A program made the position numbers and the translations under genes. 64,000 bases of DNA, taken from NCBI GenBank assembly GCA_964017235.1, contig OZ024934.1:79450706-79514705 (forward strand), read 5' to 3'. Origin of the DNA: Sabellastarte sp. h YS-2021. Taxonomy: Eukaryota; Annelida; Polychaeta; Sabellida; Sabellidae. The notes below the pieces were generated by a model. It was not told the origin of the DNA and searched no databases. It was given only the letters and a program-made list of their open reading frames with translations. Below, piece after piece: positions 1-64,000 of the stretch (position 1 is the stretch's first letter; each line of letters begins with the position of its first letter).

Positions 1-1788
1 GGACAAGGAACAAGTGATTAGATTTTGGGAGTGATCTGGATCATCTGGATCCAGGCTGCCAGATGTGTTTGTGTACAAGATAAATCAAAAACTTATGGAC
101 GGATTTTGATGAAATTTTCAGGATATGTCTGAAAAGGTAAAAGGATGAAATGATTGAATTTTGGAAGTGATCCGGATCACTATATGGATCTTCTGGATCC
201 ATGAAATGTAATTTTTAAAGACAGATACCTCAAAAAGTTATGGATGGATTGTGATGACATTTTCAGCAAATGACCTAAATGGTGCGAGGAAAAGTGATTA
301 GATTTTGGGAGTGATCTGGATCACTGTCTGGATCATCTGGATCCAGGCTTCCAGATGTGTTTGTGTACAATGTAGCTGAAAAACTTATGGACGGATTTTG
401 ATGAAATTTTCGGGATATGTCTGAAAAGGTAAAAGGATGAAATGGCTGAATTTTGGAAGTGATCCGGATCACTATATGGATCTTCTGGATCCATGAAATG
501 TAATTTTTAAAGACAGATACCTCAAAAAGTTATGGATGGATTGTGATGACATTTTCAACAAATGACCTAAATGGTACAAGGAACAAGTGATTACATTTTT
601 GGAGTGATCTGGATCATCTGGATCCAGGCTGCAACAGAATTTTAGGATGAATTTTGATGATATTTTTAGGATATGTTAGAAATGGTAAAAGGAAGAAGTG
701 GTAAAAGGAAGAAATGATTCAATTTTGCGAGTGATCTGGACCACTATCTGGATCTTCTGGATCCATGAAATATAATTTTAAAGACAAATAGCTCAAAAAG
801 TCACAGGTGGATTTTGATGAAATTTTCAGGAAATGTCCTAAATGGGACAAGGAACAAGGGATTAGATTTTGGGAGTGATCTGGATCATCTGGATCCAGGC
901 TGCCAGATGTGTTTATGTACAAGATAAATCAAAAACTTATGGACGGATTTTGATGAAATTTTCAGGATATGTCTGAAAGGGTAAAAGGATGAAATGATTG
1001 AATTTTGGAAGTGATCCGGATCACTATATGGATCTTCTGGATCCATGAAATTTAATTTTTAAAGACAGATACCGCAAAAAGTTATGGATGGATTGTTTCA
1101 GCAAATGGCCTAAATGGTACAAGGAACAAGTGATTAAATTTTTGGAGTGATCTGGATCACTGTCCGGATCATCTGGATCCAGGCTGCCACATAATCTTGG
1201 GATGGACTTTCATATTTTTAGGATATGTTACAAATGGTAAAAGGAAGAAGTGGTAAAAGGAAGAAATGATTTAATTTTGCGAGTGATCTGGACCACTATA
1301 TGGATCTTCTGGATCCAAGAAATGTAATTTTTAAAGACAAATAGCTCAAAAAGTCATGGATGGATTTTTATGAAATTTTCAGGAAATGTCTTAAATGGGA
1401 CAAAGAACAAGTGATTAGTTTTTGGGAGTAATCTGGATCACTGTCTGGATCATGTGGATCCAGGCTTCCAGATGTGTTTGTGTACAAGATAACTAAAAAA
1501 CTTATGGACGGATTTTGATGAAATTTTTAGAATATGTCTGAAAAGGTAAAAGGATGAAATGATTGAATTTTGGAAGTGATCCGGATCACTATATGGACCT
1601 TGTGGATCCATGAAATGCAATTTTTAAAGACAGATATAAGTGAAAGAACTAGTGATTAGCTTTTGGGAGTAATCTGGTACTATGGAGAATCCTGACCTGG
1701 TGCTCCAGAAAACAGGCTCAAGACCGACATATTCACGCCTTAACTATGTCCCGTCTGGGGATACACTGCGTTGAGATGCAATCTCTAG
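1..1788 (+). mobile_element. Minisatellite-bearing Helitron-like element, family 1 (left end outside window)
   Basis: Tandem array with a period of about 280 bp made of two diverged halves of about 140 bp. Each half carries an 'ATCTGGATCC'-type word and the core 'GATTTTGATGAAATTTTCAGG'-like stretch. After the last unit comes a non-repeated tail of about 140 bp. It ends with hairpin TGCGTT-GA-GATGCA (1,767-1,780) and CTAG at 1,785-1,788, the layout of a Helitron 3' end. The same array with the same tail recurs at 48,785-51,085. No Rep/helicase is visible, so it would be non-autonomous. The ORFs read on the minus strand are products of the repeat and not genes. Confidence 0.7.
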
Positions 1789-4700
1789 TTCAGCAATTGT
1801 CCATTGGATAGGATATATTAACTCAATAAAATTGCAAATTTAATCAGTAAATCAGTAAGTTAATACCCTATCCAATGGACAGGCAAGGCCGTCCCAACCG
1901 ACCCCGCTATCAGCTTACTAGGGGTCTAAATATGTTTAGACAATGAAAAAGATGAACTGACGTCACACTGTCTAGACAGGAAGCAAGTATGATGCTCCAC
2001 TTAGCGAATGCACACTACTTGACCGGTCCTGCCGGTATTATATACAGGACGGCTTTTTCTGTCATTTGGCGGGACCGGTCACGCCGACCAGTAAAGCAAT
2101 TATCCATGGGATAGGATATTAACTTATAAAAATTTAGTTAGGCTAGTTTTCCAGCCAATGGTCGTCTCTGCAGCCAAGCCTCCACCAGTCGGTGCTGTTG
2201 ACAACACTCAGCCCTTCGTTGAGCCTCAACTCACCGACCGACCTCCACTCACCAGTAACTGACCAACCCACCAGCCACCCTTCATCAGCAGCCTGTTCAC
2301 CAGCCTAAGTTTGATAACCGGCCTACTACTACCACCACTCACCAGCAAATGGCCAACCAACCAACCACTCTTCATCAGCAGCCTGCTCTCCAGCTTAAGC
2401 CTGATGACAGACCTAGTACTACCGACCAACCACGTACCGACCAGGTTATAAGTTTGCACCCAGCACTTAAACTGTGGATGTCCAGCAAACCCCAGAGACT
2501 GATATAGATACTAGTTCTGACTCTGATTCATATTATGTAGTGCATGAGCTCCCTACTGGCCAGGCAGAGGAAGGTGAGTTGTCGGATCTGGACCAGGACA
2601 TCTCTGTAAAGGACACCGACCAGGCCTCCACTGAAGAGCAGAACCACAGAGAATCTATGCATGGTGTACGTTTATACATGGGCTGGACACACATACCGGA
2701 CATTGGCTCAACGCCGTCTAGTGCTGAGTGATAACCCCTTTGCTGCACCCAAACAACAACCAGTGGGTAAAGTGAGTGTTAATCTTCCCACAGACGACTG
2801 GTTATGCAGAAAAATGGACAGTTTGAACCTCACACTTGTGCACATCAGCTTATAAACAAAAATGCAGTAGAGTTGGTCAAAAATCAAAAGAATCCCTGGG
2901 ATTTTACAACTGACTATTTTTGGTGGAGGCCGATACTAGATCTCAGCAATCTCAACAAATTCCTCAAGGCAGAGAAATTCAAAATGGAGACACCAGGAAC
3001 AATAAGGACCTCCCTCCACACAGGGGAGCAGGTTATGTCCACAGACTTCAAGGACGCATATTTTCATATACCCATTCAGAGCCAGTCCAGAAAATACCTA
3101 AGGTTTCACATCCAGGGTCAGACTTATCAGTTCAAAGCTCTACCATTTGGTCTCTCTCCAGCACCCATGGTGTTCACTATACTGTCAGTGACCAAAGAGG
3201 TCAAACTGACAGCTTTACAGAGGGGTATAAAGATCCACTAGTACCTAGACGACTGGTTGGTCCGAGCCTGATCCCACCAAACTTGTCTTCAGCATACACA
3301 AACTCTAGTTACTGTAGGTATTTGTCAGGACCTAGGTTGGCTAGTCAACATGGAGAAATCAGAGCTGGATCCCAAACAAGTTTTTGACTTCGTAGGTTAC
3401 CATTTCGACCTGAAAAAGGGCAAGGCCAAACCCACCCTAGACCGGTGGCAGACCCTTACAGCAAAGATCCAAGAATTACTGACCGGACCGACCTGTCCGG
3501 TCCAGCAACTGATGTTCCTCATAGGGCTGTTAACAGCCATAGAAAAGCAGGTCCTCCAAGGTCGACTCCATATGAGGCCCATACAGTGGAACCTGAAAAA
3601 ACAACTGGAGGGTTCCAGAGTCGCCAGAAAAAGTGATACCCATTCCCAGATCGATCCACCCTCATCTGAAATGGTGACTGGAAGAAAGCAATGTGCTTCA
3701 TGGTCAGCCATTACACCCACTAAAACATGCTCTGCAGATCTTTACAGACACATCAAAAGAAGGGTGGGGCGCTCAATTAAACGAATACACTGCGAGGGGA
3801 ACCTGGTCTCTTCCAGAAAGCAAACTACACATAAATATACCTAGAACTAAAGGCAGTCTTTTTGGCCTTAAAAGAGTTCCAAGACCTCTTCGAGAACAAC
3901 ATAGTTTTTCTAGCCACAGACAACACAACAGTGGTTGTTTACATAAACAAGGAAGGGGGATGAAGCTGGGCCATCTGTATGCCCCTCTGTGCCACAGTTA
4001 GACCTTTTTGCAACAAGGTTCATCAACAAACTGGGTCATTTTGTGTCTCCAGTTCTGGACCCCCTGGCCTAGGCAGTCGATGCACTCAGTCTGCCAGGGA
4101 TGCACTCAGTCTGGATCCATATGCCTTCCCACCAGTAGCCATCTCGGGCGAAGTAGTGGAGAAGTTGCAGGACTACTCGTGCAAGAGAATCATTCTGATT
4201 GCTCCAGGGTGTGCCCAACATGCCCTGGTTCTGGGATCTAGTGACCTTGTCAAGTCAGATCCCATTGTGTCTGCCCAGCCTACCCATCCTGCTTACTCAA
4301 CCATTCAATCAGACATCATACAGGAATCTGTCAAACCTAAAGCTGCATGCTTGGCTCTTCTAGCCTCAGCAATCAAGGAGCAGGGCTTCTCTGAGGCAGT
4401 GGCAGCACGAATTGAGGCTCCTCAAAGAGGATCAACCAGATTAGTCTATCAGGCAAAGTGGACCATTTTTACAAAGTGATGCCTCAGTAATCAGGTGGAC
4501 TTCAGGGCACCCTCAATAAAGTCAATAGCTAACTTCCTTCTGCACTTGTTCCAGGACAGGTGGTTATAGCCACGTACCATTGATGGGTATAGATCAGCCA
4601 TTGCTAACAAACTGGGGAATTCGCCCATAAATGTCGGCAAAGGCAAAAATCTCACTCATCTCTTGGCCAGTTTCATTAGAGATAGATCCAATGGTCGGAG

Positions 4701-5335
4701 GGGCATCCCCTCCTGGAACCTCTCCCTGGTGTTGCACCAGCTGACAAAGGCTCCATTCAAACTGATTAAAGAGGCCTCTTTGAAGCATTTGACCTTCAAG
4801 ACTGTTTTCCTCATGGCCCTGGGGTCGGGCAAACGCAGGAGTGAGATCCATGATTGGCAAAACAAGAACATCAGACACCAGTCAGACTTGTTGAAGGTGT
4901 CTTTGTACCCAGCAACCAGCTTTCTTTCAAGAACCAGCTGGCCAAAGAGGGTCCAGACAGTGTGGTCCTAGTGGTTATACCAGGCCTGGCCCCAACTCTG
5001 GATAAGTCCTTCAAGTCTGATAGGTCCCTTTGTCTGGTCAGAGCACTGTGCTACTATTAGGACAGGACCTCAGACCTCAGGCAGAACAAGGACTTGGTCT
5101 TTGTCTCCTTTAGGAAAGGTTTTGACAGAGACATCTCAACTGCCACTATCTCCTAATGGATCAAGCAGACTGTGATCCTATGTTATGAGCTCTCTTATCA
5201 GGAGGCCCTCACCTTACATCAAGTTAAAGCCCATGATGTCAGGGCCTTTGCTGCTTCTAAGGACTTCCAGTCGGGAGTCTCCTTAGAGCAAATCTTGGGC
5301 CCAGTTGTGGCTGCTCAGCAGATCCACAAATAGCC
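1789..5335 (+). mobile_element. DIRS-type retrotransposon, old broken copy (A)
   Basis: A terminal-repeat region (1,789-2,130) contains the word 'ATTGTCCATTGGATAGGATA' and its inverse. It is followed by a gag-like region (about 2,150-2,800) with a short Pro/Thr/Gln-rich tandem repeat. Next come reverse transcriptase (about 2,800-3,400), RNase H (about 3,700-4,000) and a tyrosine recombinase (about 4,300-5,330), recognisable from the 'GSGKRRSEIHDW' and 'KAHDVRAFAAS' blocks. The layout matches DIRS1-like elements. The copy is clearly dead, with many breaks (of the order of ten), so it is old. Its right terminal repeat is missing because a satellite element begins at about 5,349. Confidence 0.85.
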
Positions 5336-5348
5336 GTTATATCGAGGA

Positions 5349-8309
5349 GATTTATTATCTCCCGCCGGCTGGGCGGGAGATTATAAAACGCATTCCGTGC
5401 GTGTGTGCGTGTGTGATTGAGTGTTACGCTTTTATAAAGGGCTGTACATCACACTGGTTGTTTCTCCTTGTCCTTTTCAATGTTTTTTATGACCTTATTG
5501 CTTATGTCCTTTCATTTGATGCTGTTATTTCACACCTAGGACCATAGCTAAGTGAGTAATAGCAATGGTGGCTACTTTGAGTAAAGTGCTCATAACTCCA
5601 AAACGACTGCATTTAGAGTGTTTCTGTAAAATACGTTGTTCAGCTACTTTCTCCATGCCTACAAGATGGTACCATTTTTAGGGTTCTATCTTCATAGCTA
5701 AGTGAGTAATAGCTATTTTCTGTTATTAATAATGAGCAAAATGAGTAAATTGATTTTGTCTTTGTAACTGTTACTTACAATATTGGCCTGAAATATGTTG
5801 TTCAACAACTCCTTCATGTACTATATCATGGTGAGGTGTCCAAGGTGTAGCACCATAGCTAACTGAGTAATAGCTATACTAAGTTTAATATTTGACCATT
5901 GAGCAAGTCACTTATAACTCAAAAACTATTGAATATAGAGGATTTTTGTCAAATATGTTGTTCACCTATCTTTTGGATATACTGTATTGTGAATTTTCAC
6001 AGCTGTAACTCCATAGCTAACTGAGTAATAGCTACTTTGATGATAACCATAATGAGTAAATGGCTTATGTCTTCAAAAGTATTGCAGCTACACAATTTTG
6101 TTCCAATATGTTGTTCAGCTACTATCTCCACAGCTACAACATGGTCACTAGTTTGGAAGTGTATCTCCATAGCTAAGTGAGTAATAGCTACTTTGTCAAT
6201 TTTTAATGATAACCATAATGAGTAAATGCCTTATATCTTCAAAAGTATTGCAGCTACACAATTTCTCTCAAATAAGTTGTTCATCTACTTTTTTGTGAAC
6301 TGTAACATATTTAAGTTTCACAACTGTTGCTCAATGTACAAGTGAGTAATGGCTACTTTATTGCTACTTTTGGTGAAAATGTGAAAAATGACAAATATCT
6401 CGCAAACCGTAATAGCTACTTTGTCAATTTTTAATAATAATCATAATGAGTAAATGCCTTACATCTTCAAAAGTATTGCAGCTACACAATTTCTCTCAAA
6501 TAAGTTGTTCATCTACTTTTTAAGTCATTCATCTACTTTTGGGAGAGCTTTCACATGGTGAAGTTTCAGACTCGTAGGTAATTACTCACCTGCTGAAAAT
6601 GAGTAAATGCGAATTATCTCTAAAAGTATTGGAGATAGCCAATTTTTCTCAAATAACTCATTCACCTACTTTTGGGAGAGCTTTCACTTGGTGAAGTTTC
6701 AGACCCATAGCTAATTACTCACCTACTGAAAATGAGTAAATGCGAATTATCGCTAAAAGTATTGCAGATAGCCAATTTTTCTCAAATAACTCATTCACCT
6801 ACTTTTGGGAGAGCTTTCACTTGGTGAAGTTTCAGACCCATAGCTAATTACTCACCTACTGAAAATGAGTAAATGCGAATTATCTCTAAAAGTATTGCAG
6901 ATAGCCAATTTTTCTCAAATAACTCATTCACCTACTTTTGGGAGAGCTTTCACTTGGTGAAGTTTCACACCCATAGCTAATTACTCACCTACTCAAAATG
7001 AGTAAATGCGAAGTATCGCTAAAACTATTGCAGATAGCCAATTTTTCTCAAATAACTCATTCACCTACTTTTGGGAGAGCTTTCACTTGATGAAGTTTCA
7101 GACCCATAGCTAATTACTCACCCACTCAAAATGAGTAAATGCGAATTATCTGTAAAAGTATTGCAGATAGCCAATTTTTCTCAAATAACTCCTTCATCTA
7201 CTTTTGGGAGAGCTTTCACATGGTGAAGTTTCAGACCCATAGATAATTACTCACCTACTCAAAATGAGTAAATGCGAATTATCGCTAAAAGTATTGCAGA
7301 TAGCCAATTTTTCTCAAATAACTCGTTCACCTACTTTTGGAAGAGCTTTCACATGGTGAAGTTTCAGACCCATAGCTAATTACTCACCTACTGAAAATGA
7401 GTAAATGCGAATTATCTCTAAAAGTATTGCAGATGGCCAATTTTTCCCAAATAACTCATTCACCTACTTTTGGGAGAACTTTCACTTGGTGAAGTTTCAC
7501 ACCCATAGCTAATTACTCACCTATTCACAATGAGTAAATGCGAATTATCGCTAAAAGTATTGCAGATCGCCAATTTTTCTCAAATAACTCATTCACCTAC
7601 TTTTGGGAGAGCTTTCACTTGGTGAAGTTTCACACCCATAGCTAATTACTCACCTACTCAAAATGAGTAAATGCGAATTATCTCTAAAAGTATTGCAGAT
7701 AGCCAATTTTTCTCAAATAACTCATTCACCTACTTTTGGGAGAGCTTTCACTTGGTGAAGTTTCAGACCCATAGCTAATTACTCACCTACTCAAAATGAG
7801 TAAATGCGAATTATCGTTAAAAGTATTGCAGATAGCCAATTTTTCTCAAATAACTCGTTCACCTACTTTTGGAAGAGCTTTCACATGGTGAAGTTTCAGA
7901 CCCATAGCTAATTACTCACCTACTGAAAATGAGTAAATGCGAATTATCTCTAAAAGTATTGCAGATGGCCAATTTTTCCCAAATAACTCATTCACCTACT
8001 TTTGGGAGAGCTTTCACTTGGTGAAGTTTCACACCCATAGCTAATTACTCACCTACTCAAAATGAGTAAATGCGAATTATCGCTAAAAGTATTGCAGATA
8101 GCCAATTTTTCTCAAATAACTCATTCACCTACTTTTGGGAAAGCTTTCACTTGGTGAAGTTTCAGACCCATAGCTAATTACTCACCTACTGAAAATGAGT
8201 AAATGCGAATTATCTCTAAAAGTATTGCAGATAGCCAATTTTTCTCAAATAACTCATTCACCTACTTTTGGGAGAGCTTTCACTTGGTGAAGTTTCAGAC
8301 CCATAGCTA
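5349..8309 (+). mobile_element. 133-bp satellite element (family 2), left part
   Basis: Begins with a 10-bp-stem palindrome, ATCTCCCGCC ... GGCGGGAGAT (5,357-5,381), and a GT-rich stretch. Diverged units of about 150 bp follow (5,540-6,540). From 6,540 to 8,309 there are about 13 near-identical 133-bp units containing 'GAGTAAATGCGAATTATC' and 'TTCACCTACTTTTGGGAGAG'. The array is interrupted at 8,310 by the Ngaro-type element and continues at 15,271. No coding potential; ORFs here are repeat artefacts. Confidence 0.8.
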
Positions 8310-8809
8310 CAGTCCCTGTGGCCCCCGCCCCAAGAGAAACCATACTGGGGTTATATATATTTATTATACAATAACATTGCTACTAAAAATACTTGTGAAG
8401 ACATGTAATATAGTGACATAAAAGAGTACATAATACCTATAATCGAATACTAAAAGTTTACATTATAATCTGGTTAAGATACATGGAGAAACCCCCCCCA
8501 TGACCCCAATCATACTAGGTTGACCTCAAGGTCAAACTGACATGATTATATAAACTAATATGCGTAATGGACTAGAATTTAAGAGTGAATAGAAGAACCA
8601 AGCCATGGTTGAAAAACAATACCCATAGGTTGCAAACCCAGGTGAATTAAGGTCAAAGTAAACCCGGAGTTGACCATTTGATGATAATTAACACTTGGGG
8701 TGAAAACAATACCTCGATGAATGACCAACAGAGATGAAATAAGGTCAAAGGTCAAGGTCCCTCCAAGGGTCATTAACACTGAGTTGCCAAGTGAAGAGGT
8801 CAAACCAGG
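8310..8809 (-). repeat. Ngaro-type element, outer split repeat B2
   Basis: A 500-bp sequence beginning CAGTCCCTGTGGCCCCCG that recurs almost identically at 10,077-10,584 (B1). It forms the 3' end of the minus-strand element, and its outer edge abuts the interrupted 133-bp satellite unit. No gene: the ORFs in it are present in both repeat copies and match nothing I recognise. Confidence 0.85.
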
Positions 8810-9875
8810 GTCCATCGAAGCATTATGTAACAAGGGCCATAATGATGCAGTTACCATTTAAAAAAGAAACTATAAAAGTCATATAAAATAAAGAAACATG
8901 ATTTAACATCTGTACGAAGTTTGTTGGGCACTAGCCAGGACAGTTCGCCAATCCATCCCATATGATAGCTGAGCAACCAAGCCAGGGTATTTAACATCAC
9001 ATTCCGCTGGGCGCGAGGCGCCAGGACAGTCCCTGAAGCCAGGTAACGATGCTGGCTGCCAAGCATATAGCCAGAATTAAACTACATATCCTGGTTGGAC
9101 GCCAGCAGGCGCCAGGTCAGTCCCTTCTAAGCTGGGTGCCAATTCGCACCAGGCCAGTCTCTCAATAATTAAAGTACTCCTGGACAGGTGTTGGGTGCCC
9201 CAGTGCACCAGGACAGTACCTCATACATAGGTAAGATAACATAATGAAACATGGGTACACGAGCAGGCTACTACCACCACAACAGGCTGCATAAATAAGC
9301 ATGAGCCAATCTCTACCGGTCCCTAGCATTGGAATAACACCTTAACATGAACACACACAAGCAGGCGCTCCCCTGATGTAATAGGCTCCCTGCTACCAGA
9401 GCCCCAGGGATATAACATTACAGCAGGTGAGGCAGCAGCACCATTCTCCGCCATATAAGATAGTAATATGTAGGAAGGTCCACAATATATCTTGATAAGA
9501 GTTGCAGGTAACACATAAGGCTCATCCACTTCAGATTGGATAAAGTAGCCAACCAGATAGCTGGCGAGCTCCTGGAGGAGGCGTCTGACAACAGGAAAGG
9601 AAGGCCAAGTCAGACCACCATATATCAGGCCAACCAGACGTGCTGGCGAGCCGTATACACCTCTTCAGCAACACAGCTGGGCATGAAGACATCAGACAGG
9701 AGGCTTGAACCACCGGTAGAACATTCGACCAGAAGTAAGGAGAGGTAGGCCAGCAGGAAGGATGACATCCAGGCATCGGGAGGGAGAGCCCCACAGATGA
9801 GCACACTCTGAAACTGAAAAATCTGACAGCCAGCATGATATTGACAAATAAGGGGAGGGTTACCCCTGGGGTGGG
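8810..9875 (-). other. Spacer between A2 and B2 of the Ngaro-type element, with four bulged hairpins
   Basis: About 1.07 kb with no recognisable coding sequence. Four related modules read, on the + strand, YTGGGYGC - short loop - GCRCCAGG - N - CAGTNYCT, with the right arm and tail at 9,018-9,034, 9,109-9,125, 9,146-9,162 and 9,205-9,221. The tail CAGTCCCT is the same word that opens the B repeats at 8,310 and 10,077, and the GGCACCAGGACTGAG word near the end of A is related. They may be extra recombinase or protein-binding sites; that is inference. Confidence 0.6.
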
Positions 9876-10076
9876 AAAAATAAAATTTGTTATATGTGTT
9901 CACAGGTCACCTTCTACATTCAAAGTGACCAGTTGACCAGCTATTGGGAAGGTCACGCTTCACTGGCCAATCACAGAGGTGATATCAAAAACCATGTGGG
10001 CACAAGAACCTACAAATAAAATAACATTAAGGTGGCACCAGGACTGAGCCCCGAGACACCCCAATGTCTCCTAGCA
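9876..10076 (-). repeat. Ngaro-type element, internal split repeat A2
   Basis: A 201-bp copy of the element's own 5' end (15,070-15,270), with about one difference. It is joined directly to B1 at 10,076/10,077. That junction equals the one expected if the element's two outer ends were joined in a circle, which is how split direct repeats are thought to regenerate the termini. Confidence 0.87.
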
Positions 10077-10584
10077 CAGTCCCTGTGGCCCCCGCCCCAA
10101 GAGAAACCATACTGGGGTTATATATATTTATTATACAATAATATTGCTACTAAAAATACTTGTGAAGACATGTAATATAGTGACATAAAAGAGTACATAA
10201 TACCTATAATCGAATACTAAAAGTTTACATTATAATCTGGTTAAGATACATGGAGAAACTCCCCCCCCCCCCCCATGACCCCAATCATACTAGGTTGACC
10301 TCAAGGTCAAACTGACATGATTATATAAACTAATATGCGTAATGGACTAGAATTTAAGAGTGAATAGAAGAACCAAGCCATGGTTGAAAAACAATACCCA
10401 TAGGTGGTAAACCCAGGTGAATTAAGGTCAAAGTAAACCCGGAGTTGACCATTTGATGATAATTAACACTTGGGGTGAAAACAATACCTCGATGAATGAC
10501 CAACAGAGATGAAATAAGGTCAAAGGTCAAGGTCCCTCCAAGGGTCATTAACACTGAGTTGCCAAGTGAAGAGGTCAAACCAGG
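10077..10584 (-). repeat. Ngaro-type element, internal split repeat B1
   Basis: A 508-bp copy of B2 (8,310-8,809). The main difference is a longer C tract near 10,260-10,274. It lies immediately downstream of the recombinase region in element orientation and immediately upstream of A2. Confidence 0.87.
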
Positions 10585-10690
10585 TCACGAGGTCATAACA
10601 GGTATAAACATGTAAAAATGATGACTGGAATATAATGTAATGATAAGAAAAGAAGGGGCCCAAACACCCAGTAGAGGTAGGGAGAGAAGG

Positions 10691-11345
10691 CTAGGCATAC
10701 AAGTGTGTTGCAAAAGCAGCTGAAACCTGTGACTGGGAGGAAGGGAGGGCAATATATCGCCAAACACAATTTGAAGTCCAAGTCCCCTGGGTCTGGATAT
10801 GCTGGATAGGTACTCCATGTTGGAACGCCCAGGAAGCCCCACCCCTGCGGAAATCATGGAAAGTGAGGGACCTGTGTAGACCTAATATACTGGAGACTTG
10901 CTTAAGATGCTTCCTGGCTGCTGAATCTGTAAGTGGAGTAAGTGAAGCCGCCTGTGAGATCTGAAACAAGGGAGAATCTGGGTGAGAAGGGTATTGAGAT
11001 AGCATTTGCTTCAGAGCAGAGATTGGGCACAACGCCGAGGAACCTAGAAAGGGAATATCCACTGTTGTGGTCTTCACTCGGTCTTGGAGGGTCTTGGACC
11101 ATTTCACTACAATCACAGCCCTCTGAAAAGCAAAAACCACGTCCCCTTACTGTATCCAGGCCATAGATGATGGAGATAGATCTAATTGCCGTAATATGGT
11201 TTGTTATATTATCAGGAGACATACCAGACTGGGCCAAATACTCCATGAAGGCTAATACATCTAATGAAGAGATGGCAGGAAGCGACAGGTCCACTACCAC
11301 CAGGAAAGCCAGGAAGAGTTGAAACATTCTCTCATAGGATGCCAA
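10691..11345 (-). pseudogene. Tyrosine recombinase region of the Ngaro-type element
   Basis: Would cut and join a circular DNA intermediate to integrate the element. The C-terminal block 'HDFRRGGASWAFQHG' followed by 'IQTQGTW' matches the catalytic His-x-x-Arg and downstream region of Ngaro recombinases, with a Tyr shortly after. The N-terminal part resembles the helical DNA-binding half ('ITAIRSISIIYGL'). The region is in more than one open segment, so this copy is probably not fully functional. It lies directly before B1, as the family arrangement predicts. Confidence 0.75.
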
Positions 11346-11442
11346 GGTGTTTGGACGGAAGCCAAAATGTAACCTCCTGACAGCCTGGGACGCCAGTGGA
11401 GCTGTCGCTGCCTGGAAATCTACAAAAACAAATAAACTTGTG

Positions 11443-13023
11443 CTAAATATCGTGATTAAGGAGGGTTAAATCTATATGTGTGTCAATACATAAAGGGTTC
11501 TCCAGCAACATATTTAATTTTTTAGAATTATCCACAGTTAAATGCCATCTGGAGAGGAGGTCAGCTATAGAATTATCCATACCTTTGATATGACACACAA
11601 TAATATTGACATTAAACATAGCTGCCAACAGCCAGACATTTCGGGTGGAAGTAGCCATAATAGAGTCCCTTGCTCTACCATAAGTTAGGACTTCCACTAC
11701 TGCCATGTTATCACACATAATTTGAATGGACTTATTGGCCCACATATGGCCCCAGATTTTAAGAGCTACCACTACATTAATGATTTCTAAGTGTGCAATA
11801 TTATAATTGTTAAAACCTCTAGGGATACGCAAAGCATAGACATAGTTATCATAGCAACCCCCTAGCCCTTCTAAGGATGCATCCAAGTATATACGCTTAT
11901 GCAGGGGGGTTGATAATAAAAAGTAATTTCCATTGTAAGAGGTAAGAAAAACTTGAAACCATTTTAAGTCTTTGAAAAATTCTTCATTAAGACAAATAAC
12001 AGAATTATTATGATTTTCTCTCAAAAGCTGGAGCATACGGTTAAGAAAAAATCTGGCTGGTCGAACACATTCTGTGATATAAAGGAGTAAACCTAGTAGT
12101 GATTGTAACTCATTTTTTGGAACTATTCTTTTATTGGACCATAAGTTGCACATTTGACATATTTCCTGCAACTTGCTATCCGGAATAGATATGGTCCGGT
12201 TAACCGTATCAAACATTATACCCAAGCATATGACCTTAGTACTTGGAGGACACAGCTTCTTAAGACTAATGTCCAGTCCTAGATCCTGAAGGAGATCCAA
12301 CAAAAATTGATATGAGTGACCTATATTAGAAGGCAATCCGCAGTATATGAGGTCATCAATGTAATTTAAGAGTGCATTATGACCATTTTTGTTCATAATG
12401 AACCTTACAGCATCGCTTATCTTACTAAAGAAAAAAGCTCCCAAGCGATATCCAAATGGCAGAGAAAGATCCAGATACAGCTTACCCCTGTGCTGCAAGC
12501 CTAAAAGGTCAATATCTCCTGGATCTATACGGATATGCCTAAAAGCTCGGCTAATATCCACTTTGAAAATTTCAGCTGAAGGACCTAATTCAGTAAGTGT
12601 TCGTATAATGGAGTCTATAGATGGATAGTGCATCTGGAAATTTGTGCCTAAGTATGTGTCCTTGAGTACCCCATCATTAATAGAATAACCTTTGGGAAAG
12701 CTGAGATCCATGATAGTTCTTCTAGCATCTGAGTCCGACTTTTCTCGGAAGGGGGATATATGTATGTCAAAAGGTTTGTTATCTAGAGGGCCTAACATTG
12801 CCTGGAACCCAAGTTCCTCTGCAATATATTTATCGACATGTTCCGGATATAATCTAGCAGAAGTATGGTTGACCAAAGTACACTGAAGATCTCTGGATCT
12901 ATCAAAATCCAGAGGAAATCCAAACTGGATAAGATCCGGAAGTTGTTGGTCAAAATAGTCAGCCAAATGACGCCTCCAACTGTCAACATTTAAGTTAGTA
13001 CGAACTGGTATTCTGAGACCCAA
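11443..13023 (-). CDS. Reverse transcriptase-RNase H of the Ngaro-type element
   Basis: A 526-codon open frame. Residues about 90-300 carry RT blocks: 'FKVDISRAFRHI' (first catalytic Asp), 'LPFGYRLG' and 'LLNYIDDLIYCG' (the YxDD active site). Residues about 375-500 carry an RNase H domain: 'IYLDASLEGLGG', 'HLEIINVVVAL', 'MCDNMAVVEVL' and 'NSIADLLSRW' supply the acidic residues. It would copy element RNA into DNA and remove the RNA. It overlaps the end of the upstream 275-codon frame by 29 bases. The arrangement is typical of tyrosine-recombinase retrotransposons. Open throughout. Confidence 0.88.
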   Translation of the reverse strand: MGLRIPVRTNLNVDSWRRHLADYFDQQLPDLIQFGFPLDFDRSRDLQCTLVNHTSARLYPEHVDKYIAEELGFQAMLGPLDNKPFDIHISPFREKSDSDARRTIMDLSFPKGYSINDGVLKDTYLGTNFQMHYPSIDSIIRTLTELGPSAEIFKVDISRAFRHIRIDPGDIDLLGLQHRGKLYLDLSLPFGYRLGAFFFSKISDAVRFIMNKNGHNALLNYIDDLIYCGLPSNIGHSYQFLLDLLQDLGLDISLKKLCPPSTKVICLGIMFDTVNRTISIPDSKLQEICQMCNLWSNKRIVPKNELQSLLGLLLYITECVRPARFFLNRMLQLLRENHNNSVICLNEEFFKDLKWFQVFLTSYNGNYFLLSTPLHKRIYLDASLEGLGGCYDNYVYALRIPRGFNNYNIAHLEIINVVVALKIWGHMWANKSIQIMCDNMAVVEVLTYGRARDSIMATSTRNVWLLAAMFNVNIIVCHIKGMDNSIADLLSRWHLTVDNSKKLNMLLENPLCIDTHIDLTLLNHDI

Positions 13024-13822
13024 AAAAATTGGGAAGGTTAGATTGCCTTATGAGCTTATGAGCAGTCAAGACGTCAGGGATATAATCCCAATTGACTGTG
13101 GGACCTTTATACACATAAATAGGAGCAAGGGGAACACAGCCAAACTTGGTGCCAATCTGCTCCTTGCATTTTTTATACTCCGGAACCGAGGTATAATCTA
13201 CTATGTTAGTATCCGGATCCGGTTGCAACACCTTCTGATGTGCAGTGAAATCTTCATGCAAGTAGGAGTCCGAAGTACTACTGTGGCCATTGTGTGAACT
13301 ATCCTCGCCTGATGTGATAGGTTGAACCTCCTGAATGCTATCTAATACTTGGAATCTGTTACTTATAGCTACTGGCTCACACTGTTTTACCTGTCTATGG
13401 GTAGCCTGCGGATTTGAAGCCATCATTCCACTTATATCCCGGGCATTATTCACAGTGCAAACCCAAGAAACCTTCTGATGGTCTTGTTTGTTGACATAAA
13501 TACTACTTTCCTTGACCTCAGAAGTATTGAAATCAGTATTGACCATCAGCTGATTAAGTGCATTTGGGTCACCTTTATGGGTAGTATGGTGTTCAGTGAT
13601 GCGACCTGTGGCCCTTTTATGTGTAGTCTGTTGTTTAGAAAGCAACGCCTGGGCATAGGTTCTGTGGTCCCTAAGTTTAAGCACAGCCATAGCAGATTCA
13701 AACCTTTGCTTGATTTGACTTTTAGACCAACCTGAAAGTGACCAAACATCTTTGTGAGAGTACTGATAGTTAAGTATTGTCCTAGCCTTGTGGACATGAC
13801 TGGAACCCGGGGTCATGTCCAC
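12995..13822 (-). CDS. Ngaro-type element, open frame between gag and RT
   Basis: A 275-codon open frame between the gag-like gene and the RT gene on the same strand. It is polar and rich in Gln, Ser, Thr and His. Its last third ('VPLAPIYVYKGPTVNWDYIP') looks like the N-terminal leader often found ahead of the RT domain in this group. I recognise no enzyme domain. Its beginning lies three bases from the end of the gag-like frame and its end overlaps the RT frame, so it belongs to the element and not to the host. Confidence 0.6.
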   Translation of the reverse strand: MDMTPGSSHVHKARTILNYQYSHKDVWSLSGWSKSQIKQRFESAMAVLKLRDHRTYAQALLSKQQTTHKRATGRITEHHTTHKGDPNALNQLMVNTDFNTSEVKESSIYVNKQDHQKVSWVCTVNNARDISGMMASNPQATHRQVKQCEPVAISNRFQVLDSIQEVQPITSGEDSSHNGHSSTSDSYLHEDFTAHQKVLQPDPDTNIVDYTSVPEYKKCKEQIGTKFGCVPLAPIYVYKGPTVNWDYIPDVLTAHKLIRQSNLPNFFGSQNTSSY

Positions 13823-13824
13823 AG

Positions 13825-15006
13825 TTATTCGTTTTTTGCATTTTTACGACAATCAGTTTGTGGGTGAGGGTAGGACTTGCCCTCTTTGTTCCAACACGAC
13901 ATACAAACATGTTTATACAGTACACCTTTTGTTTCGTGGGTCTGTTTGTGAGTGCAACTACCTTTGTTATAAAAAACACAGGTGGTTACTTTGCCAGAAG
14001 AAGGCTTATCTTGGCTTTTTTGGACTGCACTTTGAGCAGTCCCATGTCTTTGAGCATGAGCTCTACGGACTCTATCTATCTTCTTAGTTTCTGACCAGTT
14101 TTTAATTTCGCCCTGTTCCATACGGCACAATAACACCGCATGACTGGCCTTCGCCGAAGCCCAGGAGAAGTCAGTAGCATCATCCAGCAAGTCAATTACA
14201 TAGTCTAGCATATGCTCCCTAACTGTGATGTCTGACTCCTCCCTGATGGTTCGGCAAAAGCCAGCCATCCACTGGATTGGTGAGAGCTGGTTGTAGGTGA
14301 CCCTATCCTTATTTTGACCTGAGAGGACAAATTCATGTGGCCATCTGACTTTATGGTTGACAAAAACATCAACTGCCCCACCCCTTTGAGACTTCAATTT
14401 AGTCATACCTGGTTTAACGTTATCTGCTAGATGCCTGAGCCTAGTTTGTACTTCTTCTTGAATCCTAGCCTCCTCTCTCAACTGACTGGGTGGGGGAATA
14501 TTATGAGGAACATGAACAGAGGAGGAGATCGCCCCAACCCTATGGGCCCCAGCTTGGACGTCATCGACTTTGACTTTATTTTTTGATTTTTTAATTTTGG
14601 AAGCATCATTAGTCTTTTTGACAGGCTTTTTCATAGAGTTTTCCATACTGTCTAACCTAGCGCCTAATGCACTCAGTTGGGACAAGATCTGACTGTTAAT
14701 ATACTGCTGGTCTGTGAGAGCAGCATTCGAACCCGAGGGATGTGAAGCCTGACCTTCAGTAGCTTTATGAACACCCCGACCAGAAAAAATGGGACTGGAA
14801 GACAAATTTTGGTCCGAATGGTCTACCAAAGCAGATATGTCAATATCAGATCCGGAATCAGATAAATCAGTAACAACTTGCCCAGTTTGTACAGAATTAG
14901 CTCCCCCTCCCGACGCCGTCAAGAAATCCACATCTGACGCCAGCTGGAGTTGAATTGGGATGCGACACTCTCCTCTGTTCCTCAGATTATATCTAGCTTC
15001 ATTCAT
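13825..15006 (-). CDS. Gag-like protein of the Ngaro-type element
   Basis: A 393-codon open frame beginning 'MNEARYNLRNRGECRIPIQ'. The middle has a Lys-rich segment and a short predicted coil ('LSALGARLDSMENSM'). The block 'IQWMAGFCRTIREESD' starts a helical region, and the C-terminus carries a Cys/His cluster (C-x3-YNKGSC-x2-K ... H-x-C-x2-CW ... HP-x3-C) that probably binds nucleic acid. It starts 63 bases inside the A1 repeat boundary, so A1 with its AT-rich edge likely holds the promoter. Intact. Confidence 0.8.
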   Translation of the reverse strand: MNEARYNLRNRGECRIPIQLQLASDVDFLTASGGGANSVQTGQVVTDLSDSGSDIDISALVDHSDQNLSSSPIFSGRGVHKATEGQASHPSGSNAALTDQQYINSQILSQLSALGARLDSMENSMKKPVKKTNDASKIKKSKNKVKVDDVQAGAHRVGAISSSVHVPHNIPPPSQLREEARIQEEVQTRLRHLADNVKPGMTKLKSQRGGAVDVFVNHKVRWPHEFVLSGQNKDRVTYNQLSPIQWMAGFCRTIREESDITVREHMLDYVIDLLDDATDFSWASAKASHAVLLCRMEQGEIKNWSETKKIDRVRRAHAQRHGTAQSAVQKSQDKPSSGKVTTCVFYNKGSCTHKQTHETKGVLYKHVCMSCWNKEGKSYPHPQTDCRKNAKNE

Positions 15007-15069
15007 AGTTGTATATAAGTCAACTAAAAACTCTAAAATAAAATCTAACAGTAAAAAGGTAGAAGGCCA

Positions 15070-15270
15070 AAAAATAAAATTTGTTATATGTGTTCACAGG
15101 TCACCTTCTACATTCAAAGTGACCAGTTGACCAGCTATTGGGAAGGTCACGCTTCACTGGTCAATCACAGAGGTGATATCAAAAACCATGTGGGCACAAG
15201 AACCTACAAATAAAATAACATTAAGGTGGCACCAGGACTGAGCCCCGAGACACCCCAATGTCTCCTAGCA
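15070..15270 (-). repeat. Ngaro-type element, outer split repeat A1 (5' end)
   Basis: A 201-bp repeat nearly identical to 9,876-10,076. The outer edge '...TCTCCTAGCA' meets the resumed 133-bp satellite ('ATTACTCACC'). The likely transcription start and leader of the element lie here, by analogy with the family. Confidence 0.86.
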
Positions 15271-17078
15271 ATTACTCACCTACTCAAAATGAGTAAATGC
15301 GAAGTATCGCTAAAACTATTGCAGATAGCGAATTTTTCTCAAATAACTCATTCACCTACTTTTGGGAGAGCTTTCACTTGGTGAAGTTTCAGACCCGTAG
15401 CTAATTATTCACCTACTCAAAATGAGTAAATGTGAATTATCTCTTAATAGTATTGCAGATGGCCAATTTTTCTCAAATAACTCCTTCATCTACTTTTGGG
15501 AGAGCTTTCACTTGGTGAAGTTTCAGACCCATAGATAATTACTCACCTACTCAAAATGAGTAAATGCGAATTATCGCTAAAAGTATTGCAGATAGCCAAT
15601 TTTTCTCAAATAACTCGTTCACCTACTTTTGGAAGAGCTTTCACATGGTGAAGTTTCAGACCCATAGCTAATTACTCACCTACTGAAAATGAGTAAATGC
15701 GAATTATCTCTAAAAGTATTGCAGATGGCCAATTTTTCCCAAATAACTCATTCACCTACTTTTGGGAGAGCTTTCACTTGGTGAAGTTTCAGACCCATAG
15801 CTAATTACTCACCTATTCAAAATGAGTAAATGCGAATTATCGCTAAAAGTATTGCAGATAGCCAATTTTTCTCAAATAACTCATTCACCTACTTTTGGGA
15901 GAGCTTTCACTTGGTGAAGTTTCACACCCATAGCTAATTACTCACCTACTCAAAATGAGTAAATGCGAATCATCTCTAAAAGTATTGCAGATAGCCAATT
16001 TTTCTCAAATAACTCATTCACCTACTTTTGGGAGAGCTTTCACTTGGTGAAGTTTCAGACCCATAGCTAATTACTCACCTACTCAAAATGAGTAAATGCG
16101 AATTATCACTAAAAGTATTGCAGAGAGCCAATTTTTCTCAAATAACTCGTTCACCTACTTTTGGAAGAGCTTTCACATGGTAAAGTTTCAGACCCATAGC
16201 TAATTACTCACCTACTGAAAATGAGTAAATGCGAATTATCTCTAAAAGTATTGCAGATGGCCAATTTTTCCCAAATAACTCATTCACCTACTTTTGGGAG
16301 AACTTTCACTTGGTGAAGTTTCACACCCATAGCTAATTACTCACCTACTCAAAATGAGTAAATGCGCATTATCGCTAAAAGTATTGCAGATAGCCAATTT
16401 TTCTCAAATAACTCATTCACCTACTTTTGGGGGAGCTTTCACTTGTTGAAGTTTCAGACCCATAGCTAATTACTCACCTACTCAAAATGAGTAAATGCGA
16501 ATTATCTCTAAAAGTATTGCAGATAGCCAATTTTTCTCAAATAACTCATTCATCTACTTTTGGGAGAGCTTTCACATGGTGAAGTTTCAGACCCGTAGAT
16601 AATTACTCACCTACTCAAAATGAGTAAATGCGAATTATCTCTTAAAAGTATTGTACTTAGCCAATTTTTCTCAAATAACTCATTCACCTACTTTTGGGAG
16701 AGCTTTCACATGGTGAAGTTTCAGACCCATAGCTAATTACTCACCTACTCAAAATGAGTAAATGCTAATTATCTCTAAAAGTATTGCAGATAGCCAATTT
16801 TTCTCAAATAACTCGTTCACCTACTTTTGGGAGAGCTTTCACTTGGTGAAGTTTCACACTCATAGCTAATTACTCACCTACTCAAAATGAGTAAATGCGA
16901 ATTATCGCTAAAAGTATTGCAGATAGCCAATTTTTCTCAAATAACTCATTCACCTATTTTTGGGAGAGCTTTCACTTTAACAGCAAAACTATTCAATTTA
17001 AAGGAGTTTTGTCAAATTTGTTGTTCACCTACTTTTTGATGTAGTGCGGCGGGAGATCATACCACGGCAGTGGTCTTG
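15271..17078 (+). mobile_element. 133-bp satellite element (family 2), right part and 3' end
   Basis: About 13 more 133-bp units continue the array broken by the Ngaro-type element. After 16,980 the sequence reverts to a diverged unit. It ends with GGCGGGAGAT (17,048-17,057), the right arm of the 5' palindrome at 5,372-5,381, followed by hairpin CCAC-GGCA-GTGG (17,062-17,073) and TCTTG. Without the insertion the element would be about 4.8 kb. Confidence 0.78.
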
Positions 17079-17121
17079 TATATATGTACATAGTGTAAAT
17101 AGTTCAAGAAACTTACAAAAA

Positions 17122-17705
17122 AAAAAGAAAAAATCTGTTATGTGCTTCCTTCGGGATGTTTATTTGCCTTTTGGGACAGAACTCTTCCCCTACCTCAGAG
17201 CGGGTCTGTGAAAAAAAAAGGGGGGGGCAAAATCGGTATAAGCCCCAGCAACCAGGTACTGGTAACTGACCATAGGCCTACAGGTTTCCTGACTATAAGT
17301 CAACCTAGGCCAGAGGAAATTTTGTTATCATTTATGAGTTCACTTAAGTCCCTAGAAAATTACCCGCCAACCAAGCAGTGGTTATTCAGCAATTGTCCAT
17401 TGGATAGGATTTATTAATGCAATAAAATTGCAAATTTAATCAGTAAATTAAATTTTTGTAAGTTAATACCCTATCCAATGGACAGGCAAGGCCCTCCCAA
17501 CCAACCCCGCTATCAGTTTACTAGGTGTCTTAATAGGAAGTACAATGCACCAACTGATGAATGCACAGTGGGACCTGCCAGTCGGTGGAAACATAGGACG
17601 ACTGTTTTTGTCGTTTAGCGGGCCAGTCTGCACCGACCAGATTAGCAATTGTCCATTAGATAGGGTATTAACTTATAAAAAATTTAAATTACTTACAAAA
17701 TTTGC
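17122..17705 (+). mobile_element. DIRS terminal-region fragment
   Basis: From 17,389 to 17,700 the sequence matches the left terminal region of DIRS copy A (1,789-2,130), including the 'ATTGTCCATTGGATAGGAT' word, its inverse at about 17,470, and the short 'ACCGACCAG' block near 17,632. Bases 17,122-17,388 hold an A-rich run and AT-poor sequence of unclear origin, perhaps the untranslated 3' part of a DIRS element. No RT or recombinase coding sequence adjoins it, so it is a terminal fragment or solo terminus. Confidence 0.6.
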
Positions 17706-19109
17706 AAATTTATCTTAAACCCAACTTGAATCTAGATGAGCTAAGTCAAGAAAGGTGGAAGTCATCAAAACATGTGAAATTTACCACTGTTTAAAATTTA
17801 CAGGTTACACGTTTATTAATTCCCTTGAATCCTCCACAAAATATTAAAAAATGGTAATATTTCTTGTAAGTCACAGTAAAATCAGAAGCCTTCATGTCTC
17901 TCCTTTGCAATCAATTTCACATGCATTTTGTCAGAATTCTTATTCCATATTTTAATGTTTTGTATTCAGTGTACCAAGTTTACTGGAAAACTTTCCAGGA
18001 CCATTGGAGCTGCAACTCACAAATGTTACAGGTCTGCAGGCTGCAGTAAAAGTTACTCATCCATATTTCAATGTAGGTTAAATCGATATCGAGTTTCAAA
18101 ATTGACCATATGGCAAGTGCTAATCTCAAAATGATTTACTGATTACAGAAAGAATATATGAACAGTTCTCTAACATTTTTGTTAGAATGATACAAGTCTT
18201 TGAGAATAGTTACTAGTCTCAGACAGGCGGGGGGGGGGGGGGGTAGGCGTTTCGTACCCTGTTTATATTCCTTTGGTGTATTTAGATTTGAAAGATTTCA
18301 TATTCTACCACATGCACTAACAGTTTACAGTGAGTCACTCTTAATATCAGAAAATATGTGTAGATATTTTTCACCTGTTGGTCTTAGCATGACTCAATAT
18401 TCTTTGACCTGAAATTTTCTGGTATTGTTGCGGATGGGGGATCTGTAAATTGGTGAGGTATTGGTTTGTCATTGTGTCACTGTATTTTTAATTTGATCCC
18501 ATTTACTGCAAGCTATGGTGTATATCTGCTCACATTGAGGACCTCATACAGATTACATAAGTTATTAAAGCATGAAAATTGGGTTTCTAGCTTTAAAAGT
18601 TACATTATTATTCTGAGATTACCTCAAAATCAGCCAAATCAGGTGTCCTTGGTATGCTTTATACAGGTAGAAGCTATATGTAAAATGTGTCAAATATCTC
18701 TTTTATTTCTGGATTTAGAGCTTTGAAATATATTGGGAGGTAATAAGAAACCATGGCCTTGGATTCAAATGCACCATCAAAATTCCTCCTCCCACCCCCT
18801 GAGCCCCCACCCGCAAGGTCAAATTGGGGTTATAAAGTTGAATTTCTTGTATTTTGTATTAAATTTATTTATTTATTAAATTAAATTATTACTTGTATTA
18901 TTGTATTTTCTTGTATTGTATTAAAGTATTGCCTGAAATCCTATAAAACTTCATTGAATTATTGTTCAGGACTTTTCAGATCTAGTAATATGGCTTTTTG
19001 TCCCCCTCTTTCCTTTCAAGGTCAGGAGTGATCAGTAGCTTTATGTCATCTTAGTAATATCAAGAAATGTATCGGCTAAACTTGATATCCTAAGCTTTGG
19101 TTTTGATGT
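17706..19109. other. AT-rich stretch without recognisable gene
   Basis: No convincing ORF, splice-flanked exon or repeat family seen. It contains a G run at about 18,229-18,243 and a purine/pyrimidine-simple AT stretch at 18,840-18,960. Confidence 0.5.
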
Positions 19110-19117
19110 ACATTTAT

Positions 19118-19509
19118 TAGTGGTGTGAACGGTAAACCGGTATACCGCATTTCGTTTCGTTGAGGTAGAAATGATGAAATCTGCAAAGAATGTTGAAGTA
19201 CCGGTTATTGAAAACGTATTATATTAGGCTTTCTACTGGTTAATATTTCATCAAAACAATAAAAATATAAATAATATATAAAATATATATCTCAGGATAT
19301 AGCTTACATTTTCACTTTATATTCATGGTAAATGAAGTTTACAAACTTCAAAATATCTCGTGAATGCATCTTTCCTATTGACAATATAGCTCATGTACGC
19401 TCGCGTAAAACTTTTTATCATATCTCTGTTAACTTTCGAAATCCCGGATTTCGTTCGGTATCAAAGCCTCGAACACCGGTTTTTATTTTCAGAACCGGTC
19501 CGACCACAA
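19118..19509. mobile_element. hAT-type MITE, 8-bp target duplication ACATTTAT
   Basis: 392 bp, starting TAGTGGTGTGAACGG and ending ...GACCACAA, flanked by the direct repeat ACATTTAT (19,110-19,117 and 19,510-19,517). The subterminal words 'ATTTCGTTTCGTT' and 'GGATTTCGTTCGG' recur at the two ends. Same subfamily as 24,589-24,964 and a truncated copy at 47,795. Too short to code for a transposase. Confidence 0.82.
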
Positions 19510-19517
19510 ACATTTAT

Positions 19518-20690
19518 GCAATGTACAAATCATTGTTCATTATAAAAATCCTTATTAAATTTCATTTGATCACTGTTTTTAATTTGTAACATTAAATATC
19601 TAAGAAAACGATTTTCCAGGTTCACCATATTATTGTCTTCACCAATATCTATGTCTTATGCATCTTCCTGTAGGTCTTATCAATTCATGAATATTCAGTG
19701 GATCACTTAGGGCCTTTACAACATACTCCTTGTTATGTTTTATCATAGAGTGAAATGCATCAATTAATCGAGTGCCTTCCACAATATGCTGTCTCATGTT
19801 AGTTCATAGGTGGATAGATCTGGTTCGCTTAAGTAAATACCATAGTCTTTGTATTTTTCTGTTGAAATGGGTTACATGTTATTAATGGAAATATAAATGT
19901 ATATCACTGTTTTAATTTTTATAGATAAACAGGATATTGATTTTCTGATGATAACATACATCGGCAATATAACTTGAAATTATGTATTACTATTCATGTA
20001 TTTTACAAGCTTTCATCTTAACCACTTTTTACCATTATTCACTTTCTTTGCTGTGGGAGGCTTGTTTTTACCTTCAGTTAGCAAAAACCTTTCTCTAGTT
20101 AACAGCTCTATTCAAAAAGGTGAACTTGAAGTCTTATATGCAGGTAAATTCCTTTAATCTTATGACTGACTAGCCCAGATAGTTGGTGCTTATTTCTGGT
20201 ATTTCTGGTTTCTGTGGTTTGAAGCAACACACATTTCTTCTTCCCTGAACGAAGGTGCCAGTTCTGTTGTAGGTTTACTTTTCGAGCTAGTATTGACATT
20301 TTTCATTAGTAAATATTGTAATAAGATTTTATACTACACTCTGCGGGTTTGCCTTCTGACCACCTTGACAGTGTAATCATAAAAAATAGTCTTGTTGTCT
20401 GATGAGTGCGGAAAATGGGGAGCATAGTTGCAGCGACTGTAAACCCTCATAACAGTTGTCAAACCATAATAAAAATTTTCATTGACAAAATGTCCAAAAT
20501 TAAAGCAAAGAGTACTAAGTTGTCGGTGCATGTACATGGTAAAATCTTTGGGAAAACATCCGTGTGTTATTGGTGGAGCAAACTGCTCAATTTGTGATAG
20601 ATTGTCTGAAATCAAAAGGGAGATGTTGGCCACTACACAGTATCTGATTCGAAAAGAAATCTGGAGTTACTGGTCTCTCCAAAGGTAGTC
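19518..20690. other. AT-rich stretch without recognisable gene
   Basis: Several short ORFs of 60-100 codons, none with recognisable domains, codon structure or splice context. I see no RNA gene. Confidence 0.45.
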
Positions 20691-23039
20691 ACTGTGCTTG
20701 GTGCTGTTGAAAACCAAGATGAGTGAGAGACACATGTGCATCCTGTGACCAGTACATCTACTTCTTCTGATTTTGTGTCCAAAAATTACCTGGAACATAT
20801 AAATGGACATTTGCATGACCGTTTAACTGGATTTAAGGCATTGCTCTCTTGAGGCAATATATTTTCAACCCTCAAAGCTCCAGTTTCTTCACACACAAGT
20901 CTATTAGTTTCTATTGGTCAGATGGTGTTACGGAACAGGAAACCACAACTACTCACACCAGTTCAGCCAGTGGCAGGCTATTGCTGCTGCCAGTTTTGCC
21001 AGTCTGACCTTCAAAGCCTGCCTTATACTCCTTCTCTCACATCCAAGATGACTCTGCTTTGACTAGTGAGGAAACACATCTTGATATTGATTATTCAGAG
21101 TATCAGGATGAACCTTTTTTTAAACAATTATCTGAAAATGAGTCCAGTCCAGAGGAAGGTAAACTGACAGCACTCTTAAACTGGAGGGAAAAAATTGAAG
21201 AAAACATTCTGGTCAGTAAGGGCCTGCATAGGGTGATCTCACATCCCTGATTTTTAAAAAGGAATTCTGGGATCTGGACAGATTGAGGGGAAAGAACCCT
21301 AGAAAAACCCCAGAAGTCTGATATGTTGCACCAACTACAAAATTGTGGGCAAGTCTGGTGAAACTTAGGTCTGAATCCATCGATGGTCTCCATCTTAAAT
21401 GAAGGATACAACCTACCCTTTAGTTACTTGAAGGAGGCATTGCATTCCCTGATACAAAAGCAAGCAGTGGAAAAGGTCATGGTTTGGCCTTCTCTGACCT
21501 TCTAATAACAGGTTGTTCCTGGTTCCAAAACCAAATAAGTGGAGGCCAATCTTGGATCTAAGCAAACTGAACATGTATCTCAACTTCTCAAGACAGAAAC
21601 CTTCAAGATGGAAACCCTAGAAACCATATGACACTCCCTCCAGCAAGGAGAGTGGTGACCTCCCTGGATTTCAGTAATACATATTTTCACATCCCTACAA
21701 ATCTAAGGTCAAGAAAATATCTTATGTTCCATCCAAACAGCCAGACCTTTCAGTTCAGTGCTCTTCCTTTTGGCCCAGCAACGGCTCCCCTGGAGTGCAT
21801 AAAGGAAGTGAAACTCATAGCTCAATCCAAGGGTATAAGAATCCACCAGTACCTAGACTGGTTGCTCATATAGCCCCATGTCAAGAAACTTGCCAACAAA
21901 ACCCCTGGACCCTCTTGGCCCTATCCCAAGACCTGGGTTGGGTCACTTGGGTGGTAAACATGAACAAATGGAACTTGTCTCCCAGCAAGTATTCAGCTTC
22001 ATGGGATATTGCTTTAACCTCTCTCAAGGCGTGGTCAGGTCCACTCCTGAGAGGTAAGAAGCCCTGACTCAAAAGATACAGACTGTCAGACTTACTCATT
22101 GAGACTGTACATGTCCCTAATAGGTCTGTTGACAGTCACCGAAAAACAGATCACATCAGGGCATCTTCATATGATGAAGAATCACTGGCAAGTACCAGAC
22201 TCCCTGGAACAGTCCCAGGTCAATACACTCACATCAAAATTGGTGGCTAGATAAAGACAATGTGCTTTGTGGTTAGCCTCTAGACAAAGCCAAAAAGCAA
22301 AGGACACAAATTTCCTAGAGCTAAAGGCAGCCGTACTGGCCCTCAAGAAATTCGAGCACTTGTGTTGGGAACAGATCATTCTGGTTGTGACACGCAGAAC
22401 AATAGTTGTGTCATACATAACAAGGAAGGGGGTATGAGATTTGGGCTCTCTGTGCCCTTCTCTGGAGACTGCTGTCCTGGTGCAACCACAGGCAAATAGT
22501 GTGAAGGGCCAGACACATTTCGGGTTACCTAAACGTGGTAGAAGACAAGCTGTGCAGACACAGGCAAGTGATACAAACTAAGTGGTCTCTTCTACGGGAG
22601 CTGTTTGACCACCCATTTAAGATGACGCACATCTCAGGTGGACCTGTTTGCCACCAGATTCAAGTTTGTATCTCTGGTGCCGTATTCACTAAACCTCCTA
22701 TATTTTTAAGGTCCCTTTATTAAAAGAAGGCGAAAAATCTCCTTTGGTAAGGTGACCTTTAAAATGCTATTCACTAAACCTCCTTTATGTTTCCTTACCA
22801 AAGGAGACCTTAAATAAAGGATCCTTTATTAAAGGAGTGCATCCAGTCATCTGATTGGTTAAAAACGTTTGTTCATAAAGGCTCCATTATCTTTCCCTTA
22901 CTTTTGTATTTTTTTCTTTCCACGTTTATTATTAGTGTAAGATTATTGTTATGATGTGTTTTCTATTGCCGTTTAAGATGATATTTCATATTTTAAGAAA
23001 TAAATATCTAACTTTTAGAAATTTTTGTATTGCATACCA

Positions 23040-23245
23040 CATTTTTTATTATCCACCATGGGCAAATACTATTTGACCCATATAGAGGGACATACGGAGG
23101 GGGATATATTTTATTTATATATCATTAGACAGGTTGTCTTATGATGCTTCTGCTCATGTTTGTTACATTAAAATCCATGCAGAGATATTGCAGGTTAAAG
23201 ATTGCAGTTTTTATATTCACTGGTGCCCATGCTTTTTGTTATGCT
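23040..23245 (+). repeat. Unclassified dispersed repeat, left part
   Basis: Begins TTTTTATTATCCACCATGGG and resembles the more complete copy at 41,703-42,045 ('ATTATCCACCGCAAGCTG', '...CTCATGTTTGT'). It stops at the T-run where the minisatellite element at 23,246 begins. A likely continuation lies at 25,690-25,990. Confidence 0.5.
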
Positions 23246-25677
23246 TTTTACCCCACAGCCCTTAAGGGCTGTCGGGGTATTGTTTTCACCCATGGTGTCC
23301 AGATGGGCGGGCGGGCGTCCGGGCGGGCGGCGGGAAAAGTTTGTCTGGGCTGTATCTCAGAAACCGTAAGGTGTAGGAAGTTGATACTTGGTAGGGACAT
23401 TGGTTAGGTGGTGTAGGTGTGCAACGTCATGGTCTGACCTTGATTTGACCTTTGACCTTGCCGTAGTGACCTTGAGTTTGAAAATCTTGTCCGGGCTATA
23501 TCTCGGAAACCGTAAGGTGTAGGAAATTGATACTTGGTAGGGACATTGGTTAGGGGGTGTAGTTGTGCAACGTCATGGTGTGACCTTGATTTGACCTTTG
23601 ACCTTTCCGTAGTGACCTTGACCTATAAAATCTTGTCTGGGCTATATCTCGGAAACTGTAAGGTGTAGGAAGTTGATACTTGGTAGGGATATTGGTTAGG
23701 GGGTGTAGGTGTGCAACGTCATGGAGTGACCTTGATTTGACCTTTGACCTTGCCGTAGTGACCTTGACCTATAAAATCTTGTCCGGGCTATATCTCAGAA
23801 ACTGTAAGGTGTAGGAAGTTCATATTTGGTAGGGACATTGGTTAGGGGGTGTAGTTGTGCAACGTCATGGTCTGACCTTGATTTGACCTTTGACCTTGCC
23901 GTAGTGACCTTGAGTTTGAAAATCTTGTCTGGGCTATATCTCAGAAACCGTAAGGTGTAGGAAGTTGATACTTGGTAGGGACATTGGTTAGGGGGTGTAG
24001 TTGTGCAACATCATGGTCTGCCCTTGATTTGACCTTTGACCTTGCCGTAGTGACCTTGACCTATAAAATCTTGTCCGGGCTATATCTCGGAAACTGTAAG
24101 GTGTAGGAAGTTCATACTTGGTAGGGGTATTGGTTAGGGGGTGTAGTTGTGCAGCGTCATTGTGTGACCTTGATGTGACCTTTGACCTTGCTGTAGTGAC
24201 CTTGACCTATAAAATCTTGTCCAGGCTATATCTCAAAAACCGTAAGGTGTAGGAAGTTGATACTTGGTGGGGACATTGGTTAGGGGGTGTAGGTGTGCAA
24301 TGTCATGGTGTGACCTTGATTTGACCTTTGACCTTGCCGTAGTGACCTTGACCTATAAAATCTTGTCCGGGCTATATCTCGGAAACTGTAAGGTGTAGGA
24401 AGTTGATATTTGGCAGGGACATTGGTTAGGGGGTGTAGTTGTGCAACGTCATGATCTGATCAGGATTTGACCTTTGACCTTGCCGTAGTGACCTTGACGT
24501 ATAAAATCTTGTCCGGGCTATATCTCAGAAACCGTAAGGTGTAGGAAGTTGATACTTAGTAAAGACATAGGTTAGGGGGTGTAGTTGTTAGTGTTGTTAA
24601 CGGTTTTCCGGTTTGCGGTATTTCGTTTCGTTTTGATTGAAAAAACGAAATCCGCAAAGAATATTTGGGAACCGGTTTTTGAAAACGTTATTATATTAGG
24701 TTTTCTAATGGCGGACACTTCATCAAAACGACAAAAAACATACACATTTCCTTAAATATGTCACATTTTTACTTTATATTGAGTGAAAATGATGTTTATA
24801 TACGTTTTAATATCTCGTGAAAGCCATTTCCAGTTGCAAGTTCTGGTTCATGTACGCCCCGCGAGAAATAATCACTACCAGTTACAAGCATACGAAATAC
24901 CGGATTTCGTTCGTTTCAAAGCCCCGGCAACCGGTTTTGATTTCTGTAAACGATGCCACCACTAGTAGTTGTGCAACGTCATGATCTGACCTTGATTTGA
25001 CCTTTGACCTTGCCGTAGTGACCTTGACGTATAAAATCTTGTCCGGGCTATATCTCGGAAACCGTAAGGTGTAGGAAGTTGATACTTGGTAGGGACATTG
25101 GTCAGGGGCCATAGGTGTGTATTATCATGGTGTGACCTTAATTTGACCTTTGACCTTGTCGTAGTGACCTTGGACCTTTAAAATCTTGTTGCACCTTTGG
25201 GTCTGTCTTTTGATGCAGATTAAGCACTGTTAATTCATATTAGAATTTATTAAGAATTTTACTTTCATAACTTCCCATTGTAAGAGATAGAATTTCATCA
25301 AGTGAGCCACAGATTTTGCTCCAACACCACACATAAGCGTTCATTAAATGTATTACCACTTCTGTATACATGGTAATATTCAAAACATCTAAACCATAAT
25401 TCGGCCATGCAGATGTAGATAAAGAATGTTGAATTTTAGTTTACTGATTAATGCTGTCATCTTGTTATTGAATTGACTTGTTTTAATACTTCATCTTTAC
25501 ATGCATTATCTTTCTTTTAAACATTATTTTCTGCATTTAAACATTTTTGGAACTTTATATAAGTGACAGCGCTCTGAAAGTATCCTGAACTTTATACTGG
25601 TACAGTCCTTCTGTATCTCATGGTGTTGAAAATATTTCCCTAGGCTGTGGGGTAGGGGCATCTCTGATGCTATTTTT
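23246..25677 (+). mobile_element. Minisatellite-bearing Helentron-like element, family 3, copy 1
   Basis: Starts in a T-run with TACCCC-ACAGCCCTTAAGGGCTGT-CGGGGTA (23,249-23,279), an 18-bp perfect palindrome within a longer one. A GGGCGGGCG-rich block follows, then about 13 units of 145 bp containing 'CTCGGAAACCGTAAGGTGTA' and 'TTTGACCTTTGACCTTG'. Near the end GGCTGTGGGGTA (25,643-25,654) repeats the right palindrome arm, followed by hairpin GCATC-TCT-GATGC (25,658-25,670) and TATTTTT. A hAT MITE interrupts one unit. Minus-strand ORFs are artefacts. Confidence 0.78.
24589..24964. mobile_element. hAT-type MITE, 8-bp target duplication GTAGTTGT
   Basis: 376 bp, starting TAGTGTTGTTAACGG and ending ...CCACCACTA, inserted in a family-3 minisatellite unit. 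The unit reads GTAGTTGTGCAACG when uninterrupted. Here GTAGTTGT stands on both sides (24,581-24,588 and 24,965-24,972). The interior matches 19,118-19,509. Confidence 0.88.
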
Positions 25678-25689
25678 CATATACTGTCA

Positions 25690-25995
25690 TTAAATATTCA
25701 TATTATTGAACCCATCAATCGTATAAAATGGTGGATAATAAAAGTAAAACATCCCTCATCAGACATATACAGAAAAAAAATATCACTCATGAAGATAAAC
25801 AATATAATACTCGTGATACACACTCTTCATTTGTGATATATTTTTTCAGTATATGTCATTTAGGAAGTTTTCCTATTGTGGTAATAGCCACTTTTCATAG
25901 AGATATTGTGACACACACTTCAAACACATTTTCATTGGGTTGGACGACATATCAACTGAATATCCCAGAAATTTCAAGGAAAGACCTGTGGTGAT
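25690..25995 (+). repeat. Unclassified dispersed repeat, right part
   Basis: 'ATAATAAAAGTAAAACATCC' and '...ATATCACTCATGAAGA' recur at 36,725-36,860, and the 'GGAAGTTTTCCTATT' end recurs at 42,024. It probably continues the repeat begun at 23,040 across the inserted minisatellite element. Confidence 0.45.
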
Positions 25996-26762
25996 ATAAA
26001 TGATGTAGCATGGACGAAAAAAGGTGCAAATGTCAACATGTCACCAATTACCTCAATTTTTACTTAAAAAGTCAAATCAACAAAACTCCCCTTTATCATA
26101 AAGGTAGTCACACACCTTGAAAATTAAGGAAAACAAACCAAGGATTCCTCAGTAAAGGAAGGTTAGTGAATATCAAAATTCAAGATACCCTTGAAAGTTA
26201 AGGATTTCCTAGATGTTTAAAGTTTCCTTGAAATTCAAGGAAAGAAATTTAGGCTCCTTTGTTTCAGGGAAGTTTAATGAATACAAAAACAAAGGAAGGG
26301 GCAAGAAATAAAGGAAATCCTTACTTTTTAAGGGTTCCTTGGAATAAAGGAGGTTTAGTGAATACGGGCCCAGGTTCCAGACCAGAAAGCCTGGAAATTG
26401 GATGCATTTAGGCTGTGCTGAGAGAATCTGGACACACATGCATTTCCATCAGCAATCCTAGGACAAGTAGTCACCAAGTTGTTGCACCACAGCTGCAGGA
26501 TGTTGATCCTAATTACATTAGGCTGAAAAAGAACATGTCTTTGTTCTGGGATCTGGTCTTCCTGTTAGTTCAAATACCATTCTCTCTGGCCATTCTGGAG
26601 AAACTTCTAACTCAGCCGTTCAATAAATGTCCACGCAAGGACCTGAAGAACCTGAATCTTCTTGCTTGGCCCTTAGAGTCAGGTTTCTCTAACCAAGTGG
26701 CAGCGAGAATTGAGGCTACTCAAGATGGTTAAATAGAAGTATGTATGAATCAGTGTGGTCCA

Positions 26763-27459
26763 TTTTTACCCCACAGTCCTTGAGGGCTGTTGGGGTATTG
26801 TTTTCACTCGTGGTGTCAGGATGGGCAGGCGGGTGGGCGGCGGGAAAAAGTTTGTCCAGGCTGTATCTCAGAAACCATAAGGTGTAGGAAGTTGATACTG
26901 GTAATGACATTGGTTTGGGGTTTTAGGTGTGCAACATCATGATGCTACCTTGATTTAACCTTGCCATAGTGACCTTGACCTATAAAATCTTGTTTGGGCT
27001 ATATCTTGGAAACTGTAAGGTGTAGGAAGTTGATACTTGATAGGGACCTTTAACTTTGGCTCTGCCAAAGTGTGTTCGCCTGCCATATTTGAGACATGTT
27101 TCTCTTATGTCAAAGGTATATGGATTGCTGCAACAGACTATTATGTGCTTTTACATAATTGTACTATTTCCATTGACAGCTATTCTCCAGTTAATAAATT
27201 TGACAGCTTCATAATTTTTAGTTTACTAATTAATGCTGTCATCTTGCTATTGAATTGTCTTGTTTTAATACTTTTTCTTTGCATACATTTTCTTTCTCTT
27301 AGACATTATTTTGTTTACTGAAACATTATTTGGACCTTTATATAACTGACACTGCTCTGACAGTATCCTGATTTGTACTGTTTCACTACTTCTATATCTC
27401 ATAATGTTGTAAACTATTTCCCCAGGCTGTGGGGTACGGGCATCTCTGTTGCTATTTTT
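26763..27459 (+). mobile_element. Minisatellite-bearing Helentron-like element, family 3, copy 2
   Basis: Short copy of the family at 23,246: 'TTTTTACCCCACAG' start, GGGCAGGCGGGTGGGCGG block, about two units, then 'CCAGGCTGTGGGGTA', a GCATC-TCT-GTTGC hairpin and TATTTTT. It sits inside the recombinase region of DIRS copy C. Left flank ...GGTCCATTTTT and right flank TTTTTGTCAAATGATGCG show the hit was in a run of five Ts. Confidence 0.8.
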
Positions 27460-28037
27460 GTCAAATGATGCGAATCAAGTCAGGTGGACATCAGGTCATG
27501 CTCTAAAAACAGATTTTAGATTTTCCCCTTCAAATGTTCAGGAAAAAAATCTCCAACCCAGCCCCTGTGACATTTACAGAACTGCTACAGCAGACAAGAT
27601 TGACAATGTCAATCTTATCGTTAGCTAGCATGAAAACATAAATAGGCTGCTACACAGTTTTCATCGAAGTAGACATGGGACACAGGGGAATCCCCAGTTG
27701 GAATTTAGCCCGAGTCCTTCACCAATTGCCCAAGCCCCCTTTTAAACCTCTCAGGAAGGCTTCACTTAAGCACTTAATGTTCAAGATTCCTTCTGGCACT
27801 GGGTTCAGGCCGACAAAAGAGTAAAATTCATTCTTAGCTCAATAAGAACATGAGACCTCAAGAAGATTGGCCTAAAGTCTCCATATATCCCCAACCCAGC
27901 TTCTTATCTAAGAATCAGATGGCTAGGGATGCATCAGAATTTGTTGCTCCAGTGATCATTCCAGCTGTGACTCCAGTCAATCTTGGACAAGTTCCTGAAG
28001 AAGGATAGAACACTCTGATTGGTCAGAGCACTATGTT

Positions 28038-28265
28038 ACCCTTACATCATGGGCTTTAACCTGATGTAAGGTGAGGGCGTCCTGATCAGAACACTTATAG
28101 TCTGCTTGATTTATGAGGAAATGGTGGCAGGGTAGATGTCTTTATTGAAACCTTTCTTGAAGTAGACAAAAACCAACTTGTTGTTCTGTCTCAGGTCCTG
28201 TCCAAGTAATAATGCAGTGCTCTAACCAGAGATAGTGTAGGGGTGGACAGGCCGACTCACTGTCC
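28038..28265 (-). mobile_element. DIRS recombinase scrap in inverted orientation
   Basis: Read on the minus strand, this stretch matches the C-terminal recombinase region of copy A (about 5,030-5,250), for example the 'CTCACCTTACATCA' and 'GGCTTTAACC...' words. It meets copy C tail to tail at about 28,037. It is either a piece of another copy or a local inversion. Confidence 0.65.
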
Positions 28266-28329
28266 CAAGAAGACACTAATCCAGCTGACTTTTCTTTGTT
28301 GGGGTGTACCCATACCACTTGGACTGTGA

Positions 28330-31300
28330 CTTTTGAACCTTCACAGACTGATCTTTTTATTGCGTTAATACATCCTATCCAATGGACGATTGCTTTACCA
28401 GTCTGCGCAACTGGTTCCCCCAAACAACAGAAAATGTCATCCTGTATATAATACCGGCAGGATCGGTCACGGACTGTCCATTCATGAGGTGGCGCATTGT
28501 ACTTCCTTCCATGCTGACGTCATCGCGTCTTTTTCATTTGGCGAGTGGCGTGTGCAGACGTGTTTTTAGAGAGAGAAGATTTTGGAAATTTTCAACGAGT
28601 AATTAATTTTAACTCAACTTTATTTTATTTCAACATTATTCTGCCATTTTCCTGAAGACTATGTCAGAGATGTGTTTGATGGCTACATGAAATGTGCGCA
28701 TTGTAGAGGTAAGGGGGTGGGAGACGACCCTCGGACGACCCTCAGAAGAAGGACTGTCCAATTTGCAAGGCTTTTACCGCAGAACAAGTCCAGCAATTGG
28801 CCATCTCCACCTACAGAACCAGGAAGGAAAAAGAACAGAAGAAGACGGTTTCTTCCTCCCCTGTTACATCTACTCCCACCTTGGTGGACCCTAAGGAAGT
28901 TAAGCTGTTAGGACGCGTAGAGGGTGGTTGGGTTCCAGAAGAAACTCCTGCAGGCAAGAAAAAGAGGCCTGATGAGTCCCCAAAACCCAGCAAGAAGAAA
29001 TCCAGCAGCAAACCTACTTCTGATCATCTCAAGAGCCTTGACAACAAGTTGGCCCAGAGGTTTGCACAACTTGAAGCCATGATTCTGGCCAAGTCATTTA
29101 CAGTACCTGTGGAACCGGTTTAGAAGCCTGGTGAAGTGGTGACCAGTGACAAGCCCTTTTTTGATCCAGGAGCTGGTACCAGCCAGATGTCTAACGGTGC
29201 AGTCACTCAGTCTTCTGAACTTATTTTCACCATTGCCACCCAGCCTGTTGAGGCTCCTGTAGCCAGATCTGAAGTTCACTCTCAGCCTACTGGTATCGGT
29301 AGTGTGGATGTGAGGCCGAACCAGTCCCTCACCAGTAGGAAGACTGTTACTGGTGTGTCTGACTCAAATGATGAACTGCATAGTGAACCGGGCTCCCCTG
29401 ATGGTGTCACTGACCAGGTCGAGTTGTCAGACAGGGACACATCTAAAGATGAAGGACTTGACCAGGAGTTGTCTGAGGAAGCCAACTACAGAGAAACCAT
29501 CAGAGGGGTCAGGTCGTTTATGGGATGGCATCAGATACCACACTTTGACAGCTCGTCATCTTCCCTGGACGATAACCCCTTTGCCAGTGTTAGAGCCCAG
29601 CTTACCGGGAAGGTGTCCATCAAGTTACCGGCAGATGAGTGGCTTTGCAGAAAGCTGGAGAAATCGAATCTCGCCATGGCTGAAGGTTATCCATCCAGAA
29701 ACTCTGAAACTGCTGAACTGTTGAGAGACCAATTCATCAAGACACCAGGAAGCTCCAGATGGTATGACATGTTCACTAAAAAGAAGGACTTTGTGCGGTT
29801 GAAAGTGCTGTCTTGATCACCAGACCCAACCAAACTTAACAGCAGTTTCAACAGGGTTGCCAGACATGGCTTGCCTTCTGCCCCATCCTCCCGGTCCATC
29901 AATCAAGAAACCTTGAAAAGATGGGAGAAATCAGCCACAGAATAGACATTGATGTGTAACCAGACTGCTGGACTAAGTCGATGCCTCACCAGGGTTCAAG
30001 ACTCCATGGTTACACAACGTAAAACTCTTTACCAAGAGAAGGACACAGGCAAGTCATCAGAGAGGTCTCAACATGCTGTTGACGAGTTAGATTACTTGGT
30101 GACATTTAACAGAAGTATCACCCAAGCCATGGCTCGCACAATGCAAGACCTGTCTGAAGGAATCTTCATAAACATGGCCAACCTTACACTAGCTCATTGT
30201 GACAGCTACCTAGACTATTTGAGAACCAGAGTGGAGCAGGATACCCTTACTGCCTTCCGTAATGCTCCAGTGCATATGCATTCACTCTTCCCATACCAGT
30301 TGCTGGTGAAGGCAGAAGAGGAAATCTCTAGAAATGAAGAAAGACATTCTTCTAGTGCATCACAGAAGAAGCCCGGTCGCTACCACCCCTGCGCTTCTTC
30401 AACTACCAAGTCATCTCATCAATTACTGTGTAAATTGTGTGACTGTACAGGAGGACTGTATGTATGTGTCCAGCAAAGTAGACAGTTTGAACCCTTCACC
30501 AGTGTTATCTGGAAACAAAGACTTATCTGTGACCAGCAATAGAGAGACAGTAAATTTACATGTAAACTCTTGTGTTGTCAGTCCTGTTCATTTTCAAAGA
30601 TGTTTCATGTGTAGGTTATTTGAGCTCTGTAAATCTAACTGTTGCTACAGATCTACCTGTAGGGGCCAGGTTGCACCAGTTTTGGGAGAAGTGGGCAGCC
30701 CTTGGGGCCAGCCCCAACGTTATAACAGTCCTCAGGGAAGGCTACACCCTCCCCTTTCGGTTCTGGCCAAATTTGACCAGGTCACCCACCACCATAAGCT
30801 GCTATGTAAATCCCCAAAAGAACCTCTACTTGTTGGAGGCATTGCATCAGCTTTTAAACAGAAATGCAGTGGAACCGGTAGCAACTCAGAAATCTCTAGG
30901 GTTTTACAACAGTTTCTAGTACCCAAACCCAACCACCGGTGCAGACTTATCTTAGACCTGAGCACCTTGAACACCTTCCTAAACACAGAGTCGTTCAAAA
31001 TGGAGACACCAGAGACAATAAGAACCTCCCTACAGGCAGGGGAGTGGGTTACCGCCATAGGTTTCAAAGACGCCTACTTCCATATACCAATACACAGTCA
31101 GTCCAGGAAGTACATACATTTTCACGTCCAGGGTTGGTCCCAAACCCAACCACCGGTGCAGACTTATCTTAGACCTGAGCACCTTGAACACCTTCCTAAA
31201 CACAGAGTCGTTCAAAATGGAGACACCAGAGACAATAAGAACCTCCCTACAGGCAGGGGAGTGGGTTACCGCCATAGGTTTCAAAGACGCCTACTTCCAT

Positions 31301-32145
31301 ATACCAATACACAGTCAGTCCAGGAAGTACATACATTTTCACGTCCAGGGTTGGTCCTACCAGTTCAAGGCACTACCATTTGGTCTGTCCACAGGATCCA
31401 TGGAGTTCACAGTAGTGGTCAAAGAGGTCAAATTGATGGCTTTACAGAGGGGTATAAGGATCCACCAGTACCTAGACAACTGGTTGGTCAGAGCCAGGTC
31501 CCACCATACTTGTCTCCAGCATACACAGACCTTGGTAGCTCTTTGTCCAGAACTAGGTTGGCTGGTGAATGGGGAGAAATCAGAACTGGATCCAAAACAG
31601 GTTTTCAAAAAGTTACCAGTTCGACCTGAAAGAGGGCAAGGTCAGACCCACTTTGGAACGTGGCAGGCCTTAACGACCAAGATTCAAACAATGCTATCAG
31701 GTCTGGTGTGCCCAGTCCAGCAGTTCATGTTCCTCCTAGGCCTACTCACAGCAACAGAAAAGCAAGTCCACCTATGTCAGCTCCATATTACACCCATACA
31801 GTGGTACTTGAAGAACAACTGGAGGGTACCAGAGTCATTAGAAAAGGTGATCCCCATACCCAGACCACTCCATCCTCACTTAATATGGCGGCATGACCAT
31901 TACACCCACTAAAATATGCTCTGCAGATCTTTACAGATGCATGAAAAGAAGGGTGGGGCTTAAACGAATGCACTGCAAGGGGAACCTGGTCTCTTCCAGA
32001 AAGCAAGCTACACATAAACTTTCTGGAACTAAAGGCAGCCTTTTTGGCCCTATAAAAGTTCCAAGACCTCTGCTTGATCAACATATTTCTAGTACATAAA
32101 AAAGGAAGGGGGGATGAATTCGGGTCCTCTGTGTGTCCTTCTGTG
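28330..32145 (+). mobile_element. DIRS-type retrotransposon, old broken copy (E), lacking its 3' part
   Basis: Terminal-repeat region 28,330-28,560, gag-like region about 28,660-30,540 (Cys/His start 'CAHC', Lys-rich middle, long helical part), RT about 30,650-31,650 ('FGLSTGSMEFTVVVKEVK', 'RIHQYLDNW') and the beginning of RNase H to about 32,100. RT homology includes a short internal tandem duplication. The recombinase is absent: at 32,146 the family-4 minisatellite element begins. Numerous breaks, of the order of ten, so an old copy, but better preserved than copy C. Confidence 0.82.
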
Positions 32146-33289
32146 GATTTGACCTTGGGCCCCTCGTTCAAGGTCAAACGAGGAAAGCCAAACTTAAAGT
32201 GCTTATAACTCGCTTATTATTGGTCCTAGAGGTTTGGGATGGTAAACCAACCTGTAGGAAATCATGGGCAGGGAATCTTTTGGTGTGGTCGGATTTGACC
32301 TTGGGCCCCTCCTTCAAGGTCAAACGAGGATAGCCAAACGTAAAAGTGCATATAACTCGCTTATTATTGGTCGTACAGGTTTGGGATGGTAAACCAACAT
32401 ACAGGAAATCATGGGCTGATAATCTTTTGGTGTGGCCAGATTTGACCTTGGACCCGTCCTTCAAGGTCAAACGAGGATAGCCAAACTTAAAAGTGGTTAT
32501 AACTTGCTTAGTATTGGTCGTAGAGGTTTGGGATGGTAAACCAACCTATAGGAAATCATAGGCTGTGAATCTTTTGATGTGGTCAGATTTGATCTTGGAC
32601 CCCTCCTTCAAGGTCAAACGAGGATAGCCAAACTGAAAAGTGCTTTTATAACTCGCTTATTATTGGTCTTACAGGTTGAGGATAGTAAACCAACCAAGAG
32701 GAAATCATGGGCTAGGAATCTTTTGGTGTAGTCAGATTGACCTTGGATCCCTCCTTCAAGGTCAAGCGAGGCTAGCCAAACTTAAAAGTGCTTATAACTC
32801 GCTTATTTTTGGTCCTAGAGGTTTGGGATCATGGTAAACCAACCTATATTGGAAATCATGGGCTGGGAATCTTCTGGTGTGGTCAGATTTGACCTTGAGC
32901 GCCTCCTTCAAGGTCAAACGAGGATAGCCAAACCTAAAAGTGCTTATAACTTGCTTATTATTGGTCCTAGAGGTTTGCAAAGTGAAACCAACCTATAGGA
33001 AATCATGGGCTAGGAATCTTTTGATGTGGTCAGATTTGACCTTGGGCCCCACCTTTAAGGTCAAATGACAATAGTCAAACTTAAAAGTGCTAATAACTGA
33101 CTTATTATTGGTCCTAGAGGTTTGCAATATGAAACCAACTTATAGGAAGTCATGGACTGACAATCTTCTGTTGTTTTCAGATTTGACCTTGGGCCCTTCC
33201 TTCAAGGCCAAACAATGGTTCACTGGCTTTGGTGAGTTGTCTTTCCGGTGGATACAAATTTGCATCGGTTCTCTGATGCATAGGTCTAG
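32146..33289 (+). mobile_element. Minisatellite-bearing Helitron-like element, family 4, copy 1
   Basis: Eight units of about 147 bp, each with 'AGGTCAAACGAGGATAGCC', 'ATAACTCGCTTATTATTGGT' and 'GATTTGACCTTGGGCCCC'. They are followed by a fixed tail ('TTCACTGGCTTTGGTGAGTT'), hairpin GCATCGG-TTCT-CTGATGC (33,262-33,279) and CTAG at 33,286-33,289 before TTTT. The tail and hairpin recur in copy 2. The left end sits directly on DIRS copy E. Confidence 0.78.
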
Positions 33290-33971
33290 TTTTACCTGGA
33301 AACGCATTAATATATTCTTTTTACAGATGGCAAAAATCAAGACTTTATGTTAATAATAAAATTGTGTTTGAACCACATAAAGACCCTATTTTTTCGACAT
33401 TTTTCACATATTTTGCCCTGTGACTTGAAAATGATAAGTCTGACAAGTCTCAAACTGTAGTAGATATGACATCTCTATATGTAATGTTTGTGAAAAATTA
33501 GAAGTCTGAAGCGTTAATTTTTAAAGTCACTTTACAGTCTCTAAAATGCCCACAGAGGCCCAATTTATGGACTTTTTGCCACTTTTAAGCCCTATAGCTG
33601 TCATAATATTTAACTGAGAGAGCCGAAATCTCGTATGGGAATACATGTATTTTATTATGTTCTTTTTACATCTGCCAAAAAAGCAAGGCTTTAAGTAGAT
33701 ATTTAACCTGTATATGAGGTCCCAGAACAATATACCCAGAGGACGTTTTTTTAAATTGACAAAAAAAAATGGTTTGCCCAAAATAAATAAATAAAAATAA
33801 ACAAAAAATAATTTATAACAATTGTGAATCACACAAAATGGGTGCCACAAAAATACCCAGTGAATGCCTGGGGCATGAGAGATGGCCTGTCTGGGGATAT
33901 GTTGGCGTCGAGTCAGCGAAATCAAGTTCCTTCAGTCCTGCCCCCCCCCCACCAAAAATTGCTTCCTACGC
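33290..33971. other. AT-rich spacer between two family-4 elements
   Basis: No gene recognised. The word 'TTCTTTTTACA...GCAA' occurs twice (about 33,318 and 33,661) in similar surroundings, hinting at a diverged internal repeat. A 132-codon minus-strand ORF (33,527-33,925) is low-complexity, Phe/Tyr/Lys-rich, and not credible. Confidence 0.45.
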
Positions 33972-34951
33972 CCCTGCCCCCCCCTTCAAGTTCAAACGAG
34001 GATAGCCAAAGTGAAAAGTGCTTATAACTCGCTTATTATTGGTCTCAGAGGTTTGGGATGGTAAACCAACTTATAGGAATTCATGGGCTGGGAATCTTTT
34101 GGTGTGGTCAGATTTGACCTTGGGCCCCTCCCTCAAGGTCAAACGAGGATAGCCAAGCTTAAAAGTGCTTATAACTCATTTATTATTGGTCATAGAGGTT
34201 TGCAATGTCAAACCATTTCATAGGAAATCATTCTCTGAGAATCTTTTGTTGTGTTCAGATTTGACCTTGGGCCCCTCCCTCAAGGTCAAACGAGGATGGC
34301 CAAAGTGAAAAGTGCTTATAACTCGCTTATTATTGGTCTCAGAGGTTTGGGATGGATAAACCAACTTATAGGAAATCATGGGCTGGGAATCTTTTGGTGT
34401 GGTCAGATTTGACCTTGGGCCTCTCCCTCAAGGTCAAACGAGGATAACCAAGCTTAAAAGTGCTTATAACTCATTTATTATTGGTCATAGAGGTTTGCAA
34501 TGTGAAACCATTTCATAGGAAATCATTCTCTGAGAATCTTTTGTTGTGTTCAGATTTGACGTTGGGCCCCTCCTTTAAGGTCAAAGAGGATAGCCAAACT
34601 TAAAAGTGCTTAAAACTCACTTTTTATTGGTCCTAGAGGTTTGCAATGTGAAACCAACTTAAGGATATCATATCCTGGGAATCTTTTGATGTGGTCAGAT
34701 TTGACCTTGAGCCCCTCCTTCAACATCAAACGAGGACGGCCAAACCGAAAAGTGCTTAAAACTTGCTTATTATTAATCTTAGACTTTTTCAATGTGAAAC
34801 CAACTCATACGAAATCTTGGGCTAGGAATCTTCTGATGTTAGATTTGACATTTGGCCCCTCCTTCAAGGTCAAACGATGATTCACTGGCTTTGGTGAGTT
34901 GTCTTTCCAGTGGATACAAATTTGCATCGGTTCTCCGATGCGTAGGTCTAG
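33972..34951 (+). mobile_element. Minisatellite-bearing Helitron-like element, family 4, copy 2
   Basis: Seven units of about 146 bp of the same kind as 32,146-33,289, then the same tail, a perfect 7-bp hairpin GCATCGG-TTCT-CCGATGC (34,924-34,941) and CTAG at 34,948-34,951 followed by TTTTT. The left boundary is a C-rich run at about 33,940-33,985. Confidence 0.8.
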
Positions 34952-34956
34952 TTTTT

Positions 34957-35400
34957 GCTTAAAACAGACAAACCTGTAAACCCATGATCATCATATAACA
35001 AATATTTGGTACATGACTTCCTTTCATTGAATCTACATAGCTATTTTCTGTCACTCAATATTTGCATTCTATACTAAACCTTCAACAGGATCTTAAAAAC
35101 CCCCATGTTATTAATTCCTTACAAAAAGTAACTAGACTTGTTCCTCACCTTTACTAAAGCCATTTAAGCTGGGCAAGAGTATCTTAACAGACCTGTTATT
35201 TTTCCAGAGTACAACCAGAATATAATCTTATTTCTATATTGTCATTATAACTTATAACTATCACTCTGCTGTTTGCACACTAGACACTATGCATGCTCGT
35301 TAATCCTCCCATAGTAACTAATGTGAGGCTTCGTTAATCCCATCACAATAAGTGATGAGGCATTGGTAACAGTAGATATAGGGAGGTTGTAGTTGTCATA
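34957..35400. other. AT-rich stretch without recognisable gene
   Basis: No credible coding sequence. A short repeated 'TTAATCC.CCA...AGTAACTAATG' motif appears near 35,300-35,360. I cannot classify it. Confidence 0.4.
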
Positions 35401-35700
35401 ACTTCTGTTTGTTTCAGTTGACCAGTACTGACCAGTGAGGTTCAAACATAACCATAAATTCAATCTCTGTCACCAATAGAATTGTGTAAATTGAAACATG
35501 TTTTGGTATATTATAACCACAATCATTTACGTCTAAAAGGGAACAAATACTCAGCAGTATATTATATTCTTATTTGATGCAATTTCATTATTTTTCAATC
35601 AACTAGTATTGACCATTATTGACCAGTAAAAGGCGGTTTTAACCAGTTTTAACTACCAGCCCGGTCAATACTCATATTGACCAGTTTTTTGCCAACCCTG
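35400..35700 (-). mobile_element. Probable hAT-type transposon end (fragment)
   Basis: Read on the minus strand from 35,700, the sequence starts CAGGGTTGGCAAAAAACTGG, a typical hAT terminal word. Inside, 'TTGACCAGTA' recurs several times, as expected for subterminal transposase-binding repeats. No matching opposite end or 8-bp duplication was found, so it is a fragment or has a diverged left end at an unknown position. Confidence 0.5.
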
Positions 35701-36330
35701 GTTGCAAGCTCTCTCTGGTGATTTCACCTTCTTTTCAGCACTAGCCACCTCTATAATTGAGACAAAGCTAAGGTTTACCAGGGTGCTACCATCATCTTCA
35801 GATTTCTCAAATCTAATTGGCTTGTCACTTTTCTGCTAACACATTTCCTCTTTCTTCTGATAAGAAGGTGTAGATAGCTGTAACTTCTGGTCTGAGGACA
35901 GATGGTTGCAGTGGGGACAGTCTTCATTGTTCACGCATGGATCACTGCCTTTGGACTTGTCACTACATCTAGCGCAGTGCGCATGCTTATCAAATCCTGC
36001 CAATAAATGGCCACAAGCTCCCCGTTTCTGACCAGGTGAAGCCATATTGATCTATACACTATAACAGTTCAATATTTGTAAAAATATGCCACAAATTTTC
36101 AGTTTGAGAACTTCTCAAAAATTCCTTCTGCACAGAATGAGCGCCAAATGAAAAAGATGCTATGTATAACAATGCACCACCTAGCGATTGCACAGAGTGG
36201 GACCAGCTTGCTGGTGGCTACACAGGATGACTTTTTCTGTCATTTGGCGGGCCAGTCTGTGCCGACTGTGTTAGCAATTGGTCATTGGATAGGACATATT
36301 AATGCAATAAAAAAGCCATTTAAGCTCATT
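35701..36330 (-). mobile_element. DIRS-type 5' fragment (F): terminal repeat plus start of gag
   Basis: On the minus strand, a terminal region (36,330-36,130) resembles those of copies A and E. It is followed by a gag start at 36,045 with the Cys/His motif 'CGHLLAGFDKHAHCARC' and '...CNHLSS'. The homology ends at 35,701 beside a hAT-like end. Only the first few hundred bases of the element remain; it is broken and not recent. Confidence 0.72.
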
Positions 36331-36529
36331 TTTCTTACTGTTAAAAGAAATAAATACCTAGAAGTCACTTCAATATGGACACAGGCCTCTAAAACAGGTA
36401 CCATTTTGAAGGTACAGAAAAAAGTAGCTGAAAAACATTTTGTGAAATACTCAAAGTCCAGTCATTTTTATTAATCAGGTAGTACCAAATAAAAAATCCT
36501 AGCCACCGAGGCCCCTGTATACATCATTA

Positions 36530-36880
36530 GAAAACTAATTTTACAGGTATTCTGCTCGTTTTAATTATATTAAAATCCATGTAGAACTGACAAAAAGTTT
36601 TTCATGAGTAAAAAGGATGTTTAGTATTAATGTTTGGTGCCACAATTCTTATGATAGCTTTTATTGCATTCATTGTTTAAATGTAGATGTATTTTACTTA
36701 TTATTCATACAAAATAATGCATAATAAAAGTAAAACATCCCTCATTAAATACATACAAAATGATGGTTAATAAATCATCCCTCATTAGATGCATATTATG
36801 AAAAACATATCACTCATGAAGAGTAACAATATAATACTTGCACTCTAATATCGTATGTATAATAGTGCTATCTTCATTTT
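36530..36880 (+). repeat. Unclassified dispersed repeat, decayed copy
   Basis: Shares 'ATAATAAAAGTAAAACATCC', 'ATATCACTCATGAAGA' and 'AACAATATAATACT' with 25,740-25,820. The left part resembles 41,900-41,960 ('TTAAAATCCATG'). No coding content. Confidence 0.45.
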
Positions 36881-37560
36881 TTAACCCGGGTTATAGTCGT
36901 CCCCTGCACCATCCGGGTGGCGGCAGCGGCTTGCATAAAGCTTGTCGGTGTTTCACAGCCTAAACCCATGCAGGGATTTTCACCAAATTTTCAGGGTATG
37001 TTTACCCTAAGAGGATCTAGAGCTGACTAGGTTTTGTGGGGTATCTGGCAGCAACTGATACCATGGCAACACTTTTAAGATTTTTTGGTCTTAAAGTTTG
37101 TGGGTGTTTCACAGCCTAAACTCATGCACGAATTTTCACCAGATTTTCAGGTTATGTTTACCCCTAGAGGATCTAGAGCTGATTACCTTTTTGGGGGGGT
37201 ATCCCGTAACAACTGTTGCCATTGCAACACTTTTAAGATTTTTGGGTGGGTGTTCCACAGCCTAAACCAATGCACAAATTTTCACCAAATTTTCAGGTTA
37301 TGTTTACCCCAAGAGGATCTAGAGCTGATTAGGTTTGGGGGGTATTAGGTAACAAATGTTGCCATGACAACACTTTCGGGTGGGTGTTCCACAGCCTAAA
37401 CTGATGAGTGGATTTTCACCAAATTTTCAGGATACCTTAACCGAAACAGTATCTACAGCTGAGTAGGTTTAGGAGGGTATCTGACAGCACCTGTTGCCAT
37501 GGCAATGCTTTAAATACTTTTCGGTCTTAAACTTCTTAATGAAAAAGGGCGCTATTAAAC
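36880..37560 (+). mobile_element. Minisatellite-bearing element, family 5
   Basis: Opens with AACCCGGGTT and a GGTGGCGGCAGCGGC block. Four units of about 145 bp follow, containing 'CACAGCCTAAAC', 'TTTTCACCAAATTTTCAGG' and 'AGAGGATCTAGAGCTGA'. No 3' hairpin could be assigned; the array fades near 37,560. Confidence 0.6.
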
Positions 37561-37584
37561 CAATGTTACTACAGTTGCATTTTA

Positions 37585-38240
37585 ATCTCCCACCGGCCAA
37601 GGCTGGAGTTGGGAGATTATGAAATGCTTTTTCGTGTGTGCGAGTATGTGTGCATGCATGTGTGCGTTTTCCACATTTTTAAATCAAGCTTTATATCTCA
37701 TTCAGTTATGTTGATATCTTCACCAAATTTGCAGAGAATGTTTATGGCTGTGAAAACATGTCTGTAAAAAATTATGGTACTCATTTTAAAAAACAAATTG
37801 GTTGCCATACCTGATTGCTCGAAAATCATTGATATGTTCTAAAATTTAAAATATTGCAGCTAGCTTTTTCAGAATTGCACAAAATGTAAATGGCCACGAT
37901 TGCTTGTCTGAGGGTAATTTTGGCCTTGTTATGAAAAAAAAGACTGGCTTCCATATCACATATTTTATGTCAAATGGGGGGGATATCAAAAAGCCCTAAT
38001 ATTTCCCTTATCATTGGTCCTGGGGGTTTGGAATAAGAAAACAACTTCTTGGAAATCGTGTCAAAATTGACCTTTGACCCCCTGCTTCAAGGTCATGTAG
38101 GGTCATTATACTAAAAGGTACTTACATTTCTCATGGCCTGTGAATCTTACATCGGACAACATTTGGTGGATTCTGTATACTTCTTACAACTGAAGTTGTT
38201 CCTAAGATTTTCCCAAATCTCAATGTTGTTGCCGATTTAG
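37585..38240 (+). mobile_element. Minisatellite-type element, short copy with family-2-like palindrome
   Basis: Starts with ATCTCCCACCGG ... TTGGGAGAT (37,591-37,620), a relative of the palindrome at 5,357, and a GT-rich block. Two or three very diverged units follow: 'TATATCTCATTCAGTTATG' then 'TTCACCAAATTTGCAGAG', and later 'CTTATCATTGGTCCTGGGGG', which resembles family 4. The 3' end is not clear. Confidence 0.5.
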
Positions 38241-39430
38241 TTGTACCTGCGGGCTGGGGTTCTTGCCTGCCCAGGCTGGCTATTTATTTGTATATGTGAT
38301 TCGGTCATTTTTTTAGTTATATTTTCCCATAAAACTGACAGAAAAAGTTTATGCAAAAGTATTTAATATCATAATGACAAAGATAGGGAAAAGCAGAAAT
38401 TATAATAAATTTATCTGTGTGACAGCTGGAGCACATTGAAGGACTTAATATCTTTAAAAAAGTAATAAAAGTATTAATGAACCATTAAACATAAAGTAAT
38501 GATAGTTTATAATGAAGTTTATAATGTCAAGCTAGTGTGATAATACAACACTTACTGTTTCTGATGTTAGGTAATTATACCAGCTATACAAACTTAAGGT
38601 ACTTAAATATTAAACAGAACATAAAAATGCATATATTGCAACTTTATCATAATATGTAGAATGTAATCGATTTTCAAAAATCCTAATAATAAAAACCTTA
38701 TACAATTTATATCCTTAAAAAAAGTAGATGAAACTGAACTATTCACTTCTATTATTGCAGGAACTTCAATAATAAAATATATACAAATCTGATGAAGCTG
38801 AAAAGTTAATCAGCAAAGAAAACTGACCAAAACACTATATGTGTAGCTTTGTCTATTTCCTGACTTAACCAAGGGGATATGCACATTTTCTAGTTACACA
38901 TATTCACTGTAAAATATTTATACATGCAAAATATGTGAAATTTGCATAAATAAGTCATTATTAAGGGACATCTTTCAGCCAGAGTGTTTTGCTTTTGGTT
39001 ACACATTTCTTATTCAGTGCATTGCAAGCTCAAAAGTTGTATTGATTACATTGTCCTTCTGTTGCAGGTGTTCCACTAACTACCTTAATGTAATACAGTG
39101 CAGATAGAGCAATTTAAATATCATTAGAGTGAATAGAGTCATGGTTTATTAACCTCTACTTAAAGTGTGTATTTTTATTCAGTGCAAAATTATGGAAAAA
39201 CAGATTTGTCGACTCATAATTATCCAAAAAAATTATCACACCACCAAACACCCTAGCCTGATTCAAAACTGCTTGATTGCAATTGTGTCACTATTGTGAT
39301 TGCAATTGTGTCACTTTTGTCATATAAATTTAAAAAAAAATGTATATTTAAATTCAGATTTTGTATGTGAAGAATATTGATGAATTAATTTGTATAAAAA
39401 AAAAATTCTGTCCCTATTTTTGTTTTTTAC
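38241..39430. other. AT-rich stretch without recognisable gene
   Basis: Very AT-rich, with no ORF longer than background. Short acceptor-like sites occur (for example before 38,761 and 39,068) but no exon with ZIP homology follows. This is presumably the intron upstream of the first recognisable ZIP exon, or intergenic DNA. Confidence 0.45.
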
Positions 39431-39730
39431 ATCATTTGCCACTGTTGCCTATTGGGTAGCAAAATTGCCTAGAAACACAGTGGACGACAGTTCAAACCTA
39501 AGTAAAGGTAGATGCATTGTAGCTCAGATGGCCACTTAAAATGACAGTGCTCCGTCATTGGGTCCTATCCCTAGTGGGAGGCTGAAAAACCTCAGGGACA
39601 TTGAAAAATGGTCATCCTTGAGCCTCTGTCTTTAAGTTAGGGGAATGTCAGTCACTAGGGAGTTTGAGCTGGACTTGTGCAGTCGGGATGGGTCAAATGA
39701 CACTTTGAGTCCTGTAGTACAAGGAAATAT
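39430..39730 (+). mobile_element. tRNA-derived SINE
   Basis: A Pol III box A (TAGCAAAATTG, 39,457-39,467) fits the TRGYNNARNNG consensus. A box B (GTTCAAACC, 39,490-39,498) lies 22 bases downstream of it. The body contains 'GTCATTGGGTCCTATCCC' and 'GGGAATGTCAGTCACTA', both of which recur in diverged form at 51,680 and 51,945. This SINE lies upstream of the first recognised ZIP exon. Confidence 0.6.
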
Positions 39731-40228
39731 TATGCTGAGTATAAATATACAATACAGAAGTAAAACAAGGTTCTTAATATTTGTGTTCTTAGAATTATTA
39801 TTTGTCTTAAAATTTTTAAAGAGTAATGGAAATTTTTTTATTCCTCAGATATTTTAAAATTCGGATAAAAGTAAAGAAAGTTGAATTACTAACTCTGTAG
39901 AAAAGGTAAAATTAATATTTAGTTGTTAATCAGCATAAGGGCACTGTTAGTTGTGGATAAAGTTTATTGGAAATATACCTGTATGACAATTTTAACAATG
40001 TTCATTCCTAGAAATTTTTTTCAGGAATATCCTAAGAATAATACTGTTTTGTGTCATGACAGAACTTCAAAACTGACAGCATTTCAGATTCTGTCAACAG
40101 AACTCAATTTTAATTTCTGGCAAGACAATTTGATAGAATTTCAAGTTCTGTCCCAACATATTTAAGTCATAATACAAATTGTGTTTAAATATCCTTTATG
40201 ATCTTGTTTTTATTGATATTATTTGAAG

Positions 40229-40343
40229 GAACATCACATGCATAGAGACAATGTAAGCTCAGTGAAACTGAAAACAAGAACCAGAAATGACTCTGCCTCG
40301 ATGAACATGAACTTTAACCTGCCTGATTCATTGGATGAAAAAG
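40229..40343 (+). CDS. SLC39A14: ZIP transporter exon a (His-containing cytoplasmic loop)
   Basis: Codes for the stretch starting 'EHHMHRDNVSSVKLKTRT', corresponding to the beginning of the long His-containing loop between the third and fourth membrane helices of ZIP8/ZIP14 (human ZIP14 has a His-rich stretch here). Acceptor AG at 40,227-40,228; donor GT at 40,344. The exon is 115 bases and leaves one base of a codon, which is completed by two bases of the next exon (G|AA), so the phases agree. The loop itself is poorly conserved, so the assignment rests on position, splice phase and the His run. Upstream exons were not found. Confidence 0.6.
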
Positions 40344-40605
40344 GTATAGAGTAAGACATATTTATATTGTAAAGTTGGGCCCACATAAGCACTGTATAGT
40401 CACAGTGATTCCATCACAATTAATGTACTGATATTATTTTTGTGTTATAAAGTATGTATTACCACAAAATGACCATTTGCTGTTATTTTGACTAACCAGT
40501 AGACTAACCAGTAGTAAAGATATCTAAAAGGTTCAAGTATCTGCCATCAATATTTGTCTAAGATATACACCTAATATACCCATTTATGCCCCTGTGATAT
40601 TGCAA

Positions 40606-41559
40606 TTTTTTACCCCACAGCATGTAAAGCCTGGGCAGTGTGATTTTCACCAAAAACTGTATTTCAGAAGCCATGAGAAGCTAAAAATCCTGTCCAGGTG
40701 ATATCTTAGAAATTGTACAGTGTAGAAAGTATATACGTGGCAGAGATGTAGGCTGGTGGTGTAAGTGTGAATAATCGTGATGTGACCTTAATTTAACTTT
40801 TGACTTTGCTGTAGTGACCTTGACTTTAAAAATCTCTTCAGGGTTTGTCTTGTAAACCATAAGGTGAAGGAAGTTGATCCTTGGTGGGGACATATTTTGG
40901 GGGTGTAGGTGTGCAATGTCATGTTGTGAACTTGTGACCATAATTTGACCTTTGACCTTACCATTGTGTCCTTGACCTTTAAAATCTTGTCTGGGCTATA
41001 TCTGGTAAACTGTAAGGTGTAGGAAGTTGATATTTGATATAGATATCGGTTGTCTGTGTGTATGTGTAACATCATGATATGACCTTGATTTGACTGTTGA
41101 CTCTGCCATAGTAACCTTGACTTTAAAAATTTTGTTCAGGCTATATCTCAGACACAATAAGGTGTGGAAAATTTATACTTGGTGGGGACATTGTTTGGGG
41201 GCTGTAGATATAGAGTGTCTTTGTGTGAACTTGGCAAAACCTTTGACCTTGGCTCTGCCAGAATATTTTCTACTGCAATAGTCGAGACATATTTCTCCTA
41301 TAAGAAGGCTATCTAGATTGCTGTAAATGATGATTATCTGTACTTTTACTTAGTTGTACTATCTTCATTGAAAGCTATACTTCAGTTTTTAAATTTTAAA
41401 AGCTTCATAACTCATTAATTAATTAATTCATTTACTCATTAATGTTGCCACCTGCTCTTGAATTTGGTTTTTTATAAGACATTTTGCATCTCTTAATTAT
41501 AATTGTCCAGTGCTATTTCCCCAGGTTGTGGGGTATGGACATCCCTGATGCTTGTTTTT
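40606..41559 (+). mobile_element. Minisatellite-bearing Helentron-like element, family 3, copy 3
   Basis: TTTTTTACCCCACAG start, five or six diverged units of about 145 bp ('AACCATAAGGTGAAGGAAGT', 'TTTGACCTTTGACCTTACC'), then 'CCAGGTTGTGGGGTA' and a weakened ATCCCTGAT hairpin before a T-run. More diverged than copies 1 and 2, so older. It lies in the ZIP intron between exons a and b. Confidence 0.72.
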
Positions 41560-41599
41560 ATTGGGTAATGAGAACACTAAAGCAGGTGATTAATATTCA

Positions 41600-41665
41600 C
41601 ACAAATTTCACTGCCCACAGATGAAAGCACTACATCAAACTCTGTCTTAGAAAATCTTGTCACTT
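41600..41665 (+). pseudogene. Relic duplicate of the start of ZIP exon b
   Basis: The stretch '...CCCACAGATGAAAGCACTA' with about 65 surrounding bases aligns with the acceptor and start of exon b (42,765-42,835), for example GATGAAAGCACT.CATCAAAC in both. Read in the exon's frame it soon reaches a stop, and no donor is evident. It looks like a decayed tandem exon duplication 1.15 kb upstream of the used exon. Confidence 0.55.
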
Positions 41666-41702
41666 GCATAACAGATAGCATTTGAGTCAAATCCTATAGT
41701 CT

Positions 41703-42045
41703 GGGATTTTATTATCCACCGCAAGCTGTATTTGTCTCGTATCAGGGGATATACGGAGCGGGATATTTTTTATTTGTATGCAACGGCACCTCATTACCAT
41801 GCAGAATTAGTGTCAGCAACTTCCAGTTCTTCATTAATATCTCGGAAACTATGTTACCTACAAACATGTATTATATATTATTAGAAAGGTCATTTTACAG
41901 CACTTCTACTCATGTTTGTGGCTTAAAAATTCATGCAGAAATCACTGAGATATTGCAAGTTACACACTCGTATAAAATTGTTATCTTCATTCATGATATA
42001 TTTTTTGTGTATATGTCAATAGGGAAGTTTTCCTATTATTATAGT
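41703..42045 (+). repeat. Unclassified dispersed repeat, most complete copy
   Basis: Begins TTATTATCCACCGCAAGC, contains 'AATATCTCGGAAACTATG' and ends 'GGAAGTTTTCCTATTATTAT'. Parts recur at 23,040-23,245, 25,690-25,995 and 36,530-36,880. It ends next to a TIR element at 42,064. Confidence 0.5.
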
Positions 42046-42063
42046 CATCGTCTGTGGTTTCCT

Positions 42064-42580
42064 GGGCAGATTTCATGAAAGGTCTCAGACTTATCCCAGT
42101 CTCAGGCTGAGCCAATGGCTCAGATCTGAGCCTTTTGGCTCAGCTAAGTCTTTGTTTCAAATGGATTTCACAGAAGGGGTCTCAGCTAAGACCAAGCTGA
42201 TGAAATAACCACAGTGGTTTTCTGTGTCATGTGGCCCATTTTTGTATTCAAAATATTCTACCTATGACACATATGTTCCTTATCTCTGGTCATATGGCTG
42301 TTTTGCAATGGGAAACCTAGTAAACATGTAGACACACCCAAAGACTACTTTAGGCAGATGTTTTATATTCCTGTACCTTATTTTCAACTATTTCAAATTT
42401 TGAAGTGGAGAATGAATTATGGCAGCCATATTTGAGCCTCTTTTTACAAGACCTAAGCCCACTACCTACCAGTCTTAGCATTTGAGCCCATTAGCTCAAG
42501 AAAAATGTTCCTATAATTTGAGACATAAGTCTCAAGTTTGAGCCTGAGACCGGACTAAGACCTTGCGTGAAATGTGCCCC
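42064..42580. mobile_element. Short TIR transposon (MITE-like), family 'TTTCATGAAAGGTCTCAG'
   Basis: Ends GGGCAGATTTCATGAAAGG and, inverted, GGGGCACATTTCACGCAAGG, both followed by TCT(C/T)AG. Both subterminal regions are crowded with GGCTCAG/CTGAGCC words. The interior has no ORF. It lies about 200 bp upstream of exon b. Confidence 0.68.
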
Positions 42581-42781
42581 AGATGGCACTGGGTACAGTG
42601 GGCATAGATATTTGTTGGTGCTCTACATTCTAACCCATCTTAAGATTTTACGTGAGGATTGGGGTCCCTGCCCACCAAGGGTCGCCATTTTTCAACTTTA
42701 TGTTAGTCATATAACTCATTTATTTACTTAATGAATTCTAAAGAGTCATGTATGCTACAAAATTCGATAAATTTTTCACAG

Positions 42782-42936
42782 AAATGCCACTACACACAGA
42801 TGAAAGCACTGCATCAAACTTGTCACAGAAACACCTGGTGTCTCAGAATGAGGAGAATGAAGAGGGGACAATGAGCGGATTGACAGAGAAATATACAGAC
42901 AGACGACCAAATGCCAAACAGAACGGCGATATTGAG
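42782..42936 (+). CDS. SLC39A14: ZIP transporter exon b (cytoplasmic loop)
   Basis: Codes for an acidic, polar stretch ('MPLHTDESTASNLSQKH...EENEEGTMSGL...NGDIE') that fits the variable loop ahead of the fourth membrane helix. Acceptor TTTTTCACAG ends at 42,781; donor GAG|GTCAGG at 42,937. Entering phase (two bases complete the codon begun in exon a) and leaving phase (codon complete) match both neighbours. No enzyme or metal motif is expected here. Sequence conservation is low, so the splice fit carries the call. Confidence 0.62.
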
Positions 42937-42966
42937 GTCAGGAAGTCAACTGAGTTTTATAAGTAA

Positions 42967-44108
42967 TGATGAAGCAAGTTTTGGCTTGTTTTTGTTCTTT
43001 TTGTAACAGTATCTACTGGTGCCTTTTAGTTGTCTATAATGTATAGAGTAAGAAATCTAAAATTCGCCACATATCTGAAATTCGCCACATGTGAATAATA
43101 AAATAAATGAATTGTGGTGAGATTTGTTGACTGTATAGTAAATTAAGGCTTTTTCAACTGAAAAATACCAATTTTTAGACAAAAACATCATTTTCTTCAT
43201 AAAATTAACTAAGGTTTTAGAGGTGGCGAACTTTAGATTTCTTACTCTACATTATTGTAGTTTTTGGGGGTCTAGTTTAAAAGTCAGGTTTCTGGGGACA
43301 AAAGCCTAACCCTAGAATAAAAAACTTCTGTGATTTTTTTTGGTTTTTGTAACAGATGAGGTTCATATTACATACTACCATTTTTATTTTTTCTATTATA
43401 TATAATTTATTTCCTAGGAGTTCAGAATTCTATGAAAGAAACATGACACTGACCAAACATGCATGATGTACTCGCATTTGCTTTACATTTCAGACATGTC
43501 TTAATGTTGTAAATAGGATACCTTTTTTAAATGCATGATAAAATTAATCATGCTAACATATTGAGGCCAGTTAATTCTGTGATGTCATTAAATGTGTAAA
43601 TGCATAGATATTCAATTATTTATTAGTGGTTGGACCATTAGATGTGTGGTAGATTAATTGTTTATCATAGTGTGCCATTGCAGTCACTGACAATTTTTAA
43701 TGATTGTTTATTCAGTATAAATCTAAATATTCTTGTGCTTAAAAATATTATAGGCAGGTTTATTCAATAAATTTATAGATTAATAACAACATTTTTTGAC
43801 TGGTTTATGTTAACCATCATATTTACAGAAAATGTATCTTTTTGATAAATGCTAAATGTGAGAAACTTGGAAACCATCAAAAATTTTTCCAGATTAACGT
43901 AAACTTCTTCCAGGAATGTGTGTTATAGTATAATGACCAACATTAAAACAAAATGAAAAATTATGGCACGGTCATTGGTAGGTAAATTGTATAATTAATT
44001 GTGTGGACACAATTTTATGCACTAATTTTTAGTGTTAATAGGAGGTATAGGCCCCCAACATCTGTTTCCATAGTATGCTGTTATTGTACCTGCTATATCT
44101 GGGTATCT
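42967..44108. other. Intron sequence between exons b and c, left part
   Basis: AT-rich intron. A short tandem 'AAATTCGCCACAT' pair occurs at about 43,062-43,090. No other repeats or genes recognised before the TIR element at 44,109. Confidence 0.5.
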
Positions 44109-46009
44109 GGGCCGGTATTCACGAAGGGTCTTAGCCAGGGCTTAGGCTTAAAGTTGAAACTTTTGTCTCAAGTTTCTGCCTAAAAACTGCTAAGACTTTT
44201 GTCTTAGGCTTTGTGGTATTCACAAAGAATTTAAGACCGGTGTAGCGCCAGATTTTACACCCCACATAAAATGCATGGGGTGTAATATATGGCAAGTTCA
44301 CTTGCCGTATTTTATACCCCTTGCCATATTCTACACCCCCCTGCCATATTTTACACCCCTTGGTGGATTTCTTTACAGTTACTATATTATGAAATAAGTG
44401 AAGTTCAACAGCTTTTAAACCTCCACAAATTAAGCTTTAAAACTCAAAGACAATAATTCCTTTGCTTACAAATTGTTAAATGTCTAAGAATAGCAAACTG
44501 AATGAAATAAAATATATTTAGTGTTAATACAGTGGGACAAAATCCTTTCTATATATTTTCCTTTGAAGTAAGAGGCCAACCCATTGTTGTTGATTTGTAT
44601 TCCCTAGGCTAGTCCCTAATTGAAAATATCCCTATTGTTGTCTTAAGTCCCCACAGCCCTTTGATTGGAATCTTGCTACTAGACCTGCAACTATGTGCAA
44701 GGCTTTAAGCTTCTGTGGCTTCTCACCTGGGGGTTCTTGTTTATGAACTGTTAGTGTTTTCATTTATTGACTTTAAAAAGACTTGCAGTAATAGGTGATA
44801 CATAGGTTATTGTTCTATGATAAGTTAGTGATTAGTTAATTAGATAATCTGTACATTGTTTCTTTTGGTTGGATTTACATCACACAATGAACAAAATGGG
44901 TCCATTGACCAACTTAGCTCTGGCCTCTCATCTAGAAACCATGAACAAGCAAATATGACATATGTACATAAATTAAATGAATTGTAATATATTATTGATA
45001 TCCATGAATATTAAAATATATTTTATGATACCTGAACACATTGGATGTTATTGTATATCAGAGTATTTTATCAACAATGGTATTTTACAGTCTTCTATGT
45101 TATAATAATAATGTAATAATAAAGTTCTTCAAGAATGATTTTTACTCTGAATATAATATAAACCATACAAGCATATGTAAATGAAAAAAATTATGTTTCA
45201 TTATCAGGGAGGAGAAGTATCTCCCAAAAGTACCTTAAAAAGAGTTTTTCAACAATACCAATTAATCCTGTTAGCTTAGCTAGTCACTTAACCACAAGTG
45301 AAACAAATCAAGTTCAAAAGAATGCTAGAACAAAATGCAAATCTAAGACTAATCCATTTACCAAGTCACATACATAGCCAAACAAATGAACTTTAAGAGT
45401 CTTGAAACAATAGACATGTCATAATCTAATCCAGTTTCTGTGACACCCCAGAAGTAAAACAAATCAAGTTCTAAGCAGTGGTTAGACAATAGACAATTAC
45501 AAACTCAATTGCAATCTGTATGGCACAGTAGGGGGTGTAACTTTTGATGGTGTAAAATATGGCAGCAATATTTTACACCACCTAAATCCCCTATTGTTAG
45601 GGGTGTAAAATATGATTGCCATATAATGCATCCCCTAAAAGATCAAAGAGAGGGTGTAAAATATGGCAGGGGTGTAAAATATGGCGTTACACCGGCCTTA
45701 GGCTTAGCCAAGGGCTCAACTTTAAGCCTGGCAAGTAGGAGGCTTAAATATTAACATGATATGTGTTTGTTTACATAGCCTTGACCTTACACAAAATCAC
45801 GCACTGCATTGTTAGAGAAGATTTGATTGGATGCCAGGCTTGACTTTAATATTGGTGGTGTTAAGGAGTTAAGACAAAAGTCTTAGCCTAGTCCCCTTTT
45901 GTGAATACAGATTTAAGACAAAACTTAGCTGAGACAAAAGTTTCAACTTTAAGACCACATTTAAGCCTAAGACCTGACTAAGTCTAAGACCCTTCGTGAA
46001 TACTGACCC
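44109..46009. mobile_element. TIR transposon (outer), inserted in the ZIP intron
   Basis: Ends share GTATTCACGAAGGGTCTTAG in inverted orientation (left from 44,115, right to about 46,003). The symmetry extends outward with CTGGG blocks. Subterminal regions repeat CTTAGGCTTAAG/AAGTCTTAGGC words. It is split by a second TIR element (44,237-45,695). The outer element alone would be about 440 bp and has no transposase, so it is MITE-like. Its right end lies 65 bp upstream of ZIP exon c. Confidence 0.75.
44237..45695. mobile_element. TIR transposon (inner), nested in the outer TIR element
   Basis: Inverted ends CCGGTGTARCGCC followed by GATTTTACACCCC-type repeats on both sides. About ten copies of the words GGTGTAAAATATGG/CCATATTTTACACC cluster within 150 bp of each end, and the middle (44,400-45,530) is AT-rich and non-coding. 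The outer element's sequence resumes at both ends ('TTTAAGACC' and 'GGCCTTAGGC'). Confidence 0.75.
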
Positions 46010-46074
46010 AGGTCCCCAGGTCAGTGGTCATCATAACCTTTTATGCAAACACCAGATTTTCTTTGTGGTTCCAG

Positions 46075-46255
46075 GGTCTGCAAACTTCACGCAAGGAGCA
46101 GCAGATTCGCAGTGTGGCGTGGATGGTGATATTTGGGGATGGATTACATAACTTCATCGATGGTCTATCAATAGGAGCCGCATTTTCAGAGAATATAATG
46201 GCTGGAGTTAGTGTGTCCCTAGCAGTCATCTGTGAGGAACTACCTCATGAACTGG
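46075..46255 (+). CDS. SLC39A14: ZIP transporter exon c (membrane helices 4 and 5, metal site)
   Basis: Part of a plasma- or endo-membrane divalent metal importer. This exon carries the two signature segments. The first is 'FGDGLHNFIDGLSIGAAF' in helix 4, with metal-binding His and Asp. The second is 'CEELPHELG' in helix 5. The latter has Glu where most LIV-1-type ZIPs have the first His (HExPHExGD). That change is typical of ZIP8 and ZIP14, which move Zn, Mn, Fe and Cd. Acceptor GGTTCCAG|GGT at 46,074; donor CTGG|GTCAGT at 46,256. It ends one base into the Gly codon completed by exon d. Strong match to the family. Confidence 0.93.
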
Positions 46256-46960
46256 GTCAGTGAATGAACATGATAATGTGGGTCAGTTATTGAACCTCAT
46301 GAACTGGGTCAGTGAATGAACATGATAAATTGAGTCAATTATTGAACCACATACAAACCTGGTACACTGACCTTGAACGCCCCTCGACTCTTCTTATAAG
46401 AAAATGATTTTGTTAACTAGCGCACTGAGTTCCCCTTAGTGGGGAAGATATTGCGCCTGCAAAGCAGTAGATTAGATTAGATAAACTAGGGTAGGAAATG
46501 GATCCCCTAATCTATGTCAGTTAAGAAATCTCACTTAAGGAATCTTAACCACTAGTAGATCAGAAAGGAATTTTATGAATAAGGCTAGTTAATGTACTTC
46601 ATGAAGTAGATCTATAGATTTACCTCATGAAATAGGTCAACTGTATGATCTAAGTCAGTCAGTGATTCTGATAAACTGTGTCAGTAAGTGAACTAGTCTC
46701 ACTAAACCTTATGAACTAAGTTCATGAACCTAGTGAACTGAGTCGGTTAATAAACCTCATGACCTAGGTCAGTCATTGAATCCTTTCTACGAGATTAATG
46801 CTCATGAACTAGATAAACCTCATGAACTGGGTCAACAAATAAAATAGGTCTGTTAATAAATTTGGTGAGCTGGTCTAGTTAAGTAATCTCATGGACTAGG
46901 CTAGTTGATGACCCTCTTAACCTATGTCAGTTAGTTCTCTGCATGAACTAGGTATTTTTT
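46236..46960 (+). repeat. Intronic minisatellite derived from the end of exon c
   Basis: Starts in the last 20 bases of exon c. The sequence ACCTCATGAACTGGGTCAGT, spanning the exon end and the splice donor, is repeated in a 53-bp unit (46,242 and 46,295). Diverged versions then continue to about 46,955 (CTCATGAACT-GGTCA, AAACCTCATGACCTAGGTCAG). Several copies keep a GG|GTCAGT-like donor. Confidence 0.72.
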
Positions 46961-47001
46961 TTTCATTTTATATACAGTTTCTTGTATTTGTAATGTTTCA
47001 G

Positions 47002-47189
47002 GAGACTTTGCCATTCTGCTGAATTCTGGCATGTCGGTGAAGCAGGCTCTAGCCTATAACTTCCTGTCAGCCTGTTCCTGTTACTTAGGCCTGGTGATTG
47101 GCATCCTGATAGGAGAGCTGACTTCAGGCAGTCCATGGATCTTTGCCTTGGCCGGGGGAATGTTTCTTTACATCTCATTAGTAGACATG
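47002..47189 (+). CDS. SLC39A14: ZIP transporter exon d (rest of helix 5, helices 6 and 7)
   Basis: Begins with GA completing the Gly codon, then '[16 protein letters not shown]', '[19 protein letters not shown]' (helix 6) and '[18 protein letters not shown]' (helix 7). Colinear with human ZIP14, where 'DFVILLNAGMS' and '[17 protein letters not shown]' occupy these places. Acceptor AG at 47,000-47,001; donor ATG|GTAACA at 47,190; leaves in phase 0. The gap to exon e is 5.3 kb and has collected two hAT MITEs, two minisatellite elements and a SINE pair. Confidence 0.93.
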
Positions 47190-47228
47190 GTAACAGTCAG
47201 AGATTTCATACTTGTCACGGCAAATTAA

Positions 47229-47603
47229 TAGTGCTGGTATTGTTTATCGATATTGAAATATTTATCGATCCATGCTAAATATACTGATATCGATAATGTA
47301 AGGTGCAATATCAATATCGGAACATACTACTAAATAGATGCAATTAAGCTGTTTTCCATGTAAATAAAATATAAAAGTTAAGAAATATATTGGTTTTCCT
47401 ATAATTTTTTGTCAAATTTCACTTACCGCTAAACCGGAAGTGCCATATTTGTTTACGTATCAGAAAACTTCTAAAACTCGTGAAAGGGTTTGGAAGCTCT
47501 TTCTCGGAAAACACCCATGACCCGATATTTAAATATCGATCGATACAGAAGCAAAAATATGGTTTGATATCGATATTCATATTATTATTCGATACCAACA
47601 CTA
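47229..47603. mobile_element. hAT-type MITE, 8-bp target duplication CAAATTAA
   Basis: 375 bp, ends TAGTGCTGGTATTG and inverted TAGTGTTGGTATCG, flanked by CAAATTAA at 47,221-47,228 and 47,604-47,611. Both ends are crowded with ATCGATAT words. It lies 40 bp downstream of ZIP exon d. Confidence 0.87.
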
Positions 47604-47794
47604 CAAATTAAATGATAACAGTTTTAGTGACATCCATGCAATTATCAGGGATAGGAAGTTGAGATTTTCTAATGAAATTTACCCTTATATGGTTTTGTTA
47701 AACATTTATGGTCATTGAAGTGAGACTTGAGTTTGACCAGGAATTTGCAAAAGCTTTTTCATATGTATCTGTCATACTTTGTGTGACTGATTCT

Positions 47795-48074
47795 TAGTGG
47801 TGTGAACAGTAAACCAGTATATTGCATTTGGTTTTGTTCAGGTAGAAATGACGAAATCCGCAAGGGATATTTTAGTATTGGTAATTGAAAAACTCTCCTT
47901 ATTTTAGGCTTTCTACAGTTTAGTACTTCTTCAAAACAATAAAAAACATATAAATTTGAGGAAATGTCTTCCATCTTTAGATTCATCGTAAATGAAATTG
48001 ATAACCTTCAGAATATTTTACAAAGACAATTCCTGTTTTAAATTATGGCTCATGTATGCTTCCAGCTAATTGTA
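47795..48074 (+). mobile_element. hAT-type MITE, truncated copy
   Basis: Starts TAGTGGTGTGAACAGTAAACC like 19,118 and follows it to the 'CTCATGTATGCTTCC' region. The right end is lost where a GC-rich block (48,075) begins. Confidence 0.65.
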
Positions 48075-48784
48075 TCCCCGGACGCCGCCGCTGCAGAGAT
48101 TTCCTTTTGGACGCGATAACTTAAAAAATATTTTAGTTAGAACTTTCAAATTTGGTATGTGGGTATATATGGGCAATGCCACGAACGCTATTGTTTTGTG
48201 ACCTTGACCTTCAATCTCAAGGTCACTGGTGGCCACTTAAAGGTCAGATTTTGGCCATTTTTGCACATTTTGGCCCAGTTCTCCAAGACAGAAAGTTAGA
48301 TCATCCTATGGCTGGTGTATATAATACATATATATGTCCTCTATAAGCATGCAGAAATTTGACCTTGAAGCTCTTCATTGAAGGTCATCCACTGACCGCC
48401 AAAGTACTTGACCGAGGGGCATTTTTGGCCTTTTTGGAGATATTTTCACACTTAACGCTGACTATATTGCATGGAAACTATTGAAAATGGCTTTGGAGGT
48501 TAAGTACATGATGGACTTCTACCATCCAGGCTTACTGGTTACAGATCTTCATTTAAGGTCATCCACTGACCGCCAAAGTACCTGACCAAGGGTCATTTTT
48601 GGCAAATTTGGAGATATTTTCACACTTAATGCTGACTACATTGCATGGAAACTATTGAAAATGGCTTTTGAGGTTGAGTACATGACGGAGTACCAGCATC
48701 CAGGCTGACCGGTTACAGATCTTCGTTGAAGGTCATCCACTGACCGCCAAAGTACCTGACCGAGGGTCATTTTGGGCCCTCTAT
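48075..48784 (+). mobile_element. Minisatellite-bearing element, family 6
   Basis: A GGACGCCGCCGCTGCAG block, a first unit with 'ATAACTTAAAAAATATTTTAG' and 'TTTCAAATTTGGTATGTGGG', then three units of about 175 bp with 'AAGGTCATCCACTGACCGCC' and 'TGGAGATATTTTCACACTTA'. It runs directly into family 1 at 48,785. Confidence 0.6.
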
Positions 48785-51085
48785 TTGTTTGTTTGTTTGT
48801 AAACAAGATAACTCAAAAACTGACAGACGGATTTTGATAAAATTTTCAGGATATGTCCAAATTGGTAAAAGGAAGATGTGATTAAATTTTGGGAGTGATC
48901 CGGATCACTGTCTGGATCTTCTGGATCCATGAAATTTAATTTTTAAACACAGATAGCTCAAAAAGTTATGGGTGCATTTTGATGAAATTTTCAGGAGATG
49001 TCCTTATTGGGACGAGAAACAAGTGATTAGATTTTGGGAGTGATCCGGATCACTGTCTGGATCATCTGGATCCAGACTGCCAGATGTGTTTGTGTACAAT
49101 ATAGCTCAAAAACTTATGAACGGATTTTGATGAAATTTTCAGGATATGTCTGAAAAGGTAAAAAGATGAAATGGTTGAATTTTAGAAGTGATCCGGATCA
49201 GTATATGGATCTTCTGGATCCATGAAATGTAATTTTTAAAGACAGATACCTCAAAAAGTTATGGATGGATTGTGATGACATTTTCAGCAAATGGCCTAAA
49301 TGGTGCGAGGAACAAGTGATCAGATTTGGGGAGTGATCCGGATCACTGTCTGGATCATCTGGATCCAGGTTGCAGATGTGTTTGTGTACATTGTAGCTAA
49401 AAAACTTATGGACGGATTTTGATGAAATTTTCAGGATATGTCTGAAAAGGTAAAAGGATGAAATGGCTGAATTTTGGAAGTGATCCGGATCACTATATGG
49501 ATCTTCTGGATCCATGAAATATAATAAGACAGATACCTCAAAAAGTTATGGATGGATTGTGATGACATTTTCAGCAAATGACCTAAATGGTGCGAGGAAC
49601 AAGTGATTAGATTTGGGGAGTGATCTGGATCACTGTCTGGATCATCTGGATCCAGGTTGCCAGATGTGTTTGTGTACATTGTAGCAAAAAAAACTTATCG
49701 ACAGATTTTGATGAAATTTTCAGGATATGTCTGAAAAGGTAAAAGGATGAAATGGCTGAATTTTGGAAGTGATCCGGATCACTATATGGATCTTCTGGAT
49801 CCATGAAATGTAATAAGACAGATACCTCAAAAAGTTATGGATGGATTGTGATGACATTTTCAGCAAATGACCTAAATGGTGCGAGGAACAAGTGATTAGA
49901 TTTGGGGAGTGATCTGGAGCACTGTCTGGATCATCTGGATCCAGGTTGCCAGATGTGTTTGTGTACATTGTAGCAAAAAAACTTATGGACAGATTTTGAT
50001 GAAATTTTCAGGATATGTCTGAAAAGGTAAAAGGATGAAATAACTGAATTTTGGAAGTGATCCGGATCACTGTATGGATCTTCTGGATCCGTGAAATGTA
50101 ATAAGACATACCTCAAAAAGTTATGGATGGATTGTGATGACATTTTCAGCAAATGACCTAAATAGTACAAGGAACAAGTGATTATACTTTTGGAATGATC
50201 TGGATCACCGTCTGGATCATCTGGATCGAGCCTGCAACATGATTTTACGATGAATTTTGATGATATTTTTAGGCTATGTTACAAATAGTAAAAGGAAGAA
50301 GTGGTAAAAGGATGAAATGATTGAATTTTGGAAGTGATCCGGATCACTATATGGATCTTCTGGATCCATGAAATGTAATTTTTTAAGACAGATACCTCAA
50401 AAAGTTATGGATGGATTGTTTCACAAATGGCCTAAATGGTACAAGGAACAAGTGATTACATTTTTGGAGTGATCTGGATCATCTGGATCCAGGCTTGCAC
50501 ATAATCTTGGAATGGATTTTACTATTTTCAGGATATGTTACAAATGGTAAAAGGAAGAAGTGGTAAAAGGAAGAAATGGTTCAATTTTGCGAGTGATCTG
50601 GACCACTATCTGGATCTTCTGGATCCGTGAATGTAATTTTTAAAGACAAATAGCTCAGAAAGTCATGAATGGATTTTTATGAAATTTTCAGGAAATGTCT
50701 TAAATGGGACAAAGAACAAGTGATGAGATTTTGGGAGTAATCTGGATCATGTGGATCCAGGCTGCCAGATGTGTCTGTGTACAAGATAACTCAAAAACTT
50801 ATGGATGGATTTCGATGAAATTTTTAGAATATGTCTGAAAAGGTAAAAGGATGAAATGATTGAGTTTTGGAAGCGATCCGGATCACTATATGGATCTTCT
50901 GGATCCGTGAAATGTAATTTTTAAAGACAGATATAAGTGAAACAACTAGTGATTAGCTTTTGGAAGTAATCTGGTACTATGGAGAATCCTGACCTGGTGC
51001 TCCAGGAAACAGGCTCAAGCCCGACACATTCACGCCTTAACTATGTCCCGTCTGGGGATACACTGCGTCAAGACGCAATCTCTAG
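48785..51085 (+). mobile_element. Minisatellite-bearing Helitron-like element, family 1, copy 2
   Basis: Same array and tail as 1-1,788, about eight units of the 280-bp dimer. The end has a perfect hairpin TGCGTC-AA-GACGCA (51,064-51,077) and CTAG at 51,082-51,085. The left edge has a TTTGTTTGTTTGTTTG run. Minus-strand ORFs of 65-105 codons here ('SGSLDPDDPDSDPDHSQN' type) are repeat artefacts. Confidence 0.78.
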
Positions 51086-51609
51086 TTTTCATAGATAACG
51101 AAACATATCCCTTACACATCAATTTCATATGGTAAATCAGACTTTTTTAAGAAATGAAACTCTTGGTTCTAAATTATTTGGTTGTCAATCTCCAGTATGA
51201 AATAACATGTGGGTAATACAGACTGTCCCCTGACTATATGATCCCAGTGGTTAAAGAGGAGACAACCCCTAAACTTTGACCTTTGCCTACCTGGTGTTCA
51301 TATGAGGTCCATTCTGTCATCTTTTGAATGATTCCCACATATCTGTGATGTGTTCCTATGGATGTTTATTCACATGATGTAAACATATTGTCGGTCATAG
51401 CTCTCCATTTAATTGACTCGTGAGTTTTTGTGCAATCAACGACTATGTGTGCCAAATTAAGCTTCTCTTCATACTCGTGTAATCGATACCCTTTTGCTTG
51501 CAAAACGGCACTCTTTATGTAGTCTCTGCCCTGCTCAGTATTACTAACTCTTGTGATGAAATGCTGTTTTTAAAAAAAATTTAGTGATTATTTCCTAGTT
51601 CTAGTGAAT

Positions 51610-52040
51610 AAAACCTTTGCTTAGAAAGATAGAGGACATGGGTTCTATCCCAGGTTTAGGGATGGAATAGTGATAGATAGTGGTCCTTTGTCATTGGGTT
51701 TTATCTCCGGTGAGGGACCATGGTGGCGCATTGGTAACACACTCGCCAGTTTACATACAGTACAGAACCTTGACCAACTGTATGTACTGGTTTCCCCTGC
51801 CCACATAACTACCCATTGTGATATGACCTGTACAGTGAGGAAAGGGACATAAAACAAGAAAATAAACAAATATATCCACAGTGGCATTATACAGAACCCC
51901 AGAACTGTTTATAAATGGTCATCCCTGAGACCCTGTCTTTCAGTTTGGAGAATGTCAGTCACTAAGGCTGTGTATGTATGCAGTCAGGATGGGTTAAATG
52001 GCATTTTGAGTCCTCAGTAAAAGCTATAATACATTAACTA
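51610..52040 (+). mobile_element. SINE-like repeat with a second tRNA-derived SINE inside
   Basis: Outer parts (51,620-51,710 and 51,905-52,030) match 39,520-39,720: 'GTCATTGGGTTTTATCTCC', 'AATGTCAGTCACTAA', 'TTTGAGTCCT'. Between them (about 51,715-51,903) lies a different unit beginning 'ATGGTGGCGCATTGGTAACA', a good tRNA-like box A, ending with an AAACAAGAAAATAAACAAAT tail. Box B of the inner unit is weak. Confidence 0.5.
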
Positions 52041-52497
52041 TAAATTTAAACACAATAGTTACTTGGCTTTGGCCTTTTCTAATATAAATTGAGCTGTAGA
52101 GAGGGACTTGAACCAATTTTTAAATTTTTTGAACCAATGTACATGGGTGGACACAAGATAAATTGGACACAAAGATAAGCGGTCTTTAAAGTTTGGCTTA
52201 TCTTAGTGATATAAAAAATTAAGTTATACAAATTGTACACAGCTTATATTTGAAAAATTCTGAAGACCGTCTATCTTTGTGTCCGTCTATCTTTGTGTCC
52301 GTTTATCTTTGTGTCCACCCGAGTATTCAACTTGACTTGATTTGTTCTTTTACCAGCTGGGTCAATTAAACCAGGAAGTTTGTTTTTAATACCTTTGAAG
52401 TAGTCTTAAAATAATTTTTAATTGAAAATAAGAAAAAAAAACATACCCTCATATCAAATATTGTGTTGCTGAATTTTGTATAAATCTCTGTTTTTAG
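52041..52497. other. Intron sequence before exon e
   Basis: AT-rich intron. A tandem of GTCC(A/G)TCTATCTTTGTGTCC-type words lies near 52,265-52,315, with its inverse 'GGACACAAAGATAA' near 52,165, so a foldback of about 150 bp is possible. Confidence 0.45.
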
Positions 52498-52650
52498 CTG
52501 CCTGAATTAAACCATGAAGCTCAAGAACAGGTGAAAAACAATGGTCGACCAGTACTTGTATTCCTTATCCAGAATGTTGGACTTTTGCTTGGATATGGAC
52601 TGATGCTCTTCCTTGCTATTTACACAGCAAAAATTGATCTGAGTGGATGA
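52498..52650 (+). CDS. SLC39A14: ZIP transporter last exon e (helix 8 and stop)
   Basis: 51 codons including stop: 'LPELNHEAQEQVKNNGRP', then the last membrane helix 'VFLIQNVGLLLGYGLMLFL' and a short tail ending 'KIDLSG'. Human ZIP14 ends with the same pattern ('PEMNE...FIIQNLGLLTGF'). Acceptor TTTTTAG ends at 52,497; entering phase 0 matches exon d. The TGA is at 52,648-52,650. A foldback DIRS terminus sits 77 bases downstream, so the 3' untranslated region either ends early or runs into it. An AATAAA occurs at 53,557. Confidence 0.92.
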   Translation: MPELNHEAQEQVKNNGRPVLVFLIQNVGLLLGYGLMLFLAIYTAKIDLSG

Positions 52651-52726
52651 AAAAATACCATGTTTACGTCAATCTGTTCACAGTGTATATAATGATATTA
52701 AGACAAATTGTAATTTTTGTTGTGTT

Positions 52727-52970
52727 AGCAATTGCTAATTCGGTCGTCGTGACCAGCCCTGCCAAACAACAGAAAAAGCCTTCCTGTGTTATGCACCAGC
52801 AGTACCGGTTTGATACAGTACATTCTCTAGCTGGCGCGTGGTACTTCCTTCCTGTCTAGACAGTGTATTGTCATGCTCTGTACCAGACCAGGCCTGCTGG
52901 TGTATAACACAGCACGGCTTTTTCTGTCCTTTGACGGGGCTGGTCGCGCCAACCAGTTTAGCAATTGTCC
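52727..52970. mobile_element. Solo DIRS-type terminus, long foldback
   Basis: Imperfect palindrome of about 244 bp. The left arm starts CAATTGCTAATTCGGTCG and contains GACCAGCCCTGCC...CAGAAAAAGCC. The right arm is its inverse, GGCTTTTTCTGTCC...GGGGCTGGTC...TTTAGCAATTG. The sequence then continues TCCATTGGGTAAGGTATTAA as in the DIRS termini at 1,789 and 17,389. No element body is attached. Confidence 0.7.
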
Positions 52971-54232
52971 ATTGGGTAAGGTATTAAATTATAAAAATTT
53001 AATTTACTTATTAAATTTGAAAATTGTGATATCATAAAGTATATTAAATTCTGAAGTCATTATTGCAATACCAAATCATGATATGATGAAAACATGAAAG
53101 TTCTCTGTTTTGGCAAATATTATACCTAAGAAAAAATTTGACACCCAGGCCTTTGTAAAGATAAAAATACCTATTGAAATCTGCAATTATTCTTCATGAT
53201 AATCATGATGGGATGATGTCTCCTGCTGTAAAATATGGTGATATTTCAATGTCATTTTTTTGCGTTGAGAAGACTTCACTAATTTTAAGAGAGCATGTTT
53301 TTACTTAGATATGTGTGTTATATTGGACAGTAAATAATGCTTCTTTTCTTGTAAACAGTACCAACTGTGATGGACAGTCAATTTTTGCAGGCAATTTCAC
53401 CCAAGTTATGTCAGTGTAAGTCATTGCCTCCCATTTTGAGGACACTGTTTAAACTTTGAAACAACATTGCCTATGTCACTAAATAGACATACTTTTCAGT
53501 TTTCAGTGCATATTTTAATTTATCTGGCATTCAAATCCATGGAGAAATAATGGATCAATAAATGACCTCTCCCATGTTTTCAACTTACAATATTTCTTAG
53601 TAGAGAGTTTAAGTACCATTTTTAGAAGAGTTGATCTGTTTTAGGCACTTTATCACATGTTATAGACTATCTGATTTTCGGTAATGTTGAAATCTACATC
53701 TCAGTGTGTAAATATTTAAATATTCTGCAACTATATAATGTTAAATGAAACTACAAGTCCCGTTTAATTTGGTTTGCTTTCTTGCTATAGTTGTTCAGAA
53801 CTCGCAGTCAATTATTGATTACTCGCCCCAATCTGGCATAGCTTGTCCAAAATCTGGCTTTTAACATAGTTGAACTAATTGTGATACTTTACAAAGTGTC
53901 TGATTGTAAGTCATTTGGTTGTAAAGCAAGAGCTTCCATAAAGTTGTGTATTAAATATTGTAGGTTTGTTTGTAGTTCCTACATGAAGGGACTGGTGAAG
54001 AGATTGCAAAAACATTAATCAAAATGTCAAAAGGTATCACCAAGAAATGATATCCACAACAAATTATCAATTAAAATCATTTAAGAATAGAAATTTCTTT
54101 CCTGTTACAGTTAGTTCCTGTTAAATACATATTCTAAAATTTAATTTGACATAATCTACTGAAATTGGCCAACTAAAAAAAATGTTCAGTTAAAACATTC
54201 CTCTATGTTTCTTTGGCAAAAAGATTCTATTT
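52971..54232. other. AT-rich stretch downstream of the ZIP gene
   Basis: No gene recognised. Could include 3' untranslated sequence of the ZIP gene. Confidence 0.45.
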
Positions 54233-57200
54233 AAGCGTCCCGCAAGGGACGCTTGTTTGTGTATGGGAGAGCTTCAGGCTCCGCCGGCTCCGCCGGCTCC
54301 GCATTTTGTTTTCCTTATAACTCTGTAACCGTTAGGCGGATTCTTTTCAAATTTGGCAGGTTTAGGCAGTAGCCTTGGGGAATTTTTTTGAATATACTGC
54401 AGTGACATTTCAACCAATCAGAGAGGTCACATGACCAAAAATGTCTTTTTTCGATGGGGAAGCTTGTCCGGATGATAACTTGAAAGGAATTTTATCAATT
54501 TACCTGCAACTTGGCAAATACATTCATTCTATTAAAATCTGGAAATCATTAGATTTTGGCATTGATTGGTCAAGAAATGGCCGAGTAATTAATGATTAAT
54601 TAATCATTACGAATTTTCCAAATAAGGAAAACACAAAAATGCTTATATCTCGAAAACCGTGCTAGATAGAGCGATTTCGACGAAATTTTTGACCCGCAGG
54701 GTTTCTCTGCGGAGTAGTTTTCCCAATTTTCAAAAAAATTTTCTCTCGCCCAAAATGGCGGCCATTTTGAATTTTCGAAATTTTTACAAAAATGCTTATA
54801 TCTCGAAAACCGTGCTAGATAGAGCGATTTCGACGAAATTTTTGACCCACAGGGTATCTCTGCAGAGTAGTTATCCCAATTTTGAAAAAATTTTTGTCTC
54901 GCCAAAAATGGCGGCCATTTTGAATTTTCGAATTTTTCGCAAAAATTGCAAAACATAAAAATGCTTATATCTCGAAAACCCTGCAAGATAGAGCGATTTC
55001 GACGAAATTTTTGACCCACAGGGTATATCTGCAGAGTAGCCATGCCAATTTTCAAAAAAAATTTGTCTCGCCAAAAATGGCGGCCATTTTGAATTTTCGA
55101 ATTTTTCGCAAAAATTGCAAAACATAAAAATGCTTATATCTCGAAAACCCTGCTAGATAGAGCGATTTCGACGAAATTTTTGACCTGCAGGGTATCTCTG
55201 CAGAGTAGCCATGCCAATTTTCAAAGAAAAAATTTCTCGCAAAAATTGGCGGCCATTTTGAATTTTTTTATTTTTTGCTTAAAAATGAGTAAATGCGAAT
55301 TATCTCTAAAAATATTGCAGATAGCCAATTTTTCTCAAATAAATCATTCACCTACTTTTGGGAGAGCTTTCACTTGGTAAAGTTTCAGACCCATAGCTAA
55401 TTACTCACCTACTCAAAATGAGTAAATGCGAATTATCTCTAAAAGTATTGCAGATAGCCAATTTTTGTCAAATTAATCATTCACCTACTTTTGGGAGAGC
55501 TTTCACTTGGTGAAGTTTCAGACCCATAGCTAATTACTCACCTACTCAAAATGAGTAAATGCGAATTATCTCTAAAAGTATTGCAGATAGCCAATTTTTC
55601 TCAAATAACTCATTCACCTACTTTTGGGAGAGCTTTCACTTGGTAAAGTTTCAGACCCATAGCTAATTACTCACCTACTCAAAATGAGTAAATGCGAATT
55701 ATCTCTAAAAGTATTGCAGATAGCCAATTTTTGTCAAATTAATCATTCACCTACTTTTGGGAGAGCTTTCACTTGGTGAAGTTTCAGACCCATAGCTAAT
55801 TACTCGCCTACTCAAAATGAGTAAATGTGAATTATCTCTAAAAGTATTGCAGATAGCCAATTTTTCTCAAATAACTCATTCACCTACTTTTGGGAGAGCT
55901 TTCACTCTGTGAAGTTTCAGACCCATAGCTAATTACTCACCTACTCAAAATGAGTAAATGCGAATTATCTCTAAAAGTATTGCAGATAGCCAATTTTTCT
56001 CAAATAACTCATTCACCTACTTTTGGCAGAGCTTTTCACTTGGTGAAGTTTCAGACCCATAGCTAATTACTCACCTACTGAAAATGAGTAAATGCGAATT
56101 ATCTCTAAAAGTAATGCAGATAGCCAATTTTTCTCAAATAACTCATTCACCTACTTTTGGGAGAGCTTTCACTTGGTGAAGTTTCTGACCCATAGCTAAT
56201 TACTCACCTACTCAAAATGAGTAAATGCGAATTATCTCTAAAAGTATTGCAGATAGCCAATTTTTGTCAAATTAATCATTCACCTACTTTTGGGAGAGCT
56301 TTCACTTGGTGAAGTTTCAGACCCATAGCTAATTACTCACCTACTCAAAATGAGTAAATGCGAATTATCTCTAAAAGTATTGCAGATAGCCAATTTTTCT
56401 CAAATAACTCATTCACCTACTTTTGGGAGAGCTTTCACTTGGTGAAGTTTCAGACCCATAGCTAATTACTCACCTACTCAAAATGAGTAAATGCGAATTA
56501 TCTCTAAAAGTATTGCAGATAGCCAATTTTTGTCAAATTAATCATTCACCTACTTTTGGGAGAGCTTTCACTTGGTGAAGTTTCAGACCCATAGCTAATT
56601 ACTCACCTACTCAAAATGAGTAAATGCGAATTATCTCTAAAAGTATTGCAGATAGCCAATTTTTCTCAAATAACTCATTCACCTACTTTTGGGAGAGCTT
56701 TCACTTGGTGAAGTTTCAGACCCATAGCTAATTACTCACCTACTCAAAATGAGTAAATGTGAATTATCTCTAAAAGTATTGCAGATAGCCAATTTTTCTC
56801 AAATTAATCATTCACCTACTTTTGGGAGAGCTTTCACTTGGTGAAGTTTCAGACCCATAGCTAATTACTCACCTACTCAAAATGAGTAAATGCGAATTAT
56901 CTCTAAAAGTATTGCAGATAGCCAATTTTTGTCAAATTGATCATTCACCTACTTTTGGGAGAGCTTTCACTTGGTGAAGTTTCAGACCCATAGCTAATTA
57001 CTCACCTACTCAAAATGAGTAAATGCGAATTATCTCTAAAAGTATTGCAGATAGCCAATTTTTCTCAAATAACTCATTCACCTACTTTTGGGAGAGCTTT
57101 CACTTGGTGAAGTTTCAGACCCATAGGTAATTATTCACCTACTCAAAATGAGTAAATGTGAATTATCTCTTAATAGTATTGCAGATAGCCAATTTTTCTC

Positions 57201-57741
57201 AAACAACTCATTCACCTACTTTTGGAAGAGCTTTCACACACGAAAATGAAAAATTGTGAATATCTCGGAAAAGCTATTTCTTCTGCTTTAATGCTCGGCG
57301 GGAGATACACACCGCGGCAGTGGTCTTGACAAAAATTTTTGTCTCCCCAAAAATGGTGGCCATTTTGAATTTTCAAAGTTTTTGCAAAACACAAAAATGC
57401 TTATATCTCGAAAACCGTGCTATATGGAGCGAACTCAACAAAATTTTGGACCTGCTGGGTATCTCTGCAGAGTAGCCATGCCAATTTTCAAAATATTTTT
57501 GTCTCGCCAAATATAGCGGACATTTTAAATTTTTTTATTTTTTGCAAAACACAAAAATGCTTATATCTTGAAAACCGTGCTAGATAGAGCAGACTGCGCT
57601 GACTTTGGTTGCCACAACAGTATAAGGCTAGAAACGAAGCATTTTCTTAATACTTTAGCACTCACCTTTATATCCTTTTCGGGACGCTTTGTTTTTGCTA
57701 TGCAAAAACATTATCTTTTTTTTTTGCGAGCGATCCTCTAG
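54233..57741 (+). mobile_element. Minisatellite-bearing Helitron-like element, family 7, with a family-2 array inside
   Basis: Palindrome AAGCGTCCC-GCAA-GGGACGCTT (54,233-54,254), a GGCTCCGCCGGCTCCG block, then units of 153-169 bp ('TTATATCTCGAAAACCGTGC', 'GATTTCGACGAAATTTTTGA', 'ATGGCGGCCATTTTGAATTT'). The array is split by 55,285-57,324 and resumes. At the end GGGACGCTT recurs (57,681-57,689), then hairpin GTTTTTGC-TAT-GCAAAAAC (57,691-57,709) and CTAG at 57,738-57,741. ORFs of 80-150 codons within it are repeat artefacts. Confidence 0.72.
55285..57324 (+). repeat. 133-bp satellite array (family 2), second locus
   Basis: About 15 units of the 133-bp satellite, ending with GGCGGGAGAT (57,297-57,306), a CCGC-GGCA-GTGG hairpin and TCTTG as at 17,048-17,078. 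The 5' palindrome is lacking, so the copy is 5' incomplete. It interrupts the family-7 array. Many adjacent units alternate between CTCAAATAACTC and GTCAAATTAATC forms. Confidence 0.78.
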
Positions 57742-58109
57742 TTAATAGTAGCTTTGGTCTTGAGATGGTGCTCCTAAATGAAGTAAGAACCTATTTGAAT
57801 AAAATGTATGAAATTCAATATAGAAAATTGTGTGATAACTGTAATTGTATAGTAAGGCTATAAAAAAGTAAATTAATGGATTATTTGTATTGCTGCTTAT
57901 GTTCATTGAAAATGAGTCAATGTTAAAAATGCTTTTATACCAAAATAGTTGTTAATTATGATGAAAGTGAACATGAGTTTATAATTTGCTGCTTGTGGCA
58001 GTTCTACTGTATAGGTTTATTAACTGAATGGTCAGCACGTTTTTGTGTTATTTAACTGTTTCTTATGTATATAGGTAATAATAACACTGTAAATTGTGAA
58101 TTTTCTAAA
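57742..58109. other. AT-rich stretch without recognisable gene
   Basis: Nothing recognised. Confidence 0.4.
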
Positions 58110-58117
58110 GTAAGTAT

Positions 58118-58479
58118 TAGGGTTGCAAACGGGTACTTGAGCCTTGATAGACGAGTCAATCTTTGCTCGGTTACTGGCGAGTTATTTGTATTATCGCCCA
58201 CATAATGAAACGCTTGTGTAAAATATGCTACATTTCAGCATTTCCTTCACATAATATCAATTAAAGTTGTTATTTTTGCTTGAAGATGTATAATTTACTC
58301 CATATTCTATAATATCTGGTCAAGTAGAAGACGTTTTTCTTCAAAAGTTTCGTTTGCGGAACCGATTGTTTACAGAAGACTTCTAATGGTAGATACTAAA
58401 TCTCGCAGTTACTCAAATTCGGGCCGGTTGTCAGAAGGCGAGTACTCGGTGCCATTCTTAAGCACCCGTCTCAACCCTA
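58118..58479. mobile_element. hAT-type MITE, 8-bp target duplication GTAAGTAT
   Basis: 362 bp with ends TAGGGTTGCAAACGGGTACTT and, inverted, TAGGGTTGAGACGGGTGCTT. Flanked by GTAAGTAT at 58,110-58,117 and 58,480-58,487. Subterminal regions repeat GAGTACTCG-like words. No transposase. Confidence 0.88.
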
Positions 58480-58487
58480 GTAAGTAT

Positions 58488-58881
58488 ATACCATAATTTC
58501 TGTAATAATCTCCTGTAGTTGATACATTTTAACAAAAAGGGCTGTCATCATAAAGAACAACAAAAATTTCAGTCCAGTTTAACTAAAGTTAAACCACTAA
58601 ACATATTATTCTTTCTTATATTTTCTGTCTTTCTTCAGGTGTGACAGGTGACAAATATGTTTAAGAAAATTGATAACAGAAGGTATTTTCCTGCATACTC
58701 CTATTTATGTACAACCACAGTGAAGACAAGAGCACTTGGAGAGAGCAAACCTCTGCCAAGGCACATAATAATAAGTAAATTGGACAAACCCGTTTTTTTC
58801 TGTATTGCAAGGAGATCCAGATCACTCTCAAAATTAAATGGGATCTAAGTTTGGACCAAAACCTGTCTCTTAATTATTATG
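58488..58881. other. Unassigned stretch with a fragment of family-1 sequence
   Basis: A 66-codon ORF (58,648-58,848) has no recognisable domain. Its last part, 'GATCCAGATCACTCTCAAAA', is the complement of the family-1 minisatellite core, so it is probably repeat-derived. Confidence 0.4.
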
Positions 58882-59355
58882 TCCACCCCCCTGGGGGGTG
58901 GATATATTATTTTTGCTTTTTCTGCCGTCCGGCGTCCGATGTCCGGCGTCACGCATGGTTTCCGCTCATTTAAAGGAAAAGTTTTAGAGCTATTGTCACC
59001 AAATTTGGTATGCAGGCTTATTGGGTCAGTAGCTTGCTTGGGATTGCTTTTGGCTGTTGTACCTCTTTTGCTTACTGAGTAATACTTAAGTACAGCTATT
59101 TTCAGTACCCATTGGTTTCCGTGCATTTAAGCCAAGATAATTAAAGATATTTTACTACAATTTTGAATACAAGATTGTTATGTCCATAGCTCGCTTGGTA
59201 TTGCATTTGGGACTGATAGCTTTGTCAGTACATGAGTAATAGCCATTTAGGTACTTCATTGTGTATTTTCAGTACTACTTTTGAGTAATTTGCTAATATC
59301 TCAGAAACCGTAAGAGATAGAGCGATTTGGACAGAATTTTTGACCTGTAGGGTAG
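58882..59355 (+). mobile_element. Minisatellite-bearing element, family 8
   Basis: Opens with a 10-bp-stem palindrome TCCACCCCCC-T-GGGGGGTGGA (58,882-58,902) and a CCGTCCGGCGTCCGATGTCC block. Two or three diverged units follow, with 'TCACCAAATTTGGTATGCAG' and, at the end, 'ATATCTCAGAAACCGTAAGA' plus 'GAATTTTTGACCTGTAGGGT' as in family 7. Cut off on the right by the DIRS element. Confidence 0.6.
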
Positions 59356-59751
59356 TAGGAAAGTATTTTATTGCGAAAAATACACTTACCATTTCCTGAC
59401 CATAGCTATTTGTTGGTGCCATCCAACTCACTGGCCAACGTTGAGAAACGTTTTATACTACCTTAAGAAGCCAGTGAGTGAGTGTGGAAGTAGGAAGCCC
59501 CCCAATGGTCATGTGACCACGCCAATAGGCGCCATTCATTGTTTTTGTTGGCCATCCTTGAGTGTGGATGTGTTTTGGAAATATTCGTTTTTTGTGGAAG
59601 TTTTGTGGATTTATTGTGGATTGTGTTTGTTCTGAGGTAAGGCATCTGTTTTAACAATGTCTACTCAGGATAAAGTTAAGAAAGGACAAAGGAAAAGTTC
59701 TTTTTGTGGCCATTTTATGGCAGATTGGGACGACCACCATTATTGTCCTAA

Positions 59752-61176
59752 ATGCAGAAAAAGAATAAGTCTTTAGAAGACAAGTTGGACAGGTTTTTTA
59801 CTCAATTTGCTTCTTTTTCTCAAAGATTGCAGAATTTAGAGCAGAAAGGGACTGAAACTGTCAGCAGTCGTAACTCTGGCAGGGACAGTTTACAGGTTGC
59901 TAAGCAACCGGTGGAGATTTCTAAAGCTTCGGCTTCTGCCAGTTCGTCTGTGCTTCCCGGTCGACTGGAGAGAAGGTCAGCCACTCTGACTAGGACAGAG
60001 TTTGAACAGCAAGCTTCGGCTTCTCACACTCATCAGGAAACCGGTTTGGTTTCTTCTAGGAAGAGGACTTTGTCTCAATCTTCTGATGAACCGGATCCGG
60101 ATGTGGAACAAGGTGAAATTACCTCTTTGGAGGATGATTCTCCAGCTTATTCTGAGACTTTAGAAACCATTAAAAAGTGGTTGGATCTGGAAGTCAAGGA
60201 TGTGGAATGCTTTGTACCTCCCTCAGTGTTTTCTGGAAGGGATCAGGTTAAAAAGTCTGCACAACAGTCAATGGCTTTGCCTCCGGCTCAACCTTTGGTA
60301 GAACTTTGGAAATATAAAGAGTTTTCAGCATTAGGAAGTAGTAGTGTGGATGACAATGATCCCCATCACCCTCCTTTGTCTAAAGGACAGTTTTTGTCTT
60401 TTCCAAAGCCTCAAATGCGCTTTTATCAAGTATCTCCTCAATCTTTTTCTCTAGCTGCTCCTAGGATTCAGGATGCTTTCAAGAATATTGCAGCTTCTCC
60501 CTATCAAGCTCCTACCTCAGTTGTCACTCCAATGAAACAGTACTTGGCTTGGGAATCAGTTTCTAGGGAGACTATTCAGATTTTGAATCATGTGTTTTGG
60601 TTTAAGTCTGCAATTGAAAAGTCTACAAATGAAATGTTTTCGGAGGTGTCTAAGATGAAGGAGTCAGTGGATCAAGAAGACATTCAACAAAGTATGAATT
60701 TCTTGCAAAATTGTCTTCATCTCCAGTCTACCACTATGGGGTGCTTGGGTAAGGCCCTGGATGATGTTTTGGATACTTCAATGTCTTTGGCTTCTAATAT
60801 GTTGCTGAATAGAAGGGACAATTTTCTCAAACTGTGTCATAGAGATGTGACAGATAAGGATATTGCTAGACTCAGAAATGCTTCTTTGACCAAGAAAGAA
60901 TTATTTAATTCTAAAGTGTTGTCTGAGGTTGAACAGAACTTCATCCAATGGAGTCAAATCAACCGGGAGCCGGCTTTCAAGAAACACAGAAGTGAATCTT
61001 ATGGTTCCCGAAATTTCGCAGATTCCAAGAAAGATCAGTCACAAAACAGGTACCAGAATGCTGCGTTTCAGAATTTTCGTCAGCAAAACAAGCAAGGTGA
61101 TCAGAACAAAAGACAGTCTGGTTCCTACAATTCTAACAGAGGCTCTGCCCGAGGGGGTAGGGGCAGGAGGAAGTGA
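59752..61176 (+). CDS. Gag-like protein of DIRS element D
   Basis: A 474-codon open frame. A short coiled-coil-like start ('LDRFFTQFASFSQRLQNLE') is followed by a Ser/Glu-rich linker and a conserved-looking central region ('FLSFPKPQMRFYQV', 'LNHVFWFKSAIEKSTNEMF'). A basic, Gln/Asn/Arg/Gly-rich tail ends 'RGSARGGRGRRK', probably binding nucleic acid. The upstream Cys/His cluster at about 59,705-59,750 belongs to the same gag region. The last 248 bases overlap the RT frame. Confidence 0.8.
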   Translation: MQKKNKSLEDKLDRFFTQFASFSQRLQNLEQKGTETVSSRNSGRDSLQVAKQPVEISKASASASSSVLPGRLERRSATLTRTEFEQQASASHTHQETGLVSSRKRTLSQSSDEPDPDVEQGEITSLEDDSPAYSETLETIKKWLDLEVKDVECFVPPSVFSGRDQVKKSAQQSMALPPAQPLVELWKYKEFSALGSSSVDDNDPHHPPLSKGQFLSFPKPQMRFYQVSPQSFSLAAPRIQDAFKNIAASPYQAPTSVVTPMKQYLAWESVSRETIQILNHVFWFKSAIEKSTNEMFSEVSKMKESVDQEDIQQSMNFLQNCLHLQSTTMGCLGKALDDVLDTSMSLASNMLLNRRDNFLKLCHRDVTDKDIARLRNASLTKKELFNSKVLSEVEQNFIQWSQINREPAFKKHRSESYGSRNFADSKKDQSQNRYQNAAFQNFRQQNKQGDQNKRQSGSYNSNRGSARGGRGRRK

Positions 61177-63238
61177 CTGCATGGAGGTAAGCACAAAGTT
61201 TCCTGGTTCCCGTTTACAAGGTTATTGGAAAGTATGGGAAAGTTTCAAGGTGCATCCGAGGGTAGTTCTTGTTCTGAAACAGGGCTATTGTCTTCCATTC
61301 AAAGAAAAACCACCTCTGACCCGGTTTCCGACCATCAAAAGCAGTTATTCGGCTCCAGTGAAGCAAAAAGCTTTGCTGGAGGCGGTTCAACAAATGGTTC
61401 AAAAAAGGGCAGTGGTTCCGGTTCAAAACAAGAACTCTCTCGGATTCTACAGTCGTTTGTTTCTGGTTCCAAAACCAGAAAACAAATGGCGACCAGTAAT
61501 AGATCTCAGTGTGGTAAATACATTCTTACATGTTCCCACTTTCAAAATGGAAACTGCAGAAGTCATTCGGGCTTCTCTTCAAGCAGGCGAGTGGGTGGCT
61601 TCCATAGATCTCACCGATGCTTATTTTCATGTACCCATACACCAAAAGTTTCAAAAGTATCTGCGCTTTCATGTACAGGGTCAGGCGTACCAGTTCAGAG
61701 CCCTACCCTTTGGGATTGCGACAGCTCCATTGGAGTTCACTCGAGTGGTGAAGGAGGTCAAGTTCATAGCTCTTTCACAAGGGGTTCGAATCCATCAGTA
61801 TTTGGACGATTGGCTGGTGAGGGCCAAAGATCCAGATTCTTGTGCTCGGGATGTTCAAAAATTGATCAGTCTAGTCGGAAAGTTGGGTTGGATTGTCAAT
61901 TTGAAAAAATCAGAACTCAATCCAACTCAGGATCTCGAGTTTCTGGGTTATCGGTTCAACCTTCGAGAAGGTTTGGTCTACCCAAATCAAAAGAAATTGG
62001 ACAAGCTCAAAATTTTGGCAGTTTCCATTTTGCAAGGTCACAACACTACTCCAAGGAAGCTCATGTCACTAATTGGGGTCATGGCTTCCATGGAGAAAAC
62101 AGTTCCTTTGGGTCGGATCCATATGAGACCGTTTCAGTGGTTTCTGAAGACCAACTGGCAGTTTCCCCAGTCATTGGACAAGGTGGTCCCAATTTCTCAG
62201 TTGATAAAGGACCATCTGGCTTGGTGGATGGATCCTCAAAACTTACTCAAGGGTTCGAATCTGCATCAGAAAGAACACAACATTCTGATGTTCACAGATG
62301 CATCAGAGAAGGGTTGGGGGGCTCACTTGAACAATTGTACTGTAAGTGGGTTCTGGCAGCCATCAGAAAAAGACTTCCATATCAATATTTTGGAACTGAA
62401 AGCTGTTTTTCTAGCTCTGAAACATTTTCAAGGACAATTAAGGCAAAAAATAGTGTTGGTTTCTTCAGACAACTCAACTGTGGTCTCCTATATCAACAAG
62501 GAAGGAGGCACTCACTCCTTCGAACTGTGTGCTTTGATGTGGAGAATTCTGGCTTGGTCCAATGCCAGGGAGATCCAGATCAGGGCCAGACATATTCCAG
62601 GGAATCTCAATGTGATAGCAGATTCCCTGTCCAGGAGGGACAAGGCCATTCAGACGGAGTGGTCTTTGCATCCTCAGGTCTTTCAAGGAATTTGCCAAGT
62701 TTGGCACAAGCCAATGGTGGATCTGTTTGCCACCAGCTTGAATGCCAAGCTTCCAACCTACGTATCTCCTGTCCCAGACAAAAAGGCCTGGCAGATAGAT
62801 GCATTGAACATCTCTTGGGAGGCTCTGGACGCCTATGCTTTTTGTCCAGTAGCCATCCTTCCTCAGTTAGTTCAGAAAATGATCACCTACAGGTGCAGAG
62901 TCATTGTGATAGCACCAGGGTGGCCGGGGATGCCTTGGTTTTGGGATCTGGTGGAATTGTCAGCCAAGGTTCCACTGAGGCTTCCTCAAGTGTACAATCT
63001 CCTGAAGCAACCCTTCAGTCTCAGATTCCACAAGAATCTGGAGTATCTGAACCTCCATGCTTGGTATCTGGACTCCTACAAGAAGGTCAAGGAGGATTCT
63101 CTGTTGAGGTGGCAGATAGAATTAAGGCACCTCAGAGAGAATCCTCAAGGCGAGTATATGATTCAAGGTGGGCCATATTTCAAAAGTGGGCCCAGGAGAA
63201 TCAGGTGGATGTCACAAAACCAACTATTCCTCAGATAG
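60929..63238 (+). CDS. Reverse transcriptase-RNase H of DIRS element D
   Basis: A 769-codon open frame. RT blocks: 'VIDLSVVNTFL', 'SIDLTDAYFHVPIH', 'LPFGIATAPLEFTRVVKEVK' and 'RIHQYLDDWLVRAKD' (YxDD-type site, about residue 295). RNase H follows: 'MFTDASEKGWGAHL', 'ILELKAVFLALKHF', 'VSSDNSTVVSYINKEGG' and 'NVIADSLSR'. After RNase H there is a DIRS-typical extension of about 200 residues ('WHKPMVDLFATSLNAKLP', 'VIAPGWPGMPWFWDL'), the region sometimes called a methyltransferase-like domain. It overlaps gag at its start and the recombinase frame along nearly its whole length. Confidence 0.92.
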   Translation: MNRTSSNGVKSTGSRLSRNTEVNLMVPEISQIPRKISHKTGTRMLRFRIFVSKTSKVIRTKDSLVPTILTEALPEGVGAGGSDCMEVSTKFPGSRLQGYWKVWESFKVHPRVVLVLKQGYCLPFKEKPPLTRFPTIKSSYSAPVKQKALLEAVQQMVQKRAVVPVQNKNSLGFYSRLFLVPKPENKWRPVIDLSVVNTFLHVPTFKMETAEVIRASLQAGEWVASIDLTDAYFHVPIHQKFQKYLRFHVQGQAYQFRALPFGIATAPLEFTRVVKEVKFIALSQGVRIHQYLDDWLVRAKDPDSCARDVQKLISLVGKLGWIVNLKKSELNPTQDLEFLGYRFNLREGLVYPNQKKLDKLKILAVSILQGHNTTPRKLMSLIGVMASMEKTVPLGRIHMRPFQWFLKTNWQFPQSLDKVVPISQLIKDHLAWWMDPQNLLKGSNLHQKEHNILMFTDASEKGWGAHLNNCTVSGFWQPSEKDFHINILELKAVFLALKHFQGQLRQKIVLVSSDNSTVVSYINKEGGTHSFELCALMWRILAWSNAREIQIRARHIPGNLNVIADSLSRRDKAIQTEWSLHPQVFQGICQVWHKPMVDLFATSLNAKLPTYVSPVPDKKAWQIDALNISWEALDAYAFCPVAILPQLVQKMITYRCRVIVIAPGWPGMPWFWDLVELSAKVPLRLPQVYNLLKQPFSLRFHKNLEYLNLHAWYLDSYKKVKEDSLLRWQIELRHLRENPQGEYMIQGGPYFKSGPRRIRWMSQNQLFLR

Positions 63239-64000
63239 CTGATTTTCTGAATCATCTTTTCACTGATAGGAACTTGAAACCTAGAACTATTGCTGGTTAT
63301 AGAACCTCAGTAGCAGATGGGTTAGGCTCTGCAGGTCAAATGGTTTCTCAAAGTTTGGATTTGAATCGTTTGATTGCTAGTTTTCATAGGGACAGACCTT
63401 CAGCAAATAGGTCTATTCCTAACTGGGACTTGTCCTTGGTCCTACTTGCCCTCACTCGGGCTCCTTTTGAACCTTTGGGTAAAGCTGATCTTAAGATTTT
63501 GACTTTTAAGACAGTTTTTCTGTTGGCTCTAGCATCTGGTAAAAGGCGTAGTGAGATTCATGCTTGGACTTTTGACTCCTTCAGTAGGAAAAGGGATTGG
63601 TCTCAGGTGACTTTTTCGCCTTCAACTGCTTTCATAGCTAAAAATCAGTTGGCTTCTGAGGGTCCTTTGGCTATTCAACCGGTAGTGATCCCTGCTTTGA
63701 AACCTACATTGGATCCTTCCTTGATTCAGGATAAGTCTCTTTGTCCAGTGAGAGCTTTGAGATATTATCTTGACAAAACAAAAGATCTCAGGAAAGGCAA
63801 GAAACTTCTTTTTGTAGCTATTAAGGAGGGCTACTCAAAAGATATCTCTAAGGCTACTATATCTTCTTGGATCAAACAGTCTATCATTTTGGCCTACCAA
63901 AAGTCTGATCAGGAGGTTCAAAATGTTTCCCAGGTCAAGGCACATGAGGTTAGAGCTTTGGCTGCCTCTTTGGCTTTTAAGGGAGGAGTTGCTCTAGATG
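61177..64000 (+). CDS. Tyrosine recombinase frame of DIRS element D, open through the whole RT gene, runs off the window
   Basis: The frame that follows the gag stop has no stop codon from 61,177 to the window end (about 941 codons; first ATG at 61,234). The recognisable recombinase begins near 63,090 ('VADRIKAPQRESSRRVYDSR'), continues through the N-terminal DNA-binding half ('TIAGYRTSVADGL'), the first catalytic Arg region ('LALASGKRRSEIHAW') and the 'KAHEVRALAAS' block with the catalytic Arg. The catalytic Tyr lies beyond the window. Upstream of 63,090 the same frame, overlapping RT, reads as Ser/Gly/Gln-rich sequence without a known domain. Confidence 0.8.
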   Translation, partial: MHGGKHKVSWFPFTRLLESMGKFQGASEGSSCSETGLLSSIQRKTTSDPVSDHQKQLFGSSEAKSFAGGGSTNGSKKGSGSGSKQELSRILQSFVSGSKTRKQMATSNRSQCGKYILTCSHFQNGNCRSHSGFSSSRRVGGFHRSHRCLFSCTHTPKVSKVSALSCTGSGVPVQSPTLWDCDSSIGVHSSGEGGQVHSSFTRGSNPSVFGRLAGEGQRSRFLCSGCSKIDQSSRKVGLDCQFEKIRTQSNSGSRVSGLSVQPSRRFGLPKSKEIGQAQNFGSFHFARSQHYSKEAHVTNWGHGFHGENSSFGSDPYETVSVVSEDQLAVSPVIGQGGPNFSVDKGPSGLVDGSSKLTQGFESASERTQHSDVHRCIREGLGGSLEQLYCKWVLAAIRKRLPYQYFGTESCFSSSETFSRTIKAKNSVGFFRQLNCGLLYQQGRRHSLLRTVCFDVENSGLVQCQGDPDQGQTYSRESQCDSRFPVQEGQGHSDGVVFASSGLSRNLPSLAQANGGSVCHQLECQASNLRISCPRQKGLADRCIEHLLGGSGRLCFLSSSHPSSVSSENDHLQVQSHCDSTRVAGDALVLGSGGIVSQGSTEASSSVQSPEATLQSQIPQESGVSEPPCLVSGLLQEGQGGFSVEVADRIKAPQRESSRRVYDSRWAIFQKWAQENQVDVTKPTIPQIADFLNHLFTDRNLKPRTIAGYRTSVADGLGSAGQMVSQSLDLNRLIASFHRDRPSANRSIPNWDLSLVLLALTRAPFEPLGKADLKILTFKTVFLLALASGKRRSEIHAWTFDSFSRKRDWSQVTFSPSTAFIAKNQLASEGPLAIQPVVIPALKPTLDPSLIQDKSLCPVRALRYYLDKTKDLRKGKKLLFVAIKEGYSKDISKATISSWIKQSIILAYQKSDQEVQNVSQVKAHEVRALAASLAFKGGVALD

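Follow-up and report, generated by a model that had tools for sequence, protein, structure and literature searches.

Probable Helentron-type non-autonomous elements in a Sabellastarte genome and the common strand orientation of neighbouring families

The window analysed here is a 64,000-nucleotide stretch of contig OZ024934.1 of Sabellastarte sp. h YS-2021, and all coordinates refer to it. It holds members of seven tandem-repeat families (F1–F7), all on the forward strand, together with a retroelement and a ZIP transporter gene (Pfam exons 46105–46260 and 46998–47180); a tRNA scan of the window found none. Family F1 is represented by a whole element at 5357–17078, preceded by TTATT and followed by T. 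Its 5′ palindrome (5357–5381), with near-perfect arms and a GC loop between them, corresponds to a 5′ subTIR and its complementary repeat, and its 3′ end (17048–17078) consists of the 3′ subTIR GGCGGGAGAT at 17048, the hairpin ACCAC-GTGGT and a terminal CTTG. The element is interrupted at 8310–15265, on the minus strand, by a DIRS-like retroelement whose ORFs encode a reverse transcriptase and a tyrosine recombinase (Pfam RVT_1 and Phage_integrase) and whose limits were set by the F1 units. Since the F1 unit broken at 8309 continues at 15266 with its phase kept to within about one base, 5357–17078 is best read as a single F1 element split by this insertion.

Family F2 has 146-bp units and a whole element at 23250–25672, flanked by T runs and carrying a small insert at 24589–24964. 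It begins with a near-perfect palindrome (23250–23278) and ends with the 3′ subTIR GGCTGTGGGGTA at 25643, the hairpin GCATC-GATGC and CTATTTTT (25643–25677). A second, diverged copy lies at 26763–27458, and a third, F2-like copy at 40691–41552 was matched in its units and 3′ end with the 5′ end unmatched. Family F3, with 147-bp units, is present as two copies without a 5′ end, at 32146–33289 and 33978–34951. The first ends in the 3′ subTIR GGTGGATAC at 33247, a hairpin and CTAG (33286–33289); the second ends in the same way, with one mismatch in the arm and CTAG at 34948–34951. The 5′ palindrome absent from both is present in an F3 copy at another locus, L045 (TTGTATCCACC..GGTGGATAC).

The F4 element at 54233–57741 is a composite, comprising a 5′ palindrome (54233–54254, perfect 9-base arms and a 4-base loop), a GGCTCCGCC block, F4 units, an F1 array with an F1 3′ end, further F4 units, the 3′ subTIR GGGACGCTT at 57681, a hairpin and a terminal CTAG (57738–57741). 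The nested F1 array and its diverged 3′ end occupy 55282–57328, with the F1 subTIR at 57298, and nearly the same right-hand junction occurs at locus L061. The first-pass annotation had proposed that such families exchange their tandem-repeat cargo, and for F4 this exchange is real: F1 arrays are carried by F4 in 26 of 30 loci through six junctions, several of which share a few bases, and the nested F1 3′ end was found in two F4 copies.

The remaining families are represented by 5′ ends with undefined right limits. F6 (36883–37540) has a perfect 10-base palindrome at 36883–36892 followed by units, F5 (37585–38230) a weak F1-like palindrome at 37585–37617 followed by a low-complexity block, and F7 (58879–59355) a palindrome at 58882–58902, with perfect 10-base arms and a 1-base loop, and a GGCGTCC block. 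Among the matches listed for F7, the other 39 genomic matches start at positions equivalent to 58868–58877. A 3′ end, 3′ subTIR copy and 3′ hairpin were sought for F5, F6 and F7 and none was found, and the complete arrangement is therefore seen in F1, F2, F4 and the L045 copy of F3. Judged from their 5′ ends, F5–F7 would be further members of the same group.

The first-pass annotation had described one order of parts for several of these families, which stands for F1–F4 as just stated and lacks a 3′ end in F5–F7. All six of its palindrome sites were readable as such, with the limits of those in F2, F5 and F6 adjusted and the window copies of F3 having none, and the arm recurring at 17048, 25643 and 57681 has a hairpin behind it each time. 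A CTAG end had been assigned to families 1, 4 and 7; it holds for F4 and extends to both F3 copies, while F1 and F2 end differently.

Element edges were determined from fetched genomic loci for F1 (n=8), F2 (n=30) and F4 (n=30), each set including the window copy. As had been expected of element boundaries, the 5′ palindrome forms the 5′ edge in 8/8 F1, 30/30 F2 and 30/30 F4 loci, and the 68 copies have sharp common 5′ edges against differing flanks. Exact genomic matches numbered 9,289 for the F2 arm, hairpin and TATTTT, 545 for the F3 arm and hairpin, 613 for the F1 3′ pattern and 5,002 for the F4 5′ end, against 0 in each control (reversed, for F2). The predicted co-occurrence of arm and hairpin was borne out in F2, where 9,289 of the 12,872 exact 3′ hairpins genome-wide are preceded by the intact returned arm. 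Of the F1 5′ matches, ten fall within the part of the genome for which F1 3′ ends were listed (C1, and C2 up to 90.5 Mb); four have an exact F1 3′ end 1.2–5.7 kb downstream on the same strand, and six have no exact 3′ end nearby. Homogeneous arrays and F4–F1 junctions sharing a few bases would also fit satellite arrays spreading by recombination, with palindromes and hairpins incidental to them rather than ends of mobile elements. The sharp edges with unlike flanks, the dispersal of exact ends by the thousand and the existence of an empty site make that explanation extremely improbable.

The two bases directly before the element are TT in 68/68 copies and T is found at −5 in 66/68, giving a target pattern of TNNTT after which F1, F2 and F4 start with A. 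The one clean both-sided empty site, for F2 at locus L042, shows that the element entered a run of T and left its target unduplicated (filled site GG-TTTTT-ACCCC...GATGCTA-TTTTT-GATAAG against TAGTTTTTGATAAG and similar sequence in further units of that array). One-sided empty sites were found for F1 in F1 (L005) and F4 in F4 (L071), and comparison of L003 with L062 (74 % alike) gave an F1 empty site that is off by one T and for which A^T would be an alternative reading. These features bear on whether the families could be canonical Helitrons, which have a 5′ TC, insert between A and T and end in a hairpin and CTRR. F3 and F4 do end in CTAG with the hairpin just before it, but the 3′ termini are mixed (CTTG in F1, CTATTTT in F2), the 5′ TC is lacking, the invariant TT and the F2 empty site are at odds with A-T insertion, and subTIRs are a Helentron trait (PMC4067079). 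Membership of the canonical group is thus very improbable.

We conclude that the families are very probably HINEs, non-autonomous rolling-circle elements of Helentron type, inserted on a strand that follows a local polarity shared by different families over about 50–100 kb. Edges, subTIRs, hairpin and T-rich target are all present in F1, F2 and F4. A palindromic or inverted-repeat-paired 5′ subTIR stands at the 5′ edge of the F1, F2 and F4 loci and a 3′ stem loop lies behind the 3′ subTIR in F1, F2 and F3; the subTIRs are 9–12 bases long in the window copies of F1, F2 and F4, compared with 11–15 bp near both ends in HINEs and Helentrons, and F3 has them at L045. The broad rolling-circle-like group proposed in the first-pass annotation is supported by the T-rich target, the lack of visible target duplication, the subterminal inverted repeats and the 3′ hairpin. 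Its suggestion that the palindrome-arm repetition was undescribed is not supported: what returns is the 3′ subTIR already published for HINEs (PMC7492417 and PMC4067079), so the architecture is not new and the families are new members of a known group whose order of parts is already published.

Transposition would depend on a trans-acting Rep/helicase that recognises the 3′ hairpin and the subterminal repeats, copies one strand of the element and joins it into a T-rich target, with TNNTT before the element and no duplication; and the strand of insertion would follow the local chromosomal polarity, common to different families at a scale of about 50–100 kb. A single-strand intermediate and a Helentron-type partner are thus presumed. 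A genome search with PF14214 gave 24 Rep matches, one (L015) additionally with DUF6570; four of the Rep-bearing copies (L012, L014, L015 and L017) are 99 % alike. In the 1.5 kb read on either side, none was seen to form one element with F1–F7 ends. HINE pieces occurred at three of the 24 (L013, L025 and L029), and L013 also has a broken Rep match that is followed, 1.2 kb downstream, by an F3-like 5′ palindrome; in none of the three does the order join Rep and end into one element over that 1.5 kb. Exact F1 and F3 3′ ends were absent within 20 kb of the two C1 Rep matches.

The unit sequences had been described as unrelated, which does not hold for some pairs that share a short core. Among 45 unit pairs, five had 0/200 and three had 1/200 shuffles at the observed score (uncorrected); all eight share the core on the same strand, and in one of them a unit is paired with its own family's leader. 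An initial profile scan yielded 787 matches versus 1 in the reversed control but is circular, since its seeds were taken from the window. With leave-one-out profiles, the 35-1636 array and families F1, F4, F5, F6 and F7 were recovered at E 0.00024–0.013, but F2 (E 1.9) and F3 (E 5.9) were not, with best reversed-control matches at 1.8–9.7. Because two conserved segments common to oyster units are reported in PMC7492417, the shared core is not claimed as new.

Copies of different families that lie within about 50 kb of each other are mostly co-oriented. The F2 copy nearest to each F4 copy was on the same strand in 16/16 cases within 20 kb, 29/30 within 50 kb and 32/37 within 100 kb (expected 8.7, 15.8 and 19.0), values reached by 0/4,000 shuffles each; in a separate count, 32/37 was reached by 9/20,000 shuffles and 0/125 circular shifts. 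Agreement among F2–F4 pairs was 20/20 below 20 kb, 15/15 at 5–20 kb and 24/32 at 20–50 kb. These data come mainly from the first 19–34 Mb of one chromosome and the pairs are non-independent. Cross-family pairs elsewhere, with the two ends of an element merged, agreed in 14/18 cases below 50 kb (p 0.02) and 22/29 below 100 kb (p 0.007). There were six exceptions among 33 F2–F2 pairs below 20 kb. The sparse F1 and F3 showed no co-orientation on their own (38/68 neighbours alike, p 0.17; 36/70, p 0.46), and F1 or F3 agreed with F2 in 1/4 pairs at 50–100 kb and 2/11 at 100–200 kb.

Duplication of segments or tandem copies, or loss of inverted pairs, could produce such agreement, and dense F4 clusters exist, for example seven listed copies at C1 31.53–31.72 Mb that are all on the minus strand. 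Against this, a control repeat about as abundant (9,738 copies) agreed in 11/19 pairs below 20 kb and 8/18 at 20–50 kb, and F2 and F4 agree completely at the shortest range although pairwise testing of their units found no more than 15 bases in common; duplication is accordingly an unlikely source. Similarly low probability attaches to the idea that the 3′ ends (GCTATTT, CTAGTT) recreate the preferred target so that later elements land head-to-tail. F4 does start directly at an F2 3′ end (L064, L067) and at an F3 3′ end (L081), and F3 lies directly behind an F4 end (L045), yet this covers contacts at zero distance and leaves the agreement at 5–50 kb unexplained. A T skew was also considered as the cause and rejected as too weak, the masked flanks showing T over A of +0.029 and G over C of +0.032 on the element strand.

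A strand rule common to the families and absent from the control repeat suggests that replication or transcription sets the target, and we infer that a local chromosomal polarity of this kind sets the insertion strand, through single-stranded lagging-strand DNA at forks or through transcription. In its boldest form, offered tentatively and with a probability well short of even, fork direction would dictate the strand through the single-stranded lagging-strand template, as in bacterial IS200/IS605, leaving families co-oriented over 50–100 kb. Somewhat unlikely is selection relative to host-gene direction, in which copies in one direction are removed and introns keep one orientation. The scale, near 50 kb, would be compatible with gene length, the ZIP transporter gene lies on the HINE strand, and the flank skew has the signs expected of a coding strand, namely T over A and G over C. 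The same signs would, however, also be expected from replication, 16/16 within 20 kb exceeds the strand bias that intron selection usually produces, and the ZIP transporter is a single gene. The transcription idea rests on that gene because Pfam gave no host gene in 20 flank ORFs (one hAT transposase, one reverse transcriptase, two below cut-off), these being 20 out of 180 kept from 223 after eight loci and low-complexity frames were dropped; one ZIP exon searched against the PDB gave no match.

If local polarity does set the strand, HINE strands would be a fossil map of the direction taken by forks or transcription in the germ line. We know of no settled account of target-strand choice by Helitrons or Helentrons in animals, and no report of co-orientation for either was found in the open-licence literature. 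The layout enlarges a known group by new members and lets the returned arm be recognised as the 3′ subTIR; the co-orientation carries more weight and can be tested against existing gene annotation.

Among known systems, the Helentrons and HINEs of mite, Culex and Drosophila (PMC4067079) share palindromic subTIRs (published there for mite and insect Helentrons), a 3′ stem loop, a TT target and duplication-free empty sites; that account also reports directly adjacent neighbours in bat and maize. Those elements were tied to autonomous partners, whereas none was seen here within 1.5 kb of the 24 Rep loci. The non-canonical Fusarium Helitrons FoHeli1/2 insert at TNAT^T, near the TNNTT found here, and form composites by self-insertion, but are autonomous fungal elements (PMC5148889). 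The bivalve elements Pearl, DTC84 and MgE, as cited in PMC7492417, carry short arrays (about 160 bp) enclosed by fixed flanks and are likened here by description. Cg_HINE elements of the Pacific oyster are close by description as well. PMC7492417 gives their order as 5′ subTIR with complementary inverted repeat, short microsatellite, tandem array, 3′ subTIR and 3′ palindrome, with 140–180 bp units, an oligo-T target without duplication, two elements with double arrays and, there too, no partner found. Unlike that account, the present one includes an array nested together with a 3′ end of its own, several different junctions, and co-orientation of strands.

Every window block with a defined direction that belongs to the families read as HINEs, non-autonomous Helentron-type rolling-circle elements with tandem arrays, lies on the plus strand (F1, F2 three times, F3 twice, F4, F5, F6 and F7). 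Among fetched genomic loci holding an anchor and a block of another family, both were on the same strand in 18/21 and on opposite strands in 3/21; one of the latter, L044, involves the tandem array at window 35–1636, which is no proven HINE. Pairs were counted in order along contig C1 (126 F2 and 100 F4 places among the matches listed). Among these matches, F2 and F4 shared a strand in 20/20 pairs below 20 kb, 24/32 at 20–50 kb, 27/44 at 50–100 kb and 46/87 at 100–200 kb; in the same four classes F4–F4 pairs gave 15/15, 15/16, 22/28 and 23/40 (and 58/84 at 200–400 kb) and F2–F2 pairs 27/33, 28/44, 43/67 and 57/112, all such pairs sharing members and thus being non-independent.

The F2 nearest to each F4 among the matches listed was on the same strand in 16/16, 29/30 and 32/37 cases within 20, 50 and 100 kb respectively, values attained by 0 of 4,000 shuffles; in a second randomization, 32/37 was attained in none of 125 circular shifts and in 9 of 20,000 shuffles. 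A control repeat, by judgement SINE-like (9,738 copies; compared over the same 19 Mb), shared a strand with itself in 11/19 pairs below 20 kb, 8/18 at 20–50 kb and 18/31 in the next distance class, and with the nearest HINE within 50 kb in 14/36. Outside C1:0–19 Mb, where the matches listed gave 432 merged places of five families, cross-family agreement was 6/7 below 20 kb, 8/11 at 20–50 kb, 8/11 at 50–100 kb, 14/26 at 100–200 kb and 22/47 at 200–400 kb (22/29 below 100 kb, p 0.007). Neighbouring HINEs of different families are mostly co-oriented over about 50–100 kb, with exceptions, whereas the control repeat is not (matches listed, C1:0–34 Mb). Among the exceptions, the sparse families F1 (38/68 neighbours alike, p 0.17) and F3 (36/70, p 0.46) show no such pattern by themselves, and F1 or F3 paired with F2 agree in 1/4 for 50–100 kb and 2/11 for 100–200 kb. 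The control repeat is seemingly dense at C1:6.6–9.5 Mb and 13–14.7 Mb, where listed HINEs are sparse.

The flanks have a polarity that is present yet weak: with HINEs and repeats masked, T exceeded A by +0.029 (0.008–0.050) and G exceeded C by +0.032 (0.004–0.063) on the element strand of 65 loci. Their sign would suit either a coding or a leading strand. The window's ZIP zinc transporter gene (two exons by Pfam, 46105–47180, plus strand) has the same orientation as the HINEs; a possible further exon, without Pfam match, lies at 52498–52647. Rather than selection or duplication, we favour a choice of target strand through single-stranded DNA that arises locally in replication or transcription, two sources that are not separable here. 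In bacteria, according to part of a review (PMC5371812), IS200/IS605 elements move as single strands and their orientation follows that of replication. No report of co-oriented Helitron or Helentron domains was found in the available parts of the open-licence PMC literature. Portions of PMC7492417, PMC4067079, PMC5139131, PMC5371812, PMC4289320, PMC3288121, PMC4683698 and PMC5148889 were drawn on.

The palindromes, arms and hairpins described in the first-pass annotation were seen again on reading the sequence, with some details corrected. Its placement of the palindromes at element boundaries was borne out in the 1.786-Gb assembly, whose contig C8 carries the window: the 5′ palindrome directly follows the point where flanks stop differing in 8/8 F1, 30/30 F2 and 30/30 F4 loci, these being the best-scoring copies of the 5′ probes rather than a random sample, with the window's own copy included and minus-strand loci turned. 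For F7, 39/39 other matches listed begin at window 58868–58877; for F3, 37/39 stop at window 33291–33297, directly past CTAG, and 2/39 extend to the probe end.

Both ends were found together in 16 F2 copies in fetched loci and two in the window. Genome-wide there are 12,872 exact F2 hairpins with TATTTT, with the exact 12-base right arm of the palindrome one base upstream in 9,289 (72%) and no occurrence of reversed patterns; the proposed return of this arm before the 3′ hairpin is therefore retained in most F2 copies. Exact arm-plus-hairpin matches numbered 613 for F1 and 545 for F3 (controls 0), counts of hairpins with an arm, the share of all hairpins having been counted for F2 alone. Of ten F1 5′ matches located on C1 or within the first 90.5 Mb of C2, four were followed 1.2–5.7 kb downstream, on the same strand, by an exact F1 3′ end, and six had none nearby.

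In 26/30 F4 loci, the window's included, the 1.5 kb that could be read shows F4 units giving way to F1 units; L071, L076, L077 and L087 are still in F4 units at that limit. The junctions are of six types (13, 8, 2, 1, 1 and 1 loci), and at several of them the two sides have some bases in common. In the window and L061 the order is F1 array, F1 3′ end, F4 units and F4 3′ end, with nearly identical right-hand joints. We read this as one F1 nested and amplified inside F4, its left joint altered later by deletions; several separate captures of F1 by F4 are a possible alternative. Parts of PMC7492417 and PMC5148889 offer precedents in double-array HINEs and self-inserted Helitrons, respectively. 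The window's F1 also holds a DIRS-like insert (8310–15265), which is a separate event.

Other elements accompany these families. A small insert in an F2 unit (24589–24964; ends TAGTGTTG/CCACCACTA), with GTAGTTGT on both sides, has the appearance of a miniature hAT-type element, with the 8-bp duplication typical of that type. At 59752–63238 on the plus strand, matches to reverse transcriptase and RNase H mark a further retroelement, judged DIRS-like; similar broken frames lie at 2783–4968 and 28713–31909. Another dispersed repeat, possibly a TIR element, has the core GGCGGGACCGGTC..GCCGACC (1964–2135, 17589–17684 and 52905–53004; also L072 and L079) and was not matched by HINE probes. The tandem family at 35–1636 and 48815–50919 has a core in common with F6. 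Helitron-type copies bearing Rep (PF14214) in L012, L014, L015 and L017, 99% alike across 2.0–3.6 kb, are read as a young autonomous family; 126-base repeats lie upstream of their Rep domain. In L013 a broken Rep match is followed, 1.2 kb downstream, by an F3-like 5′ palindrome (ATTGTATCCCC..GGGGATACTAT) at about 3301.

TT immediately precedes the element in 68/68 F1, F2 and F4 copies, and T stands at −5 in 30/30 F2, 29/30 F4 and 7/8 F1 copies (−6 mixed; F1 positions read one base over because its element starts with A), so the target is TNNTT. An F2 copy in L042 sits inside a tandem array of other origin, the unfilled counterpart being found in other units of that array and in L089; T runs border both sides of the filled site and the unfilled versions have one. 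One-sided sites at TT or TTT were seen for F1 in F1 (L005), F4 in F4 (L071) and F4 in other arrays (L089, L090), and F1 site L003 differs by one T from L062, these two loci being just 74% alike. No target duplication was seen at the empty sites compared (L042/L089, L005, L071, L089, L090 and L003/L062).

Elements also meet head to tail. The F4 start abuts an F2 3′ end in L064 and L067 (2/29 F4 loci besides the window's) and an F3 3′ end in L081 (1/29), and in L045 an F3 element starts immediately past the F4 3′ end; the 3′ ends GCTATTT and CTAGTT match the TNNTT pentamer. Directly contacting Helitrons are known from bat and maize, as part of PMC4067079 describes, and the TNNTT target is near the TNAT|T of FoHeli1/2 given in part of PMC5148889.
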